Assembly: GCA_017548075.1 (NCBI GenBank)
Contig: JAFYNL010000012.1
Span: 57,125 to 121,124 of the forward strand
Direction: 5' to 3'
Length of the DNA: 64,000 bases
Origin: Bacteroidaceae bacterium
GTDB lineage: Bacteria; Bacteroidota; Bacteroidia; Bacteroidales; Bacteroidaceae
Positions 1 through 64,000 of this stretch are shown in pieces. The position numbers and the translations under genes were made by a program. Each line of letters opens with the position of its first letter. The stretch's first letter is position 1. The notes under the pieces are model-generated. The model made no database searches and was not told the DNA's origin. It saw only the letters and a program-made list of their open reading frames with translations.

Positions 1-651
1 GGCCTTACAAGAGCCACCATAGAGAATAGAAGTCTCGTCGGCAGCCTGAGCACCATAGACATCGGCAACACACTTACGGATGTAAGCGTGGATTTCCTCA
101 GCCTGTTCAGCTGTTGCGGTCTTACCTGTACCGATAGCCCAGATTGGTTCGTAGGCAATCACGATGTTCTTCCATTGTTCAGCAGAAAGGTGGAATACAC
201 TTCCTTCGAGTTCTGCCTTGCAGACTGCTTCCTGCTGATTTGCTTCGCGTTGCTCAAGGCTTTCGCCAATGCAGAAAATGACCTTCAGACCATTTGCAAG
301 AGCGAGGTCAACCTTATCCTTCAGGATTTCGGGAGTCTCATTATAGTATTCGCGGCGTTCACTATGGCCAAGAATCACATATTCTGCACCTGTGCTCTTT
401 ACCATTGCTGCACTTACCTCACCAGTATAAGCGCCGCTTTCCTTGTTTGCACAGTTCTCTGCACTAACGGCAATCACGCTGTCCTTCAGCAGTTCGCTCA
501 GGGTTGCGAGATGGATGAAAGGTGTGCCGATGATAACTTCGCAGTTAGGTTTCTCAGCAGCCAGAATGTCTTTCAGTTCAGTGGCGAGAGCTACGCCTTC
601 CTGCAGGGTCTTGTTCATTTTCCAGTTGCCTGCTACGATTTTCTTTCTCAT
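1..651 (-). other. tpiA: Triosephosphate isomerase domain of the fusion, with possible internal start at 651
   Basis: This 217-residue part converts dihydroxyacetone phosphate and glyceraldehyde 3-phosphate in glycolysis. All three catalytic regions are present: the Lys in GNWKMN at the N-terminus, the His in LGHSERR and the Glu in [12 protein letters not shown], followed by YGGSCKA near the phosphate-binding end. The ATG at 651 is exactly where stand-alone TpiA starts, so internal initiation could give normal free enzyme. No Shine-Dalgarno sequence is visible, which is usual for this phylum. The enzyme is normally about 250 residues, so the missing end is short. Confidence 0.9.
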
Positions 652-1905
652 TTGTTTTGTAGTTTTTATTTGGTTTACATTTCTTTTTTGTTTCCGTTTG
701 TTTAGGGCGACACTTATTGCATCAATGAAGAGGAAAAGCAAGAGAGGCAGGATGTACCAACTCAAGATGCGGAAAATTGTGTCTCGCTTCGAGCTGACTT
801 TCTGCTCAGGTTGTTTCTTCAGTTCCTCTGGAGTTGGGAGGTCTGTCGAAGGCCATTTGCCAACAACTTTGCCGTCGTGAAGGAGCATCAGACCTGGGTT
901 CGAGCGAATCATCGTCTTGAGGACGACTGCATCTGCATGGCAGAATGGATACTCGGCACCAGTCGTTTCCTTCCAATTGGCAATAGCTTCCTTGCCACTT
1001 GAAGTGAGACAATAGAAGTCGTAACCTGCCTCCTGACTATAGTCGTAGAGCGCAAGCAAATCGCCCATCACTCCATCATCGGCCTTCTCGAGATAAGGAG
1101 CAACCAACAGGAAAGTGTAACCTTCGTTACAAAGTATCGGGTTCGTGAGGTCTTCCCCACTTTCTGCATCCTGAATGAACAGCTCCCCTACTCCAGTTAG
1201 TTTGGTCGGCTCAACCTGAACGGTTCGCGAATCAACGAAAGTCCAAGTGCTGTCGGGATAGTCCTCGAGTGCGAACTCCTTCTGCACACCGTCTCTCTCC
1301 AAAATGAAGGTTGTGATGAACTGGCCGAAGTTCTGTTGGTCGTCGAACCAAGCTTTTCGTACATCTGCTCCAAGATGATAAGGACGGAAGTCGATGACGG
1401 GAAGCCTCCAAAGGTTGTAACTGGCGAAGAGGACGGCAAAGACAAAGGAATAGAGCGCCACCATCCACTGGTTCTTCTTCGTTATAAAGTGCGGCATCAG
1501 TTTATAGTACCGCAAAGCGATGATAGAGAGGATGAGCAGAACGACATTCTTTGCGAAGGTCTGCCAATTGCTGAGCACGAGTGCATCGCCGAAACAACCG
1601 CAGTCGGACACAGGACTCTTGAGTGCCAGATAGAATGTCAACGGCGTCATGATGAGCAGGAAGCATATCGACACACTTGTTGCCAAACGCCTCCGAATGC
1701 CGAAGAAAAGGTAGATGCCTATCAGGAACTCAATGACGCCCAAGACACAAGCCAGCACCAAAGGCAACCATTCCGGCATGAGATTGGTCATTCCGAAAGC
1801 CGCTGCATAGTCCTCAATCTTGTATTGAGTGCCTCGAGGGTCGATGAGTTTCACCACACCCGAGAACAAGTACGTCAGCGCAAGCACAAAACGTACAATG
1901 AACAT
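1..1905 (-). CDS. DoxX-family membrane protein fused in frame to triosephosphate isomerase (partial)
   Basis: One open frame runs from ATG at 1905 through the window edge without a stop. Residues 1 to about 418 are a DoxX/MauE-like protein: four hydrophobic segments in the first 150 residues, a DCGCFG motif of the kind seen in MauE/DoxX proteins, then a thioredoxin-like extracytoplasmic part and a last membrane segment near residue 395. After a basic linker (NKRKQKRN) the frame continues into triosephosphate isomerase at residue 419. In other Bacteroidales I recall the order DUF1599, DoxX protein, tpiA as separate adjacent genes, so the order is kept but the stop between them is gone. A GTG at 1944, overlapping the DUF1599 gene, is an alternative start. 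I read every codon across the junction. TIM could also be made from its own ATG at 651. About 30 C-terminal TIM residues lie outside the window. Confidence 0.85.
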
Positions 1906-1921
1906 CGCTATGAGCGCTAAC

Positions 1922-2479
1922 TTATGCTTGAGGTTCGTCTTCACCGAAAGTCAACTTAATCAAGCCGAAGACGGCATAATTCAACATATCCATATAGTTG
2001 GCATCCACACCTTCCGACACCAGAGTATCGCCCTCAAGCAACTCAATCTGCTTAGTACGGAAGACCTTCATCAGGATGAGGTCAGTATAGCTGCTGATTC
2101 TCATTCCTCGCCAAGCCTCATCATAGTCGTGATTCTTGCGCAACATCAATTGCAGAGCACCATTCGCATGCTTGTCATAAGCCTCTATGGCCTCTTCGTT
2201 CGTCATATCATCGGGCTTCTCGCTGAAACCTTTCTCGAGTTGGATGAGACCGATAATCGCATAGTTCACAATGCCGATGAACTCTGGACGAATGCCTTCA
2301 TCAACATAGGCCACACCTTTCGTCTCGATGCTGCGGATGCGATTGGCCTTGATGTATATCTGGTCGGTAAGCGACGAAGGACGCAGAATGCGCCAAGCAG
2401 CCCCGTAGTCATGCAGCTTCTTGACAAACAAAGCACGGCACTCCGCCATCACCTTCTCGAACTGTTCCTGAGTATTCAT
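1922..2479 (-). CDS. DUF1599 domain protein, two tandem copies
   Basis: The 185-residue protein belongs to the DUF1599 family of the Bacteroidetes; its function is not established. It is an internal duplication: residues about 8-84 and 100-178 both carry a K..HDYG/DAAW-type motif ([10 protein letters not shown] and [10 protein letters not shown]), a following S.TD.I or SYTDLI stretch and an NYA..GLI segment. It has no signal peptide or membrane segment. The gene ends 17 bp before the ATG of the DoxX-TIM gene on the same strand (or overlaps it if the GTG at 1944 is used), so the two are probably one operon. A TAnnTTTG element lies 24 bp upstream. Confidence 0.85.
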
Positions 2480-2502
2480 TGATGTATTAATATATTCGCG
2501 TG

Positions 2503-2510
2503 CAAATTTA
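2503..2510 (-). promoter_or_regulatory. Promoter -7 element for the DUF1599 / DoxX-TIM operon
   Basis: TAAATTTG on the minus strand fits the Bacteroidetes TAnnTTTG -7 box. It predicts a start of transcription near 2495 and a short leader before the ATG at 2479. Confidence 0.6.
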
Positions 2511-2571
2511 CTACATTATTTTTAATTATGACGCATCTCGCACCAAAAATGTTTGAATAACGCAACATTTG

Positions 2572-2703
2572 ACATTTCTGAACTACCCTAGTGAAGTTTG
2601 CAAAGTTAACGCGGGTTAATTGCAAAGTTAACGTGTTAAGTTGACGAAGTTAACGTGTTACGATTGCAAACATAACACGTTACGTTTGGAATTTAACCTG
2701 ATA
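2572..2703. repeat. 22-bp-unit intergenic array A
   Basis: Six units between glyA and the DUF1599 gene (both minus). Units 2638-2659, 2660-2681 and 2682-2703 are exactly 22 bp. The two before them are 24 and 20 bp, so together they keep the 44-bp spacing. Core blocks are GTTAACGTGTT, ATAACACGTT and TTTAACCTG. The outermost unit (2572-2593) is degenerate and ends in ACCCTAGTG. The array begins 65 bp after the glyA stop and overlaps the foot of the stem-loop at 2697-2756. Confidence 0.8.
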
Positions 2704-2756
2704 ACGAAATGGCAGCAAGCCTGCTTCGATGCAAACTTGCCGCCATTATTATCAGG
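2697..2756 (-). terminator. Large stem-loop after glyA
   Basis: CCTGATAA at 2697-2704 pairs with TTATCAGG at 2749-2756, and ATGGCAGCAAG at 2709-2719 pairs with CTTGCCGCCAT at 2736-2746 with one mismatch. The structure begins 12 nt after the glyA stop codon. There is no clear T-tract, so it may be a 3'-end stability structure or processing site rather than a classical terminator. Confidence 0.5.
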
Positions 2757-2768
2757 AATCCCTCCTCT

Positions 2769-4049
2769 TTAGTAAGCGAAGATGGGATAGTTTGCCATGA
2801 TGGCATTCACTTCGCTACGAACCTGAGCGATAACTGCCTCATCCTCAGGAGCGTTGAGTACGCGCTCGATGAACTCGGCTATCTTCACCATCAGGTCTTC
2901 TTTGGCTCCTCTTGTAGTGATAGCAGGAGTTCCGAGACGGATGCCAGAAGTCTGGAAAGCGCTTCGAGAATCGAACGGAACCATGTTCTTGTTGACCGTC
3001 AAATCGGCTGCAACAAGGGCCTTTTCAGCAACCTTGCCAGTCAAATCGGGGTATTTGCTCCTCAAATCAACAAGCATAGAATGGTTGTCAGTACCGCCTG
3101 AAACGATATCGAAACCTCTCTTAATCAGTTCGTTAGCGAGAGTCGCAGCATTCTTCTTCACTTGCTTTGCCCATTCCTTGAACTCTGGCTGGAGTGCTTC
3201 GCCGAAAGCAACGGCCTTAGCAGCAATAACATGCTCCAAGGGACCGCCTTGAATGCCTGGGAAGACAGCACTATTCAGGAGTGCAGACATCTTCTTAATC
3301 TCGCCTTTTGGAGTTGTTTTGCCCCAAGGATTGTCGAAGTCTTTGCCCATGAGAATAATACCTCCACGAGGACCACGAAGCGTCTTGTGAGTCGTACTTG
3401 TGACGATATGAGCGTACTTGACTGGGTTATCGAGGAGACCAGCTGCAATAAGACCTGCAGGATGAGCCATATCAATCATCAGGAGAGCCCCTACCTTATC
3501 GGCAATCTGACGCATTCTGGCATAATCCCACTCACGGCTATAAGCCGAACCACCGCCGATGATGAGCTTGGGTTTGTGCTCGATAGCGAGTTGTTCCATC
3601 TCGTCATAATCCACTCTTCCAGTCTCTTTCTTGAGGTTATAACCAACTGGCTTGTAGATGATTCCACTTGTATTGACGAGAGAACCGTGGCTGAGATGAC
3701 CTCCGTGATCAAGGTTCAAGCCCATGAAAGTGTCTCCAGGATTGAGACAAGCCAGGAAGACTGCGGCATTTGCTTGAGCTCCTGAATGTGGCTGAACATT
3801 TGCATATTCTGCTCCAAACAACTCGCAAACGCGATCAATAGCAAGTTGCTCAACCTCATCAACCACCTGACAACCGCCATAATAACGCTTGCCTGGATAG
3901 CCTTCGGCATATTTGTTGGTCAGGCAGGAACCCATTGCCGCCATAACCTGGTCGCTTACATAGTTCTCAGAGGCAATCAACTCGATGCCTTTGCGCTGTC
4001 GCTCGTCCTCCTTCGCAATGAGGGAGAAGATGATTTTGTCTTTTTCCAT
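2769..4049 (-). CDS. glyA: Serine hydroxymethyltransferase
   Basis: A 426-residue PLP enzyme that converts serine and tetrahydrofolate into glycine and 5,10-methylene-tetrahydrofolate in the cytoplasm, the main source of one-carbon units. The sequence is colinear with bacterial GlyA: N-terminal IELIASENY (21-29), [15 protein letters not shown] around 45, the HGGHLSHG loop (115-122) and the PLP lysine K222 in the [10 protein letters not shown] motif. Length is normal. It follows pyrI on the same strand after a 35-bp gap without its own promoter-like element, so it is probably cotranscribed with pyrBI. That links one-carbon and pyrimidine supply. Confidence 0.97.
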
Positions 4050-4084
4050 TGTGATTTTATTGTTCCTAATTTGTTTGTGTTATC

Positions 4085-4540
4085 CTAAACGAGTTTTACA
4101 TCCGAAAGGCTGATTTCCCTGTTGCAATAGTGGCATTGAAGGGTCCCGCGTTCCTTTCCGAGGAAGTGGAAACGGGTCTTCATCGGCTCATTATTGGTGA
4201 TGCACTTGTGATTGTCGCATTTCACGATGCCTATCAGCTCTTCCGGCATCTTCACTTCCTTCTTCTCCACCACTTCATAGTCGCGAATGATGCTGAGAGT
4301 TACGTTTGGCGCAACTACCGAAAGTTGGTTGATTTCGTCATCAGAAAAGAACTTGTCGGCAATCTTAATGATGCTTTTGTGACGCATCTTCTTGCTCTTG
4401 AGGTTGTAGCCAACTGTGACAGCCGAATGCACGTTCTCGAGATGAAGCAAACTTATCACTTCGAAGAGTTTGGCAGAAGGTATGTGGTCGATGACTGTGC
4501 CGTTCTCGAGGGCAGCCACCTGAAGTTCCTGACGTTTCAT
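4085..4540 (-). CDS. pyrI: Aspartate carbamoyltransferase regulatory chain
   Basis: The 151-residue protein is the regulatory subunit that binds nucleotide effectors and holds catalytic PyrB trimers together. The N-terminal half is the allosteric domain ([14 protein letters not shown]); the C-terminal half has the structural zinc site with Cys108, Cys113, Cys136 and Cys139. I chose ATG at 4540 because it starts the conserved [14 protein letters not shown] sequence and overlaps the pyrB stop as ATGA. The frame extends upstream to 4597, but that part is only pyrB read in another frame. The overlap suggests translational coupling with PyrB. Confidence 0.95.
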
Positions 4541-5484
4541 GAGATGATGGTTTTGTCGTTGATAATATCGTCGAGAGTGATGCCGAGAGTGTCGCAAAGG
4601 ATTGCTTCGCGAGCATAAAGTCCGTTGCGAGCCTGCTGGAAGTAGTATGCGTAAGGCGTATCGTCGATGCTATACTCTATTTCATTGACTCTGGGAAGGG
4701 GGTGAAGAATCTTCATATTGGACTTTGCTTTAGAGAGCATAGAACGGTTCAAGAGGTAACGATCCTTGACGCGTTCGTACTCATCAAGGTCGGTAAAGCG
4801 TTCCCTTTGCACGCGTGTCATATATAATATGTCTGCTCCGGCAATCGTGTCAGCATCAAAATCCTGGTGCTCAACAAAGTTGATTCCCTTCTCGCGACAG
4901 TACATCTTATAGTGCTCAGGCATAGCCAATTCGTCTGGAGCAATGAAGTGGAAGGTAGGATTGAAGTGTCTCATAGCCGTAAGGAGGCTGTGAACTGTGC
5001 GACCAAACTTAAGGTCTCCCACCAAATAGATGTTAAGGTTCTCCAGAGTTCCCTGAGTTTGATAGATGGTGTAAAGGTCGAGCATAGTTTGGCTGGGATG
5101 TTGATTGGCTCCGTCTCCTGCATTAACGATAGGGACAGGCGACACCTCACTCGCATATTGGGCTGCGCCTTCCAGATAATGTCGCATCACAATAATGTCG
5201 GCATAATTCGACACCATCATAATCGTGTCCTTCAAGGTCTCGCCTTTTGTGCCGCTAGTTACTTTAGGATCGGCAAAACCAATCACCTTCGCACCAAGTC
5301 GATTGGCCGCAGTCTCGAAACTGAGACGGGTGCGAGTGCTTGGCTCGAAGAACAAAGTGGCTACGATTCTACCCTCGAGAAGGCGTCGATTGGGATGCTT
5401 CTCAAACTCCTGAGCCATCCGGATAAGATACTCAATCTTCTCTCGCGAATGGTTGGCTATGGTTACAAGGCTTCTACTTTCCAT
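4537..5484 (-). CDS. pyrB: Aspartate carbamoyltransferase catalytic chain
   Basis: A 315-residue enzyme catalysing the first committed step of pyrimidine synthesis, condensing carbamoyl phosphate with aspartate. The carbamoyl-phosphate loop is [13 protein letters not shown] with STRTR at 49-53. The [10 protein letters not shown] segment near 125 and HPLPRVNEI near 265 are also diagnostic. Length is normal. It is the first gene of a pyrB-pyrI-glyA operon, and a -7 element sits 21 bp upstream, giving a leader of only about 13 nt. That leaves no room for a leader-peptide attenuator. Confidence 0.97.
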
Positions 5485-5504
5485 TGCTTTACATTTTTCC
5501 GTTG

Positions 5505-5512
5505 CAAAGATA
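5505..5512 (-). promoter_or_regulatory. Promoter -7 element for pyrB-pyrI-glyA
   Basis: TATCTTTG on the minus strand matches TAnnTTTG exactly. Predicted transcription start is near 5497. Confidence 0.7.
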
Positions 5513-5607
5513 CTAAAAAGATTAGAGATTAGGGATTACAGATGAGAGTTATTTTCATAATTATCACATTTTGATTTTAATTATTTTGAATTTTGAATTT
5601 AATGTCG

Positions 5608-5615
5608 TACCTTTG
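5608..5615 (+). promoter_or_regulatory. Promoter -7 element for the penicillin-binding protein gene
   Basis: TACCTTTG, with TTTTGA at 5584-5589 in the -33 position. The element lies inside a longer reading frame opening at TTG 5593, which is why the downstream ATG at 5638 is taken as the start. Confidence 0.7.
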
Positions 5616-5637
5616 TAGTCTTAAAACATCATTTCTA

Positions 5638-7977
5638 ATGAGAAAGAAGGTTTTCCGCATCCTTTGGACGTGTTACATTCTGGGAATTCTCGCCATAGGT
5701 CTCATCTTCTTCTGCATCTTTACGGGAGCCATCGGCTATATGCCCGACATCCAACAACTGCAGAATCCTGTAAACAAGTTCGCCACACAAGTCTTCTCAG
5801 CTGACGGAAAACAGTTGGGAACATGGAGCTATAGTAGTGCGAACCGCGTCTTTTCCGACTACGACGAACTGCCTCCTGCCCTTGTTCAGGCTCTTATAGC
5901 GACTGAAGATGTTCGTTTCTACGAGCACAACGGCATCGACTTCCAGGCTTTGATGCGTGCCATTGTAAAACGAGGAGTACTCCAACAGAAGAGTGCTGGC
6001 GGCGGAAGTACCATCACTCAACAGCTTGCCAAGCAGCTATACTCCGAGAAGGCTGCCACAACAATGGAGCGTCTCTTCCAAAAGCCCATTGAATGGGTGA
6101 TAGCACTTAAGCTGGAACGCTTCTACACGAAGGAAGAAATCATAAGTATGTACTTCAACTACTTCGACTTCCTTCATAATGCCGTGGGCATCAAGACAGC
6201 TGCCCAAACGTACTTCAGCAAAGAGCCAAGCGCACTCGACACCTGTCAGTGTGCACTGCTTGTAGGCATGTGTAAGAACCCAAGTCTCTATAATCCAGTT
6301 CGTTATCCGGAACGTTGTATCGACCGACGCAATACAGTATTGTTGCAAATGGAGAAGGCCGGATTCCTTTCAGAAGAACAGCGCGAAGAACTCAGGGAAA
6401 GGGAACTTGAACTCAATTTCCATCGTGTCAGCCACAAGGAAGGACATGCAACCTATCTGCGCGACTATCTTCGTCAAATCTTGATGGCAAAGAAACCGGT
6501 TCGAAGCGACTATGCATCCTGGCAAAAGCAGAAGTTCTACGATGACTCGTTGGCTTGGGAACAAGACCCCATCTATGGTTGGTGCAACAAGAACTACAAC
6601 AGAGATGGACGTCCCTACAACATCTATACCGATGGTTTGAAAGTCTATACGACCATCGACAGTCGCATGCAAGAGTATGCCGAGCAAGCCGTCGCCAAGC
6701 ACGTTACTGGCGAGTTGCAGCCTCTCTTCAATAAGGAACTGCGCAACAACAGAAATGCTCCTTACACTTCATCCATTTCTTCGGAAAAAGCAAAAGCAAA
6801 CCTCGCAAGAGCAAAACGTCAAAGTCCGCGTTACACAGAAATGAAGAAGGCCGGTTATAGCGATGCAGAGATTGACGAAGCCTTCCAGAAACCCATCGAA
6901 ATGGTTGTTTACACTCTTCAAGGTGACAAGGATACAGTAATGTCCCCCCTCGATAGTATCCGCTATTATAAGTCTTTCCTTCGTACAGGCTTTATGTGTA
7001 TGGACACAGAAACGGGACATGTGAAGGCTTACGTTGGCGGCGTCGATTACAGCCATTTCCAGTATGATATGTGTACACTTGGTAAGAATCAGGTCGGTTC
7101 TACCATCAAACCTTATCTTTATTCGCTGGCTATGGAGAGCGGATGGTCGCCTTGCGATGTCGCTCCAAATGTTCAACAGACTTATTATGTGCCAGGAAGT
7201 GGAGCTTGGACACCTAGAAACGGAAGCCGAGCAAGGTATGGAGAGATGGTGACACTCAAGTGGGGTCTGTCAACGAGTAACAACTGGATTTCTGCTTATC
7301 TGCTCAATCAGTTGAGTCCCGACCTGTTTGTCAAACTCTTGCACGACTTCGGAATACAGAATCAGGACATTCATCCTTCCCTTTCTCTCTGCCTTGGTCC
7401 TTGCGATATCTCAGTCGCAGAGATGGTTGGAGCATATTCTGCCTTCCCGCAAAAAGGCGTTCGTCGCACTCCTCTCTATGTGACTCGCATCGAGGATAGC
7501 GATGGAAATGTGCTCGCTCAGTTCCAGTCGAGAGTGAAAGAAGTGATTTCCGAGGAGTCGGCCTACAAGATGATTATCATGATGCGAGGCGTCATCGATG
7601 GCGGTACAGGCCAGCGTATGCGCAATCGTTACCACATAACTGCTCCGATGGGAGGCAAAACAGGAACGACCAACGACAATAGCGATGGTTGGTTTGTCGG
7701 CTATACTCCGCGACTTTGCTTTGGTGCGTGGGTTGGTGGAGACGAGCACGACATTCACTTTGCCAGCATGGCATACGGACAAGGTGCTAATGCAGCCCTT
7801 CCCATCTCTGCCTATTTCCTGCAGAAAGTCTTTGCAGACAAGCAACTTGGCTACAGTCAATCGGAAGACTTCGACATTCCCGCCTCCTTTAATCCCTGCA
7901 ATACCTACATCTCAGGCGAAGAGGAAGAGGAGGAAGAAGTTGAGGAAGACGACGATTTCTTCTTCGAGGATGACTGA
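5638..7977 (+). CDS. mrcA: Class A penicillin-binding protein (PBP1A type)
   Basis: A 779-residue bifunctional peptidoglycan synthase anchored in the inner membrane by an N-terminal segment (about residues 8-33). The GT51 transglycosylase domain has the TEDVRFYEHNGID motif with catalytic Glu90, then GGSTITQQLAKQL and the distal glutamate region. The transpeptidase domain has all three motifs: STIK with Ser488, SNN at 547-549 and KTGT at 674. The C-terminus is a strongly acidic tail of about 20 Glu/Asp plus aromatic residues. A longer frame starts at TTG 5593, but its extra sequence contains the promoter. The gene is divergent from pyrB and appears monocistronic. Confidence 0.96.
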   Translation: MRKKVFRILWTCYILGILAIGLIFFCIFTGAIGYMPDIQQLQNPVNKFATQVFSADGKQLGTWSYSSANRVFSDYDELPPALVQALIATEDVRFYEHNGIDFQALMRAIVKRGVLQQKSAGGGSTITQQLAKQLYSEKAATTMERLFQKPIEWVIALKLERFYTKEEIISMYFNYFDFLHNAVGIKTAAQTYFSKEPSALDTCQCALLVGMCKNPSLYNPVRYPERCIDRRNTVLLQMEKAGFLSEEQREELRERELELNFHRVSHKEGHATYLRDYLRQILMAKKPVRSDYASWQKQKFYDDSLAWEQDPIYGWCNKNYNRDGRPYNIYTDGLKVYTTIDSRMQEYAEQAVAKHVTGELQPLFNKELRNNRNAPYTSSISSEKAKANLARAKRQSPRYTEMKKAGYSDAEIDEAFQKPIEMVVYTLQGDKDTVMSPLDSIRYYKSFLRTGFMCMDTETGHVKAYVGGVDYSHFQYDMCTLGKNQVGSTIKPYLYSLAMESGWSPCDVAPNVQQTYYVPGSGAWTPRNGSRARYGEMVTLKWGLSTSNNWISAYLLNQLSPDLFVKLLHDFGIQNQDIHPSLSLCLGPCDISVAEMVGAYSAFPQKGVRRTPLYVTRIEDSDGNVLAQFQSRVKEVISEESAYKMIIMMRGVIDGGTGQRMRNRYHITAPMGGKTGTTNDNSDGWFVGYTPRLCFGAWVGGDEHDIHFASMAYGQGANAALPISAYFLQKVFADKQLGYSQSEDFDIPASFNPCNTYISGEEEEEEEVEEDDDFFFEDD

Positions 7978-8114
7978 AGAAGACTAGCCTACCTTTTTAG
8001 CAAAAATAGTGTTGGTTTGTGTTAATAAAGTGTTAATGTCTTGACATAAATCAACAAAACTGGTATTTTACCAACATTTCTTGCAAGTTTTATTGTGGGA
8101 TAGAAAAATTGCCG

Positions 8115-8122
8115 TACCTTTG
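8115..8122 (+). promoter_or_regulatory. Promoter for the candidate small RNA
   Basis: TACCTTTG -7 box with a TTG at 8093-8095, 19 bp upstream, in the -33 position. No reading frame of note follows; a hairpin with a T-tract ends the unit at 8265. Confidence 0.65.
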
Positions 8123-8128
8123 CAGTGC

Positions 8129-8265
8129 AAAAACAAACAAGCTGTGTTTTACAGCACTCATGATTAAGTTTTTGTTTTAGGTTAAGAAGATTTGTTTGAA
8201 GGTTAATAATAGTTGTTAGTTTTAGTTTTTGGAGAAGCAATCCGTGAGGACCGCTTCTTTTTTTT
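8129..8265 (+). ncRNA. Candidate small RNA, about 137 nt, with own promoter and intrinsic terminator
   Basis: The segment between the PBP gene and array B has a consensus promoter (8115-8122) and ends in a textbook terminator: AGAAGC at 8233-8238 pairs with GCTTCT at 8253-8258, with an inner TCC/GGA pairing, followed by a run of T. A small hairpin GCTGT-loop-ACAGC occupies 8141-8155 near the predicted 5' end. There is no plausible plus-strand coding frame. The middle is AT-rich. I do not recognise the family; a trans-acting regulatory RNA or a known Bacteroidales structured RNA are both possible. Confidence 0.55.
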
Positions 8266-8297
8266 GTCCCTAATCGAACGCATCAAGGGTAACAAGG

Positions 8298-8451
8298 GTG
8301 TTGCCAAACGTCACCAGTCAAGTTTTCAAACGACGCCAGTTACGTTGGCAAAGTTAACGTGTTACGATTGCAATCATAACGTGTTATGATGACGAAGTTA
8401 ACGTGTTATGTTTGCCAACGTAACCTGTGAAGTTTGAAATCATCACCATAT
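8298..8451. repeat. 22-bp-unit intergenic array B (seven exact units)
   Basis: Seven consecutive units of exactly 22 bp: 8298-8319, 8320-8341, 8342-8363, 8364-8385, 8386-8407, 8408-8429 and 8430-8451. The three central units end in TAACGTGTT; the outer ones carry CGCCAGTT, GTAACCTGTG and ATCACC. The left flank TTTTCAAACGACGCCAGTTA and the reverse complement of the right flank TTTCAAACTTCACAGGTTA mirror each other, so the array is also one long inverted repeat. It sits in the convergent gap between the PBP and protease genes. This is the best example in the window. Confidence 0.92.
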
Positions 8452-8457
8452 AAAAGA

Positions 8458-8501
8458 AAACCCCTGCAAGGAAGTCCGTCAGAACTCACCTGCAGGGGTT
8501 T
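8458..8501. terminator. Bidirectional intrinsic terminator
   Basis: AAACCCCTGCA at 8458-8468 pairs perfectly with TGCAGGGGTTT at 8491-8501. It lies 19 bp beyond the protease stop codon, between that gene and array B, so array B is probably outside the protease transcript. Confidence 0.85.
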
Positions 8502-8520
8502 GTTGAAAGAGCTTGTTTCC

Positions 8521-10104
8521 TTACTCTGTTTCTGATTCCATTTCCTCGGTTTCAGCCTCCATTGGAAGGACAGGAACATAGTTCTTCACATTATACATGC
8601 GAAGCATATCGTCCGTAGGATTCATGTCTTCGTAAGTTGCTCTGAAGTTAGGAACAACATAACCACCCAAGTTCTCCTTCTTGTACTGAGCCATTTGTGC
8701 TCCAGGGAAAACGAAGCGGAAGTCCACGAGTCTCAGTTTCTGATGGTCGAAAGGAATCTTCAGTTTGCCGTCAGTCCTGTTGCCTGAAGTGGAACCGCTA
8801 GGCTCGTTACCCCAAGGATTACGCATTACAAAGGCATAATCGGCACCTTCGTCGGCATACATTACTGTAAAGGCATGGCCTGTAACCGTATTAAGCTCAC
8901 CCATGAGGACATCATCTTCGTGGAAGCCACCAACACCAATCATACCATTACTCAGGGCATAATCGACAAGAAGGGGATATTCGGAGTTGTACATCTTGTC
9001 TCCCCAATCGAAGCTAAAGCTGTCTCCATTGCCTGTAAAGGGAGGAGCGGCGTGCTCCGTTCCGATGCCTCCAATCTTATTACACTTGAAACGAGTCTCC
9101 CATTTCATAAGTGCTTTCTCCATGATGGTTGCCCAGTCGTACTTGGTATTTTTGCCATATACCTGACCACAACCGCCACTTGAATTACACATCAACTTGT
9201 TATCCACCACGACATCAACGGGATTTCCCTTCGGATCGAACATGTGAACGGTAAATTTGGTACTGCTATTCTGTTCGATAATCGTCTTTATCCATTGAGG
9301 ATAGTTATATGCGAAGGAAGCAAAGACTGCACACATACAGCAATCGCCTATAGAGTGTTGGTTAACGTCGGCAGGCGTTGGAGAAGAAGCCATTGGATAG
9401 AGGGTGATGCTCTTTGCAGTCCATTGCCATCCGCTCAACTCGTGCCAACTCAAATCAGGCTGATTGTTGGGATCTGCCAGCCAAGCCTTATCCTCTTCGG
9501 TAGCAGCTCGATAGCTCTCGAAATGCTTGCCCATCGGAGTACTACTCGAGTGAGTGTCACCGCCTTTGATGCTAGAATTCCAAAGTTTTGCTCCGTCTGC
9601 ATATTGCTGACGAGAGAGATAACCGCTAATGGCTGGAGCGTTGGTTGCTGCTTCCTTAGACTTGTAGAAATAATAACGAAGCGAAGACTGCTTAAGAACA
9701 AGCAGGTCGTCCTCAATAGCAAAGATGGTAAATTTAGTAGGAGTTGTGGAACCTTCCTTCAAACCATTGAAAGTAGCGCCTGGCTGAATACCGCTTTCTC
9801 CATAAGTTAGCGCGTAATTGGTTTCGGAAGTCTTCTTCACCCACTTCATGTTGCCAGCGGTAAAGACCAGCATTTCCTCGCCATTGTAGTTTTTGGTGGT
9901 AGTTCCTATTCTCCATCCAAGATACCAAACACCATCCAGCTCGCCAGGAAGTGCGCTTTCAACAATCTCCATGTAACTGATATCTTCGAGTGGGCAAGAC
10001 ATAATACTCCTGTCCTTAAGGATGATGTCCACTCGTTGCTGTGCCATTGCGGAGCATATTGCGAGCACAAAGAGCACAGAACTCAGAATTCGTTTTGCAT
10101 TCAT
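8521..10104 (-). CDS. Secreted calpain-like (family C2) cysteine protease
   Basis: The 527-residue protein has an N-terminal signal peptide ending near AMAQ. Residues about 25-230 have no protease motif and contain beta-rich sequence of the lipocalin-like kind common in Bacteroidales surface proteins. The C-terminal half is a calpain-type domain: SIGDCCMCAVFASFA with catalytic Cys255, the TGHAFTV motif with His410 and RNPWG with Asn429. Calpain-family secreted proteases are known in this order, for example Tpr of Porphyromonas gingivalis. The terminal segment ends in a Glu/Thr-rich tail. Classical calpains have Trp after the catalytic Cys; here it is a second Cys (256). The gene is monocistronic with its own promoter and terminator. 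Confidence 0.85.
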   Translation of the reverse strand: MNAKRILSSVLFVLAICSAMAQQRVDIILKDRSIMSCPLEDISYMEIVESALPGELDGVWYLGWRIGTTTKNYNGEEMLVFTAGNMKWVKKTSETNYALTYGESGIQPGATFNGLKEGSTTPTKFTIFAIEDDLLVLKQSSLRYYFYKSKEAATNAPAISGYLSRQQYADGAKLWNSSIKGGDTHSSSTPMGKHFESYRAATEEDKAWLADPNNQPDLSWHELSGWQWTAKSITLYPMASSPTPADVNQHSIGDCCMCAVFASFAYNYPQWIKTIIEQNSSTKFTVHMFDPKGNPVDVVVDNKLMCNSSGGCGQVYGKNTKYDWATIMEKALMKWETRFKCNKIGGIGTEHAAPPFTGNGDSFSFDWGDKMYNSEYPLLVDYALSNGMIGVGGFHEDDVLMGELNTVTGHAFTVMYADEGADYAFVMRNPWGNEPSGSTSGNRTDGKLKIPFDHQKLRLVDFRFVFPGAQMAQYKKENLGGYVVPNFRATYEDMNPTDDMLRMYNVKNYVPVLPMEAETEEMESETE

Positions 10105-10143
10105 CTTTTTTTCCTATATTATATTATTAGTCCGATTCTTCTG

Positions 10144-10151
10144 CAAATTTA
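10144..10151 (-). promoter_or_regulatory. Promoter -7 element for the calpain-like protease
   Basis: TAAATTTG on the minus strand, 40 bp upstream of the start codon. Confidence 0.5.
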
Positions 10152-10185
10152 GCAATATTTACTCAATTAAAAGTATTTGACTCGA

Positions 10186-10974
10186 TTATTTTTCCTTAAT
10201 TTGTATCTGTCGTTGTCGAACGGCTTCAAAGAGGAGAATTGCTGCGCTGACAGAGACATTCAGCGAGTCTAAACGGCCAAGCATTGGGATGCGAATGTGT
10301 GCATCGGCTGCCTTGCGCCATTGTTCAGTCAATCCCGTCGCTTCTGTCCCCATCACGATGGCAGTGGGCCCAGTCATCGGAGTGTCGTAGTAGAGCCTCG
10401 AATCCTGCAGCTGTGCAGTCAGTATCTGTATGCTTCTTTCCTTGAAGAAAGCAATACATTCCTCAGTACTGCAGGCAACACAAGGAACAGTAAAGAGTGC
10501 TCCAACTGCCGAACGAATGAGGTTGGGGTTGAAGAGGTCGGTTAGTGGGTCGCAAACCACGACTGCATCGGCGCCCGCAGCATCTGCACTTCGCAACACA
10601 GCCCCAAGATTTCCTGGCTTTTCAACGCTTTCGAGAACCACTATAAGAGGTGAAGACGAGAGTTTCAGGTCGCTGAGTTTTGTCTGTCGAACCGCAACAA
10701 CCGCAACAATGCCTTCAGTCCCACCCCGATAAGCTATGCGTTCATAGACATTTTGAGCAACAGGAACGACCTCAACATCTTGTGGCAGAGGGACTTGAGT
10801 CTCTGCAATCTCCTCGCAGACAAAGGCTGTCTTGATGGTAAAGCCTGCCGAAAGACAATGCTCCACCTCGCGACGACCTTCAACCACAAACAGTCCGTCA
10901 GCCCTTCTCTGCGCCGACTTCTGCTGAAGCAAAAGCAAATGCTTGATACGTTGATTCTGTGTGCTTGTTATCAT
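10186..10974 (-). CDS. SpoU/TrmH-family RNA 2'-O-methyltransferase
   Basis: The 262-residue protein has an N-terminal substrate-binding domain (residues 1-95, starting SxQNQRIKHL) and a SPOUT methyltransferase domain. The three family motifs are present: EKPGNLGAVLRSADAAGAD, the IVMGTEATGLT block and the C-terminal IPMLGRLDSLNVSVSAAILLFE knot that binds S-adenosylmethionine. This family methylates ribose in tRNA or 23S rRNA; the exact target cannot be read from the sequence. It lies between two secreted-protein genes on the same strand, with no evident promoter of its own. Confidence 0.92.
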   Translation of the reverse strand: MITSTQNQRIKHLLLLQQKSAQRRADGLFVVEGRREVEHCLSAGFTIKTAFVCEEIAETQVPLPQDVEVVPVAQNVYERIAYRGGTEGIVAVVAVRQTKLSDLKLSSSPLIVVLESVEKPGNLGAVLRSADAAGADAVVVCDPLTDLFNPNLIRSAVGALFTVPCVACSTEECIAFFKERSIQILTAQLQDSRLYYDTPMTGPTAIVMGTEATGLTEQWRKAADAHIRIPMLGRLDSLNVSVSAAILLFEAVRQRQIQIKEK

Positions 10975-11028
10975 GAACTATGAAGCTTTAGCTCGACGAA
11001 TGGTCAACTATGCGATTTGAACTGCAAA

Positions 11029-12246
11029 CTATTTCGTTCTGCCTGTATATGCGTCGATGCCTGAAGTGTCGATTGGCTGCTCGAAGAACTTGTTTGCAGC
11101 TTCGTTTCTGGCTCCGTCCCAAGGCTGAGAGCCGTTAACCTGAACCACCCAAAGCTTCAACTGCTTCTTATGCCAATTTACCATACAGTTCGTTCCCCAA
11201 GCTCCTCCGTGGCCGAACCATTCGTTCTCGCCATCTTTCTTAGGTGCATTCAGTCCGAGCGAATAGCCTCCCAAGTTATCGGGACGAGTCGTCTGAGCAA
11301 GGATAGACTTTACCGTCTCCTCTTTCAGAATGCGAACTCCGTTATCGCCCACACCCAAATTCATCAACATCTTGTAGAACTTCAACTGGTCGTTTGCTGT
11401 CGTCCAGAGTCCCGCTCCAGCAGAAGCAAAGACGTGACCGTCGTTGTAAGGACGCTGCTCCCAGCCATTCTCGAGTCGATAGACTGCAGGCTGACCAGCT
11501 TTTACATCGTACATTTCGATCTGTTTCTTCAGTTGCTTGTTTGTAGGCCAGAACCAAGTTGACTTCATACCCAAGGGATCGAGGACTTCTTTCTTCAGAT
11601 AATCCTCCCACTTCATGTCGGTAATCACCTCAACAATGGCAGCTCCGATGTCAATTCCAGTGTTCGAATACTGGTCGCGAGTGCCGGGTTCGAAGGAGAT
11701 GGGAGAGCCTGCGGCGATGGATGCAACCTGCCTGAGAGGCGCACCACCAGACCATCCTCCACCTCGAACATCACTCCTCTTCGCGCTACATTCAAAGGGG
11801 AAACCGCCAGTATGATTCAGAACCATTCGAACCGTCAAAGTGTTCTTGGCCTTGTGAAGCGTTTTGATGCCGTCCTTGTCGCTATCTTGAACCCAAAGTT
11901 CCTTAAACTCAGGCAGATACTTTGAAACGGGATCATCGAGGGAGAGCTTGCCCTCTTCAACCAACTTGGCAATCGTCACACCACAGAAACCCTTTGTCTG
12001 CGAGCATTGCATAAAGACATTGTCGAGCTTGATGGGACGCTTCTTAGCCACATCAGCATAGCCAATGCAGCAAACTTCCTGTACTCCGTTGTTGTAGAAG
12101 ATGCTGATTGCACCAGGCAATTCGCCGCGATCTACATAAGGCTGAAGTGCCTCTTTGGCAAACGTAGTCTTGGAATTGATAACTTTCGTCTTAGCACTTG
12201 CAGTCAAGCAAAATGCTACCAGTAAAAGGAAAAACAGTTTCTTCAT
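11029..12246 (-). CDS. Secreted serine hydrolase of the class C beta-lactamase fold
   Basis: A 405-residue protein with a signal peptide (cleavage near TASAK). It carries the complete catalytic set of the family: SQTK with Ser82 and Lys85, YSN at 193-195 and HGG at 346-348. Proteins of this group include esterases, DD-peptidases and amide hydrolases as well as AmpC. The sequence lacks features that would point to beta-lactam resistance, and a housekeeping or glycan/peptide-ester hydrolase role is more likely. It has its own promoter and lies downstream of the tmRNA gene and array C. Confidence 0.85.
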   Translation of the reverse strand: MKKLFFLLLVAFCLTASAKTKVINSKTTFAKEALQPYVDRGELPGAISIFYNNGVQEVCCIGYADVAKKRPIKLDNVFMQCSQTKGFCGVTIAKLVEEGKLSLDDPVSKYLPEFKELWVQDSDKDGIKTLHKAKNTLTVRMVLNHTGGFPFECSAKRSDVRGGGWSGGAPLRQVASIAAGSPISFEPGTRDQYSNTGIDIGAAIVEVITDMKWEDYLKKEVLDPLGMKSTWFWPTNKQLKKQIEMYDVKAGQPAVYRLENGWEQRPYNDGHVFASAGAGLWTTANDQLKFYKMLMNLGVGDNGVRILKEETVKSILAQTTRPDNLGGYSLGLNAPKKDGENEWFGHGGAWGTNCMVNWHKKQLKLWVVQVNGSQPWDGARNEAANKFFEQPIDTSGIDAYTGRTK

Positions 12247-12272
12247 AATATATAATGTTAGGTTTTTCTCCG

Positions 12273-12280
12273 CAAAGTTA
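12273..12280 (-). promoter_or_regulatory. Promoter -7 element for the serine hydrolase
   Basis: TAACTTTG on the minus strand, 27 bp upstream of the start codon. Confidence 0.65.
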
Positions 12281-12636
12281 CAAAAAATAGTTCACACTCC
12301 ATAATGCATCAATGATTTTTGTTGGGCAATAGCTCAAAATTCCTGTTTTGAGATGATTCTCAACCAACACTCTTCCACCCTACTTCGCAAATGACATTAT
12401 GCAAGCAAATTTGCATAGATAGCTTACACTTTGATTTTTTCAGACTCGCTGAGAATGCGATAAAATTGCCCAACCTTCGTCTTGGGCAAAAAGAACGCCA
12501 TTTTTGATGGTTTTTGTAACTTGTTGATATTGTGAAACATATGTTTTTCAAGACCTCAAAAGGGCAGCAAAAATACCTATTTTCACACTAAAAACCGGCT
12601 ATTTTTGTTCGATTTCATCGAAAATTATACTCAGTT
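12281..12636. other. Intergenic stretch without a convincing gene
   Basis: About 350 bp between the serine hydrolase promoter and array C. It is AT-rich and its short frames have no initiation context or family features. The only clear structure is a perfect hairpin, TTGCCCAA at 12466-12473 with TTGGGCAA at 12482-12489, followed by TTTTA on the minus strand, which may be a weak minus-strand terminator. A weak minus-strand TATTTTTG box lies at 12568-12575 without a matching -33 element. Confidence 0.5.
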
Positions 12637-12745
12637 AAATCGCAAAGTTAACGTGTTAAGTTGGCAAACTTCACTCGTTAAGTTTGGAAAGACTCCCTGT
12701 TAAGTTGACATACTACCCTAGGTAAGTTCACCTTCGAGGCACTTT
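12637..12745. repeat. 22-bp-unit intergenic array C
   Basis: Units 12637-12657 (21 bp), 12658-12679, 12680-12701 and 12702-12723, with a decayed unit after. The first half of each unit is well kept (AAGTTGGCAAA, AAGTTTGGAAA, AAGTTGACATA). The second half varies: GTTAACGTGTT, CTTCACTCGTT, GACTCCCTGTT, CTACCCTAGGT. The array lies downstream of the tmRNA terminator. Confidence 0.75.
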
Positions 12746-12817
12746 TCAATCATTTTCGCTCCACTATATGTCAATTTTCAAAGTAGCAAAAAGAAAGTAA
12801 AACAAGCAATCGGATGA

Positions 12818-12862
12818 CAAAAAGAAACCGCCCTCGAAAGATCAAAAACCTTGCAAGGGCGG
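12818..12862 (-). terminator. tmRNA terminator
   Basis: On the minus strand CCGCCCT pairs with AGGGCGG (12856-12862 with 12828-12834) and is followed by TTTCTTTTTG. It begins 8 nt after the tmRNA 3' end. Confidence 0.8.
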
Positions 12863-12869
12863 GACGAAG

Positions 12870-13270
12870 TGGAGCTGGAGGGGATTGAACCCTCGTCCAA
12901 ACAGGGACGTCCTGTGCTTTCTACACGCTTATTCCAGCCTAAGTTTTCGTGCGCCAACAAGACCTGGACCACCAATCGACGCCTTAGTTTCTAAGAGTTT
13001 CGCCTCTGGATAGAAACGTCTCCAAAAGCTATTTCCGATTTTCCTGCACCGCTTTATCAGACACTTCGGAACAACAGTTTCTGAGCGATGTCTCGTCTCA
13101 ACACCTAGTGAAGAGATAAAGCCAGTAACCTACTGTACTTCGGTTAGGCAGCGAGAGCGTAGTTGTTTGCGCCAATTAAATTGTCGGAAGTCAGAGATTA
13201 TAGAGAGTAACGACCAGCTCTCTGCGTGCTTACACAACACCTCGACCTGCTGTCAAATCCAGTCAGCCCC
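12870..13270 (-). ncRNA. ssrA: Transfer-messenger RNA (tmRNA)
   Basis: One-piece tmRNA of about 401 nt. The 5' end GGGGCTGACTGGATTTGACA forms the tRNA-like acceptor stem with the 3' end CAGCTCC plus discriminator A. The T-arm GGTTCAATCCC is intact. CCA is not encoded, because the next bases are CTT. The reading frame for the proteolysis tag lies at 13144-13173. It rescues stalled ribosomes together with SmpB. A consensus promoter lies just upstream and implies a leader of about 22 nt removed by RNase P. Confidence 0.96.
13144..13173 (-). other. tmRNA tag reading frame
   Basis: GGC to TAA encodes GANNYALAA and stop. Related Bacteroidales tags that I recall are GENNYALAA and GETNYALAA, so the second residue differs. 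The C-terminal ALAA is the signal recognised by ClpXP-type proteases. Confidence 0.85.
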
Positions 13271-13298
13271 GATATGTTGCATTTCATCTAATGGGCTG

Positions 13299-13306
13299 CA
13301 AAGGTA
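13299..13306 (-). promoter_or_regulatory. tmRNA promoter -7 element
   Basis: TACCTTTG on the minus strand, about 29 bp before the mature 5' end. Confidence 0.75.
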
Positions 13307-13410
13307 CGAAGAATTTTGAAATATGCAAAATAATTGGAGATTTTTTCAATTCTTCGCGGTTTATACAATAAATATACGCTCGCGCACGTTATACATTAAA
13401 CGTAATTTCG

Positions 13411-13418
13411 TACCTTTG
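13411..13418 (+). promoter_or_regulatory. Promoter of the exopolysaccharide operon
   Basis: TACCTTTG, predicting a leader of about 57 nt before the first gene. It is the only clear TAnnTTTG promoter I noted ahead of the genes from 13482 to 25477. Confidence 0.7.
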
Positions 13419-13481
13419 CACCACTTTTGCCCTAACCGGCAACTGTTTGAAAAGAGAATAACAACAAAACCTAAACAATAA

Positions 13482-15854
13482 ATGAAGAGAATTTTATTTG
13501 CTCTGATGCTTGCTCTGTTCGCAGTTAGTCAAGTGTCAGCACAGATGAGCGACGACGAAGTGATTGCTTATGTTCAAGAGCAACACGATGCAGGCAAGAG
13601 CCAACAAGCCATCCTTATTGACTTGCAGAGAAAAGGCGTAAGAAGGGAACAATTGCTCCGACTGAAGGACCAATACGAAGCTGCGCAGGCTCAAAAGTCC
13701 ACGACAACCAGTACTGCCCCTTCTGCAGCCGGCGATCGTATCCGCAAATCAAATGGCGGCTCGCTATTCAACGAAATGGATGACGAGGCAGGAGCAATGG
13801 TTGCAGACGTCGCTTCGAACTCGAAGGAAATCTTCGGCCACGACATCTTCAAGACTGATAAGCTGTCGTTCGAGCCCAACATGAACATTGCGACGCCAGC
13901 CAACTACGTTCTCGGACCTGGAGATGAGATATTGATCGACATCTATGGAACTTCGCAAAGCAGTAGCAAATATGCCATTTCTCCCGAAGGAACCATTATT
14001 ATCGAGAAGATTGGCCCCATTGCAGTAGCCGGAATGACTGTAGAACAGGCTCAAGCAAAGGTGAGAAGCAAGATGGGGCAACACTATCAGGGCTCCAGCA
14101 TCAAACTGACTGTCGGCCAGACCCGCACAGTTGTCGTCAACGTTTTGGGCGAAGTCGTCAATCCTGGAACCTATACTCTTTCGGCCTTCTCAACAGTTTT
14201 CAACGCTTTGTATCTTGCTGGCGGTATTACAGAAATAGGTACTTTGCGTAACATCAAAGTCAGTCGTGGAGGAAGAATCATCTCGAAAGTCGACGTTTAT
14301 GACTACATCCTAAACGGAAAGCTAACGGGAAATGTAATGCTTCAGGACAACGATGCCATCATCGTAGGAGCCTACGACGCCCTCGTCAACATTAGTGGCG
14401 CCATCAAACGCCCAATGTTCTACGAAATGAAAGAAGGCGAGACGCTGAAGTCCTTGCTGGATTATTCTGGAGGATTCAAGGGCGAAGCTAACAAGGGTAC
14501 TGTTAGTGTCGAACGCAAAACCAACGAGGGACTTACCGTTCACACAGTAGAAGAATGGGACTTCGCTTCCTTCATCATACAAGACGGCGATAGTGTTAAT
14601 GTCAGGGAAACCATCGACCGATACAAGAATATGGTGGAAGTCACCGGTTCTGTCTTCTATCCTGGACATTATTCTATTTCCAACGAATGCAATAGTGTCC
14701 GCTCTCTTATAGAGAAAGCCGGTGGTGTGATGGAGAACGCCTACACCAATCTTGTCGTTCTTTTCCGCATGAACGAGAACAGAACACGAAAGGCAATGAG
14801 CGTCGACCTTGCAGGAATCTTGAATGATAACGCTCCTGATGTCATCCTTGAAAACGAGGACTCGCTGGTTGTCTCATCTGACGAAGAAATCACCAAAGCA
14901 CGAAAATACTACATTTATGGTCCTGTTGCTAAGCAAGGACTGTTCCCATATGTCGAAAATATGACGTTGGCAGACGCTATTGTGGCTGCTGGAGGACTGA
15001 AAGAGGACGCACTGCTGAGTAACATCGAAATTGCTCGCCGTCTGCAATATACAGAAGAGCGAGACACCACATACAATAAGAAAGCCAAAGTCTACACTTT
15101 CAACATAGAGAACGGACTAATTGTAAACGAAGGCCAGAGCTTCGCCCTGAAGCCTTTCGACGTGATTACCATCAAGAGAAACCCAGAGTTTGCTGATGTT
15201 GCTCTTGTTCGCATTACTGGCGAAGTCAAGTATCCAGGCAACTACAGCCTTATGACCAGAAATGATCGCCTGAGCGACATCATCGCTCGAGCCGGCGGTC
15301 TCACGGAAGCTGGCTTTGCTGAAGGAGCAACGCTCACCAGAGTTTTATCTACCAATGAAAGAGAACGCGCTCTTCAACTCTGGGAAATGGCACACATTTC
15401 AGACTCCGTAGATGTTGAGAAAGTTGCCATAAAAGACAAATATCCAGTTGGTATTGACCTTCCGACGGCATTAAAGAAGCCCGGCTCCAACAAAGATGTC
15501 ATACTGCGTGGCGGAGATGAGATCAAGATCCCGTCATATAACAATACCGTTCGCATCAGTGGTGAGGTGCTTTATCCCAACACTGTACCTTATGTAGAAG
15601 ACAAGTCTGCTTCGTACTACATCAATCAGGCTGGTGGAACAAGCAGTAAGGGACATCGTAGTAAAGCATTCATCATATATGCTAATGGACAGGTAAGTCG
15701 CCTCTATCATGGTCGTATCCGACCAGGTTGCGAAATCGTAATACCCACGAAACCAGAGAAGGATGACAACGGGAAGAAGACATCTGTAGCTCTGGCAGGC
15801 GTCAGCACACTCTCTACCGTAGGTGCAGTCCTCATAAGTGCATTGAGAAGATAA
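13482..15854 (+). CDS. Outer-membrane polysaccharide export protein, Wza-like with multiple SLBB domains
   Basis: The 790-residue protein has a signal peptide ending near SAQ, then a helical region (residues 22-70), the polysaccharide export domain (from ANYVLGPGDEI near 140 to about 215) and repeated SLBB beta-grasp modules recognisable by V.G.V..PG.Y (VLGEVVNPGTY, VTGSVFYPGHY, ITGEVKYPGNY and ISGEVLYPNTV). A last hydrophobic stretch (VALAGVSTLSTVGAVLISAL) ends the protein. It is larger than E. coli Wza (about 380 residues), but this long form is usual for Bacteroidales capsule loci. It would form the exit channel for the polysaccharide made by the following genes. Confidence 0.93.
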   Translation: MKRILFALMLALFAVSQVSAQMSDDEVIAYVQEQHDAGKSQQAILIDLQRKGVRREQLLRLKDQYEAAQAQKSTTTSTAPSAAGDRIRKSNGGSLFNEMDDEAGAMVADVASNSKEIFGHDIFKTDKLSFEPNMNIATPANYVLGPGDEILIDIYGTSQSSSKYAISPEGTIIIEKIGPIAVAGMTVEQAQAKVRSKMGQHYQGSSIKLTVGQTRTVVVNVLGEVVNPGTYTLSAFSTVFNALYLAGGITEIGTLRNIKVSRGGRIISKVDVYDYILNGKLTGNVMLQDNDAIIVGAYDALVNISGAIKRPMFYEMKEGETLKSLLDYSGGFKGEANKGTVSVERKTNEGLTVHTVEEWDFASFIIQDGDSVNVRETIDRYKNMVEVTGSVFYPGHYSISNECNSVRSLIEKAGGVMENAYTNLVVLFRMNENRTRKAMSVDLAGILNDNAPDVILENEDSLVVSSDEEITKARKYYIYGPVAKQGLFPYVENMTLADAIVAAGGLKEDALLSNIEIARRLQYTEERDTTYNKKAKVYTFNIENGLIVNEGQSFALKPFDVITIKRNPEFADVALVRITGEVKYPGNYSLMTRNDRLSDIIARAGGLTEAGFAEGATLTRVLSTNERERALQLWEMAHISDSVDVEKVAIKDKYPVGIDLPTALKKPGSNKDVILRGGDEIKIPSYNNTVRISGEVLYPNTVPYVEDKSASYYINQAGGTSSKGHRSKAFIIYANGQVSRLYHGRIRPGCEIVIPTKPEKDDNGKKTSVALAGVSTLSTVGAVLISALRR

Positions 15855-15883
15855 GTCATAGTGCAAGACTAAAGTTTATCATT

Positions 15884-16939
15884 ATGGAAGAAAAGAAAGA
15901 AAACATATTGGATTTGACGGAAATCGTTCCAATGTTGTTTAAGAAATGGAAAGTGTATGCTGCTTGTATAGCAGGCGTCATAATCTTCTCTCTGGCATTT
16001 GTATTTACCATTCCTCGCTACTATTCCTGTCAAGTAATGCTGGCTCCTGAAGCTGGAGGGGGAGGAATGAACTCCATCCTGAACTCGTTCGGTTTTGGCG
16101 AGGCACAAACGACTAACGACGCTATCTCGCCCAACCTTTACCCCGACCTAATGAAATCGAAGGACTTCATCGTATCGATGTTCCCCGTCGAAATTACCAC
16201 TTTGGATGGATCCGTTAGGACGACCTACTACGACTACTTGCTGAAACACAACAAGGACTCCTGGTATATGAAGCTATGGGGTAAGTTTAAGAAAATGCTG
16301 AGGCCAAAGAAAACTGTGGCAAACACTTCTGGAGTGCAAGGAAAGACATATTCTTCCAGCTTTTTGTTGAACGAGAAGCAATCCAAAATTGCAGGAGCAA
16401 TCGGTGGTAAAATCCAATATAACTACGATAAAAAGACAGGCGTCATCTCTGTTATCGTCAACGATTTCGACCCCTTGGTCTGTGCCCTAATAGCAGATAC
16501 CGTCAGCAACAAGTTGCAAGACTTCATCATGGACTATCGAACCAAGAAGGCCCGAAACGACCTAGCGTATGCCCAGCGCATATATACACAGACAAGGGAT
16601 GAATATGAGGTAAGCAATAGTAGATATGTTGCTGCTGTAGATGCTAATTGGGACATCATTAATGAGACCGCGAAGGCGCAATTGGAAGCGATGAACAACG
16701 AAAAGACAATGAAGTATCAGACCTTTGCTGCTGCCTCCCAGAAATTGGAATCTGCAAAAGCAAAACTGCAAGAAGCTACTCCTGTTATTACAGTTTTGCA
16801 GGGAGCATCCGTTCCTCAGAAGCCAGCAGGCCCAAAGCGTCTTTTCATTACATTGGCACTAATGTTCCTAGCTTGTGGCATTTGCACAGTCTATCTCATT
16901 GTGGTATACAATAGCAAGAAAAGGAAAGAACAAGAATAA
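15884..16939 (+). CDS. Wzz-type chain-length determinant protein
   Basis: The 351-residue inner-membrane protein has membrane segments at about 25-45 and 320-342, flanking a periplasmic coiled-coil region (about 215-295). The second segment is preceded by the proline-rich signature QKPAGPKR typical of Wzz/PCP proteins. There is no C-terminal kinase domain, so this is a co-polymerase without a Wzc-type tyrosine kinase. It follows the export protein by 29 bp. Confidence 0.92.
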   Translation: MEEKKENILDLTEIVPMLFKKWKVYAACIAGVIIFSLAFVFTIPRYYSCQVMLAPEAGGGGMNSILNSFGFGEAQTTNDAISPNLYPDLMKSKDFIVSMFPVEITTLDGSVRTTYYDYLLKHNKDSWYMKLWGKFKKMLRPKKTVANTSGVQGKTYSSSFLLNEKQSKIAGAIGGKIQYNYDKKTGVISVIVNDFDPLVCALIADTVSNKLQDFIMDYRTKKARNDLAYAQRIYTQTRDEYEVSNSRYVAAVDANWDIINETAKAQLEAMNNEKTMKYQTFAAASQKLESAKAKLQEATPVITVLQGASVPQKPAGPKRLFITLALMFLACGICTVYLIVVYNSKKRKEQE

Positions 16940-16958
16940 GTGCTTTTAATTGCGACTG

Positions 16959-18002
16959 ATGGATATTCTGGTTCTGTCCATATTCGCCATAGTTGTGGTT
17001 CTAGCCTTCGTGGAAGACTACATGCTTTCGTGGCAGAAGATGCTTACTCTTATTTGCATCGGCATTGCCTTGATATGCATTTCGACATTCAAGCCGATGA
17101 CAACATCAGATGCCAACACCTACGAATACTATTACTATTACAACGACGACATTATCGTCGAAACTGCAACTGAACCGACATACATTTATCTAAGTCGCTT
17201 CTTCCTTTCATGTGGCTTTGAAGTCATCGCCATGTTTTTTGTTTATGCGATATTGGCTATCCCGATAAAGCTCTCTGTCCTTTGGAAAACCACGCCATAT
17301 GTATTCACTGCATTGATAGTTTATATGGGTATCTATTACCCTTTACATGATGTAGTTCAAATACGATGCGGTGTTGCGGCAGCTTTCTTACTATGGGCAT
17401 TAATTCCTTTACAGAAAAGGCAATACCTCTTAGCAACAATATTGACGCTTTGTGCCACAATGTTTCACTACTCAGGTCTGGCATTTCTACCTATTTTGAT
17501 TGTCGGGAATATGCGTGTAAACATTTACTGGAAATATCTTCTGGGAGCGGCCATACCTATTTGTCTTGCTCTTTATGTTATGGGCATAGGTGCCGTCTCC
17601 TTAATTCCCGGCTCCATAATCGAAGGCAAACTTGACATATACAAGGAGATGAGTGAAGCTGGAGGATGGGCTGAATATGTGCCCTATAAACAAGTAACAT
17701 TTTTGGCGGAATTTGTTTTGCTTTATATCTTCCTATTCTTTTACGACACAATCGAGAAACACTGCGTCTATGCTCCTATCCTTATAAAGATAATCGCACT
17801 TGAGATGGGATGTTTGGTTATGTTTGCCGAGATTCCTGTTCTTGGAGGTCGACTCCATGATCTCTTTGGCGTGTTCAATACATTAGCCTTCACATGTTGT
17901 CTATACTGCATTAAGCCCCAATATGTCGTTAAGATTGGCATATGCATATTCTCTTTAGGCTACTATCTCATACAGATGTTTGACCACTCATACTTTCATT
18001 AA
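16959..18002 (+). CDS. EpsG-family polysaccharide polymerase (Wzy-like)
   Basis: A strongly hydrophobic protein of about 347 residues with roughly ten membrane segments. The early TTSDANTYEYYY motif and the later QIRCGVAAAFLLWAL and MFHYSGLAFLP segments are typical of the EpsG group. Such proteins polymerise repeat units on the periplasmic face of the inner membrane. I take ATG at 16959; a TTG three codons upstream is possible. It is separated by 2 bp from the next glycosyltransferase. Confidence 0.85.
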   Translation: MDILVLSIFAIVVVLAFVEDYMLSWQKMLTLICIGIALICISTFKPMTTSDANTYEYYYYYNDDIIVETATEPTYIYLSRFFLSCGFEVIAMFFVYAILAIPIKLSVLWKTTPYVFTALIVYMGIYYPLHDVVQIRCGVAAAFLLWALIPLQKRQYLLATILTLCATMFHYSGLAFLPILIVGNMRVNIYWKYLLGAAIPICLALYVMGIGAVSLIPGSIIEGKLDIYKEMSEAGGWAEYVPYKQVTFLAEFVLLYIFLFFYDTIEKHCVYAPILIKIIALEMGCLVMFAEIPVLGGRLHDLFGVFNTLAFTCCLYCIKPQYVVKIGICIFSLGYYLIQMFDHSYFH

Positions 18003-18004
18003 AT

Positions 18005-19114
18005 ATGGGAAAGGACACTAAACGCATCATATTCCTGTTACCTGGTTGCGACATCGACGCAAAAACTCGCAAGTGTGTCCCTGTTGGCGGTTATAAGGTT
18101 GTGTACGAGTATGCAAACATGCTTGCTCGTGACGGGTTTGATGTGGTGCTTGCCTTTTCTCATGCAAGATGTAAGTATGCTAATCTTTTGCGGCACATAT
18201 ACGGGTTTGCGGGATATCTCTATAGGAAGTTTACAGGTCAGATGCATGCAGGAGAGTGGTTCAATCTAGAGTCATCAATCAAAAAGTGGTTCCCATACTG
18301 CTACCGTCGTCCTTTCTTATCGCTTCGCGACACGGACTTGGTCTTTGCTACCGCCTACGATACTGCTGTGGAATTAAACAACATGACTAAAGTTCCACAA
18401 AGTAATAAATACTACCTAATACAAGGTTACGAGATTTGGCGCGACAAGCCTGAGGCCGTAAAAGCTTCATATCGTTTCGGGTTCCACAATATTACCATCG
18501 CACCTTGGTTGCAAGACATTGTGAAAGAAAGCGAAGCTGAAGCGACTTTAATAACGAACGGATTGGATTTCAATCGTTTCTCGTTGGACAATCCGATTGA
18601 AGACCGGTCGCCATTTGAGGTGGTTCTGATGAATCACACTCTTGAACAAAAACGAGTACAAGATAGCCGTGCAGCCTTAGATATCGTCAAGAAACAAATC
18701 CCTGAACTGCATGTTTCTATGTTCGGCACATGCGAGGCTCCCTCGGATATGCCTTCATGGTATACTTACTACCACCAGCCGACAGGAAAGGAACTTTGTG
18801 ACATTTATAATCATGGAGCAATCTATGTGGCTGCATCCGACTTCGAAGGCTTTGGACTCACAATTGGAGAAGCCATGATTTGCGGTTGTGCCGTGGCCTG
18901 CACGGACAATGGAGGTTTCCGTTGTATGGCAGAACATGAGAAAACTGCCTTTCTGTCTCCAGTTTATGATGTGGAGGCTTTGGCAAAGAACATTGTCCGT
19001 CTCATTACAGACAATGAGTTGAGACACGAAATTGCACACAAAGGAAATCACAACATACAACAATTCACTTGGGAGAAATCCTATCAGAAACTAAAAACAC
19101 TTCTACCAATATGA
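18005..19114 (+). CDS. Glycosyltransferase, GT-B fold (family 1/4 type)
   Basis: A 369-residue cytoplasmic enzyme. The C-terminal nucleotide-sugar domain has the ASDFEGFGLTIGEAMICGCAV motif, with the two conserved glutamates eight residues apart, and the following TDNGGF loop. The N-terminal domain has VGGYKVVYEYAN, matching the acceptor-side glycine motif. The sugar and acceptor cannot be read. It overlaps the next gene by four bases (ATGA). Confidence 0.9.
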   Translation: MGKDTKRIIFLLPGCDIDAKTRKCVPVGGYKVVYEYANMLARDGFDVVLAFSHARCKYANLLRHIYGFAGYLYRKFTGQMHAGEWFNLESSIKKWFPYCYRRPFLSLRDTDLVFATAYDTAVELNNMTKVPQSNKYYLIQGYEIWRDKPEAVKASYRFGFHNITIAPWLQDIVKESEAEATLITNGLDFNRFSLDNPIEDRSPFEVVLMNHTLEQKRVQDSRAALDIVKKQIPELHVSMFGTCEAPSDMPSWYTYYHQPTGKELCDIYNHGAIYVAASDFEGFGLTIGEAMICGCAVACTDNGGFRCMAEHEKTAFLSPVYDVEALAKNIVRLITDNELRHEIAHKGNHNIQQFTWEKSYQKLKTLLPI

Positions 19115-20223
19115 AAGCAAAACTCTTTCTTATAATCTTTATCTTGTTGCCCGTAAGAGTTCTATGGGCAGATGAGCCGAATGGTTTTCCCATTATTGCA
19201 GACATTCTGCATACAGAACTTTATGATGCGACTCGGTTCCGCGACATCCACAAAGCCGGCTTCAACGCTTGTCTCTGTCGTTGTCAAACAAACGAAGACG
19301 TCAAAAAAGTTCTGGAAGTAGCGAAGCCACACGGAATCAAACTTATTATCTTCAGCCATCCGATAATGAGACATCCCGAGAACATCGTTCCTTCTATCAA
19401 GGATCATCCTTCCATGTGGCAGTATTACCTGGCGGATGAGCCTACAATGAAAAGGTTGAATGAACTGCAGGACATCCAGCAAAGAATCACGAAATACGAC
19501 AAGGATGCCAAGTGCTACATAAACCTTCTCCCGAATTCTACGAAGAAAGTGCTTGAGGCTATCGGTGTAGAGAAGTACTCCGATTATTTGCAGGCTTTCA
19601 ACAAAGTTAAGCAGCCACAGATTTCCTATGATTTCTACCCTGTTCAAGGCAAGACGGTCAGAGATGACAAATGGTACCCCATCTTGGAAGACATCCGCAA
19701 AGAAAGTCTTCGCACTGGGAAGCCTTTCTGGGCTTATATCATGTGTGTACCTCACCACATCTATCCGATGCCAACGATGGGCCACTTGCGCTTGCAATGC
19801 TATGTTAATCTGGCTTATGGAGCACAAGGTATACAATATTTCTCCTACTCTACTCCTGCGCCGACCAAACAATATAACTTCCACGACGGACCGCTTTTGC
19901 GGAATGGAAAGAAGGGCAAGACCTACAATCTCGTCAAGAAGATGAATGCGGAGCTGAAACCTGTAGCAAGCATCTTCTGGAAGAGCGAAGTGACGGGGAT
20001 AGAGCATCGCAAATGTGTGGATGGAGAAGTCGTCGTCTCGCACATTAAGAAAGGAGATAAGCATTACACATGCTTCGTGAACAAGAGTGCAGAGAAGAAC
20101 GTGACTGTCACTTTCAATCCCAACCACTACTCTCTGAGAGTCCGCAAGGATCTGAAAACCGAGAATGTGAAGTCAACTTACAAGCTCTCTGCTGGCGACA
20201 TACTGATAATGAAAGACAAATGA
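19111..20223 (+). CDS. Secreted TIM-barrel glycosidase-like protein in the polysaccharide operon
   Basis: The 370-residue protein starts at ATG 19111, overlapping the previous stop, and has a signal peptide ending near VLWA. Periodic beta/alpha sequence and the YYLADEP motif at 105-111 resemble (alpha/beta)8 glycoside hydrolases, in which the Glu of DEP is often the acid/base. Another carboxylate candidate lies in the SYDFYPVQ strand. A C-terminal beta domain begins near residue 295. I cannot assign a GH family. An extracytoplasmic hydrolase inside a capsule operon may trim or release polymer, like the PslG/PelA-type enzymes of other systems (inference). Confidence 0.7.
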   Translation: MKAKLFLIIFILLPVRVLWADEPNGFPIIADILHTELYDATRFRDIHKAGFNACLCRCQTNEDVKKVLEVAKPHGIKLIIFSHPIMRHPENIVPSIKDHPSMWQYYLADEPTMKRLNELQDIQQRITKYDKDAKCYINLLPNSTKKVLEAIGVEKYSDYLQAFNKVKQPQISYDFYPVQGKTVRDDKWYPILEDIRKESLRTGKPFWAYIMCVPHHIYPMPTMGHLRLQCYVNLAYGAQGIQYFSYSTPAPTKQYNFHDGPLLRNGKKGKTYNLVKKMNAELKPVASIFWKSEVTGIEHRKCVDGEVVVSHIKKGDKHYTCFVNKSAEKNVTVTFNPNHYSLRVRKDLKTENVKSTYKLSAGDILIMKDK

Positions 20224-21074
20224 GCTGCGTCGTTGTCATACCAATTTATAAAGATTCGCCCTCCCAAATGGAATGTGCGTCCATCCGCCAAACATTCCGA
20301 GTGTTAGGGAAGCACGACATTGTCTTCGTCACGCATAAAGACTGCCGACTTGACGAATACGAAGCGATTGTCGAAGGCGAACAAGGTATGATGCGTACGG
20401 AGTTCTTCGATAAAGGTTATTTCGATTCCGTTGCTCATTATAGCGACCTTTGCTTCTCGGAAGAGTTCTACCTGCGCTTCAAGCAGTATGAATATATGCT
20501 CATCTGCCAGACCGATGCATGGGTTTTTCGTGATGAACTGGACGAATGGTGCCAAAAGGGTTACGACTATATCGGGGCGCCGATATACTTTCCCTATAAC
20601 AAACAGAAGTTCACACGCATATTCTATGGTGTAGGCAACGGAGGATTCAGTTTGCGCAGAATCAATCATTGTCTCAATATCATCAGGACAGACCAACATC
20701 GCATCTTACTCAAACCAGGCATTCTTGCAAAGATATACTGGTACGGATTCCTCTACAACGAGGACTACAAGAAGAGTCTGCTGAAGCGCCTCGGATTGCT
20801 TCCTTTGTATATAGCCAAGGTATTCGGCTTCCGCAACTCCATCGCACAATTCCGCAAAACAGATTGCGAGGAAGACGCCATCCTATCTTTCTGGGCCCAT
20901 AACGCCTGGGGACTGAATTGCAGAGTGCCTGACGAACTTGAAGCCGCACGATTCTCTATGGAAGTTCACCCAGAATATCTCTACAACAAAATTGGAGGCC
21001 AGTTGCCTTTTGGCTGTCACGCTTTCGAGAAATGGGAGTACGATAGCTTCTGGAAAAAGCACATCAAAGCATGA
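20220..21074 (+). CDS. DUF5672-type putative glycosyltransferase
   Basis: The 284-residue protein starts at ATG 20220 in an ATGA overlap; the upstream extension of the frame is an artefact. It begins VVVIPIYKDSPS and contains the ICQTDAWVFRDEL, DYIGAPIYFPYN and GNGGFSLR motifs that mark the DUF5672 family found in capsule and LPS loci. The QTDAW acid pair may bind the metal-nucleotide. The position among glycosyltransferases supports a transfer role, but the activity is inferred. Confidence 0.8.
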   Translation: MSCVVVIPIYKDSPSQMECASIRQTFRVLGKHDIVFVTHKDCRLDEYEAIVEGEQGMMRTEFFDKGYFDSVAHYSDLCFSEEFYLRFKQYEYMLICQTDAWVFRDELDEWCQKGYDYIGAPIYFPYNKQKFTRIFYGVGNGGFSLRRINHCLNIIRTDQHRILLKPGILAKIYWYGFLYNEDYKKSLLKRLGLLPLYIAKVFGFRNSIAQFRKTDCEEDAILSFWAHNAWGLNCRVPDELEAARFSMEVHPEYLYNKIGGQLPFGCHAFEKWEYDSFWKKHIKA

Positions 21075-21790
21075 ACACCAAGTTTACCATCATAACCGTC
21101 TGCTACAACGCCTCTGCCACCATTAGAGAGACGATAGCCTCCGTCCTGGACCAAACGTATCAGGAGCTGGAGTATATTGTTGTTGACGGCAAGAGCAATG
21201 ATGGAACAGTAGAGATTCTGCAGGACATCAACGACACGCGACTGAAGTTCGTTTCGGAGGAGGATTCCGGCATTTTCAACGCCATGAACAAAGGTCTGAA
21301 GATGGCTGGCGGCGACTACCTGATATTCCTTGGTGCCGACGATACCTTCTTCGATAAGGATGTCCTGAAGAGAGTTGCCGACAAACTAACAGGCTGCGAT
21401 GAGGTCATTTACGGAGATGTCCTGCTGAAGAAGCGCCAAAAGCTCTACAACGGGCAGTTCTCTCGCTGGACTTGGGGCCATCGCAACATTAGCCACCAAT
21501 GCATCTTCTATCCCAAATCTGTTTATGGCAGATACCAGTATGATGAAAAGTACAGAAGCGTGGCAGATTGGGATTACAACCTTCGTCTGCTGACTGACGG
21601 AATCAAGTTCACCTATATCGACGAGACCATCTGCATTTTCAACGATGTTGACGGAATGAGTTCCAGTAGTAAGGATTACGAATTCCTGAAAGTACGCCGA
21701 GAAAAGGTCTGCAAAGCTGTTGGCTTCCTACCCTACTGTTGGGGCATATTGCAAAGGGCGAAAAGGAGATTGTTGAACGAAAAGTATTGA
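21071..21790 (+). CDS. Family 2 glycosyltransferase
   Basis: A 239-residue GT-A enzyme beginning FTIITVCYNASATIRETIAS, with IVVDGKSNDGT, the metal-binding FLGADD motif and the later SHQCIFYP and ADWDYNLR blocks. This fits WcaA-like transferases. It overlaps the previous gene by four bases and has no membrane segment. Confidence 0.92.
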   Translation: MNTKFTIITVCYNASATIRETIASVLDQTYQELEYIVVDGKSNDGTVEILQDINDTRLKFVSEEDSGIFNAMNKGLKMAGGDYLIFLGADDTFFDKDVLKRVADKLTGCDEVIYGDVLLKKRQKLYNGQFSRWTWGHRNISHQCIFYPKSVYGRYQYDEKYRSVADWDYNLRLLTDGIKFTYIDETICIFNDVDGMSSSSKDYEFLKVRREKVCKAVGFLPYCWGILQRAKRRLLNEKY

Positions 21791-21796
21791 ACGGAG

Positions 21797-22516
21797 ATGA
21801 TATCTGTCTGCATAGCGACATATAACGGAGAAAAATATCTGCGAGAACAGCTGGAAAGCATCCTTCTGCAGATAGAACAAGACGACGAGATTGTTATCTC
21901 CGACGATTGCTCCACGGATGGGACTTTGGCGTTGCTGCAGTCGTATCACGACGAAAGGATTCGCATACTGCATCATGACTCCACAAGCATACAGACCTCA
22001 TTCCCTCTCGACAAGCCTACCCACAATTTCGAGAACGCCCTGAAGCACGCGAAAGGCGACATCATTTTCCTTGCCGATCAGGATGACGTCTGGTTGCCAG
22101 GGAAAGTAGAGAAGATGGTTCAAGCGCTCGAAAATGCCGATATGGCAATGCACGACTGCATCATCGCAGACACAGAACTGAACCCTTTGGCTCCATCGTA
22201 TTTTGATGTTGTAAAGGTAACCACCAGCGCTTGGCGAAATGCCATAAAGTGCACTCTGCTTGGTTGTTGTATGGCTATGCGTCGGAACGTTGTGGAGAAG
22301 GCTCTTCCCTTCCCAAAGACAAAGGTAGGACACGATTTGTGGCTCGGAATGGTGGCAGACACCAAGTTCCGTTTTTCGCTTGTCAGAGAGCCGCTTCTCA
22401 TGTATCGCAAACACGGCAAGAGTATGACCACAGCAGGGACGAAGAGCAAATACGGGCTGTGGTTCAAGATAAGCTATCGTCTCACCATACTGAGACATCT
22501 CTTTAAACTTATATGA
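21797..22516 (+). CDS. Family 2 glycosyltransferase (rhamnosyltransferase-like)
   Basis: A 239-residue GT-A protein: ISVCIATYNGEKYLREQLES at the N-terminus, ISDDCSTDGT, then the FLADQDDVWLPGKVE motif typical of the group that includes rhamnosyltransferases. The donor is not proven. It lies 6 bp after the preceding transferase and overlaps the next gene by four bases. Confidence 0.92.
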   Translation: MISVCIATYNGEKYLREQLESILLQIEQDDEIVISDDCSTDGTLALLQSYHDERIRILHHDSTSIQTSFPLDKPTHNFENALKHAKGDIIFLADQDDVWLPGKVEKMVQALENADMAMHDCIIADTELNPLAPSYFDVVKVTTSAWRNAIKCTLLGCCMAMRRNVVEKALPFPKTKVGHDLWLGMVADTKFRFSLVREPLLMYRKHGKSMTTAGTKSKYGLWFKISYRLTILRHLFKLI

Positions 22517-23637
22517 TGAAAACAATACTACACATATCCAAATACTACTACCCCGACCTCGGAGGCATCGAGACTGTTGCCATGTACTTGGCGGAGGGGA
22601 TGAAGAACTATCGCAACATCGTCATCTGCTTTGCTACGGACAAGATGTATAGCGAGGAAGACATTCACGGCGTTACGGTTTACCGCGTTCCTGCGGACTT
22701 CTCGTTCATGAGTCAGGACGTCGCCTTCTCCTATCGCAAGATTCTCAAGCAGGTTCTCCAGCAGGAGAAGCCCGATGCGGTTCATGTGCACCTGCCCAAT
22801 CCCTTCGTCTATCCGCTGGTTTGCTCCTGCGTCAGCCGAGAGACGAAAGTCGTGCTCCATTGGCATTCCGACATCCATTCCAAGGGACTGATGTATTGGC
22901 TCGTCAAGCCTTTCGAGACCGCAATATTGAAACGAGCCGACGTCATCATCTCAACCTCGCCCAACTACATTCCCGACTCTAAGCCTTTGCAACGCTTCAT
23001 CGACAAAGTTCGTGTGGCACAAAACGGTATCATCTCAAAGCGTTTCGACCTGCAAGAAGGCGACGAAGAGAAGATTCGGGAGATTCGGGAGCACTACAAG
23101 GGCAAGACGATTGTCTTTACATGCGGACGTCACATCCCCTACAAAGGCCTGGACAACCTGATAAAGGCAGATGCTTTCATCAAGGGCGACTGCGTTATCC
23201 TGATTGGCGGCAAAGGTCCTATAGACAAGGAACTCAAGGCCATTCCGCATTCCGACAGAGTGAAGTTCCTCGGGCGCCTTCTCGACGATTCGCTTCGCCA
23301 CTATCTGTATGCTGCCGACATCTTTGCTTTCCCCTCGAACACCAAGGCCGAGGCATTCGGCATCGCATTGGCCGAAGCCATGTATTGCAACTGCGCTCCC
23401 ATCAGCCATACCATAGAAGGTTCGGGCGTAAATTGGGTTTCAGTCGATAAAGAAACGGGTATTGTAGTGCCTCTGAACGACATAAAAGCCTTTGCAGAAG
23501 CCATCGATACGCTGATTTGCGACGAAAATTTGCGGAAAACTTATGCCGAAGCAGCCCGAAATCGCATCCTCGAGAACTTCACCAAAGAGAAAGCCGTCGC
23601 CGTAATGAACGAAATTTACGACGAAAATCTTGCATAA
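22513..23637 (+). CDS. Family 4 glycosyltransferase
   Basis: The 374-residue GT-B enzyme has YYPDLGGIETVAMYLAEG at the N-terminus and the C-terminal donor-site sequence FPSNTKAEAFGIALAEAM, with the E-x7-E pair. This is typical of capsule GT4 transferases that use UDP- or GDP-sugars. It is the last transferase in the run, followed after 22 bp by the CotH gene. Confidence 0.93.
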   Translation: MMKTILHISKYYYPDLGGIETVAMYLAEGMKNYRNIVICFATDKMYSEEDIHGVTVYRVPADFSFMSQDVAFSYRKILKQVLQQEKPDAVHVHLPNPFVYPLVCSCVSRETKVVLHWHSDIHSKGLMYWLVKPFETAILKRADVIISTSPNYIPDSKPLQRFIDKVRVAQNGIISKRFDLQEGDEEKIREIREHYKGKTIVFTCGRHIPYKGLDNLIKADAFIKGDCVILIGGKGPIDKELKAIPHSDRVKFLGRLLDDSLRHYLYAADIFAFPSNTKAEAFGIALAEAMYCNCAPISHTIEGSGVNWVSVDKETGIVVPLNDIKAFAEAIDTLICDENLRKTYAEAARNRILENFTKEKAVAVMNEIYDENLA

Positions 23638-23659
23638 GACTTGAATATTAAGTTCTAGC

Positions 23660-25477
23660 ATGAAGAAGGTTCTAGCAATAGTTCTGCTCATTCAATCTAT
23701 AATCTGTTCCGCACAGACCTTTACTCTTAATGGGATTGAACGACCCGTCGAAGGGGACACACTATCCATATCTTCTTCGATGAATAATATCTCCGAACTA
23801 TTCTTCAAATGGACTAGAGGCGATGCGCTTGGCACTTTTAACGAAACTGATGTGCTAACCACTGACTCTAGCTATATCGTGACAGACAGCGACTATGAGC
23901 ACTGGCTGCGCGCCGCCGTATGCGATAAAGCCGGAAACATTGTCTATACCAAGGACGTCTGGATAAGCAGGTTGCCCGTTATATATATAGATACGGATGA
24001 CGGAAAGCCAATAACATCTAAACTCAATTATGTAACAGCTAGCATCCGCTTTCAGGGAAATACAGACCATGAACAACAATACATCGGCGACACAGAAATC
24101 AGAGGACGAGGCACTACTTCATGGGTTCAGTATCCACAGAAACCCTATAAACTGAAACTTGGGAAAAAAACAAATCTTTTCGGCTTTGGCAAGAGTAAGC
24201 ATTGGGTGTTAATCCCAAACTTCAACGACAAGAGCTGCCTACGCAATTACATTGCCAGTGAACTTGCAAGGCAATTAGGTGTATTGGGCATGAAGATGAC
24301 ATGGGTTGATGTGATTATTAATGGGGAAGCTAAAGGCTGCTATATGCTTAGCCAACACATCAGGGTTGACAAAAACAGTGTTGATATATTCGATTGGGAG
24401 AAAGAGGCTGAATTTATGGCTGACGCGTTGTACTCGTCCATCACAGATCCTAATTCATGGAAAGAAGAAGATAGAATCCAACTTCAGGAAGCCATGAAGA
24501 GTAATTTGGCATGGGTGACAACAGGATGCGTATTATTTGAAGGAAAGACATACAATCTCGCTGACTACGATTTGGCCGAGCAATATGACATCAGTCAAGG
24601 ATATCTGTTTGAGGCCACAGGCAAGAAAGATGGAAAATCACAATTTACCACACCTGGTAATGTACATTTCGAGGTCAGTACTCCAGAATATCTTTCCACA
24701 AACAATGAAATGTTTTCATATGTAACAAACTTTTGGAATGACTTTGAAACTGAATATAGCAGAACTCCTACGTATGAAGGAAAGAACTTTGCGAAATATG
24801 CCAACATGGAATCAATGGTTGGAGTTTGGCTTGTAAACGAAATCATGGGACAAGGCGACCCAACCAACAGTCGTTATTCCTATATTGATAATAATAGCAA
24901 ACTTCGTTTCGGGCCTGTATGGGACTTTGATCACGGCGGTGGTAGTTGGAGCACTATCCGCGATGTAAATTTCTTCTATACACTTATACATAAACTAGAG
25001 TTTACTTATTACAAAAAATGGTTCCCAGATCCTTATCTGTGCCAAATGGCATACGATGCCTATTGGGACGTGGCGCGACCCTTCATAATGAACTACATAT
25101 CCGAAGGTGGGGAAATGGATGCCAAGTATTCTCTATTCGCAGAAGCAGGAAAGACCAACGACATACTTTGGGGCAACTATCCAAGCCAGTTAAACCCTTC
25201 TGCCGAGCCACGCACAACAGAAGAAGATGTGGAAATCCTAAGGATATTCCTTCGTAGTCACATAAATTGGCTTGACAAACGTTTCATTTCTGTCAAGAAA
25301 CTTATTGAAGTCATGAATACGTATTGTCCATACCCCTGTGACCCTGACATTATGGACCGAATAGAAGAAATGAAGTCGAGCAAAGAAACGAGCATCCGGA
25401 AAGTACTTCGTGGCAAGCATCTCTATATCATAAAGGACGGCGAAACCTATTCTGTTGACGGCAAGAGGATAAAGTAA
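23660..25477 (+). CDS. Secreted CotH-family protein
   Basis: The 605-residue protein has a signal peptide ending near CSAQ. The CotH-like region spans about residues 110-500: EIRGRGTTSW, QKPYKLKL, HWVLIPNFNDKSCLRNY, NGEAKGCYMLSQ and the FGPVWDFDHGGG active-site motif. Family members include spore-coat protein kinases and surface proteins in Bacteroidetes. Whether this one phosphorylates proteins or glycans is unknown. The C-terminus ends in a short beta tail (YSVDGKRIK) like other secreted proteins in this window. It is the last gene of the operon. Confidence 0.85.
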   Translation: MKKVLAIVLLIQSIICSAQTFTLNGIERPVEGDTLSISSSMNNISELFFKWTRGDALGTFNETDVLTTDSSYIVTDSDYEHWLRAAVCDKAGNIVYTKDVWISRLPVIYIDTDDGKPITSKLNYVTASIRFQGNTDHEQQYIGDTEIRGRGTTSWVQYPQKPYKLKLGKKTNLFGFGKSKHWVLIPNFNDKSCLRNYIASELARQLGVLGMKMTWVDVIINGEAKGCYMLSQHIRVDKNSVDIFDWEKEAEFMADALYSSITDPNSWKEEDRIQLQEAMKSNLAWVTTGCVLFEGKTYNLADYDLAEQYDISQGYLFEATGKKDGKSQFTTPGNVHFEVSTPEYLSTNNEMFSYVTNFWNDFETEYSRTPTYEGKNFAKYANMESMVGVWLVNEIMGQGDPTNSRYSYIDNNSKLRFGPVWDFDHGGGSWSTIRDVNFFYTLIHKLEFTYYKKWFPDPYLCQMAYDAYWDVARPFIMNYISEGGEMDAKYSLFAEAGKTNDILWGNYPSQLNPSAEPRTTEEDVEILRIFLRSHINWLDKRFISVKKLIEVMNTYCPYPCDPDIMDRIEEMKSSKETSIRKVLRGKHLYIIKDGETYSVDGKRIK

Positions 25478-25512
25478 AAACTTTGCCTTTGAAAGGAGCA
25501 TCAAGGGTCGTA

Positions 25513-25540
25513 ATTCTCTAAGAGGCCTTATAGAGAGAAT
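25513..25540 (+). terminator. Hairpin after the exopolysaccharide operon
   Basis: ATTCTCT (25513-25519) pairs with AGAGAAT (25534-25540), 36 bp after the CotH stop. No T-tract follows, so termination here is uncertain. Confidence 0.35.
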
Positions 25541-26050
25541 AAGTAAGTCCTAACAACAGGGCCGTTACAGTTATTACAGTTACAGTTTCTTTTTCAAGGT
25601 ATAGTAATGTGTCTAATCTCCTTTCTTATACTATATAACTATTTAATAATTAATAATATATATAATAATATATAATAAAAAGAGAGATTTGATACCCTCT
25701 CAAAAAATAACTGTAACAACTGTAATTGTAACGCCTTACTAAGCAAAATATCTTCTAAGATGCAGATTTACAATAAGTTAAGACATTTGCCGTGTTTCAG
25801 AACTAGGACATAAACTTATAAAAACAGGACAAAAAGCATCAAAATACCCCCTTTTTAAGCTTCAAAAACCCACATGGAAGCCTCGTTTTGATACATTTTC
25901 GTGTACTTTTCGCATACTTTAGTCGTTCAAAAAAATTTATGTTCTGAACTCAAAATAAAGGTTTTTGTATAGAAAAGGTACTTCTAACTAAAGAAAGTAG
26001 AGGAAATTGGGGCTAACTGTCACACTTTATTGGAACAAATATATGCAGTT
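25541..26050. other. AT-rich gene-free stretch with a long inverted repeat
   Basis: No coding frame is credible here. Left arm 25564-25587 (three GTTACAG/TTACAG copies) and right arm 25709-25732 (CTGTAAC/CTGTAAT copies) are inverted, with 18 of 24 positions complementary by hand. They enclose about 120 bp that is almost pure A/T between 25620 and 25680. A smaller hairpin GAGAG...CTCTC lies at 25682-25700. Clusters like CTGTAACTGTAAC occur near plasmid- and phage-type primase genes in Bacteroidetes, so this could be a remnant, but no such gene is here. Confidence 0.5.
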
Positions 26051-26136
26051 AACATTGTAATTGTCACACGTTAAGTTGGCCCACGACCTTAAGATAAATC
26101 ATCAACAACCTTAAGGTATATCGGCAACGACCTTAG
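26051..26136. repeat. 22-bp-unit intergenic array D (variant type)
   Basis: Four units of 22, 21, 22 and 21 bp at 26051-26072, 26073-26093, 26094-26115 and 26116-26136. The first ends in CACACGTT as in the main family; the other three end in ACGACCTTAAG, ACAACCTTAAG and ACGACCTTAG instead. The array ends 10 bp before the stop codon of the minus-strand gene. Confidence 0.65.
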
Positions 26137-26146
26137 GCTCGTGATT

Positions 26147-27160
26147 CTACTCGACCAGAATCTTCCAAGTTGTGCCTTGCTGGCCGTTGGTGGCACTGAG
26201 GATGTAGATGCCTCGTTCGGGTGCAATGAGGGTGACGTCGGTTCCTGAAGTTGCGGCTTGCTGGCTGCCATCGACAGAGAAAAGCCTGACTGTCATAGCA
26301 TTATCTGCGTGGAACTTTATCTCCCTACCCTCTACGCGAATATCCGCTTCTACTTCGGGCGTCACTCGAACGCCATCGGGCAGTTCTGTTCCCAAGTACT
26401 CGCCCTCTATGGTTTCCTCGAAGACATTAATCCTGATGCGATAGTAGCCGTCGTTGATGATTCGCCATTTGTAATCGTCCGAACCGTTGTACCAGACCTG
26501 CTTTGCCGTCAGAATGGAGGTGTCTTGGGCGAAGGGATGCAGCACTTTCGGGCTCCAACCGTACTGCCCGTTTATCTTGAATCGCTTAGGCTCGACGTTG
26601 TAGGAATAGCCCTTCAGCAGTCCTGTCCACTCGAAGACATTGCGGTCTTCCCAACTTTGCTCCATCTGCTTGCCCGAAGCAATCTGCCAATGTCCCTCCT
26701 GATCGGTACCTTTTCCCTGCTCGTCCTCAACGCAACCGCCACAGATCCAAGCCTCGTACCATTGAACGAAGAGTTCGCCAGAGACCTGCTTATTTGTGAC
26801 ATCGACCGTGAAACGATAGTTATCTGCCTCGAAGAGGACAGCCCATTCGGCTCCCACGCTATCAGCCTTGAGAGAATAGTCGGCTTTTTCCGTCACGATA
26901 TTGGTGTCGACGAGTTTTGGAGCATAGTAGCGAGAAGAAGATTTCGGCGTATCGGTCGTCGTGATATAGAGGTCGCCTGGAAGCAGTTTGCCGTGGAACT
27001 TGAAGGTATATTGGCCGCTGACTTTGGTGGAGAAGCGCGTCAGTTGCTGCACTCCGCCGGGAACTGCTGAGCCACGAATGTAAAGGCGCGTCTGAGCAGA
27101 AGCCGTACTAATCGATAACAGGCAACACAACAAGAAATATAATATGTAATGGCGTTTCAT
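26147..27160 (-). CDS. SusE/SusF-like outer-membrane glycan-binding protein
   Basis: The 337-residue secreted protein has a signal peptide ending near ASAQ. It contains two or three beta-sandwich repeats of the SusF/SusE type, seen as LYIRGSAVPGG, the GELFVQWYEAWICGG segment and SPKVLHPFAQD with a following YKWRIINDGYYRI strand. The C-terminus (RLFSVDG...RGIYILSA) looks like a Bacteroidales sorting tail. It follows the GH31 gene by 4 bp, so binding and cleavage of an alpha-glucan are probably coupled. No SusC/SusD pair is nearby. Confidence 0.75.
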   Translation of the reverse strand: MKRHYILYFLLCCLLSISTASAQTRLYIRGSAVPGGVQQLTRFSTKVSGQYTFKFHGKLLPGDLYITTTDTPKSSSRYYAPKLVDTNIVTEKADYSLKADSVGAEWAVLFEADNYRFTVDVTNKQVSGELFVQWYEAWICGGCVEDEQGKGTDQEGHWQIASGKQMEQSWEDRNVFEWTGLLKGYSYNVEPKRFKINGQYGWSPKVLHPFAQDTSILTAKQVWYNGSDDYKWRIINDGYYRIRINVFEETIEGEYLGTELPDGVRVTPEVEADIRVEGREIKFHADNAMTVRLFSVDGSQQAATSGTDVTLIAPERGIYILSATNGQQGTTWKILVE

Positions 27161-27164
27161 CTTT

Positions 27165-29501
27165 TTATGCGATTTCGGTCAGTGGAACATTAATTGTGAT
27201 GGACTCGGAGAGGTCGGAAGTGCTTACGGAAACCGTCAGAGTGCCCGTCTCTTCATCGTATGTGACGTCCGAAGCCTCTACAGGATTGCCGTTGACGGTA
27301 ATGCCTTCCAGGATGACGGAGGCAGGCGTTCCGAGGAACTGAACCGTCCATTTTCTCTCAGTAGGCATGCCTTCGAAACTGCCTTCACGACCTCCGATGG
27401 TCAGCGTAACACTCGATTCGGAGCGCTCTTGCTGGAAGGTCGTCATAGCCCAAGCGTCGCCCTTGTACTCCTGGCCCTCGCCTTTGTCCTCGTAGAACTT
27501 GCCCGAGCCGTTCGCTCCAGGCACAACCTTCAGGATGATTTCCGCGGGATTGGTGACGACGGAACGCTGAACGGGATAGAACGGAATGATACTCCCGACC
27601 TTGTAGAACACGGGGAATTCGTCGAGGGAATAGCCCGCATAGAACGCTTGACCGCCAGGCATCAAGCGGGAATTCGTCACATCCCACCACTTTCCTTCAG
27701 GAAGCCAAACCCATCGGCAACTGCAACCATTCGTCTGAGGCGTATAGATGGGAGCCACGAGCATATCGTTTCCGAACATATACTCGTCCTCATAAACATA
27801 GGAATTGCCGTCTTCGGGGTAGTCGTAATACAGAGGACGATTCATGCCAACACCCGTATCGTAGGTCTCTCTGGCGGCTGTATAGAGGTAGGGGAACAGT
27901 TGGTAGCGCAGACGAACTGCCTCACGGAGTTGCTCGAAGTTGCTGTACTTCCAAATGCGACGTTCCAGCTTACTGCTATTGGTTGCATGCGTGCGGAAGA
28001 TAGGCGTATAGGCTCCGAACTGAAGCCAGCGCAGAAGAAGTTCCGGATCGTTGTCTCCGCCCTGATGACCGCCGAGATCGTGCCCCCAATAATCGTAAAG
28101 GACATTGCTCGCATTACTTGTGAAGAAGATTTCATAGCCGAGCATAGACCAAGCGGCCCAAGCGTCGCCGGAGAAGCAGATTGGGTATCTGTGCGAACCA
28201 AGCCCGCCCCAACGATGATAGATCACAGGTCTGAGTTCAGGACGATTCTTCTGCATATCCTCGAAGAAAGTGTGATTGCACCAGAAAGTCTCGCCCAATG
28301 TCCCGGAGCCCTCTGCCGCCGTATAGTTCTTATCCGAAGCGTGCTTGCCGACGGTAAGTGCCTGTTGCCAGTCCAACCACCAGAAATCGACGCCTTCAGC
28401 CTCGTGAGGACGGATGATATCCTTGAAGAAAGTCTTCATGAAAGTGTAGTCCTCCACCTTCCACAGAATGGTCTGTCCGGAATTGTCGCCAAGGTCGGAA
28501 GCCATCGCAGCATAGTAATCCTCGTGAGTTCCCACGCCGTCGGAGGGATGCAGATTGAGGGCAGTACGGACTCCATGCTGATGCATATAATTGATGAGCG
28601 ATTTTGGAGAGCTGATGAGCGATTTGTTCCAGCTCCACCCGGTCCATCCACTTTTGTGCCAACCCATATCCATAATGAGGACATCCATCGGAACATCGTA
28701 TTTCTCGGCGTCCTTAATCAGTTGCATGAACTCGGCTTGTGTGTACGACCAATAACGGCTATACCAATATCCCATAATGTATTTCGGGGGAAGAGGCACG
28801 CGTCCACCCACCTTCGTATAGTCGTAAAGGCACTTCTTATACTCGTGGCCGTAACCCAAGAAATACCAGTCGATGGCCGACTTATCTACTGGATTTGCCC
28901 ACCAAGTAATGCCATCTTCTATAGGTTCGAGTGCGTAAGATGAGCTCCCATCGCCCCTCAAAGTCTGGGGACTCTCGTCGATGATGCTCCATCCGGCTCG
29001 TGAAAGGAGGCCTTTCTCCAAGTTCTGTCGCTTATTGTCGCCCCAAGCCTGATCGAGCGTTCTGCAGGTTCCGAGCAAGTTCATCGAGTCGTCTTTGCCT
29101 GGATACCAGGTGACGGTTCTTCCGTTCAACTGGAACGTAACCATCAGGTTATCGGGCTTCTTGTCGGTTGCCTTGATGACGCTACCTTCTTTATAACGGA
29201 GAGTGAGGTCTTCCGTCCTGATATAAAGGTAGCCGTCGGCAGTCTCAGTCGTAAACTCGGGCACAGGCAAACGCCTATTCACAATGGCGAAAGTGGCTCT
29301 GTCCTCAAACTGAGCGGTCGAGCTATACTGGATGCGAATCATCTGGCTCGTGAGAACCGTGAAGCGAGCATTGCCCGAAACGACTACTGCGGCTGGATCT
29401 GCCACAGGATTCAGCTCTTCTTCCGCACTCAGAGGCAAGGTTATGCCCCAAAATAACAGGACGAAGATTTGGAAGATTGAAACGCGAAGTCTGGTCATCA
29501 T
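27165..29501 (-). CDS. GH31 family alpha-glucosidase
   Basis: A 778-residue secreted enzyme (signal peptide to about residue 26). It has the N-terminal GH31 beta-sandwich and the barrel with VLIMDMGWHKSGWTGWSWN, nucleophile Asp377 in FWWLDWQQ and acid/base Asp446 in CFSGDAWAAW. A C-terminal DUF5110-type beta domain follows. Retaining GH31 enzymes hydrolyse alpha-glucosides or related alpha-linked sugars; the exact substrate (alpha-1,3, alpha-1,6 or xyloside) is open. It is the first gene of a two-gene operon with the SusE/F-like protein. Confidence 0.93.
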   Translation of the reverse strand: MMTRLRVSIFQIFVLLFWGITLPLSAEEELNPVADPAAVVVSGNARFTVLTSQMIRIQYSSTAQFEDRATFAIVNRRLPVPEFTTETADGYLYIRTEDLTLRYKEGSVIKATDKKPDNLMVTFQLNGRTVTWYPGKDDSMNLLGTCRTLDQAWGDNKRQNLEKGLLSRAGWSIIDESPQTLRGDGSSSYALEPIEDGITWWANPVDKSAIDWYFLGYGHEYKKCLYDYTKVGGRVPLPPKYIMGYWYSRYWSYTQAEFMQLIKDAEKYDVPMDVLIMDMGWHKSGWTGWSWNKSLISSPKSLINYMHQHGVRTALNLHPSDGVGTHEDYYAAMASDLGDNSGQTILWKVEDYTFMKTFFKDIIRPHEAEGVDFWWLDWQQALTVGKHASDKNYTAAEGSGTLGETFWCNHTFFEDMQKNRPELRPVIYHRWGGLGSHRYPICFSGDAWAAWSMLGYEIFFTSNASNVLYDYWGHDLGGHQGGDNDPELLLRWLQFGAYTPIFRTHATNSSKLERRIWKYSNFEQLREAVRLRYQLFPYLYTAARETYDTGVGMNRPLYYDYPEDGNSYVYEDEYMFGNDMLVAPIYTPQTNGCSCRWVWLPEGKWWDVTNSRLMPGGQAFYAGYSLDEFPVFYKVGSIIPFYPVQRSVVTNPAEIILKVVPGANGSGKFYEDKGEGQEYKGDAWAMTTFQQERSESSVTLTIGGREGSFEGMPTERKWTVQFLGTPASVILEGITVNGNPVEASDVTYDEETGTLTVSVSTSDLSESITINVPLTEIA

Positions 29502-29532
29502 CTATTATATTGTCTTTGCATTATTTGCTTGC

Positions 29533-29540
29533 AAAGTTAC
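29533..29540 (-). promoter_or_regulatory. Promoter -7 element for the GH31 operon
   Basis: TAACTTTG on the minus strand, 32 bp upstream of the start codon. Confidence 0.65.
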
Positions 29541-29650
29541 ACTTTTCTTGCAAAACAGGCAAGAATTATGTGCATAAAAACACCTTTCTGAACTTTCGGA
29601 AGCCTAAAGCCTGCTATTTTCTGCCGTTTTCTTTGCGTATTTCAGAGGAA

Positions 29651-29678
29651 ATTTATAACTTTGCGCGGAGTTATAAAT
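29651..29678 (+). promoter_or_regulatory. Perfect inverted repeat overlapping the GH43 promoter
   Basis: ATTTATAACT (29651-29660) and AGTTATAAAT (29669-29678) are exact reverse complements around an 8-bp spacer. The left arm contains the first part of the -7 box, and the right arm covers the predicted transcription start. A dimeric repressor operator is the simplest reading; a hairpin at the very 5' end of the mRNA is the alternative. Confidence 0.55.
29656..29663 (+). promoter_or_regulatory. Promoter -7 element for the GH43 gene
   Basis: TAACTTTG, 36 bp upstream of the start codon and inside the inverted repeat. Confidence 0.65.
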
Positions 29679-29699
29679 ATAATAAGGTAAAGAAAAACT

Positions 29700-30671
29700 A
29701 TGTTTCGCACACTCTCACTTTTGCTGACCATTCTGATGTCGAGCCTGGCTTCGGCACAGAACATAACCAATCCCGTTTGGCCGCGAGACTGGCCAGATCC
29801 TACCATTTGGCTGGGCGAAGACGGACGTTATCATTGTCTCGCAACCATGCCGACTCGTTCCCTCGTGAGCGACGACCTTTTCCATTGGGAGATGAGCGAA
29901 GTGCCGCCAATCGACCTCGAGTCATGGAACACGATGCAAGCCATTGCCCAACGCTTCTGGGCTCCAGATGTGGCTACCGTCGCAGGCAAGCGAAATCTCT
30001 ACCTGACGCTTTACAATAGTGCGGAAGACAGCAAAATAGGAGTCTTTCAGGAGTTCGCTCCTGGTCAGTTCCACTTCGTCAGAGTCCTGACAAACAGCCT
30101 GGAGACGGGCATTCACGACACCATAGACCCTGAAGTGGTGACCGATCCGAAGACAAAGAAAGTGTGGCTCTTCTTCGGCTCCGTTGGTGGAGTTCATCGC
30201 ATAGAGCTCAGCAAGGATGGGCTTTCCCTGAAGGAGGGAGCGAAATACGAGCATGTGGCAGGCCTCAAGATTGAGCAAAATCCCAATCGCTCTAAGGTCT
30301 TCGAGGGCTCATATCTGCACAAGCACGGCAAATACTGGTACCTCTTCGTCAGTTCCGGCAACTATACCAACCACACTTATCAGCTGAAAGTGGGACGGGC
30401 AAAGAAGCTGACCGACGTCTTCCTCGACAAAGAAGGCAACAGAATGGACGAAGGCTTTGCCACGACAGTACTTCGTAGCGACGAAGGCGACCGTTTCTAC
30501 GGCCCTGGGCACTGTGGCGAAATCTTCAAGGCAAAGGATGGCAAGGAGTATATCTTCTACCATTGTCACATTCAGGGAAGCAGAAGGGCAAACAGCCGAC
30601 CTCTCTTCCTTTCCCAGATTCAATGGGATAAAGAGGGCTGGCCATACATTGAAGGAGGGAAGCCTCAATGA
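29700..30671 (+). CDS. GH43-like five-bladed propeller glycosidase
   Basis: The 323-residue secreted protein has a signal peptide ending near ASAQ. Catalytic acids can be placed as in GH43: Asp33 in WPDPTIW (base), Asp143 in TIDPEV (pKa modulator) and Glu202 in VFEGSYL (acid). The family mostly releases arabinose, xylose or galactose from plant polysaccharides, but the specificity here is not readable. Array E begins immediately after the stop codon. Confidence 0.85.
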   Translation: MFRTLSLLLTILMSSLASAQNITNPVWPRDWPDPTIWLGEDGRYHCLATMPTRSLVSDDLFHWEMSEVPPIDLESWNTMQAIAQRFWAPDVATVAGKRNLYLTLYNSAEDSKIGVFQEFAPGQFHFVRVLTNSLETGIHDTIDPEVVTDPKTKKVWLFFGSVGGVHRIELSKDGLSLKEGAKYEHVAGLKIEQNPNRSKVFEGSYLHKHGKYWYLFVSSGNYTNHTYQLKVGRAKKLTDVFLDKEGNRMDEGFATTVLRSDEGDRFYGPGHCGEIFKAKDGKEYIFYHCHIQGSRRANSRPLFLSQIQWDKEGWPYIEGGKPQ

Positions 30672-30672
30672 A

Positions 30673-30782
30673 GCGACTGAAAACGACTGCAGTTACGATG
30701 GCAAAGTTAACGTGTTACGATTGCACTTTTAACGTGTTACGTTGGCAAACTTAACTGGGGTCGTTTGGAAACTTAACTGGAG
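30673..30782. repeat. 22-bp-unit intergenic array E (five exact units)
   Basis: Units 30673-30694, 30695-30716, 30717-30738, 30739-30760 and 30761-30782, all 22 bp. The array begins one base after the GH43 stop. Left end AAACGACTGCAGTTA mirrors the right end TAACTGGGGTCGTTTGG, with CCCCAGTTA on the complement. The middle units end in TTAACGTGTT. Confidence 0.92.
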
Positions 30783-30814
30783 AAAGAAGAAAACAAATAA
30801 AGATACATAAGAAA

Positions 30815-32200
30815 ATGACACTCATCAAATCCATCTCAGGAATTAGAGGAACCATCGGAGGAAGGGCTGGAGATACGCTCAATCCTCTCGATATAGTGAA
30901 GTTCACATCTGCCTACGCAACCCTCATTCGCCGCACAACTACGGTCAAGAGCAACAAGATTGTGGTCGGAAGAGATGCTCGCATCTCAGGGCCCATGGTA
31001 AAGAATGTGGTCTGCGGAACGCTTATGGGAATGGGCTTCGACGTAGTCAACATCGGACTCGCCACGACTCCAACCACAGAAGTCGCAGTCACGATGGAAG
31101 GAGCTTGCGGCGGCATCATCATTACTGCCAGCCATAATCCGCGAATGTGGAACGCTCTGAAGCTCCTCAACTCCAAGGGCGAGTTCCTCAATGCCGCAGA
31201 AGGAAACGAGGTGCTCCGTATCGCTGAAGCCGAAGACTTTGAGTATGCCGATGTCGATCATTTGGGTTCTTATCGCGAGGACAACACTTACGACCAGAAG
31301 CATATTGACCTCGTGCTCGGTCTCGACCTCGTGGATGTGGAGGCAATCAAGAAAGCGAACTTCCGCGTGGCCTTCGATAGTGTCAATAGCGTTGGCGGAG
31401 TCATCCTGCCGAAACTGCTCGAGCAATTGGGAGTAAAGACCGTCACAGGTCTCTTTACCGAGCCGACCGGCGACTTCCAACACAATCCTGAACCTCTCGA
31501 AAAGAACCTTGCCGACATCAAAGCCTTGATGCAGAAGGGTGAGCACGATATTGCGTTTGTAGTCGATCCTGATGTGGACCGCCTCGCTCTCTTCTGTGAA
31601 GACGGAACGATGTATGGCGAGGAATACACTCTCGTTACGGTTGCCGACTACATTCTCCAGCATACACCAGGCAATACGGTTAGCAATCTCAGCTCCACTC
31701 GCGCTTTGAGAGATGTCACTCGAAAGTATGGATGCGAATACAACGCTTCCGCCGTGGGCGAAGTTAATGTGGTAACGAAGATGAAGGAAACTGGCGCAGT
31801 CATCGGCGGAGAAGGCAATGGCGGCGTTATCTACCCGGCTGCTCACTACGGACGAGACGCTCTTGTAGGTATCGCGCTTATCCTCACCTACCTCGCAAAG
31901 AAGGGAATGAAGGCGAGCCAATTGCGTGCAACCTATCCTCCTTATTTTATCGCCAAGAATCGTATCGACCTCACTCCTGAAACGGATGTGGACGCAATCC
32001 TCAAGAAAGTTAAGGAAATGTACGCAAACGAAGAGGTGAACGACATCGATGGCGTAAAGATAGACTTCCCCGACAAGTGGGTTCACCTGCGAAAGAGCAA
32101 TACGGAACCCATCATTCGCGTCTATAGCGAGGCCAGCACAATGCAGGAAGCCGACGCAATAGGCAAACAGATTATGGACGTGGTCTACAGTATGGCATAA
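30815..32200 (+). CDS. glmM: Phosphoglucosamine mutase / phosphohexomutase
   Basis: A 461-residue enzyme of the alpha-D-phosphohexomutase superfamily. The phosphoserine loop is ITASHNP with Ser106, the metal loop is VDPDVDRLA near residue 248, the sugar-binding loop is GGEGNGGV and the C-terminal phosphate site is RKSNTEPIIRVY. The adjacent nagA suggests work on amino sugars, so GlmM (glucosamine 6-phosphate to 1-phosphate for UDP-GlcNAc) is the best call. Phosphomannomutase cannot be excluded. Confidence 0.88.
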   Translation: MTLIKSISGIRGTIGGRAGDTLNPLDIVKFTSAYATLIRRTTTVKSNKIVVGRDARISGPMVKNVVCGTLMGMGFDVVNIGLATTPTTEVAVTMEGACGGIIITASHNPRMWNALKLLNSKGEFLNAAEGNEVLRIAEAEDFEYADVDHLGSYREDNTYDQKHIDLVLGLDLVDVEAIKKANFRVAFDSVNSVGGVILPKLLEQLGVKTVTGLFTEPTGDFQHNPEPLEKNLADIKALMQKGEHDIAFVVDPDVDRLALFCEDGTMYGEEYTLVTVADYILQHTPGNTVSNLSSTRALRDVTRKYGCEYNASAVGEVNVVTKMKETGAVIGGEGNGGVIYPAAHYGRDALVGIALILTYLAKKGMKASQLRATYPPYFIAKNRIDLTPETDVDAILKKVKEMYANEEVNDIDGVKIDFPDKWVHLRKSNTEPIIRVYSEASTMQEADAIGKQIMDVVYSMA

Positions 32201-32237
32201 CACAACTCAAGAAACACAAACTAACAAACTATATCCT

Positions 32238-33401
32238 ATGTTAACTCAAATCATTAATGCTAAAATCCTGACACCACAAGGATGGCTCAAAAACGGCAGC
32301 ATCATTCTTCGTGATAACAAGATATTGGAGGTGACGAACTGCGATTTGGCCGTCATCGGAGCTGACCTCATCGACGCGAAAGGCATGTATGTTGTGCCCG
32401 GATTCATCGATATGCATGTTCACGGAGGCGGCGGGAGAGACTTCCAAGAAGGCACGCCCGAAGCCTTCAAAACAGCTGTGGAAGCTCACGTAAAACACGG
32501 CACAACCAGTATCTTCCCTACCCTTTCCAGTAGTACTGTGCCCATGATTGAAAAGGCAGTACAGACTTGCTCCAAACTCATGCAGGAAAAGGATTCCCCC
32601 ATCCTCGGCCTTCACCTCGAAGGACACTACCTCAACCCCACAAAGGCTGGGGCACAACAACCCGGATGGATAAAGAACCCCGACCCCAACGAATACATTC
32701 CCATCGTAGAAAAGTCGGATTGTCTGACTCGTTGGGATGCCGCCCCTGAACTTCCGGGTGCCTTACAGTTCGGACGTTATTGCGCAGAAAAAGGAATTCT
32801 GCCAAGTATTGCCCACACCAATGCTGAGTATGATGATGTGAAAGCCGCATTCGAAGCAGGTTTTACCCACGTTACCCACTTCTACAACGCAATGCCTGGC
32901 TTCCACAACAAGATGGGTTACAAGTACGAAGGAACAGTCGAAAGCGTCTATCTCATTGACGATATGACCATAGAATGTATTGCTGACGGCATCCATGTTC
33001 CGCCCACAATTCTTCGTATGGCCTATAAGATTAAGGGTGTTGAGCGCATGGCTGTCATCACGGACGCTTTGGCTGTGGCTGCCGCTCCTCCCGATGCAAA
33101 GGCTTTTGACGAACGAGTTATTGTCGAAGACGGAGTTGCGAAACTCTCCGACCGTAGTGCTTTGGCAGGTTCTATCGCAACAACCGACCGTCTGGTACGC
33201 ACCCTTGTTCAGCAAGCGGAAGTTCCTCTTGAGGATGCAGTCCGCATGGCAAGCGAAACGCCGGCACACATCATGGGTGTCTTCGGCAGGAAAGGCGCCT
33301 TGGCTCGCGGCAAAGATGCCGATGTGCTCATCCTCGACGAGAAGCTCAAGGTACGTTGCGTTTGGCAGATGGGCAAGATTATCGAGAATACATTATTCTA
33401 A
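32238..33401 (+). CDS. nagA: N-acetylglucosamine-6-phosphate deacetylase
   Basis: A 387-residue amidohydrolase. The metal-site GFIDMHVHGGGG carries His60 and His62; the later LEGHYLNP, the TN.EY and HLYN-like THFYNAMP segments and ITDALAVAA (catalytic Asp) follow the family order. It removes the acetyl group from GlcNAc-6-P, feeding amino-sugar catabolism and wall recycling. It follows glmM by 37 bp and is probably cotranscribed. Confidence 0.95.
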   Translation: MLTQIINAKILTPQGWLKNGSIILRDNKILEVTNCDLAVIGADLIDAKGMYVVPGFIDMHVHGGGGRDFQEGTPEAFKTAVEAHVKHGTTSIFPTLSSSTVPMIEKAVQTCSKLMQEKDSPILGLHLEGHYLNPTKAGAQQPGWIKNPDPNEYIPIVEKSDCLTRWDAAPELPGALQFGRYCAEKGILPSIAHTNAEYDDVKAAFEAGFTHVTHFYNAMPGFHNKMGYKYEGTVESVYLIDDMTIECIADGIHVPPTILRMAYKIKGVERMAVITDALAVAAAPPDAKAFDERVIVEDGVAKLSDRSALAGSIATTDRLVRTLVQQAEVPLEDAVRMASETPAHIMGVFGRKGALARGKDADVLILDEKLKVRCVWQMGKIIENTLF

Positions 33402-33424
33402 ATCGTCGTCCCTTAAACACTTGT

Positions 33425-36400
33425 ATGAACCCTATCCGACGCCTTTGGCAGAAAGCCATGAACAATGAAGCGCTTCGAGAAAAGCTGCGCGTCATTATCT
33501 TCCAAAGTGATACTCCACTTGGAAAGGCTTTCGATGTCGCCTTGCTTTGGTGCATAGTAGCGAGCATCCTGCTGGTCGTGATAGAAAGCATGCAAGCCCT
33601 CCCGCCTACGGCTAAGCAGGTCTTCACGATATTGGAATACGTTTTTACGTTCTTCTTCACACTTGAATACCTCTGCCGACTCTATTGTTCGGACAAGCCA
33701 AAAGACTATGCCCTCAGTTTCTTCGGCATTATCGACCTGCTGAGTACGCTGCCTCTCTACATCGGATGGATATTCGGTCCTGTACGTTATCTCATGGTGG
33801 TTCGTACGTTCCGACTCATTAGAGTCTTCCGCGTATTTAAGCTCTTCAGTTTCCTGCAAGAGGGAGATTTGCTCATGCGGTCTTTGATAATCAGCGCTCC
33901 GAAGATAGGCGTCTTCTTCCTATTCATGGTTATCATGGTCATTAGCATGGGCACACTCATGTACATGATTGAAGGCGACCTTCCGAACACGCCGTTTACC
34001 GACATTCCAACAAGCATCTATTGGGCAGTTGTGACGATGACCACCGTCGGTTACGGCGATATTGCTCCGGCAACATTCCTCGGAAGAGTGCTTTCCGCAA
34101 TTGTGATGCTGATGGGTTATACCATAATGGCTGTACCAACGGGTATCGTCAGCGCACAAATGGTACATGACCACAAAACGAAACGCAAGGAAAAGTTCTG
34201 TGCCGAATGCGGTTCTCCCTTACCCTTCGACGCACATTTCTGTCCCTTCTGTGGCATGAAGCAAGACGCCATTAAAAACTTGAAAAGCGTTAAGGAGCCA
34301 CTAACTTTGATACTGATTCTGCTTTTGCAAAGCTTTACTCTAAGTAGTGTAGCAAAAGACCAACTGCTTTCCGGCACAGTAATTGGCACAACAGAGAGTG
34401 TCGATTATTCAACTGGACAAGCAAGCACAACAGTAAATACCGCAGCCAACGCCTTTGATGGCAACCTCTCCACCTTCTTTGCTTCTTACGAACGAAGCAA
34501 GACTTGGGTTGGACTCGACTTAGGGGAGAAACATGTTATCACTCGAGTCGGATGGTCGCCCAGAGAAGGTAGTGTCGGACCGAAACGTGTCATCTTGGGT
34601 CTTTTCGAAGGCGCTAACGACCCGAATTTCATGGATGGCGTTCCGTTATACATTATCGACCAAGAAGGAACGATTGGCGAGATGAGTTATGCCGATGTGA
34701 ATGTCTCGCGAGGCTTCCGTTATGTTCGCTATATTGGCCCTGCCGAGGCAAGATGCAACATAGCGGAAGTTGCTTTCTATGGGCATGCTGGCGAAGGCGA
34801 CGACACACATTTCTATCAGTTGACCAACCTGCCGACTCTCTCCTTTCACACAGTCGATAACGTTGATCCATACGACAAAGTGCACGAACTCGTCTCGTCC
34901 ATTACCATCATTTATGATAATGAAACAAAGATTCAGGAAGAGACTGGCACAACCCGATACCGCGGAAATGGTTCGCTGACGAACGCAAAGAAGCCTTATC
35001 GAATCAAGCTCGACACCCAGAGGCGTATGTTCAAGAACTCGGATATGCGTTCTCCTGCGAAAGCCAAGAAGTGGACACTCATCAACAACCACGATGATAA
35101 AACGCTGATGCGCAACCTCGTGGCTTTTGAGATTGCACGCCGAATGGGCTTCGACTACGTGCCTTGGAGCAAACCGGTCGACGTCATCGTCAATGGTGAA
35201 TACAAGGGTTGTTACCAACTGAGCGACCAGATAACTGTGGACAGAAATCGTGTGGACATCACAGAGATGCAGCCAACTGACATCGAAGGCGAAGAAGTTA
35301 CGGGCGGCTACCTGTTAGAACTGGATGGTTACGCAAGCCAAGAAATATCGTGGTTCACTAGCGCAGCAGGCAATCCCATTACCATCAAGAGCCCCGACGA
35401 CAACGATATCACGCCCGAACAGGCTGCCTACATTCGTCGCGAGTTCAACCTGATGGAAGCTAAAATACTGGCATCCAACTTCGACGACCCTGATTTGGGA
35501 TTTCGTTCGAAACTCGACGAGAAGAGCCTCTTGCAGTATTTCCTGACCGAAGAACTGACTGGCAATCCCGATGCATTCTGGAGTTGCTACCTGACGAAAG
35601 AGCGAGAAGAGGACTTCTTCCGTATGGGACCTGTTTGGGACTTTGATAATGCTTTCGACAACGACTACCGAAACTACCCAACGAACGGTCTTGGAGACTT
35701 CATTTCGCTTGCCCGAGGCGGTGCTGGTAACTCGCGTGCTTTGCTCAAAAGGATGTTTTCCGATCAGGTTCTTCGCGACTCAATGGCTGTGATGTGGAAC
35801 ACCGCTCGAGCCGAAAAAGGCATCAACGCAGAAAGCATCAACGCATATATTGACTCGACGGCACAAGAGTTGATGCAATCGCAACGACTCAATTTCATAC
35901 GATGGCCCATATTGGACAAACTTATACAAATCAATCATCGAGCCGGAGGTTCCTATGAAGTCGAGGTGGGTTGGCTGAAGGAATACATCGAAGAACGAAT
36001 TCCTTGGCTCGACGACGCTATTAATCCCGACAGTATCGTTGAGGAGCCAGAGCTCGTAGAGATTGCTTCGGCGGCCGATTTGGCCAACTTCGCCAGTCGC
36101 GTAAACTCAGGTAAGGCCTCTCTTTGTGCTGTGCTGACAGCCGACATCGACTTCTCCTCGTATCCGGATGTAATGATTGGCACCAACAGTTACTACAAAG
36201 GAGAGTTCGACGGAGCAGGGCATTCAATCAAGCTGAACCAAAATCGTACGGATTATTATGCAGGTTTGTTCTGCAACCTATCGGGTTATGTGCACGACCT
36301 CATCACAAAGGGGACTATCACGACTTCTAACAAGTATGCCGGAGGCATTGCGGGACAGACTGAGGAAGCCACGATTGAGCGGTGTCAGAGCCGAGTGAAA

Positions 36401-37969
36401 ATCATCAGTTCGGTTAATGGCGACGGCACTCATGGCGGCATTGTCGGAGTTTCGAACAATGGTACAATTGTTCGTGATTGCCTTATTAGCGGGGATATGC
36501 AAGGCAGTCAGACAAATTGTTGTGGTGGCGTTTCGGGTTGGGCAAGTGGCTCTACCAACATCTCAAACTGTCTTATCACAAGCAACTTCTCTGTCGATAC
36601 CTACGGAAGCGACCTGCTGGCTCGCAACAGCAACAACGTCACATCGACGAACAACTACTTCCAAAGCGACTGGAACGCCTCGAATGGTTGTGGCGATGTT
36701 ACTTCTTTGACGGAGAATCAAGTATCGTATGGCGAAGCTTGTTTCCTGCTTGAAGGCAAACAACCAGGCAGTACTTCTTGGCGACAAACACTTGGAAGAG
36801 ATGTAACACCCGTTCCTGTGTCCGACTCTTCCCACAACATTGTTTATTGTTTCTCCCGCCTACATTGTGACGGAACGCCTTATTCGACTATTGACGGCTA
36901 TACCAACGACATCTCACTTAACGGGCAAGATGAACACAAATTCCTCGATGGAATCTGTCAGTTCTGCGGCTATGTCGACACAGAAAGCATTCCCAAGGAC
37001 GAGCGAGGCTACTATCTCATAGCTTCGCCAGGAATGCTTAATCAGTTCGCACAAATGGTGGAGGAAGGCAAGACGGACATTTGCGGAGTGCTGACCAACG
37101 ATATTGATTTCTCCGCTTACCCTTCCACGATGATTGGAAACAGTAAGACTTATAGCGGAACCTTCGACGGAGCTGGGCACACAATCACTATCGCAACAGT
37201 TCGAAATGCTGATTATGCCGGCCTTTTCGGGCATTTATCGGGAACAGTACAGGACCTTATAGTTCGCGGTTCGATTACTACAAACAGGAAGTTTGCCGGG
37301 CTTGTTGCCAATTTGAAGGGTGGAACTTTGCTCCGATGCCAGAGTTATATCGACATCTACGGCACTATTAATGGGGACGGAACTCATGGCGGATTGGCTG
37401 GTCTCTTTAGTGATGCAGGAAGTATCGGAATGCTGCAAGACTGCATCTTTGCTGGTTCCATAAACGGCGAGAACCTCAGTCATTGCGGAGGACTCGTTGG
37501 TTGGGCAACTGCAACAGGAATTATCTCGAATTGCTTGATGACAGGAAAGATGAATATCAGTTCCGAAGGAGGCGACATTATCTGTCGTAACAATGGAAGA
37601 GCCATACTCTTCGACACCTATTATTTCAGCGATTGGAATGCTGGTGTACCCGTCGATGCCATACAAACAGACAGTCAAAGTATGACTAGCGGCTTGCTTT
37701 GTCAGCAACTCAATGCAGGCAGAACTGACGACAGACAAGCCTGGTATCAGACTCTCGACGAGGACCTCTTCCCCATTCCAGACAAAAGACATTTGCCTGT
37801 TTGGTATTTCGACGGCTCCTACATCAACGAAAATCCGGATGTTGTCCGAAACATTCCTGCTCATAATCCACAGAACAAGATCGGTATCTACGACCTGAGT
37901 GGACGCCGACTCAATAGTGAACCAACTCGCGGAATATACATAAAGAATGGAAGGAAAATGCTGCGATAA
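33425..37969 (+). CDS. Voltage-gated-type K+ channel fused to a CotH/GLUG surface protein
   Basis: This continuous 1514-residue frame joins two normally separate proteins. Residues 1-250 are a six-segment potassium channel with an arginine-bearing S4 (VVRTFRLIRVFRVFK) and the selectivity filter TTVGYGD near 208. A cytoplasmic zinc ribbon follows (CAEC...CPFC, about 258-276). Then KNLKSVKEP and a hydrophobic stretch (LTLILILLLQSF) look like a former signal peptide, followed by a discoidin-like domain, a CotH domain (YRGNGS, KKPYRIKL, MGPVWDFDNAF) and two GLUG-type repeat blocks. The end is a sorting-like tail (GRRLNSEPTRGIYIKNGRK). Topology is consistent: the channel C-terminus is cytoplasmic and the seventh segment would export the rest. 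ATG 34256 could start a separate CotH protein. Confidence 0.8.
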   Translation: MNPIRRLWQKAMNNEALREKLRVIIFQSDTPLGKAFDVALLWCIVASILLVVIESMQALPPTAKQVFTILEYVFTFFFTLEYLCRLYCSDKPKDYALSFFGIIDLLSTLPLYIGWIFGPVRYLMVVRTFRLIRVFRVFKLFSFLQEGDLLMRSLIISAPKIGVFFLFMVIMVISMGTLMYMIEGDLPNTPFTDIPTSIYWAVVTMTTVGYGDIAPATFLGRVLSAIVMLMGYTIMAVPTGIVSAQMVHDHKTKRKEKFCAECGSPLPFDAHFCPFCGMKQDAIKNLKSVKEPLTLILILLLQSFTLSSVAKDQLLSGTVIGTTESVDYSTGQASTTVNTAANAFDGNLSTFFASYERSKTWVGLDLGEKHVITRVGWSPREGSVGPKRVILGLFEGANDPNFMDGVPLYIIDQEGTIGEMSYADVNVSRGFRYVRYIGPAEARCNIAEVAFYGHAGEGDDTHFYQLTNLPTLSFHTVDNVDPYDKVHELVSSITIIYDNETKIQEETGTTRYRGNGSLTNAKKPYRIKLDTQRRMFKNSDMRSPAKAKKWTLINNHDDKTLMRNLVAFEIARRMGFDYVPWSKPVDVIVNGEYKGCYQLSDQITVDRNRVDITEMQPTDIEGEEVTGGYLLELDGYASQEISWFTSAAGNPITIKSPDDNDITPEQAAYIRREFNLMEAKILASNFDDPDLGFRSKLDEKSLLQYFLTEELTGNPDAFWSCYLTKEREEDFFRMGPVWDFDNAFDNDYRNYPTNGLGDFISLARGGAGNSRALLKRMFSDQVLRDSMAVMWNTARAEKGINAESINAYIDSTAQELMQSQRLNFIRWPILDKLIQINHRAGGSYEVEVGWLKEYIEERIPWLDDAINPDSIVEEPELVEIASAADLANFASRVNSGKASLCAVLTADIDFSSYPDVMIGTNSYYKGEFDGAGHSIKLNQNRTDYYAGLFCNLSGYVHDLITKGTITTSNKYAGGIAGQTEEATIERCQSRVKIISSVNGDGTHGGIVGVSNNGTIVRDCLISGDMQGSQTNCCGGVSGWASGSTNISNCLITSNFSVDTYGSDLLARNSNNVTSTNNYFQSDWNASNGCGDVTSLTENQVSYGEACFLLEGKQPGSTSWRQTLGRDVTPVPVSDSSHNIVYCFSRLHCDGTPYSTIDGYTNDISLNGQDEHKFLDGICQFCGYVDTESIPKDERGYYLIASPGMLNQFAQMVEEGKTDICGVLTNDIDFSAYPSTMIGNSKTYSGTFDGAGHTITIATVRNADYAGLFGHLSGTVQDLIVRGSITTNRKFAGLVANLKGGTLLRCQSYIDIYGTINGDGTHGGLAGLFSDAGSIGMLQDCIFAGSINGENLSHCGGLVGWATATGIISNCLMTGKMNISSEGGDIICRNNGRAILFDTYYFSDWNAGVPVDAIQTDSQSMTSGLLCQQLNAGRTDDRQAWYQTLDEDLFPIPDKRHLPVWYFDGSYINENPDVVRNIPAHNPQNKIGIYDLSGRRLNSEPTRGIYIKNGRKMLR
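34256..37969 (+). other. CotH/GLUG part of the fusion with possible internal start
   Basis: ATG 34256 starts MKQDAIKNLKSVKEP, a basic n-region followed by a hydrophobic core and an SSVA cleavage-like site. Read alone it is an ordinary Bacteroidales secreted CotH protein of about 1237 residues. It lacks any promoter-like box, so if made separately it depends on internal initiation or on signal-peptidase cleavage of the fusion. Confidence 0.55.
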
Positions 37970-38072
37970 AAAACATAACAGGTTAAGTTGGCAAACATAA
38001 CACGTTAAAAAGGCAAACGTAACACGTTAACTTTGCCAACGTAACTGCAGTCGTTTTCAAACGTAACTAGAG
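37963..38072. repeat. 22-bp-unit intergenic array F (fills the whole gap)
   Basis: Five exact units at 37963-37984, 37985-38006, 38007-38028, 38029-38050 and 38051-38072. The first overlaps the last codons and stop of the channel-CotH gene, and the last ends 4 bp before the aminopeptidase ATG. The units mostly use TAACACGTT, the reversed core, then GTAACTGCAG and GTAACTAGAG. There is no room for an independent promoter outside the array. Confidence 0.9.
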
Positions 38073-38076
38073 TAAC

Positions 38077-39774
38077 ATGAATAACATCATCATAGAAAGA
38101 GTCGAAACGCTACGAAACTACTTGCGGAAGAACGGCTTGAGTGCCTTCATTTTCCCAAGCACAGACCCTCATCAGGGCGAGTATGTGCCAGAACATTGGA
38201 TGACTCGACAATGGATTTCGGGTTTCGACGGAAGTGCCGGAACTGCAGTCGTAACCCTCTCTGATGCAGCACTTTGGACGGACAGCCGTTATTTCATCGC
38301 GGCTTCAGAACAACTCGAGGGCACTCCTTTCCAGTTGATGAAGGATGGTTTGCCTGAAACGCCCTCCATTACTGAGTGGCTTTGCCATCAACTTTCTGAG
38401 GGTGAAGTGGTTGGCATAGACGGAGACGTCTTTACTACAACTGAGATTGAGGAGATTCGAGAAACTTTGAATCAAGCTGGAATCAGGCTTCGAACGGACC
38501 TCGATCCTGCAGAAACGCTTTGGACAGACCGCCCTCCCATCCCCAAGAACAAGGTTGAAATTCAGCCTTTGGAATTTTCCGGAGAGTCGGCTGAAAGCAA
38601 GATTGAACGGGTTCGACAGGCTCTTCGAGAGCAAAAGGCTGAGGGCATTCTCATTTCTCAGCTTGATGAAATTGCCTGGCTCCTTAATATGCGAGGCTCC
38701 GACGTTCATTGCAATCCCGTTTTCGTCAGTTATGTTTTGCTGACGCTCGATGAAGTAACACTCTTCATCGATAGCGAAAAACTCGATGAAACCGCGGAAA
38801 ATTACCTCAAAAACATTGGCGTGAAGGTTCGTCCATACAAGAAACCTGACTTCGAAAACAAGGTTCCCAATCCCATTCCGGCAATGAAATCGGTCAAGAA
38901 TTCTGCCGAAATCGAGGGTTTCAAAAGGGCAATGTTGCGAGATGGAATCGCTATGGTGAAGTTCTTGCGCTGGCTCGAAAGTGCCATCAACACAGGAAAA
39001 GAGACAGAAATAAGTATCGACCGAAAGCTCACGGCACTTCGAGCCGAACAACCTCTCTACCGAGGATTGTCGTTCGACACAATTGCGGCTTACGGTCCTC
39101 ATGGCGCTATCGTCCATTACGAAGCGACTCCAGAATCGGATGTCCTGCTCGAGCCGAAAGGTTTGCTGCTTCTCGATAGCGGCGCTCAATACCAAGACGG
39201 CACAACAGACATAACCAGAACGATTGCTCTGGGACCTTTGACTGATGAGGAACGCCAGGATTATACGCTCGTTCTCAAAGGACATATTCGTCTGGCACTG
39301 AGTCGTTTCCCCGATGGAATCAGCGGAACTCAGATAGATGCACTAGCTCGATATGCAATGTGGCAACGTGGCATCAACTACGGTCACGGCACAGGTCACG
39401 GAGTAGGCTCTTATCTTTGTGTCCACGAAGGACCTCATCAGATTCGACACACCTGGAAGCCTGCACCTTTGCATGCAGGAATGACGGTCACCAACGAACC
39501 TGGAATCTATCGAGCCGGCAAGCATGGAGTTCGAATTGAAAACACCATGATTATTGTCGAAGACGGCGAAACTGAGTTCGGAAACTTCCTTCGTCTTGAA
39601 CCGCTCACACTTTGCCCCATCGACCTCACTCCCGTCGTTTGGGAACTGATGACGCCAGAAGAGGTGACTTACCTCAATGCTTATCATCAGAAAGTATATG
39701 AAACGCTCTCTCCTCACCTTGATGAAGAGGACAAACAATGGTTGAAAAACAAAACAGAAAAATGGCAATCATAA
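38077..39774 (+). CDS. Xaa-Pro aminopeptidase (M24B)
   Basis: The 565-residue cytoplasmic metallopeptidase removes N-terminal residues before proline. It has two N-terminal creatinase-like domains (1-300) and the pita-bread catalytic domain with the five metal ligands in LLDSGAQYQDGTTDITRT (two Asp), GHGTGHGVG (His), TNEPGIY (Glu) and IENTMI (Glu). The length matches the long three-domain form (human XPNPEP1 type), not short E. coli PepP. The 3' end overlaps the next gene by 13 bp. Confidence 0.93.
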   Translation: MNNIIIERVETLRNYLRKNGLSAFIFPSTDPHQGEYVPEHWMTRQWISGFDGSAGTAVVTLSDAALWTDSRYFIAASEQLEGTPFQLMKDGLPETPSITEWLCHQLSEGEVVGIDGDVFTTTEIEEIRETLNQAGIRLRTDLDPAETLWTDRPPIPKNKVEIQPLEFSGESAESKIERVRQALREQKAEGILISQLDEIAWLLNMRGSDVHCNPVFVSYVLLTLDEVTLFIDSEKLDETAENYLKNIGVKVRPYKKPDFENKVPNPIPAMKSVKNSAEIEGFKRAMLRDGIAMVKFLRWLESAINTGKETEISIDRKLTALRAEQPLYRGLSFDTIAAYGPHGAIVHYEATPESDVLLEPKGLLLLDSGAQYQDGTTDITRTIALGPLTDEERQDYTLVLKGHIRLALSRFPDGISGTQIDALARYAMWQRGINYGHGTGHGVGSYLCVHEGPHQIRHTWKPAPLHAGMTVTNEPGIYRAGKHGVRIENTMIIVEDGETEFGNFLRLEPLTLCPIDLTPVVWELMTPEEVTYLNAYHQKVYETLSPHLDEEDKQWLKNKTEKWQS

Positions 39775-40337
39775 AGACACTCAAGGGAATGCCTGCTCCC
39801 AGATTTGGCAAACATTGCTACTTTAGCGAGGGTGCCGTAATAGTAGGCGACGTTGAAATGGGCGACGACTGTACCGTTTGGTTCAATGCAGTCGTGCGAG
39901 GCGACGTTCATTTCGTAAAGATAGGCAATCGCACAAACATTCAAGATAACTCTTGCATCCACACTCTCAACGGGAAAGCACCTTGCATCCTTGGTGACGA
40001 CGTTACTATCGGCCATTGCGTCACCCTGCATGGATGCGAAGTGAAGGATGGTGCATTGGTGGGAATGGGTGCAACTGTGCTCGATCACGCCGTAGTTGGC
40101 AAAGGTGCAATCGTGGCTGCTGGAGCTCTTGTCTTGAGTAATACGCAGATTGGCGACGGCGAACTTTGGGGCGGAGTGCCTGCTAAGTTCATCAAAAAGG
40201 TTGATCCAGAACAGGCTCAAAGCCTGAATAAGACTTATGCTCGACACTACATCGAGTACAGCGACTGGTTCCGCGAAGCCGATAGCAACCCGAAGAACAC
40301 GCAAATAGTAACAACCAGCGAAGACTACAAACACTAA
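39762..40337 (+). CDS. Gamma-carbonic-anhydrase-like hexapeptide-repeat protein
   Basis: The 191-residue protein is a left-handed beta-helix of the YrdA/PaaY/CaiE type: repeated hexapeptides (IVGDVEMGDDCTVW, VVRGDVHFVKIG) and histidines in NSCIHTLN, IGHCVTLHGC positioned as the trimer metal ligands. Such proteins bind zinc or iron; carbonic anhydrase activity is often not detectable. I chose ATG 39762 (MAIIKTLKGMPAPRFG); ATG 39738 would add eight residues. Confidence 0.88.
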   Translation: MAIIKTLKGMPAPRFGKHCYFSEGAVIVGDVEMGDDCTVWFNAVVRGDVHFVKIGNRTNIQDNSCIHTLNGKAPCILGDDVTIGHCVTLHGCEVKDGALVGMGATVLDHAVVGKGAIVAAGALVLSNTQIGDGELWGGVPAKFIKKVDPEQAQSLNKTYARHYIEYSDWFREADSNPKNTQIVTTSEDYKH

Positions 40338-40339
40338 AT

Positions 40340-41452
40340 ATGAAAGCAAAACACTTAGTGGCACTTCTGTGCCTTTGCTTCCTCGCTTGCAATCAGGGCA
40401 AGGAAGTTGAGACAAAGACAAGCACCGTTACGAACCCCATTCCCTTGAAGTTTGGCGACCCCTTCCTGCTTCATGCCAGCGACGGACGTTACTATATGTA
40501 TGGGACTTCGCTTGGCGACGGCTTCGAAGCCTTTGTGAGCGACGATCTCATTCAGTGGGATTCATGCGGCCAAGTGTATAAAGGAGGCGAAGAAAACCAG
40601 TGGAATCTCGATTGTTTCTGGGCTCCGGAGGTTTACGAACGCAATGGAAAGTACTATCTTTTCTTTAGTTCCAACTACAGAGAAAACCCCACGAACGAAG
40701 GCGAGAACTTCAAGATTGGCGTTGCCGTCAGCGATTCTCCTGCAGGACCATTCGTCGACCTCTTCGACAGACCTATTTTCAACCCCGAATATCCCATTAT
40801 TGATGCGAATGTTTACTTCGATGACGAGAGCGGGAAATGCTACCTCTACTTCAGTCGTTGCTGCTATAAACATGCCGTAGAAAGCGAGATTGCAGACAGT
40901 TTGCGCAAGGCTGGAAGCTTCCAAGAGATAGAGGAAAGTTGGGTTTATGGTGTTGAGTTGAAGCCCGACTTTAGTGGCGTTATCGGAGAACCTCAGTTGT
41001 TGCTCCAGCCACCTACTGCTCTTTCAGACAAGCAAAGTGAATGGGAGAGCCGAAGTACCACTCATGGAGAGGTGAATCGACGTTGGACAGAAGGCAGTTT
41101 CCTGTTCCGCGAAGGGAATACATATTATATAATGTATAGCGCGAACCATTATGGCGGACAATATTATGCAGTTGGTTATGCCACTTCCGACAATCCTCTG
41201 GGCCCCTTCACAAAGGCTGAGAACAATCCTGTCCTGCAGGAAAATGTGAGCAAAGGCGGCAAAGTGATGGGAACGGGCCACAATATGGTGCTCAAGATGC
41301 CTGATGGAAACCGCTATTGTGTCTATCATGGACGCATGACCAGCAATCCTGAAGAGCGAGTCGTACTGATGGATAAGCTCAATATCGACGAGAATGGAGT
41401 CCTCACAGTCGAAGGTCCTACGACAGAAGCGCAAGAGATTGTTTATCAATAG
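40340..41452 (+). CDS. GH43 family lipoprotein
   Basis: The 370-residue protein has a lipoprotein signal peptide with lipobox LACN (lipidated Cys17). The propeller enzyme sequence shows KFGDPFLLHASDGRYYMYGT (base Asp), FWAPEV, IIDANVYFDD (Asp) and WTEGSFLFR (acid Glu), the GH43 pattern. Likely substrates are arabinose- or xylose-containing glycans. It is probably anchored in the outer membrane and follows the hexapeptide gene by 2 bp. Confidence 0.9.
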   Translation: MKAKHLVALLCLCFLACNQGKEVETKTSTVTNPIPLKFGDPFLLHASDGRYYMYGTSLGDGFEAFVSDDLIQWDSCGQVYKGGEENQWNLDCFWAPEVYERNGKYYLFFSSNYRENPTNEGENFKIGVAVSDSPAGPFVDLFDRPIFNPEYPIIDANVYFDDESGKCYLYFSRCCYKHAVESEIADSLRKAGSFQEIEESWVYGVELKPDFSGVIGEPQLLLQPPTALSDKQSEWESRSTTHGEVNRRWTEGSFLFREGNTYYIMYSANHYGGQYYAVGYATSDNPLGPFTKAENNPVLQENVSKGGKVMGTGHNMVLKMPDGNRYCVYHGRMTSNPEERVVLMDKLNIDENGVLTVEGPTTEAQEIVYQ

Positions 41453-41460
41453 GATACGCT

Positions 41461-41592
41461 AAGCCTGCAAACTAGGCTAGGTACATCGGCAAACAACTGC
41501 AGTTAAGTTGGCAAAGTTAACGTGTTATGATTGCAAACGTAACAGGTTACGATTGCAATCATAACTGCAGTTGTTTTCAATAAGAGCGAGAG
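41461..41592. repeat. 22-bp-unit intergenic array G (six exact units)
   Basis: Units start at 41461, 41483, 41505, 41527, 41549 and 41571, each 22 bp. Ends carry AACAACTGCAGTTA and the mirror TAACTGCAGTTGTTTT. The first unit uses the alternative block CTAGGCTAGG. It fills nearly the whole convergent gap between the GH43 lipoprotein gene and ugd. Confidence 0.9.
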
Positions 41593-41598
41593 TCTTCT

Positions 41599-42942
41599 TC
41601 AATCGCAACCAAAAATGTCGCGAGTATAGACTTTGTCTTTCACATCATCAAGGCACTTTTCATAGCGATTTGCCACAATTGCCTGCGATTGTTTCTTGAA
41701 GGTTTCTAGGTCGTTCACCACTCGAGAGCCAAAGAAACTCTCGCCATCTTGAAGTGTAGGCTCGTAGACAATCACCTCAGCACCCTTGGCTTTGATGCGT
41801 TTCATGATGCCTTGAATGGCCGATTGACGAAAGTTGTCGCTTCCAGACTTCATGGTCAAACGATAAACGCCAATAATGCAATGTTGCTCGCTCTCACTAT
41901 TCCATTGTGCATTCTCGCTGTAATAGCCGGCCATTCGAAGAACCGCATCCGCAATATAATCCTTCCTGGTTCGATTGCTTTCCACAATTGCAGTCATCAT
42001 TTGTTGCGGAACATCCTGATAATTAGCGAGTAACTGCTTGGTATCTTTCGGCAGACAATAACCTCCGTAACCAAACGAAGGATTGTTGTAATGCGTCCCA
42101 ATTCGGGGATCAAGCCCGACTCCTCGAATGATTGCCTTCGGATTGAGACCTTTCACCTCAGCATAAGTGTCGAGTTCATTAAAGTAGCTCACTCGAAGAG
42201 CTAAGTATGTGTTAGCGAACAACTTAACTGCCTCAGCCTCCTTCATGCCCATAAAGAGAGTGTCGATATTCTCCTTCTCGGCTCCTTCTTGCAGGAGTTT
42301 GGCAAAAGTTTCCGCAAACTTCTTGGCTTCAGGATTGCCGATAGCCGTAATTGCGGCATTTTCCTCAGTAAAATTACTATCGCTAATCTCTATGATTTTA
42401 GGATAGCCGACAATAATGCGAGAAGGGTAAAGGTTGTCGTACAACGCTTTGCTCTCGCGCAAAAACTCAGGCGAGAAGAGCAAGTTGAACTTCTTCCCCT
42501 TCAACTCAGGCTTGTAGAGGAACTTCAAGGCATACTTCGCATAAAGACTTCTGCAATAGCCTACAGGAATCGTACTCTTGATAACCATTACGGCATCAGG
42601 ATTAACGCTAATTACAAGATTGATGACATCTTCGATATGATGTGTGTCGAAGAAGTTCTTGACGGGATCGTAATTGGTTGGAGCAGCTATGATTACGAAG
42701 TCCGCATCCTTGTAAGCCGAAGCCCCATCGAGTGTGGCAGTAAGTCGCAAAGGCTTTTCAGCCAAGTACTTTTCGATGTATTCGTCTTGAATAGGAGACT
42801 GCCTTCTGTTTATCTTCTCCACTTTATCTGGGACGACATCTACAGCCGTAACCTCATGATTCTGACTGAGCAAAGTCGCAATAGAAAGGCCAACATAACC
42901 CGTTCCTGCAACTGCGATTTTCAATTCACTGAAGTCTCTCAT
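41599..42942 (-). CDS. ugd: UDP-glucose 6-dehydrogenase
   Basis: The 447-residue enzyme oxidises UDP-glucose to UDP-glucuronate for capsule or surface polysaccharide. It has the N-terminal NAD-binding [15 protein letters not shown], the middle domain with LSPEFLRES and the catalytic cysteine region [15 protein letters not shown], and the C-terminal UDP-binding domain. A related nucleotide-sugar dehydrogenase cannot be excluded, but the Cys and Lys motifs fit Ugd. It is monocistronic and divergent from holB, and may feed the exopolysaccharide operon. Confidence 0.93.
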
Positions 42943-42967
42943 ATCACTTCTTGTTTCCTTTTCTGTG

Positions 42968-42975
42968 CAAAGATA
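42968..42975 (-). promoter_or_regulatory. Promoter -7 element for ugd
   Basis: TATCTTTG on the minus strand, 26 bp upstream of the start codon. Confidence 0.65.
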
Positions 42976-43019
42976 CTAAAAAGTTCAGAGTTCATAGTGC
43001 TTAGTTCGCAATTATTTCG

Positions 43020-43027
43020 TACCTTTA
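43020..43027 (+). promoter_or_regulatory. Promoter -7 element for the holB operon
   Basis: TACCTTTA, one base off the consensus, giving a leader of about 63 nt. Confidence 0.45.
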
Positions 43028-43096
43028 CACCAAATTTGGTAAAATATACCTAACAGCATAGCGAGAAACGACAAAAAGAGCACAACACAAAGATAG

Positions 43097-44224
43097 ATGA
43101 CATTTCGTGACATCATAGGACAGGAAGAAGTAAAAGAGCATCTGGCAAAGCTTCTGCGAGAGAAGAAACTGCCGCATGCAATTATGTTCTGCGGACCTAA
43201 AGGTAGCGGCAAACTGCCGTTGGCTTTGGCCTTCGCACAAATGCTTCTTTGCCAAAATCCTAGCGACGAAGGTGCTTGCGGCACTTGCTCCGACTGCCAA
43301 ATGTCTTCTCTTTGGACACATCCGGACTTGCATTTCTCCTTCCCTATTTATAAAGGAAAGAGTAGCGACAAGCCCGTCTCGGACGACTTCCTGCAGGAAT
43401 GGCGCGAACAAATCAGCCGAAGTCCGTACTTCGACACAGAGGATTGGCTCGAAGACATTGGTGCCGAGAACCAACAAATCGTCATTTATGTACAGGAAAG
43501 CGACAATCTGCAAAGGAAGTTGGCACTCAAATCGAGTCAAGGAGGCCGCAAAGTCGTCATCATTTGGCTGCCTGAACGCATGAACGAACAAACGGGAAAC
43601 AAGCTCCTCAAACTCATCGAGGAACCTCCTGTAGGCACTCATTTCCTGTTGGTCAGCCAAGAGCCAGACCTCGTTCTGGGCACGATACAAAGCCGCGTTC
43701 AACGCATCAATGTCCCCGCTCTAACGGAAGACGTAATCAGCAAGGCTTTGCAAGAGCGTCACTCAATGCCAGAAGAAGATGCTAACCTGCTGGCTCACAT
43801 TGCCCAAGGCAGTTATACAGAAGCCCTGAAACGAATGGAGCGCGACTCGGAACAGCAGTTGTTCTTCGACCTCTTCATACAGTTAATGCGTCACAGCTAT
43901 GCTCGTCGCATCAAAGAAATGCATCAATGGTCGCTCTCTGTTGCAGAGCTTGGACGCGAACGTCAAAAGCGAATGTTGGAATACTTCCAGCAACAGTTGC
44001 GCGAGAACTACATTTATAATTTCCACAAACCACAGATAAACTTCCTCGGACGCGAGGAGGAGAACTTCAGCACTCGTTTTGCTCCGTTCATCAACGAACG
44101 GAATGTTGTCGGCATCATGACGGAATTAAGTGATGCTCAACGAGATATATCACAAAACGTAAGTGCAAAAATGGTATTCTTCGACCTCGCTCTGAAAATG
44201 ATAGTACTACTCAAGAATGGATAA
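43097..44224 (+). CDS. holB: DNA polymerase III subunit delta prime
   Basis: The 375-residue clamp-loader AAA+ subunit has MTFRDIIGQEEVKEHL at the N-terminus, a P-loop-like GPKGSGKL, the zinc-binding cysteines in CGTCSDCQ and sensor-region SRVQR near 200. In this group the ATPase is degenerate and the subunit acts as a stator. Length is normal. It overlaps the next gene by 8 bp; holB, the PSP1-domain gene and gldH form a conserved Bacteroidetes cluster. Confidence 0.93.
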   Translation: MTFRDIIGQEEVKEHLAKLLREKKLPHAIMFCGPKGSGKLPLALAFAQMLLCQNPSDEGACGTCSDCQMSSLWTHPDLHFSFPIYKGKSSDKPVSDDFLQEWREQISRSPYFDTEDWLEDIGAENQQIVIYVQESDNLQRKLALKSSQGGRKVVIIWLPERMNEQTGNKLLKLIEEPPVGTHFLLVSQEPDLVLGTIQSRVQRINVPALTEDVISKALQERHSMPEEDANLLAHIAQGSYTEALKRMERDSEQQLFFDLFIQLMRHSYARRIKEMHQWSLSVAELGRERQKRMLEYFQQQLRENYIYNFHKPQINFLGREEENFSTRFAPFINERNVVGIMTELSDAQRDISQNVSAKMVFFDLALKMIVLLKNG

Positions 44225-45335
44225 AGAATACATCAGCGGCGAACAAGGACATGGGTTCTCCGCCAATAGTGCCAATACAGGGCATTACGCCCAACTCAAT
44301 ACATATGACTATTTGGCTGACATTCCAGGCAATAGCGATGTAACAGATCTGGTCGAAGTGCAGTTCAAGAATACGCGCAAAGCCTATTTCCACAACTGCG
44401 AAGGCTTGTCTCTAAAGAAAGGAGACATAGTGGCTGTGGAATCTAATCCTGGTCATGACATCGGAGTCGTCTCGCTTACAGGCAAGCTCGTTCCGTTACA
44501 AATGAAGCATGCAAACCTGAAGCCAACCGAAGAGATACGCAAGATCTATCGCTTAGCTCGACCTAATGATATGGAACGCTATGCGGAAGCAAAGGCTCGA
44601 GAACATGATACAATGATCAAAAGCCGACAGATTGCGAAGGATCTTGGCCTTGAGATGAAGATTGGAGACGTAGAGTATCAAGGCGATGGAAACAAGGCTA
44701 TCTTCTATTATATTGCAGATGGACGAGTGGATTTCCGTCAACTTATCAAGGTTTTAGCTGACGAGTTTCATGTTCGCATCGAGATGAAACAGATTGGAGC
44801 CCGTCAGGAAGCAGGTCGTATAGGTGGGTTCGGTCCTTGTGGACGCGAGTTGTGTTGTGCAGGATGGCTCAAGAACTTCCAAAGCGTCGGCACAAGTGCG
44901 GCTCGCTTTCAAGACCTGAGTCTCAATCCGCAAAAACTTGCAGGACAATGTGCGAAGTTGAAATGTTGCATGAACTACGAGGTTGACCAATATGTCGAAG
45001 CATTCCATAAGTTACCTCCTCGCGACACAATGCTCTACACGCAAGATGCCGACTACTACTTCTTCAAAGCAGACATCTTAGCACGACTCGTTACATACTC
45101 AACCGACAAGCGTACTCCTTCCAATCTCGTCACTATAAGTGCGGAACGAGCAAACGCTATTATAGAGATGAATCAACGAGGCGAGAAACCTGTTTCGCTT
45201 GAGGAAGGTGGACGAAAAGAGCCGGAACGTCCCGTTGACCTCGCTACTCAAGAAGACCTCAACCGCTTCGACAAGAAGAAACACAAGAAGAGACATAAGA
45301 ACAGGTCGCATCGTAACGACAACCATCAAGAATGA
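44217..45335 (+). CDS. ricT: PSP1-domain protein, RicT/YaaT homologue
   Basis: The 372-residue cytoplasmic protein has the PSP1 C-terminal domain (RIEMKQIGARQEAGRIGGFGPCGRELCC, here read as segments KQIGARQEAG and GGFGPCGREL) with a cysteine-rich AGQCAKLKCCMNYE block that may bind Fe-S clusters, as shown for Bacillus Ric proteins. The C-terminus is a basic tail rich in Lys and His. In Bacteroidetes it always travels with holB and gldH as far as I know. The exact job here is unknown; RNA processing is the best guess from RicT. Confidence 0.88.
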   Translation: MDKEYISGEQGHGFSANSANTGHYAQLNTYDYLADIPGNSDVTDLVEVQFKNTRKAYFHNCEGLSLKKGDIVAVESNPGHDIGVVSLTGKLVPLQMKHANLKPTEEIRKIYRLARPNDMERYAEAKAREHDTMIKSRQIAKDLGLEMKIGDVEYQGDGNKAIFYYIADGRVDFRQLIKVLADEFHVRIEMKQIGARQEAGRIGGFGPCGRELCCAGWLKNFQSVGTSAARFQDLSLNPQKLAGQCAKLKCCMNYEVDQYVEAFHKLPPRDTMLYTQDADYYFFKADILARLVTYSTDKRTPSNLVTISAERANAIIEMNQRGEKPVSLEEGGRKEPERPVDLATQEDLNRFDKKKHKKRHKNRSHRNDNHQE

Positions 45336-45787
45336 TGCATCGAAATCTTTGGCTCGCTTTGAGTCTGTCTCTCGCTGCCTGCAACTATAACGAAACCTTG
45401 TTGCATAGCTACAAATCGTTGCCTTCAGAAGGTTGGTATCGTCGTGACACCATTTGTTTCGACCTCCCAAAAGCCGAAGAAAACATCAATGGTACACTTA
45501 TCATAGGACTTCGCACAACCTCGCATATCGGCATAAAAGATGTTGTGCTTGCAGTTGAACAATGTAACGAAACAGGAATAATTTCCCGTTGTGACACTAT
45601 TCATTATCCTTTAACTGATGCTGAAGGCAAAGGCTTAGGCGAAGGCGTTAACATTCTTCAGTATGAAACAAAGCCATTATCTTTCCACTTGCAGAAGAAT
45701 AAGCAAGGTTGTGTTCGCATACATCACCTTATGACACAAGAAACACTTACAGGCATTACGGAAATCGGCATCAAGGTAAAGAAGTGA
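45332..45787 (+). CDS. gldH: GldH-family gliding motility lipoprotein
   Basis: The 151-residue lipoprotein has a short signal peptide and lipobox LAAC (Cys17), then a GldH-like beta domain (GWYRRDTICFDLP, RTTSHIGIKDVVL). In Flavobacterium GldH is needed for gliding; many non-gliding Bacteroidales keep it, so it probably has a more general envelope role here. It overlaps the ricT-like gene by four bases and is followed by a strong terminator. Confidence 0.88.
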   Translation: MMHRNLWLALSLSLAACNYNETLLHSYKSLPSEGWYRRDTICFDLPKAEENINGTLIIGLRTTSHIGIKDVVLAVEQCNETGIISRCDTIHYPLTDAEGKGLGEGVNILQYETKPLSFHLQKNKQGCVRIHHLMTQETLTGITEIGIKVKK

Positions 45788-45790
45788 TAA

Positions 45791-45842
45791 AGAAAGCCCC
45801 GAAGCCTTGCTTAATTGCAAAACTCCAGGGCTTTCTTCTTTT
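45791..45842 (+). terminator. Intrinsic terminator after gldH
   Basis: AGAAAGCCC (45791-45799) pairs with GGGCTTTCT (45828-45836), followed by TCTTTTTA. Confidence 0.85.
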
Positions 45843-45866
45843 TATATTATCTGAGGAAAGAGATAA

Positions 45867-46016
45867 TTATTCACCCCAAATATCCCAAGCGTTGTCTTCT
45901 TTTGTAAGAGCTTGGCTTCCGTCAACAGTTTTATCGCCACTAATAATCAGGCTCTCTGCCAGCATGCTAACAACTTGAGCCTCTTCAACCTTCATTGTTG
46001 GTGCTATGTATTTCAT
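45867..46016 (-). CDS. Small hypothetical protein, 49 residues
   Basis: A short frame from ATG 46016 to TAA 45867 encodes MKYIAPTMKVEEAQVV... ending DNAWDIWGE. The MKYI.P.M.V start resembles small Bacteroidales proteins of unknown function with the same opening. It lies 90 bp downstream of the large surface-protein gene on the same strand and is convergent with gldH, so it may be the last gene of that transcript. No signal peptide or membrane segment. Composition is that of a soluble acidic peptide. Confidence 0.6.
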   Translation of the reverse strand: MKYIAPTMKVEEAQVVSMLAESLIISGDKTVDGSQALTKEDNAWDIWGE

Positions 46017-46060
46017 TGCTATAATTATTAAGTATTTCTAATTAAGTTATGAACACTTAT

Positions 46061-46095
46061 CCTATTCCCCTCCCCTAAAAGGGGAAGGGATTAGG
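46061..46095 (-). terminator. GC-rich hairpin after the large surface-protein gene
   Basis: CCTATTCCCCTCCCC pairs with GGGGAAGGGATTAGG around a TAAAA loop, with a few mismatches. It starts 12 bp after the stop codon. The T-tract is missing, so it could be a 3'-end block between this gene and the small downstream gene. Confidence 0.45.
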
Positions 46096-46106
46096 AAAGA
46101 TGATTA

Positions 46107-49100
46107 TTACTTCAACACCTTCTTACCGTTAATGATGTTGATGCCCTTCTGCATCTTGTTCAGGCGCTGGCCAGCAAGATTATAGATAGCACCATTCTCG
46201 TTAACTGTCTCAATGTTGTTGATGCCAGTTGCATCGTCTTCATTGAAGAAGAATGCCTTCACACCAGAAGCAGCAACTTCGAGGTAAGCCTTACCTGCCT
46301 TGATGGTACCTGCACTTGCCTTGTAGAAGCCAGCAGGTTCGCCTTCAGGCTTAGCCAAAATGTACTTGCCTTCAGCAGCGACGTCTTCAGCAGCGCCCTT
46401 CAGCACGTTTCCTTCTACCTTTGTGCCACCTGTAGCAGGAGCAAAGCTGTATATGCCAGCAGCGCCCTTCAGTACAACAGGTTCACCTGCAGCGATTGCG
46501 CCTTCAACAGCATTCAACTTCAGCCATGTTTCTTCGAACTCAGCAGTGTATGCACTAACGCCTTCGGGAGCAGTGAGAGCTGTCTCAACATTATATAATG
46601 TAGCATAACCTGCTTCGGTAATCTCAACTACGACAGGCTTTGTAGCATCAGGTACAGGATAAGCGTCTGTGCCAATAACTTGACCCCATGCAGAGCCGAG
46701 CTTAGCACAAACGTAACCACTTGCCAGCTGCTCGTCGGTAACCTCAACAGCACCTGTCAATGTTACAGTGCTTGCAGAGCCATTCACATTTGCGCCCTGA
46801 TAGTAGCTGTTGGTGATAGAAGAACGAGTGCTCTTGACTGCGCCAAAGAACTGAGCCGCTACTGTAGACTGAACGGTACCGATAGACAAGACATTCTTAA
46901 TCGTTACATTTGCGCCATTGCTGTAACCTATCATACCGCCAAAGGTGCAGTTTCCAGGAGTTTCAGCGGTGTTCTTATCCACGCCATCGAACAGACAATT
47001 GCTAATGGTGAGATAACAAGCAGCATTGTTGTTTGCATAACCTACAATACCGCCATAATTACCATCCTTACCACTATCTTCAGCAGCAAGTGTGCCAGAA
47101 TATGTACAACGGTCAACGGTTACGGAACCATTTAAAGACCCGCCTAAGATACCACCTAATTGAGCTCCTGGTCTAGCCGCATTGATGTTTACCTTACTTA
47201 CAATATTACTAATCAGCACATTTTCATCCTTTGCAACAACAACAATTGGAGCAGCTGGTCTAGGCGAGTATGATGCAGGAACAGTATAGGTACCCTCTGC
47301 CGTGAAGTTCTTTATAACAGCTCCGGCTGAAATCACACCAAACAATCCATTATAGTCGGTGCCACTGGCAGACTTTGCGGTAAATGTAATACCTCTGATG
47401 GTATATCCTTGACCATCAAATGTACCCTTGAAGGGAACACTATTATTACCAATAGATGTCCAAGCATCACCGGTGATAACCTCAGAAAGGTCAATGTCTG
47501 CAGTAACGACTGCGTCAGCTTCGTTTTCGCCAGCGTTTACTAATGCAGCAAAGCTTGCCAGGTTGTATGCATTGGCAATCTGATATACACCATCAATTTC
47601 AGTCAACTGGGCAGAAGCTACCAAAGCAGGAGCCTCAGTGGTGATGTAGTTAAGGGCATCATTAAATTTGGGGAGCAACTCGTTTGCGGTTGCACCAGCC
47701 ACTGCGCCAAACTTCTCTGCTGCAGTGTTTTGTATCTGAGCCATTAAGGCTTCAGGAACATCCACACTTGCGTACTCAGCTAACATAGCAGTAGCGACTT
47801 TCGTCAGAGAGTCAACATATTCCTGACGAATTGCTGTGTATTCCTCATCGCTGAGCATCTTGAACTCTGCCATCTGCATAAGAGTTCCGGCACCACCGCC
47901 ATATGCTGCCTCAACTTCAATCTTGAAGTACTTATAGCCAGACCAAGTCTCACTGAAATTGAAGTAAGCAGGAGCAAAATTAGCAGCAGGCAGTTGATCC
48001 TGACCGATATCTGTCTTCTCGTCAATCAATGTCCATGAAGCATAGTCGCGAGTAGCACCAGAATCTGTTGTCTTGCCACCGGCACCATAAATCTTCCAAC
48101 TCTTCCAGTTACGGCCCGGGCTGTTCTTGGTGTCATTACCTGTTACCAGCATATACTGACCAACGCCATCGTTTGCATATTTCTTGAAGATAACATATGA
48201 ACCTGCGGGTTCTGTGCTGGTTGCTGAGGGGATAGTACCGCACCACTTGGTATTCACGTTGCCATCAACCAACTTTGCAAAGCCTTCATTAGAAGTAGCT
48301 GTACCTGTGTTACCACTAAGTACACGGAAACCACCAGCCACGAATGCAGCAGACTCTGTGAGTTTCTCCCTCAAGGCAACTAGCTCGTTATATATTTGGG
48401 TTAAGACAACTGCGTCGTCGACAATCTGTAGTAGTGCATACTTCGTTGCGAAGGTTGACTTGTCAGCGTCCAAACTGCTCTCAACTACCAAATCATTCAA
48501 GCCAGCATTAAATTCAGCAAACTCGTCTACCAATGGCTTACGCATTTCCTCAAACTCTTCCTGAGTGCAGAGGTACATTTCAGACATTTGCTGCTGAGTG
48601 CCACCAGAAGCATAAACCACAACTTTATAATATGTGTAAGTCTTAGTAACACCCTTATTGAAGTTAAACATTGCAGGATAGAAGTTCTTCATCGGCAAGT
48701 ACTCTTCTGTCACGTTTTCTCTGTTGTCCAGCTCTTCCCAGCCTTCTGCGCTGAAAGTAGCGTCAGCTTCTGAAGCGAAGTTACCACCAAAGACCTTCCA
48801 TGTCTTCCAGTTACGACCTGTGTTATTTGCCGTATCATTACCAGTCACTAGTTTGTAGAAGTAAGGCTGCATAGCCTGTCCACGGAAGATGACATACTGT
48901 GGGTCTGAACCTTGGAAGTTACCACCCCACTTGGTGCTTTCCTTCTTGTCCACCAAGTTGGAGCCAGGGCCGTCGCCCCATGCACCAGCTGCCCAGTCGA
49001 GAGCAACGAACAAGCCGTTCTTGATGCCGTCAATCTTTTGGCGCAGAGTAGCCAAAGTCGTTAAAGCAGCTTCTACGGCAGCATCATCTGCTGCTGCTTC

Positions 49101-49718
49101 GAGAGCTTCCAGTCCTGCATTGTATGCGCTGACGAGGTCTGCATCCACACCCGTCAAGTTATAGTTCTTCAATTCGTTAGTTACAGACGGATCAACAGTA
49201 CAATTGTTGAGAATGAACTCACACATCTGCATGTAAGAAGCGCCTTGCAGCTCTGTGATTTCAATCTTGAAGTAAACATAGCCTTTCGTGATGGCCTCAG
49301 AGAAATTGAAATCGAACGGAGTACTATTCACGTCTGGAACGATTTCCTGTGTGATGTTACTCTTCTCGTCGAGCAGCACCCAATCATTTGAAGTGCGTGA
49401 TACGGCTGCATCATAAGCAAAGTTAGCTCCATAAATCTTCCATGCCTTCCAGCCACGGCCATTCCAAGAAGCATTGTCATTACCAGTTACAATCGTGTAA
49501 GATCCGGGAATGATAGGCAGGCAAGCGGCATTCTTCAGGATGACAAAGCATCCGGAGCCGAAGCCACCTTCCCATTTGGTGCTGTTATTGCCATCCACTA
49601 GTTTAGCAATACTACCTGTGTTATTGCCATCCACTACTTGTAGCGTAACAGCATTAACACTCTGAACACCCAGCAGCATAAGTGCTGCAGCGAACAATGT
49701 TAATAGTTTCTGTTTCAT
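46107..49718 (-). CDS. Large secreted protein with three discoidin-like domains and GLUG-type repeats
   Basis: The 1203-residue protein has a signal peptide ending near VNA. Three similar domains of about 150 residues (around 25-175, 235-395 and 455-625) share DGN..TKW.G, YVIF, LVTGND..N..GRNWK.WKIYG, FNFS and MQM.EF motifs, the pattern of F5/8-type carbohydrate-binding domains. Helical linkers and a GLUG-type region (about 720-960) follow, then a beta domain and a sorting-like C-terminus (YNLAGQRLNKMQ...NGKKVLK). No enzyme motif is visible. A surface-bound glycan-binding role is inferred. Confidence 0.85.
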   Translation of the reverse strand: MKQKLLTLFAAALMLLGVQSVNAVTLQVVDGNNTGSIAKLVDGNNSTKWEGGFGSGCFVILKNAACLPIIPGSYTIVTGNDNASWNGRGWKAWKIYGANFAYDAAVSRTSNDWVLLDEKSNITQEIVPDVNSTPFDFNFSEAITKGYVYFKIEITELQGASYMQMCEFILNNCTVDPSVTNELKNYNLTGVDADLVSAYNAGLEALEAAADDAAVEAALTTLATLRQKIDGIKNGLFVALDWAAGAWGDGPGSNLVDKKESTKWGGNFQGSDPQYVIFRGQAMQPYFYKLVTGNDTANNTGRNWKTWKVFGGNFASEADATFSAEGWEELDNRENVTEEYLPMKNFYPAMFNFNKGVTKTYTYYKVVVYASGGTQQQMSEMYLCTQEEFEEMRKPLVDEFAEFNAGLNDLVVESSLDADKSTFATKYALLQIVDDAVVLTQIYNELVALREKLTESAAFVAGGFRVLSGNTGTATSNEGFAKLVDGNVNTKWCGTIPSATSTEPAGSYVIFKKYANDGVGQYMLVTGNDTKNSPGRNWKSWKIYGAGGKTTDSGATRDYASWTLIDEKTDIGQDQLPAANFAPAYFNFSETWSGYKYFKIEVEAAYGGGAGTLMQMAEFKMLSDEEYTAIRQEYVDSLTKVATAMLAEYASVDVPEALMAQIQNTAAEKFGAVAGATANELLPKFNDALNYITTEAPALVASAQLTEIDGVYQIANAYNLASFAALVNAGENEADAVVTADIDLSEVITGDAWTSIGNNSVPFKGTFDGQGYTIRGITFTAKSASGTDYNGLFGVISAGAVIKNFTAEGTYTVPASYSPRPAAPIVVVAKDENVLISNIVSKVNINAARPGAQLGGILGGSLNGSVTVDRCTYSGTLAAEDSGKDGNYGGIVGYANNNAACYLTISNCLFDGVDKNTAETPGNCTFGGMIGYSNGANVTIKNVLSIGTVQSTVAAQFFGAVKSTRSSITNSYYQGANVNGSASTVTLTGAVEVTDEQLASGYVCAKLGSAWGQVIGTDAYPVPDATKPVVVEITEAGYATLYNVETALTAPEGVSAYTAEFEETWLKLNAVEGAIAAGEPVVLKGAAGIYSFAPATGGTKVEGNVLKGAAEDVAAEGKYILAKPEGEPAGFYKASAGTIKAGKAYLEVAASGVKAFFFNEDDATGINNIETVNENGAIYNLAGQRLNKMQKGINIINGKKVLK

Positions 49719-49832
49719 CTCGTTTTGTTTTAGGTTTGATTAAAAAGTTAATTGTGAATATATATTATGTTGATTATAGTTTTCGATTCAACTTTCTGCA
49801 TCTTTTGTTGAGGAAACGCATTATCCCGCTTA

Positions 49833-49840
49833 CAAAATTA
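49833..49840 (-). promoter_or_regulatory. Promoter -7 element for the large surface-protein gene
   Basis: TAATTTTG on the minus strand; it would give a leader of about 105 nt. The remaining sequence from 49719 to 49924 holds nothing else I can name. Confidence 0.4.
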
Positions 49841-49924
49841 TAAATAATTTTACTTAATTGCTCTCTTGGGTATGTTAAATGTTGTTAATACGCAAAAACG
49901 AGACGATGAATGACACTTTATAAA

Positions 49925-49958
49925 CAACAAAAAAACAAGTCCCAAGTAGAGGACTTGT
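49925..49958 (-). terminator. Intrinsic terminator downstream of array H
   Basis: On the minus strand ACAAGTCC pairs perfectly with GGACTTGT (49951-49958 with 49935-49942) and is followed by TTTTTTG. It belongs to the gene ending at 50116, which means array H lies inside that transcript. Confidence 0.85.
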
Positions 49959-49973
49959 CTTATATAACGAGAT

Positions 49974-50105
49974 ACGTTGGAAAACTAAGCGTGTTAAGTT
50001 GGGCATCATAACACGTTACGATTGCAAACGTAACACGTTAAGTTTGCGATTTAACCACGTTAAGTTTGCCAATTAGGCTAGCCTAGTTGGCGAACTAGGC
50101 TAGCT
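49974..50105. repeat. 22-bp-unit intergenic array H (six exact units)
   Basis: Units start at 49974, 49996, 50018, 50040, 50062 and 50084. The first four end in GCGTGTT, AACACGTT, AACACGTT and CCACGTT; the last two carry the palindromic block CTAGGCTAGC. The array begins 11 bp after the stop of the glutaminase-like gene and precedes its terminator. Confidence 0.9.
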
Positions 50106-50115
50106 GTGTTTTTTC

Positions 50116-53100
50116 TTACTTAATGACTCTCTTCTTCCCGCCCTTGATGTAGATGCCTCGTTGAGTTGGAGTCGAGACTTTCTGACCATTGAGATTGTAC
50201 CATCCATCGAGGCTTTTCAAGGTCTTATTGCCTTCGTTCAGAGGTTCTTCTTGAGCTTGAATGGGTGCGATAGAGGTGCCTATGTCGCCATTCAACATCT
50301 TATCCATATAGACCTTCATCCAGTGTCCGCCTACAACACTTCGAGCCCTAAAGCCAGTCATACTGCCATTGCCGTCAGTAAAGTACCAATCGGAAAGGGG
50401 CACTCTGGAAGGTGTCTCGTTGACATACTTCCAGACAAGATCGGAGATACGAAGGAAGTAAGTGTTCGAGCGAGCAATTGCTGCCGTCCACATCTCCCAG
50501 TCGCTCTTGGTATAAGAAGAGCGGCTATCGAGCGGAAGACCATAGGCATTGAGTTTGGTTAGGTAGAAGTTATACTCCTGATTCTTGAGCTGATCGGAGA
50601 AGAGACCGAGTTGCCAAGCCTTATCCCACACCATATTGTACTTCTGACTCCATGTTCCGCTTCTATCATAAGCCAGTTTGTAGTGCGTACCATCTTTGGC
50701 GAGAGAAATCCAATTGGTTGCCATCTCCTGTGCTTTAGACATATAATATGTATAGTTTTCTGCTTCTCCTCTTTGCCAACAAAGCAGAGCATAACCCGCA
50801 ACACCCATGATGGCTTTGACTGCGAGATTAGCATTGTGAGCAAGATGGCCTGCGAAGTCATCCGTACAAAGCTGGTTCTCAGGATCTTGGCCATTCTCCA
50901 CAAGATAGTTCGTCCACTTTGTAAGCGTAGTCCAATACTTGTCTGCCCAATCGGTATTGCCGTCTATATTGGAGATTGCAGCAGCCAAAATGACAATATT
51001 TGCGCTTTCCTCGATAGGCATATTGCCGCCAAATTCACCATTTGAACCAGGGAAACGTTGGGCATAAACCTGATTGTTGGCATGAGGATAGGTGCCTAAG
51101 TCGTGAGCCGCAAAGTCGAAGCCCCATCTATCACTCTCACAATATTCGAGGATAGAAGTACACATACCCTTCATTAAATCTGTGTTGTAGAGCAAGAAGA
51201 GCGGGGCTGAAGGATAGGTGAGGTCAACCGTATTGACACATCCGTTTGAGTTATTTTCCTTCGAGAAGAAGAGAAGATTGCCCTTTCTGTCTTCGAAAAT
51301 CTTGTGTGCAGCTATGCAATGGCGATAAGATGCGCAGAGAAGTTCGGCATATTTGGCATTTCCAGCAGCCAGACCATCGTCATAGATAATCTGATCCTGC
51401 GCTTTGCATCGAGTCATGATGTCATCATAGTTCTCCTGAAACTCTGCAAAAGCCTGCTGAATGGTCTTGCCGTTTCGAGCCCAATAGCCTTTGTAGTTGA
51501 CGTCCATATAACGCATATCATAGACTTCATCGTAGCCAAACATCATATAACTGCTGGCCTGACTGACGGTTCCGAAGTCGTGCACATAAGAGAGCTGCGG
51601 CATTTCGGCTTCCTCAGTACTGTTGTAGGGAGTTGTGCTTGCTGGCAAAGTTCCCGTAGAAGCAAAGGTTGAAGCGGTAAGATCCTGATTTGCGACTGCA
51701 ACAGAGCCGTTTACATTAGGCAGATACAGATAGCCCCAATCGATGGTGATCAAGTCTCCAGCCTTTCCAAGAACCTTTTGGTCCTTGCTTCCACTCTTGA
51801 TATATTGGCGTCCATTCTGAGTGACAAGAGTGGTTACAGTTGCCTGACTGTTGTTATCAACCACAAGTTCTGGAGTCGTTCCATAGTAGAACTGAACATT
51901 ATGCTCCTCTCCATCGTTACTGCGAACCTGATAGGAAATGTAGTTGATGGGCGTTGACATCAACTCGACATCGTCCATAAGGAAGGGCGCAGTAAACACC
52001 AAATCGAGGTCTACACCTCCACAAGTGAAAGTATAATATGTGCTTGTCGGAAGGACGTCGCAAGCCGTCTGAGTGGCCATAACTTCTCCTGTTTCACTTG
52101 CATACAGGCCGATATCTGCGAGGGCTCCGCCAGTAGTGTTGTGAACATGATAGGCAATTACATTCTGTCCTTCGTGAAGAACGGCTTTATCGGCAGCCGT
52201 GAGCCTATAGACAACGTTTTGTACCCAAGTATTACCTACGTTAACCACTCGACGGCCATTAATATAAGCCTGACAGACATCGTCGTGAGAATAGATGAGA
52301 GCCAGTTCTTTCTGGAGGTCTTCCTCAGTCAAAGTAACGTATCTGCGAATGTAATAATCGCTATTTGTCGCAGTCCAAGAGGTATTGACATTGGGGTATT
52401 CTCCAGCCGAACCAAAGGCTCCTTGCTGAGTTTCCCAACTTGAATCGTCGAATTCTTCTTTTGTCCAACTTGTTCCGCTTGTAGAAGTTGTCTTTACCTT
52501 CGCTTCCCACGCACCTTCGTCGGCCATTGCAGCACCAGAGATAGCGTTATATCCTGGGTGGAAACCCAAGTCGTTCTTGAAGAGACCTATGTCTGCCTGG
52601 GCACCTCCAGTAGTGTTGTGGACGTGAAAAGCAATCACATTATCGCCTTCTACAAGAGATTGACGAGCCGATCCTGTCAGGTGAATTCTGACGTTTTGCT
52701 TCCATGTGACCTCAGTTGCAGCAATTTGTATGCCATTGATATACACTTCGCATTTGTCGTCGTGGGAATAGATGATCCACAAATCGCCTCGCAAATCGTC
52801 TGCGGAAAGCGTTACATGACGACGGATATAAAGGTCTGTATTGTCGCCTCCCCAAGACGTTTGAATGTAAGGATACTCGTTCTTTGTGCCCCAAGGACCT
52901 GTTTGGGTGCTCCATCCGTTATCGTTAAAGTCGAGATTCATCCAGGTGTCCGCCATTGCAGAAGTCAGACTTGTGCGCACTTTGGCACGATATCCGCCTT
53001 TGTTTCCCATAGGTGCGATGGAGAGAAGTCTGGTTGTTTTGGGCGAACCCATGAAGCGATAGACCTTCCCATCCACTCGAAGCAGACCATCCATAGCCTT

Positions 53101-53304
53101 TTGCTGGTTGTCCCAATGCTTGACTGTTCCGTCGGTCAGCTTGTCATAAGGCGACCAAAAGGAGAAGTAAGGGTCGTTTACCAGCAAGGGAACACTAGGC
53201 AGACGAAGTGTTATCTGCTTGTAAGGAACAAAGTAATCGGGCGTTTGAGCCTTGATGAAAGTGGCCGCAACGAAGGCTGCGAGCAGGAGAAATGACTTGC
53301 GCAT
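50116..53304 (-). CDS. Secreted glutaminase-like (DUF4964/DUF5127/DUF4965) protein with two inserted jelly-roll modules
   Basis: The 1062-residue protein starts at ATG 53304 (MRKSFLLLAAFVAATF), because a -7 box lies at 53344 inside the longer frame. The mature protein opens with LRLPSVPLLVNDPYFSFWS, typical of DUF4964, and later has DUF5127 and an (alpha/alpha)6 region (GFDFAAHDLGTYPHANNQ, PIEESANIVILAAA, KWTNYLV) of the GtaA glutaminase family. Between them sit two tandem copies, about 140 residues each, of a galactose-binding jelly roll (IYSHDDKCEVYINGIQI and IYSHDDVCQAYINGRRV). It ends in a sorting-like tail (GQKVSTPTQRGIYIKGGKK). Substrate is unknown; carbohydrate is as likely as glutamine. 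Confidence 0.83.
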   Translation of the reverse strand: MRKSFLLLAAFVAATFIKAQTPDYFVPYKQITLRLPSVPLLVNDPYFSFWSPYDKLTDGTVKHWDNQQKAMDGLLRVDGKVYRFMGSPKTTRLLSIAPMGNKGGYRAKVRTSLTSAMADTWMNLDFNDNGWSTQTGPWGTKNEYPYIQTSWGGDNTDLYIRRHVTLSADDLRGDLWIIYSHDDKCEVYINGIQIAATEVTWKQNVRIHLTGSARQSLVEGDNVIAFHVHNTTGGAQADIGLFKNDLGFHPGYNAISGAAMADEGAWEAKVKTTSTSGTSWTKEEFDDSSWETQQGAFGSAGEYPNVNTSWTATNSDYYIRRYVTLTEEDLQKELALIYSHDDVCQAYINGRRVVNVGNTWVQNVVYRLTAADKAVLHEGQNVIAYHVHNTTGGALADIGLYASETGEVMATQTACDVLPTSTYYTFTCGGVDLDLVFTAPFLMDDVELMSTPINYISYQVRSNDGEEHNVQFYYGTTPELVVDNNSQATVTTLVTQNGRQYIKSGSKDQKVLGKAGDLITIDWGYLYLPNVNGSVAVANQDLTASTFASTGTLPASTTPYNSTEEAEMPQLSYVHDFGTVSQASSYMMFGYDEVYDMRYMDVNYKGYWARNGKTIQQAFAEFQENYDDIMTRCKAQDQIIYDDGLAAGNAKYAELLCASYRHCIAAHKIFEDRKGNLLFFSKENNSNGCVNTVDLTYPSAPLFLLYNTDLMKGMCTSILEYCESDRWGFDFAAHDLGTYPHANNQVYAQRFPGSNGEFGGNMPIEESANIVILAAAISNIDGNTDWADKYWTTLTKWTNYLVENGQDPENQLCTDDFAGHLAHNANLAVKAIMGVAGYALLCWQRGEAENYTYYMSKAQEMATNWISLAKDGTHYKLAYDRSGTWSQKYNMVWDKAWQLGLFSDQLKNQEYNFYLTKLNAYGLPLDSRSSYTKSDWEMWTAAIARSNTYFLRISDLVWKYVNETPSRVPLSDWYFTDGNGSMTGFRARSVVGGHWMKVYMDKMLNGDIGTSIAPIQAQEEPLNEGNKTLKSLDGWYNLNGQKVSTPTQRGIYIKGGKKRVIK

Positions 53305-53343
53305 ATCTTCTTTTGAGGTTTGATTATTATTACTTAGTGCGTG

Positions 53344-53351
53344 CAAAGTTA
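53344..53351 (-). promoter_or_regulatory. Promoter -7 element for the glutaminase-like gene
   Basis: TAACTTTG on the minus strand, 40 bp upstream of ATG 53304; it decides that start over the longer frame. Confidence 0.65.
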
Positions 53352-53481
53352 GTATTTTTTTTGCAATCCACAAGGTTTTCAGCAGGAAAAAACACACATT
53401 ATTATATTATGTGAATTGGGAGTCGATATGCCTTTAAACATTTTTATGCTCGTTCAGACACATTTTTTCGCAAAAAAATTG

Positions 53482-53489
53482 TATCTTTG
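53482..53489 (+). promoter_or_regulatory. Promoter -7 element for the CobW-type GTPase
   Basis: TATCTTTG, 29 bp before ATG 53518. It lies inside a longer frame opening at 53416, so the later start is used. Confidence 0.65.
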
Positions 53490-53517
53490 TGGCAAGAAAT
53501 CAAAACTAATTCGACTT

Positions 53518-54759
53518 ATGACAAAATACGATATTCCAGTTCTTCTGCTTACTGGTTACCTTGGTAGCGGAAAGACGACTCTCTTGAATCGCATCCTCGC
53601 AAATCGTCAAGGCATACGTTTCGCCGTGATTGTCAACGACATAGGAGAGGTTAACATAGATGCCGACCTTATTCAAAAAGGCGGAATTGTTGGAGGTCAG
53701 GACGACAGTTTGGTGGCTCTTCAGAATGGTTGCATTTGTTGCACTTTGAAGATGGACTTGGTTCAGCAACTCTGCGACATCATGGCTCTGCAGAAGTTCG
53801 ACTACATCGTCATCGAGGCTAGCGGCATTTGCGAGCCTGAGCCTATCGCTCAGACCATTTGTTCGATGTCTCAAATGGCTCCAGAAGTCACACAGAATGG
53901 GCTTCCTTATGTGGATTGCATCGTTACTGTGGTTGATGCCTTGAGGTTGAAAGACGAATTCGATTGCGGTAAGAGCCTCACAGACAAGAAGATAGACGAA
54001 GAGGATATCGAGAATCTCGTCATCCAACAAATAGAATTCTGCAACATTATCCTGCTCAACAAAGCTGCCGATGTGGAGCCGAACGAACTGGAACGCATCC
54101 GCCAAATAGTAAGAGGAATTCAGCCTAAAGCACAAATAATCGACTGCAATTATGGTGATGTAGAACTCGATAAACTACTGAATACCAACCTCTTCGACTA
54201 CGAGAAAGTGGCGACTTCCGCAACTTGGATTGCAGAGATAGAAGGTCATCACGACGAAGACGACGAAGACGACGAGGATGATGAGGACGAACACGAGCAC
54301 GAACATCATCATGAACACCATCATGAGCACCATCACCACGAACATGAACACCATCATCACCATCATGATGAGGACGAAGGAGAAGCCGAAGAATACGGAA
54401 TCGGCACTTTCGTCTATTACCGTCGCAAGCCTTTGAGCCTCAACGCTTTCGACCATTTCGTGGCTCGACTCTGGCCAAAAGGAATCATTCGGGCAAAGGG
54501 AATCTGCTACTTCAAAGGCGAAGAGGACATTTGCTACCTTTTCGAGCAGGCTGGAAAGCAAGTGAAACTGCAGAATATAGGGCAATGGTATGCTACGATG
54601 CCTGCAGCCGAACTGGAAATGATGAAGCAGAGAGATCCGAATCTAAGGCGGGATTGGGACGAAGAATATGGCGACAGAATGCAGAAGTTGGTCTTCATCG
54701 GTCAGCATCTCGACAAGGAAGCAATTGCGACTATGCTCGACGCTTGCCTGGTTGAGTAA
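53518..54759 (+). CDS. CobW/COG0523 GTPase with a long His-rich metal-binding tract
   Basis: The 413-residue metallochaperone GTPase has Walker A GYLGSGKT (13-20), the CICC metal motif at 72-75, IEASGICEPEP and the NKAD-type LLNKAADV. Residues 244-291 hold about 21 histidines mixed with Asp and Glu, then the CobW C-terminal domain (RPKGIIRAKGICYF-like). Zinc delivery is the best-supported role for this subgroup. No zinc-regulatory site is apparent in the short promoter region. It is a single gene followed by array I. Confidence 0.9.
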   Translation: MTKYDIPVLLLTGYLGSGKTTLLNRILANRQGIRFAVIVNDIGEVNIDADLIQKGGIVGGQDDSLVALQNGCICCTLKMDLVQQLCDIMALQKFDYIVIEASGICEPEPIAQTICSMSQMAPEVTQNGLPYVDCIVTVVDALRLKDEFDCGKSLTDKKIDEEDIENLVIQQIEFCNIILLNKAADVEPNELERIRQIVRGIQPKAQIIDCNYGDVELDKLLNTNLFDYEKVATSATWIAEIEGHHDEDDEDDEDDEDEHEHEHHHEHHHEHHHHEHEHHHHHHDEDEGEAEEYGIGTFVYYRRKPLSLNAFDHFVARLWPKGIIRAKGICYFKGEEDICYLFEQAGKQVKLQNIGQWYATMPAAELEMMKQRDPNLRRDWDEEYGDRMQKLVFIGQHLDKEAIATMLDACLVE

Positions 54760-54763
54760 CTCG

Positions 54764-54895
54764 TTGAAAATCAACAGACCTAGTGAGGTCGTAAAACAAC
54801 CCCAGTTACGTTGCCAAAGTTAACGTGTTAAGATTGCAAAGTTAACGTGTTACGTTTGCCAACGTAACTGCAGTTGTTTGGAAACGTAACTGCAG
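54764..54895. repeat. 22-bp-unit intergenic array I
   Basis: Five exact units from 54786 (54786-54807, 54808-54829, 54830-54851, 54852-54873, 54874-54895) plus a decayed one at 54764. The array is an inverted repeat centred near 54836/54837 (TTGCAA): over 44 positions per arm I count 34 complementary pairs by hand. Most of the mismatches are GT/AC exchanges inside the cores. It begins 4 bp after the GTPase stop. Confidence 0.9.
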
Positions 54896-54950
54896 TCAAT
54901 TCTCGACAGAATGAAACAAACTATATTACTCACCTCATATCTAACGATTC

Positions 54951-57900
54951 ATGAAAAGGAATTTTACTTCAATTATCGCTTTGATTCTAGCCTGCATGAT
55001 AGCGGTTCCAGCGTTTGCCGAACAGCTAAGCCTGACAGGAATCGGTAGCGTAGTAACTGCTCCTGAACCGAACACTTTATATGTTATTCAGGGAAACGGA
55101 CAGGCGAATCAGATTAGCTGGCTCTACGACAACAATGGAACTCTCGCAGCCGATGTGACATCAATCTTCGACGAAGGTCCTGAAAGTATGAAATATGTGT
55201 GGACTTTCGAGAAGAGCGGCGAAAGTTATGCGGCCAAGAACTATGTTACAGGACGCTACATCTGCATAGAAGGCACCAGTAATGGCGGCAAAGTTAAGAT
55301 GCAGGAAAGTCCTTTCTTCTTCACCATCGATGTGAAGGGCGACGAAGTTGGCTTCAAGAATGCATCCGGACAATACATCGACATGAGCTATTCAGGTGAA
55401 AAACCTGTCACTTGGAGCGGCGGAGTAGCGGGTTCAAGACGTATGAGCATCTACATCGCAACAGTTGAAGAAGTTGCGGACATCACGGCTGCTTTGGCCC
55501 GACTCAACGCCATCTATGGCACTTACGAAGACTATCTCGACGGAGTCGCTACGATAGACAGAGGCTCGGAAATAGGTCAATATAACTGTAGCGATGAGGT
55601 TTACAACACTTTTATAACGAACCTGCAGCTCGCTTTCGACATTCTGAGCGAAGAAGTGCCAGATGTAACTTTAGAGATGATTAATGAAGTCATCGAGAAC
55701 ATCGAGACAAGTTATGCCGCCATTATGGCCTCGCTCGTAGAACTCACCATCGACGATGGTAACTATCGCATAATCAGTGCGTTGGAATGGACTTCTTCAA
55801 CTCGAATCGACACAGGAGAAGTTGACGAGGACGGCCAGCCTATCTATCAGGAAATCACAATTCATCCGACAAAGGCAATGTATGCCACCCTCGAAGGGAA
55901 AGCGATGTGGGCAGACTTGGACAGTACCGATTGTCGCTATCTCTGGAAGATGACCAACAATGCAGAAACGGGCCTCATCCAAATGATGAACATTGCTACC
56001 GACGAAATCGTTGCAACTTGTTCCCAAAGCACGCAGGCAACTCTGACATCAGACAGTAATACAGAACTGATGTTCAAGTTCATCCAACGAAGAGAAGACG
56101 GGAAAATAGTTGTAACCATGAAGCCCAGTTCAGGCGGAGACTATGCTTTCTTGCATTGTAACGGCCATAGTGGTGGTAGTGGTAATGCAGGTAACATTGT
56201 TGGATGGATCTCAGGTGCCGGAGCCAGTCAATGGGTATTGGAACCCGTTACAGATGAGGAAGTTGCAGAACTTGTCGAGGCTTATGCACCCATTAAGAAT
56301 CATGAACTCCTTGTTTCCATGTTCCAAGACCTCATTGCAGAAACGGAAGCAGCCATCGCACAAGCTCAAGACGATTCCTACATAACTGATCGCGAGGCTC
56401 TCATCACCTCAACAAATCAGTTCAGCAGCATTTGGACAGATCCAAACGAAGGCAGCTTCAATAATGTTCTCTCCGATGATGCAAACACCTTCTGGCACAG
56501 TAATTGGCATAATGGAAATGTGTCAAACCACACACATTACTTCAATGTTTCGCTTACTGCCCCAGTAGAAGGTGACATACAATGCTTTATGCGTCGAAGA
56601 GGAAATGCAGACAACGACCACATCACAGCTCTTGGCGTCTATGGTTCTAACCAGGAGAGTGCTCTCGGAAGCGAGACTGAAGAAGGATGGACAGAACTTG
56701 GTTCTTACAATCTTTCCGAGAATGCTTCGCCAGGCAAGACTGTTTACTCAAATGTTCTCACACTTTCAGAAGGCTATCAATACTTGCGCTTCTACATCGA
56801 TGGAACAACAACTGGTCGAGGTTATGGACACTTCGCAACCTTCCAACTCTACAGATTAACCGTCGATGGCAACACTCAATGGAGTCAGATGGGCGATGCC
56901 GCAACAGCTATCAGCGAGGCTCTCGCTACGGCTAAGGCAGTCGATCCGGATGAGATGGCAGATATGACAGAATACAACGAACTGAAGGCTGCCCTCGATG
57001 CATTCAAGGCGTTGTTGGTTGACCCAAGTGCTCTTGCAGCTGCTCTCGAGGCAAACAAAGACATAGTAAACCTCGTTGCTATCGGCGACAATCCTGGTTT
57101 CTGGAGTGCTGACAGCGAAGTCGGAGCTTTGGCAAGCATTATTCAGGAAGCTTCAGCATACCTCAAGAGTGGAGCTTACACACAGGCTCAGGTCGATGCT
57201 TATGTTGAAGCCATCACAAGTGGAGCAAGCAACATCATGGCTGCGGCTAATCCTGTAGTGGAAGGCAAATGGTATGCGCTCAAGTTCGACAGCGAAGAGA
57301 ACTATGATGCACACAAGTGGAGTAAGACTCCAGCAGTCAACACCACTCTTGGCGACCTTTATAATAATTATGCAGCTCCAGCCTATATTGATGGAGAGGG
57401 AGATGATGCAACGCTTGTTGGCTTTGAGTCTCTCGCAGATGTAAGCATCGGTCAGGCTGTTCGCTTCATCGACGATGAGACCATTCAGCAGATGGATCAG
57501 GTTGCTTTCCGCTTTGTTGCTCAAGGCGACTCTGCTTTCGTCATCCAACACAAGAGCGGTCTTTACTTGGGAGGAGCTTCTCGCAGCACAAACTTAACTC
57601 TCGGACTCACTCCTGCACTCTTCAATGTTCAGGCTGTAGGCTATGGTAAAGTTATCATCGAAGCACGCAATCTTAAGGGACAAGGTTACTATACTGAGCC
57701 CGTTTATCTGCATGCTCAAAACGCAGGACACAGCCTTGTTACGTGGAACAACGATGTTGTCAGCTCTAATAGTGCACTCTTTATTGAACCTATCGCCGAT
57801 AGTGATTTTGATGAAGGAGCAGAAGTTCAGGAAAGCGCCAGCATGAAGGTTAAACCCAATAGCTTTATCTTCAAGTGCTATCCAGCTGGTTTCTCTGTGG

Positions 57901-58517
57901 AAGGTGCCGAGATTTATGCTTATCAAGGAGCTATTCCTGATGGCGACAAAGCTAATTATGCATTCAACAAAGTCGAGCAAGCAGAGCCTGGACAGCCTGT
58001 TCTTCTGGTTGTAGGCGACTATGAAAACTTCGAAGCCGACGATGAGGAAGAAGATCCGGAAGTCATCAACATCACTCCTTTAGGCAGTTCCTTCGCCTTA
58101 GATCCCCTCGCAACTGGAGGCGTTCACGGAACCTTTGCTTACGAATGGGTTGATAAGGGAACCGTAGTTGTTGGCGGTGGTAGGATTGGAAGCTACGGCA
58201 ACTCTCTCGTCCTTGCTGATGGTGTGGAGAATACCGACTGCACTCGCGATATTGCGGCAAACACTGGCTATATCGTCTTCGGCGAGAACATCCTCAAGAA
58301 CGCCAATGTTGAAGACTTCGATTTGGTCATCAACGCAGACAAACCAGTTATTAAGGGTGATGTGAACAACGACTTTGCAGTCACGATTGCCGATGGTGTG
58401 GCAGTCCTGAATGCAATGGCTGGCGAGGAAGTTGCTGGCGTAGCCGATGTGAATGGGGACGGCGAAGTGACGATTGCAGACTTCGTTGCGGTTCTGAACA
58501 TCATGGCTGAGCAATAA
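54951..58517 (+). CDS. Large secreted protein with a C-terminal dockerin-like domain
   Basis: The 1188-residue protein has a signal peptide ending near AFAE. It is mostly beta-rich modules: a ricin- or lipocalin-like N-terminal region (VIQGNGQANQ, TGRYICIEG), a discoidin-like domain around 500-660 (SDDANTFWHSNWH) and helical linkers. The last 60 residues are a type I dockerin: two repeats GDVNNDFAVTIADGVAVLN and ADVNGDGEVTIADFVAVLN with the Asp/Asn calcium ligands. No catalytic site is evident. Dockerins bind cohesins on scaffolds; no cohesin is seen in this window. Confidence 0.83.
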   Translation: MKRNFTSIIALILACMIAVPAFAEQLSLTGIGSVVTAPEPNTLYVIQGNGQANQISWLYDNNGTLAADVTSIFDEGPESMKYVWTFEKSGESYAAKNYVTGRYICIEGTSNGGKVKMQESPFFFTIDVKGDEVGFKNASGQYIDMSYSGEKPVTWSGGVAGSRRMSIYIATVEEVADITAALARLNAIYGTYEDYLDGVATIDRGSEIGQYNCSDEVYNTFITNLQLAFDILSEEVPDVTLEMINEVIENIETSYAAIMASLVELTIDDGNYRIISALEWTSSTRIDTGEVDEDGQPIYQEITIHPTKAMYATLEGKAMWADLDSTDCRYLWKMTNNAETGLIQMMNIATDEIVATCSQSTQATLTSDSNTELMFKFIQRREDGKIVVTMKPSSGGDYAFLHCNGHSGGSGNAGNIVGWISGAGASQWVLEPVTDEEVAELVEAYAPIKNHELLVSMFQDLIAETEAAIAQAQDDSYITDREALITSTNQFSSIWTDPNEGSFNNVLSDDANTFWHSNWHNGNVSNHTHYFNVSLTAPVEGDIQCFMRRRGNADNDHITALGVYGSNQESALGSETEEGWTELGSYNLSENASPGKTVYSNVLTLSEGYQYLRFYIDGTTTGRGYGHFATFQLYRLTVDGNTQWSQMGDAATAISEALATAKAVDPDEMADMTEYNELKAALDAFKALLVDPSALAAALEANKDIVNLVAIGDNPGFWSADSEVGALASIIQEASAYLKSGAYTQAQVDAYVEAITSGASNIMAAANPVVEGKWYALKFDSEENYDAHKWSKTPAVNTTLGDLYNNYAAPAYIDGEGDDATLVGFESLADVSIGQAVRFIDDETIQQMDQVAFRFVAQGDSAFVIQHKSGLYLGGASRSTNLTLGLTPALFNVQAVGYGKVIIEARNLKGQGYYTEPVYLHAQNAGHSLVTWNNDVVSSNSALFIEPIADSDFDEGAEVQESASMKVKPNSFIFKCYPAGFSVEGAEIYAYQGAIPDGDKANYAFNKVEQAEPGQPVLLVVGDYENFEADDEEEDPEVINITPLGSSFALDPLATGGVHGTFAYEWVDKGTVVVGGGRIGSYGNSLVLADGVENTDCTRDIAANTGYIVFGENILKNANVEDFDLVINADKPVIKGDVNNDFAVTIADGVAVLNAMAGEEVAGVADVNGDGEVTIADFVAVLNIMAEQ

Positions 58518-58533
58518 ACAACTCACATCTCAC

Positions 58534-58573
58534 AGCAAAGCCCCCTACGGTTACTTCCGCAAGGGGCTTTGCT
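58534..58573. terminator. Bidirectional terminator between convergent genes
   Basis: AGCAAAGCCCC (58534-58544) pairs with GGGGCTTTGCT (58563-58573), all 11 pairs complementary. It serves both the dockerin gene and the minus-strand lipid gene cluster. Confidence 0.88.
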
Positions 58574-58590
58574 TATTTAGCTCTTTTCGT

Positions 58591-58953
58591 TTACTTGAAC
58601 GTTGCTGAGAGCTTGGTGTAAAGGGTTTCGCCACCAGCCACTTGAGCATGAACCTTGAGGCTTCCGTCCTCTTGTTCCTCGATTAAAGGGAAGGAGACGC
58701 TCAGTTCGGGAACTTCTTCAGGCGAGATGATGGCGAGATATTTCACGTTCTTTGCTTTTTGGAGGCTGAGTTCGCGACCAACAAGAACTTGCAACAATTC
58801 CTGAATCATCTGCACAATACAAACTCCAGGAGTAATTGGATGGCCTGGGAAATGTGCCTTGTAGATGGGCCAATCCTTGTTGATGCGAATCTGGAAGGCA
58901 GGTTGCTCGTCTTCCTTCGCAAGGATAGTGAAGAGATTATCTTGTAGAATCAT
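58591..58953 (-). CDS. Hotdog-fold 3-hydroxyacyl-ACP dehydratase-like protein (FabZ/FabA type)
   Basis: A 120-residue protein with the family motif HFPGHPITPGVCIVQM, where the His is the catalytic base. I take ATG 58953; the frame extends to TTG 58965, which overlaps the preceding stop. The protein is shorter than FabZ (about 140-150). It is the last gene of a four-gene operon for acyl-chain building. Confidence 0.82.
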   Translation of the reverse strand: MILQDNLFTILAKEDEQPAFQIRINKDWPIYKAHFPGHPITPGVCIVQMIQELLQVLVGRELSLQKAKNVKYLAIISPEEVPELSVSFPLIEEQEDGSLKVHAQVAGGETLYTKLSATFK

Positions 58954-58957
58954 TTTG

Positions 58958-59386
58958 TTATTCAATTAGTCCCCATTTCTCTTTCCAGCGGAGATAGAAC
59001 TCCGGATTCTCGAGGATGAGTTCATAGTTCTGGTCGGTAAAGGCCTGAATGGTGCGAGCGGAAGTCAGCAAAGTATCGTCTTTTGTATCATGAATCTCGT
59101 AATCGAAGACGATTTTTGCTGCTGGAGTGAACTTATAGGCGATGTCTATGCGAGGTTTCGTCGTGTAGAAGATGGGCCGATGATAGCGTATATCCATATC
59201 CACGATTGGTGCAAAGACATTATTCTTCAGGTAATCATCGTAGCAAAGCCCAAAGTGATGGCCCCAAGCCTCTCGCGCATCTTCCAAATAGAGCGGGTAA
59301 GCTCCGTGCCAGACAACGCCCATGATATCGACTTCGCTGAATCGAACCTCAAACTCTCGCGAGAAGCGCAACTCCTTTTCCTGCAT
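58958..59386 (-). CDS. Hotdog thioesterase (4-hydroxybenzoyl-CoA thioesterase family)
   Basis: A 142-residue acyl-CoA/ACP thioesterase-like protein. The motif VRFSEVDIMGVVWHGAYPLYLEDARE carries the catalytic Asp of this family (split here as VRFSEVD and WHGAYPLYLEDARE). It would release or edit acyl chains made by the neighbouring dehydratases. It lies 3 bp after the ApeP-like gene and 4 bp before the last hotdog gene. Confidence 0.88.
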   Translation of the reverse strand: MQEKELRFSREFEVRFSEVDIMGVVWHGAYPLYLEDAREAWGHHFGLCYDDYLKNNVFAPIVDMDIRYHRPIFYTTKPRIDIAYKFTPAAKIVFDYEIHDTKDDTLLTSARTIQAFTDQNYELILENPEFYLRWKEKWGLIE

Positions 59387-59389
59387 TCC

Positions 59390-59827
59390 TTAGACCTCCT
59401 CACTCTGTTCGCCTTGAGCAATCTTCAGGCGAGTTGTGGCAACGACCTCAGTTCCTACTCGAACCTCAGCCGTAACAAGCGTAACATCAAAGATTTCCTG
59501 AACCACCACGATTGTAGTCTCGATGGTTTCTCCTTCTCGAGGCAAACGATTGATACTCAAGTCTTTCACCTCGCCGATAAAGCCGAGACGAACGCCTGTC
59601 TTCAGTACATATTTATTATAGTAGCCGAGTCGAGCGGCACAAGTCTGAGCTATGTGCTCGATAAGGCCTGCCGAAGCGAACTCGCCATTCTCGCAGAAGA
59701 CGTTTTCAGGACGAATTGTGAGGTCGCAACTGCTTTGAGTCTCGCTATAATCCGTCAAGTGGTCCACCATTACGAAAGGTGGCCTTTGCGGCAGAAGTTC
59801 AAGTATCGGTATCTCTCTAAAAATCAT
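59390..59827 (-). CDS. ApeP-type 3-hydroxyacyl dehydratase
   Basis: The 145-residue hotdog protein starts at ATG 59827 (MIFREIPILELLPQRPPF). The frame continues upstream through array J to 59881, but that part codes only repeat sequence. LLPQRPPFVMVDH and GLIEHIAQTCAA, with catalytic His, match the ApeP dehydratases of aryl-polyene clusters rather than FabZ. It therefore probably acts on an acyl-carrier-bound chain in a specialised lipid or pigment path. The rest of an aryl-polyene cluster is not in the window. Confidence 0.8.
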   Translation of the reverse strand: MIFREIPILELLPQRPPFVMVDHLTDYSETQSSCDLTIRPENVFCENGEFASAGLIEHIAQTCAARLGYYNKYVLKTGVRLGFIGEVKDLSINRLPREGETIETTIVVVQEIFDVTLVTAEVRVGTEVVATTRLKIAQGEQSEEV

Positions 59828-59849
59828 AACTTTATCAAGTTCGCTAGGA

Positions 59850-59981
59850 GCGTTCCAAAACTTCCCCAGTGTCGTTGGCAAACTTAACGAGTTAAGTTGA
59901 CGATTTTAACGTGTTACGATTGCAAACTTAACGTGTTACGTTTCGATTTTAACTGAGGGTCGTTTGGAAACCCTAAGTGTA
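59850..59981. repeat. 22-bp-unit intergenic array J (six exact units)
   Basis: Units start at 59850, 59872, 59894, 59916, 59938 and 59960. The last overlaps the final codons and stop of fabG, and the first ends 23 bp upstream of the next gene's ATG. Ends mirror each other: CAAAACTTCCCCAGTG on the left, GAGGGTCGTTTGG on the right. Middle units end in TTAACGTGTT. Confidence 0.9.
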
Positions 59982-60704
59982 AAGTCCTCCGTTTATGGAA
60001 ATGACTTCGCCAGTTATATAAGCCGCAGCATCGGAAAGCAGGAAGCTAACCAGCTCTGCAACCTCTTCCGGACGGCCAAATCGTCCCATAGGAATCTGTT
60101 GCTTCAGCTCGTCGACTGGGAGGTCTTTGGTCATATCGGTCTCGATGAAACCAGGAGCGACTGCGTTTACAGTCACGTTTCGAGCCGCAGCTTCGAGTGC
60201 CAAAGCCTTCGTAGCGCCGATGAGTGCAGCCTTTGCTGCGCTGTAGTTCGTCTGTCCGGGCAAGCCTTTGAGGCCTGAAAGAGAAGTCATATTCACGATT
60301 CTTCCCCCATGTTTCTTGCGAAGCATAGCAGGCAGACAACGTCTTGTAACATAGTAGAATCCGTCGAGCGAAGTTCCTATTACGGCCTTCCAATCCTCAG
60401 TCGGCATCATGAACATCATGCCATCTCTGCGAATGCCGGCATTGTTGACGAGATAGGCGATGTAGTCATCCGGATGAGCCTCCGTCCAAGCCTCGAAAGC
60501 GCGGTCAACCTCTTCTTCCTTTCCAACGTTGAAAGGCATCAGCTCAGCCGTTCCTCCAGCCGCCTCTATCTCAGCCTTCACGGCTTCTGCAGCAGCCTGA
60601 TTGCTCTGGTAATTGATGATGACTGGCAGCCCTTCAGCAGCCAATTTGAGGCAGACGGCTCGTCCCAATCCGCGAGATCCGCCAGTAACTAACGCATATT
60701 TCAT
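59973..60704 (-). CDS. fabG: 3-oxoacyl-ACP reductase FabG-type short-chain dehydrogenase
   Basis: The 243-residue SDR has the NAD(P) motif TGGSRGLG at the N-terminus, NNAG, and the catalytic set Ser in MTSLSG and Y-x3-K in QTNYSAAKAAL. I use ATG 60704 (MKYALVTGG), because the -7 box at 60741 lies in the longer frame. It is first in a minus-strand operon with the two hotdog dehydratases and the thioesterase, so it likely reduces a chain for the same pathway rather than being the housekeeping FabG. Confidence 0.88.
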   Translation of the reverse strand: MKYALVTGGSRGLGRAVCLKLAAEGLPVIINYQSNQAAAEAVKAEIEAAGGTAELMPFNVGKEEEVDRAFEAWTEAHPDDYIAYLVNNAGIRRDGMMFMMPTEDWKAVIGTSLDGFYYVTRRCLPAMLRKKHGGRIVNMTSLSGLKGLPGQTNYSAAKAALIGATKALALEAAARNVTVNAVAPGFIETDMTKDLPVDELKQQIPMGRFGRPEEVAELVSFLLSDAAAYITGEVISINGGLYT

Positions 60705-60740
60705 GACTCTTTTTGTTTCCTTTCCTAATGTTTTCGACTG

Positions 60741-60748
60741 CAAAGGTA
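60741..60748 (-). promoter_or_regulatory. Promoter -7 element for the fabG operon
   Basis: TACCTTTG on the minus strand, 37 bp upstream of ATG 60704. Confidence 0.7.
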
Positions 60749-60756
60749 CGAAAAAT

Positions 60757-60789
60757 AGTTCATAGTTCATAATTCATAGTTCATAATTC
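60757..60789. repeat. Short tandem repeat TTCATA(G/A)
   Basis: Four near-identical copies of GTTCATA/ATTCATA between the divergent fabG and rnr promoters. A similar phrase is seen near 42985. Possible slippage tract; no known function. Confidence 0.5.
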
Positions 60790-60843
60790 GGCTTTTTCTG
60801 CATTAAATTCTTCTTTCTTCTTTCTTCTTACCTTATTTATTTG

Positions 60844-60851
60844 TATCTTTG
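60844..60851 (+). promoter_or_regulatory. Promoter -7 element for rnr
   Basis: TATCTTTG, 22 bp before the rnr start codon, giving a leader of only about 14 nt. Confidence 0.7.
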
Positions 60852-60872
60852 CAGAAAACAAACATTTGAGTT

Positions 60873-63098
60873 ATGGGCAAGAAGAAAACCGGCAGTCGAG
60901 GACTGCGTAAGACCGATTTAGAGAGGGTTGTAATCGACTTTTTCCAAGAGAACCCAGCCGTTACGTTTCCCCTGAAGAGCATTTGCAAGCAACTTCATTT
61001 GCGGACGAGCCAAGCCAAAATGCTCCTCATCGATGTGCTCGAAGGCCTTCTCATGGACGACTTCGTCAAGGAACAACCTCGAGGCTACTACACTTTGAAT
61101 ATGCCTTCGCAAGTGATGACCGGCATCTTCCATCGAAAGGCAAACGGAAAGAATACCTTCGAGCCTGAAGATGGCGGCGAACCCATCCTTGTGGCTGAGC
61201 GAAACAGCCTGCATGCAATGGATGGCGACACAGTTCAAGTCACCCTTCTTGCCCGCAGAAAACATCATGTTCGCGAGGCTGCAGTCACAGAAATCGTGAA
61301 GCGAAGCGACAAGACTTTCGTGGGAACTCTGCAGGTTCAAAAGGGTTACGCCTACCTCCTGACTGAGGACAGAACCCTCGCAAACGACATCTTCATTCCC
61401 AAGGAAAACCTCAAGAAAGGCAAGACTGGCGACAAAGCCGTCGTTCGCATTGTGGAATGGCCCGACAGAGCGAAGAATCCGATTGGCAAAGTGGTTGACA
61501 TTCTTGGCAAGACTGGCGAGAATAATGCCGAAATGCACGCAATTCTGGCTGAATACGGACTGCCTTATGTCTATCCAGCAACCGTTGAGAAAGCCGCCGA
61601 GAAGCTCACTCCAGGCATTACCGAAGCTGAAGTTGAGCGCCGACTCGATATGCGAGATGTGACCACTTTCACTATCGACCCTTACGACGCAAAAGACTAC
61701 GACGACGCTCTCAGCATTCGAGAAATCAAGAAGGGACTTTGGGAGATTGGCGTCCATATTGCCGACGTAAGTCATTATGTTACAGAAGGTTCCATCATCG
61801 ACAAGGAAGCCTACAAGCGAGCAACGAGCGTCTATCTCGTGGACAGAACGGTTCCCATGCTGCCCGAACGCCTTTGCAACTTCATTTGCTCGCTTCGTCC
61901 AGACGAAGACAAGCTGACGTATTCCGTCATTTTCCAGATGAACGAGAAGGCCGAAGTGAAGAGTTGGAAGCTCGCTCACACAGTTACTCGAAGCAATCGA
62001 CGTTTCACCTACGAAGAGGTGCAGAAGGTTCTCGAGGACCATCACGAGGCAAGCGAGGAAGATTACAAGGCTCCTGGCGATTCCGCTCCCATGCCCGCTC
62101 CAGATAGCAAAGAGGCTCGTCCTGCCGAAGAGTTCGCCGACGACCTCATCACACTCAATCGTATGGCCAAGATACTGCGTCAGAAGCGCTTTGCTAACGG
62201 GGCTATCGACTTCGACAGATGTGAAGTCCGCTTCAACATAGAACCCGACGGCCACCCGACTGGCGTTTACTTCAAGGTGGCGAAGGATGCAAACAAACTC
62301 ATCGAAGAGTTCATGCTCCTTGCCAACAGAACGGTTGCCGAAAGCATCGGAAAGGTTCCAAAGAACGTAAAACCCAAGGTTCTGCCCTATCGAATCCACG
62401 AAAATCCCGATCCGCAAAAGCTTCTGAACCTTGCCGACTTTGTGAGCAAGTTCGGACACAGACTGAAAACAACGGGCAATCGCTCTGATATAAGCCGCAA
62501 CCTGAATCGTCTTCTCGACGATGTCAAAGGCAAGCGCGAACAGAATGTGGTCGAGATGATTACGCTCAAAGCCATGATGAAGGCCAAGTATAGCACATAT
62601 AACTGTGGTCACTACGGCCTTGCGTTCGACTACTACACACACTTCACCTCGCCCATCCGCCGCTATCCCGACCTCATGGTGCATCGTCTCCTGACTCGTT
62701 ATGCTGAGAATGGGCGCAATGCCAACCAGTTGAAATACGAGGAATTCTGCGAGCATTGTAGCGATATGGAACAGACTGCGGCATCGGCAGAAAGGGCAAG
62801 CATCAAGTACAAGCAGGTCGAGTTCATGAGCGAACACTTGGGCGAAACCTTCCAAGGCACGATATCAGGCGTCACAGAGTTCGGCATCTATGTGGAAATA
62901 GACGATAATAAGTGCGAAGGTATGATTCCTCTTCGCGACTTGGAGGGCGATTACTACGACTTCGACGAGAAGAATTATTGTCTGAAAGGCCGCCGTTTCC
63001 ACCATTGCTACAACCTGGGAGATAGCGTGAAAGTGCAGGTTGCAAGAGCCGACCTCTACCGTAAGCAACTCGACTTCAAGCTCATCTACCCGGCCTAA
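60873..63098 (+). CDS. rnr: Ribonuclease R
   Basis: A 741-residue 3'-5' exoribonuclease able to degrade structured RNA, and a partner of tmRNA quality control in other bacteria. It has an N-terminal winged-helix-like region and cold-shock domains (about 65-230), the RNB catalytic domain with TIDPYDAKDYDDALS (four Asp), HIADVSHYV, the C-terminal arginine-rich FTSPIRRYPDLMVHR and an S1 domain from about 655. An insertion of about 20 residues rich in acid and Pro precedes the RNB core half. Own promoter; monocistronic. Confidence 0.96.
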   Translation: MGKKKTGSRGLRKTDLERVVIDFFQENPAVTFPLKSICKQLHLRTSQAKMLLIDVLEGLLMDDFVKEQPRGYYTLNMPSQVMTGIFHRKANGKNTFEPEDGGEPILVAERNSLHAMDGDTVQVTLLARRKHHVREAAVTEIVKRSDKTFVGTLQVQKGYAYLLTEDRTLANDIFIPKENLKKGKTGDKAVVRIVEWPDRAKNPIGKVVDILGKTGENNAEMHAILAEYGLPYVYPATVEKAAEKLTPGITEAEVERRLDMRDVTTFTIDPYDAKDYDDALSIREIKKGLWEIGVHIADVSHYVTEGSIIDKEAYKRATSVYLVDRTVPMLPERLCNFICSLRPDEDKLTYSVIFQMNEKAEVKSWKLAHTVTRSNRRFTYEEVQKVLEDHHEASEEDYKAPGDSAPMPAPDSKEARPAEEFADDLITLNRMAKILRQKRFANGAIDFDRCEVRFNIEPDGHPTGVYFKVAKDANKLIEEFMLLANRTVAESIGKVPKNVKPKVLPYRIHENPDPQKLLNLADFVSKFGHRLKTTGNRSDISRNLNRLLDDVKGKREQNVVEMITLKAMMKAKYSTYNCGHYGLAFDYYTHFTSPIRRYPDLMVHRLLTRYAENGRNANQLKYEEFCEHCSDMEQTAASAERASIKYKQVEFMSEHLGETFQGTISGVTEFGIYVEIDDNKCEGMIPLRDLEGDYYDFDEKNYCLKGRRFHHCYNLGDSVKVQVARADLYRKQLDFKLIYPA

Positions 63099-63137
63099 AC
63101 ATCAGAAGCTTGGGCCAAGAGCAAGGGGCAAGAGAAC

Positions 63138-63163
63138 TTTTTTGCCTTTTTGGCGAAAAAAAA
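63138..63163 (+). terminator. Weak hairpin after rnr
   Basis: TTTTTTGCC pairs with GGCGAAAAAA around a T loop, 40 bp after the stop. Mostly A-T pairs, so termination is uncertain. Confidence 0.4.
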
Positions 63164-63198
63164 GCCTTAGAAAAGTTGCAAAAAAGCGCGTTTTGCCG

Positions 63199-63206
63199 TA
63201 CTTTTG
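63199..63206 (+). promoter_or_regulatory. Promoter of the PurF-like gene
   Basis: TACTTTTG with TTG at 63176-63178, 20 bp upstream, in the -33 position. Predicted start of transcription is near 63213. Confidence 0.65.
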
Positions 63207-63226
63207 CACTCGAAAAAATGAGGAGC

Positions 63227-63244
63227 GAGAGTTAGGAAACTCTC
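63227..63244 (+). promoter_or_regulatory. 5'-leader hairpin of the PurF-like gene
   Basis: GAGAGTT and AACTCTC pair perfectly around AGGA, within about 15 nt of the predicted transcript start. A 5' stabilising hairpin is likely; it is too small to be a purine riboswitch. Confidence 0.45.
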
Positions 63245-63284
63245 ATTCGTAACTCTTCATTCTTAACTCTTAATTTAGAAAAGA

Positions 63285-64000
63285 ATGGGTGGATTCTTCG
63301 GAACGGTTCAGAAGCAACACTGTGCTACTGACCTTTTTTACGGAACAGATTATAATTCTCATTTAGGCACAAAGCGTGGCGGCATGGCCACTCTAAGCGA
63401 AACAGGCGAGTTCCTGCGTAGCATCCACAACCTCGAAAATACTTACTTCCGCACTCGATTCGAACCCGAACTGGACAAGTTTGTGGGCAAATCGGGCATT
63501 GGCGTCATCAGCGATACCGATGCTCAACCGATGCTCATGAACAGCCATCTTGGTCGCTTCGCAATCGTTACGGTGGCGAAAATCAACAATCAGGACGAAC
63601 TGGCTCAGCAATTGCTCGACGAAGGCGGACACCTCAGCGAGTTCAGCAGCGGCAAAATCAATCCTACGGAACTCGTCGCTCTCCTTATTATAAAAGGTAA
63701 GAACTTCGTGGACGGCATTGAAATCGTCTTCAAGCACATCAAGGGCTCCTGCTCCATGCTGCTCCTCACAGAAGACGGCATCATTGCGGCTCGTGACGCT
63801 TGGGGCCGTACGCCAATCGTGGTGGGCAAGAAGGAAGGTGCTTTAGCCGTAACGAGCGAGACTTCGGCCTTCCCCAATCTGGGCTTCGAGACAAAGCATT
63901 TCGTCGGCCCAGGCGAGATAATTCGCATCAATGCAGACGAGATGGAAGTGCTCCGACCAGCCAATCCAAAGATGCAAATCTGCTCCTTCCTTTGGGTTTA
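63285..64000 (+). CDS. Amidophosphoribosyltransferase-like protein (partial)
   Basis: The first 238 residues of a class II glutamine-amidotransferase protein related to PurF: HLGTKRGGMA, GIGVISDTDAQP, GRFAIVTVAKI and IKGSCSMLLLTEDGIIAARDAWGRTP follow the PurF order. The protein begins MGGFFGT, so the nucleophile Cys that classical PurF has right after Met (MCGI.G) is Gly here. I recall a conserved Bacteroidetes paralogue with this start. It may use ammonia, or use a different Cys such as Cys13. The phosphoribosyltransferase half is outside the window. Confidence 0.8.
   Translation, partial: MGGFFGTVQKQHCATDLFYGTDYNSHLGTKRGGMATLSETGEFLRSIHNLENTYFRTRFEPELDKFVGKSGIGVISDTDAQPMLMNSHLGRFAIVTVAKINNQDELAQQLLDEGGHLSEFSSGKINPTELVALLIIKGKNFVDGIEIVFKHIKGSCSMLLLTEDGIIAARDAWGRTPIVVGKKEGALAVTSETSAFPNLGFETKHFVGPGEIIRINADEMEVLRPANPKMQICSFLWV

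Follow-up and report, generated by a model that had tools for sequence, protein, structure and literature searches.

Evenly spaced arrays of 22-bp units at gene ends in a Bacteroidaceae genome: candidate architectural sites of the chromosome

Introduction

DNA uptake sequence dialects are species-specific repeated single short words found near gene ends, and a role as gyrase sites at gene ends has been proposed for BIME-2 in E. coli. No bacterial repeat family is known to combine even spacing and an exclusion zone with positions that are kept and a sequence that changes from species to species, and searches of the open-access literature turned up no account of one. The REP/BIME elements of Enterobacteriaceae and Pseudomonas are described as frequent between convergent genes (PMC1525189) and as often exceeding 100 copies per genome (PMC2817692), and in most REPs one end of the palindrome is said to bear the tag GTAG or CGTC (PMC3733652). 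BrickBuilt, a MITE minisatellite of Porphyromonas gingivalis and P. gulae, is reported as 19 copies of 1 to 22.8 units of 23 nt, with a leader and a tail bearing IS5-like terminal repeats (PMC4596501). Finally, the motif described for strong gyrase sites spans 130 bp, with a GC period of 10.75 bp (PMC6379681).

The arrays presented here resemble REP/BIME elements in being extragenic, high-copy imperfect palindromes that often lie between convergent genes. They differ in consisting of contiguous units with a constant period of 22 bp, in being evenly spaced with an exclusion zone and in keeping their positions while the unit sequence changes; moreover, no RAYT was found (the genomes searched are given below), and neither GTAG nor CGTC occurs on either strand of the consensus unit, by a reading of that consensus only. 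With BrickBuilt, as far as its published account was available, they share the order Bacteroidales and the build of a dispersed intergenic short-unit tandem array, but their period is 22 and their strict unit number 2–6, and the source genome (G000, a gut bacterium, 88% complete) contains 98 arrays in 832 kb, a density that is probably biased upward, the stretches having been drawn from contigs with pattern matches. BrickBuilt was rejected as an identity on the 23-nt unit, variable copy number and few copies reported for it. The arrays are like strong gyrase sites, as these are described, in being about 130 bp long, symmetric, of a period near 11 bp and at gene ends, except that GC phasing is not common to all array families. 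Like uptake sequence dialects they are species-specific repeated words near gene ends, but they form 22-bp arrays, several families of which coexist in one relative, G051. Unlike CRISPR, their units, as read from the sequence, are contiguous and without unique spacers.

Results

The window, i.e. the whole 64,000-nucleotide stretch that was analysed, had been said in an earlier note to hold about 53 units of 22 bp at ten intergenic sites. All ten sites do contain tandem units with a 22-bp period, as judged by TRF and by reading of the sequence. A unit profile was trained on 313 units from outside the window and applied with a cut-off of at least 10 bits. It gave 68 matches in the window, against 0–5 in each of 20 dinucleotide-sampled controls and none in the reversed window. 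All but one of these matches (67 of 68) fall within the ten sites, and the exception, at 42883, may be due to chance. When only the better strand of each site is considered, 39 units pass 10 bits, and the figure of 53 must include degenerate edge units. A compensating pair of 24- and 20-bp units announced for the first array was not recovered, its four + strand units lying exactly 22 bp apart, although TRF places indels (10%) in this array. The sites are as follows.

Array 1, 2572–2703: intergenic, flanked on the - strand by a DUF1599 gene and SHMT (neighbours by Pfam); + strand units at 2594, 2616, 2638 and 2660 (25.8–26.8 bits).
Array 2, 8298–8451: between convergent genes, the longest array in the window; six - strand units in register, 8312 to 8422; fold of bases 8302–8451, z -5.78.
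Array 3, 12637–12745: on the 3' side of the tmRNA gene (12867–13270, - strand; Rfam); three units on the - strand.
Array 4, 26043–26136 (26051–26136 in the earlier note): the weakest site; two family units, 26043 (11.1 bits) and 26065 (24.4 bits); bases 26086–26135 are a different period-22 repeat by TRF.
Array 5, 30673–30782: between two + strand genes, directly after the upstream stop codon (ORF end 30671); units at 30695, 30717, 30739 and 30761; the orthologous gap of G051 also carries an array.
Array 6, 37963–38072: between two + strand genes, overlapping the upstream stop codon (ORF end 37969); units at 37985, 38007, 38029 and 38051.
Array 7, 41461–41592: between convergent genes; units at 41505, 41527 and 41549.
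Array 8, 49966–50105: between two - strand genes; five - strand units, 49966 to 50054.
Array 9, 54764–54895: between two + strand genes, 4 bp past the upstream stop codon (ORF end 54759); units at 54808, 54830, 54852 and 54874.
Array 10, 59850–59981: 3' end of a short-chain dehydrogenase gene (59973–60770, - strand); units at 59872, 59894 and 59916.

The G000 unit nearly equals its own reverse complement, a property read from the sequence that the earlier note did not mention. It contains two pseudo-palindromes, TTNGCNAA and TAAC-RY-GTTA, centred 11 bp from each other. The 17-mer GCAAASTTAACGTGTTA has 553 matches across the G000 genome with at most two mismatches, and its reversed pattern has none under the same conditions. 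Units within one array share changes, as if homogenised. An Rfam scan of the window matched only the tmRNA and placed no family on an array at the gathering cut-off.

The arrays are evenly spaced along the chromosome, with a local exclusion zone around each. In G000 the 98 arrays follow one another at a mean distance of 7.75 kb (CV 0.41, minimum 3.38 kb), whereas random choice of similar gaps gives a CV of 0.85 ± 0.09, none of 1000 draws being as even; the fifth percentile of spacing is 3.6 kb versus 1.2 kb in the null. Among eligible gaps, only 1 of 98 situated at most 3.3 kb from another array is occupied, compared with 92 of 131 farther away, a count that is partly circular, since two arrays close together would enter it on both sides. 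Even spacing was found again in G024, whose unit is unrelated to that of G000 (0 of 500 null draws as even) and where arrays may lie only 1.3 kb from each other, and in G051 (0 of 1000), where it is not an independent test, since G000 and G051 share array places. In the three species measured, density averages one array per 5–8 kb. These and the following counts omit one-unit arrays and merge arrays less than 150 bp apart (less than 200 bp in the G051 spacing test).

The arrays are also positioned at the 3' ends of genes. Convergent gaps of G000 are occupied in 31 of 38 cases, divergent gaps in 17 of 61, and 41 of the 46 arrays between tandem genes lie nearer the upstream stop, on gene calls made by a codon-usage script and not including RNA genes.

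The period is kept well beyond the window, and neither of two outcomes that would have told against the family according to the earlier note, an equal profile density in shuffled sequence and loss of the period elsewhere, occurred. Stretches of 33 genomes of the genus (G000 included) and 43 named loci yielded 257 period-22 regions, whereas each remaining period in the range 15–30 gave 0–16, with the proviso that many of the 257 belong to a few families and are not independent. Species of the same genus share the 22-bp period, some with unrelated units, and the consensus unit is self-complementary (p<0.05) in 99 of the 257 regions versus 7 of 81 regions of the other periods. Since samples of 4–20 kb from 17 of the 33 genomes contained no period-22 region, parts of the genus may lack the array system. 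Among named relatives, the surroundings of one gene were scanned at 43 nearer and 37 farther loci, one of which, L087, is represented by only some of its rows; this has little bearing on density in these organisms, and their period-22 arrays may or may not represent the G000 system. The strict unit number is 2–4 in G024, and G015, G026 and G051 include arrays of about 7 to 9 units. The G015 arrays vary in sequence, and not all of them are palindromic.

Array positions persist while the sequence turns over. Among 36 orthologous gaps of G000 and G051, the latter likewise sampled from pattern-bearing contigs, 12 carry arrays in both genomes, 1 in G000 only, 1 in G051 only and 22 in neither (p = 1.3e-7); the G051 partner of the single G000-only gap holds two CCGC cores, below the detection threshold. 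In the orthologous arrays the register is kept, the core is replaced and the flanks are partly conserved. For G000 and G024 the corresponding numbers (both 6, single 6 + 17, neither 59; p = 0.07) are only suggestive, and the strictly comparable gaps, only five, gave 0, 1, 1 and 3.

Discussion

That a close relative mostly keeps the array places with another sequence suggests a job exercised at the DNA level, for example marking out or insulating parts of the chromosome. The best explanation at present, to which I give somewhat less than even credence, is that the arrays are putatively protein-bound architectural or insulator sites. A module of 2–6 well-kept pseudo-palindromic units in G000, each about two helical turns long, could allow a dimeric or oligomeric protein to align on one face of the DNA; protein binding to one face had been conjectured in the earlier note. 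Such modules, sitting mostly just past stop codons and chiefly between convergent genes, would cut the chromosome into similar-sized stretches that contain torsion, read-through or looping, and unit sequence turnover may result from a drifting specificity of the protein combined with homogenisation of units within arrays. What I infer from this arrangement is that a protein binds, in what oligomeric state it does so, and that the sites insulate or mark domains. In favour of this explanation count the even spacing, the narrow unit number of G000 and G024, the 3'-end placing, the positions shared with G051, the self-complementarity of period-22 units and the absence of orientation bias relative to transcription. 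The unit number, which is not narrow everywhere, and the closely set arrays of G024 count against it, and a single sequence-specific protein sits awkwardly with the mixture of unit families in G051, the differing arrays of G015 and the non-palindromic examples.

Another DNA-level reading, in which gyrase or another topoisomerase acts strongly at the arrays because positive supercoils accumulate at gene ends, draws on their location between convergent genes, their symmetry, a size near the 130 bp described for the gyrase motif and a period close to twice its GC period. Indeed, 11-bp GC power is raised in G000 (0.133 vs 0.095, a value that none of 300 permutations reached) and in the four G015 arrays (0.193, 8 of 300 as high). 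GC phasing cannot be a common feature of the arrays, however, because G024 (0.019 vs 0.096, under all 300 permutations) and the 16 CCGC-type arrays of G051 (0.069 vs 0.094) lack it, and gyrase-like phasing was thus discarded as a general property; I regard this reading as unlikely. Transcribed hairpins, acting as bidirectional terminators or 3'-UTR stabilisers, would account for the 3'-end location, and a fold had been proposed in the earlier note as a cause of the spacing. The initial appeal of this idea came from the single best dyad of many arrays and from fold z-scores: z lies between -2.8 and -6.4 for seven of the ten arrays in the window, whose stability was matched by 0 or 1 of 200 shuffles, and between -1.2 and -1.8 for the remaining three. 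It was abandoned on two tests. Complementarity between arms is no better within arrays than after swapping arms between arrays (19.4 vs 20.4; 54 of 59 arrays, those with at least three units), and orientation relative to transcription is unbiased (11 vs 16 arrays, p = 0.44; 53 of 59 arrays, those with a called gene on either side and two or more units). Nor are terminator-like sites rarer at array-bearing gene ends than elsewhere (53 of 107 vs 35 of 99), as judged by a crude finder that also scores 24 of 172 shuffled gaps, which gives no sign that arrays replace terminators; 21 of the 53 sites overlap an array. Altogether, an RNA role appears very unlikely.

A mobile element of REP or MITE type that spread through the genome, with its copies held at a distance because insertion is excluded nearby or because neighbouring repeats are selected against, would fit the high copy number, the intergenic and 3'-end placing, the imperfect palindromes and the species-specific sequence, and of 21 genus genomes searched, 8 contain Y1_Tnp matches, among them the array carriers G012, G026, G034 and G069. 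REP/RAYT proper was set aside, however, on the absence of Y1_Tnp from G000 and from 13 of the 21 genomes, among them the array-rich G024, G051 and G053. The conserved array positions in G000 and G051, with register kept and flanks partly conserved in orthologous arrays, also speak against mobility, as does the search of one array in plasmid and phage collections, which gave no match. I consider mobility quite unlikely. Least probable of all are functionless minisatellites whose period is set by the copying mechanism. The shared changes within arrays and the non-palindromic arrays would suit them, but not the narrow unit number in two species, the even spacing, the exclusion zone or the conserved positions.

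Returning to architectural sites, a bolder and more speculative version is that a lineage of Bacteroidales from gut and rumen possesses a chromosomal ruler, partitioning its chromosome into several-kb stretches by gene-end 22-bp-periodic arrays. Site position and build would be inherited, whereas the word itself would change throughout the genome as species diverge, presumably in step with a DNA-binding protein that evolves fast. Should the arrays indeed organise domains of the chromosome, they would provide defined, deletable sites at which to test how supercoiling and transcription domains are set in Bacteroidota, as well as an example of a DNA code that coevolves with its reader across a whole genome.

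Some minor features may be recorded. A single IMG/VR match (L274) stands alone, with no further units beside it. The edges of window arrays are often CTGCAG- or CCTAG-like units. With regard to a possible code of unit variants, half-linkers recur, with uneven combinations, and mutual information among unit positions is strongest for neighbours, with a weak pairing signal at positions 15–22.

The arrays and their unit

Ten intergenic sites built of tandem 22-bp units had been described in the earlier note, and all ten were borne out. A profile trained solely on 313 units from arrays outside the window gave 68 matches of at least 10 bits in the window, 67 of them inside the ten sites. Twenty dinucleotide-sampled controls gave 0–5, and reversing the window left no match. 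In the source genome (G000, a 2.66-Mb draft, 88% complete), 553 matches to one 17-mer were found with at most two mismatches, and none when the pattern was read backwards. The 22-bp period also extends beyond the window, since a consensus-free scan of 459 kb returned 54 period-22 regions against 0–3 at each other period from 13 to 35; the sampled stretches came from contigs already having matches. In 832 kb (ten contigs, window included), the count of arrays with two or more units was 98, 5 of them with two strict units, 38 with three, 36 with four, 17 with five and 2 with six.

The G000 unit consensus, ACGTTTGCAAACTTAACGTGTT, is almost identical to its own reverse complement. It alternates two elements, TTNGCNAA and TAAC-RY-GTTA, whose centres are 11 bp apart. 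Of 123 exact copies of the latter core, 108 have GT or AC as the central RY, which seldom varies inside an array (it is constant in 30 of the 34 arrays having at least two exact cores). The 12-bp stretches separating the cores combine halves that recur and are limited in number. Two features adjoin individual arrays of the window:

12867-13270, minus strand: tmRNA gene (Rfam), with the third array beyond its 3' end
26086-26135: a different second 22-bp repeat, ACCTTAAGATAAATCAGCAACA, directly adjoining the weak fourth array, as if the two were two words in one array

Other units with the same build in the genus

G024, a genome from the genus of G000, has a GC-rich unit, about GTCGCAACGTGGTGCGACAGGC, which is unrelated to that of G000: a 16-mer of it has 514 matches in G024 and none in G000. 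The 86 arrays found in 480 kb of G024, 84 of them within gaps, have 2–4 strict units each and occupy 20 of 26 convergent and 18 of 46 divergent gaps. In G051, another genome of the genus, 386 kb scanned without a consensus held 53 period-22 regions, while no other period between 15 and 31 had more than 3; 14 of 21 convergent and 6 of 27 divergent gaps are occupied, and a few longer arrays reach about 210 bp. Inspection by eye distinguishes three or more unit families in this genome, among them the TTAAC-, CCGC- and TACATGTA-types. Three G051 sites, C18:32384-32586 (locus L255), C2:10058-10250 (L258) and C2:73062-73164 (L261), have TACATGTA-type 22-bp arrays beside other array sequence; at two of them this array directly adjoins one of TTAAC/TCGAC type, and the third appears nested within other array-like sequence.

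Sampled sequence of 33 genus genomes (G000 included), taken together with 43 named loci, gave 257 period-22 regions, against a total of 81 for all other periods from 15 to 30. Sixteen of the 33 genomes had at least one, and the 17 with none were sampled over 4–20 kb. Of the 257 regions, 99 had a consensus unit self-complementary beyond shuffles (p<0.05), versus 7 of the 81 with another period. When the three species sampled in depth are set aside, this held for 16 of 47 period-22 regions, some being clearly without self-complementarity. The consensus of an array of about seven units in G015 (L172:12728-12885) is not self-complementary, and symmetry is therefore common, not required. Ten period-22 regions, recognised by period, lie in named nearer loci, mostly Prevotella, Prevotellaceae and Paraprevotella records, and none was present in 37 loci of more distant families, such as Alistipes, Muribaculaceae and Paludibacteraceae. 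Palindromic arrays with a period of 23 bp instead of 22 lie downstream of SHMT in G016 (L202) and G037 (L210).

Conserved places with replaced words

A G000 gap of 100 bp or more was taken as orthologous when the genes on its two sides also stand next to each other in the retrieved G051 sequence. Among 36 such gaps, 12 had an array in both genomes, one in G000 only, one in G051 only and 22 in neither (Fisher p = 1.3e-7); adding an orientation check left 11, 1, 1 and 22. At the 12 shared places the G051 cores are exact TAAC in 2, CCGC in 6 and neither in 4. The 22-bp register is preserved in the alignments, and one aligned array carries an identical change in each of its units. The gap behind SHMT has arrays with differing words in G051, G012, G026, G069 and G034, where SHMT is 95–97% identical; no array was evident there in G070 (SHMT 97%), G035 or G005 (95%). 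The weak comparison with G024, by reciprocal best hits, gave 6 gaps with arrays in both, 6 and 17 in one only and 59 in neither (p = 0.07).

Position and even spacing

In G000, arrays occupy 31 of 38 convergent, 29 of 80 tandem (+), 16 of 50 tandem (-) and 17 of 61 divergent gaps of at least 100 bp, as defined by my own gene calls, from which RNA genes were left out. Forty-one of the 46 arrays in tandem gaps are nearer the upstream stop codon than the next start (medians for all 46, 43.5 and 151 bp). The window's single "divergent-gap" array, 12637-12745, sits past the 3' end of the tmRNA gene, which is absent from the gene calls. At the window's SHMT gene, a terminator-like hairpin is positioned, by eye, between stop codon and array.

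Neighbouring arrays in G000 are evenly spaced (n = 88, mean 7.75 kb, CV 0.41, minimum 3.38 kb). Random draws of equally many gaps, matched for orientation class, gave a CV of 0.85 ± 0.09, none of 1000 being as even, and the fifth percentile of distances was 3.6 kb against 1.2 kb in this null. Four of the seven array-free convergent gaps lie within 2.5 kb of an array, and no occupied one lies less than 3.38 kb from another array; in a partly circular count, occupancy was 1 of 98 gaps at less than 3.3 kb from another array and 92 of 131 farther away. The CV is lower in bases than in genes, both in G000 (0.41 vs 0.52) and in G024 (0.49 vs 0.60, minimum 1.3 kb). Gap midpoints in G024 had a CV of 0.64 against a null of 0.875 ± 0.094 (0/500 draws as even). 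In G051, the 50 arrays remaining after merging had a CV of 0.48 and a minimum of 2.2 kb, and gap midpoints a CV of 0.49 against 0.81 ± 0.11 (0/1000). Because array places are common to G000 and G051, these two are not independent for spacing, and G024 is the better replicate.

Known repeats and possible functions

By distribution, the nearest known kind is REP/BIME (PMC1525189, PMC3733652, PMC2817692). No RAYT was found in G000 (an 88% complete draft) or in 13 of 21 other genus genomes. Contiguous fixed-period arrays at conserved positions are not known from the REP/BIME family. BrickBuilt of P. gingivalis (PMC4596501) is a minisatellite of 1 to 22.8 copies of a 23-nt unit, lying within a MITE that has terminal repeats, in contrast to the 22-bp period and 2–6 strict units of G000. 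Searches of open-access papers for such repeats turned up no account of this family.

The earlier note had suggested selection on the spacing, for instance by a protein on one DNA face or by an RNA fold. The possibility that the arrays work as RNA, as a fold or terminator, fared worse than expected. Seven of the ten window arrays do fold better than shuffles, but in 54 arrays the two arms of an array are no more complementary to each other than to arms of another array (19.4 vs 20.4; p = 0.11), and the complementarity is therefore a property of the consensus. Core orientation does not follow the direction of transcription (p = 0.44; 11 vs 16 arrays). Gene ends with an array are no poorer in terminator-like sites (53/107) than other gene ends (35/99). 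The suggested RNA fold thus finds no backing in arm-specific complementarity or orientation.

A site acting at the DNA level fits several traits of the arrays, namely their indifference to strand, their symmetry, their narrow range of sizes, the regular spacing and the conservation of position. Gyrase is the known candidate, for which the arrays would be putative strong sites: its motif is symmetric, about 130 bp long, with a 10.75 bp periodicity, and BIME-2 elements act as strong gyrase sites (PMC6379681). An 11-bp GC signal was indeed found in G000 and G015 arrays; G024 arrays, however, lack it, and so do G051 arrays of the CCGC type. Because the DNA-level traits fit, yet this gyrase-like signal is absent in those arrays, the favoured reading, held tentatively as somewhat short of probable, is a predicted dedicated or nucleoid-associated protein that would mark or insulate chromosome stretches at the arrays.

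Host and a further reading frame

Judging from an SHMT at most 89% identical to named records, the host would belong to the Bacteroidales, as a rumen or gut member close to Prevotella and Paraprevotella. One further feature of the window is:

33356-37969: a single 1537-aa reading frame with Pfam matches to both Ion_trans (ion-channel) and CotH kinase, possibly a fusion
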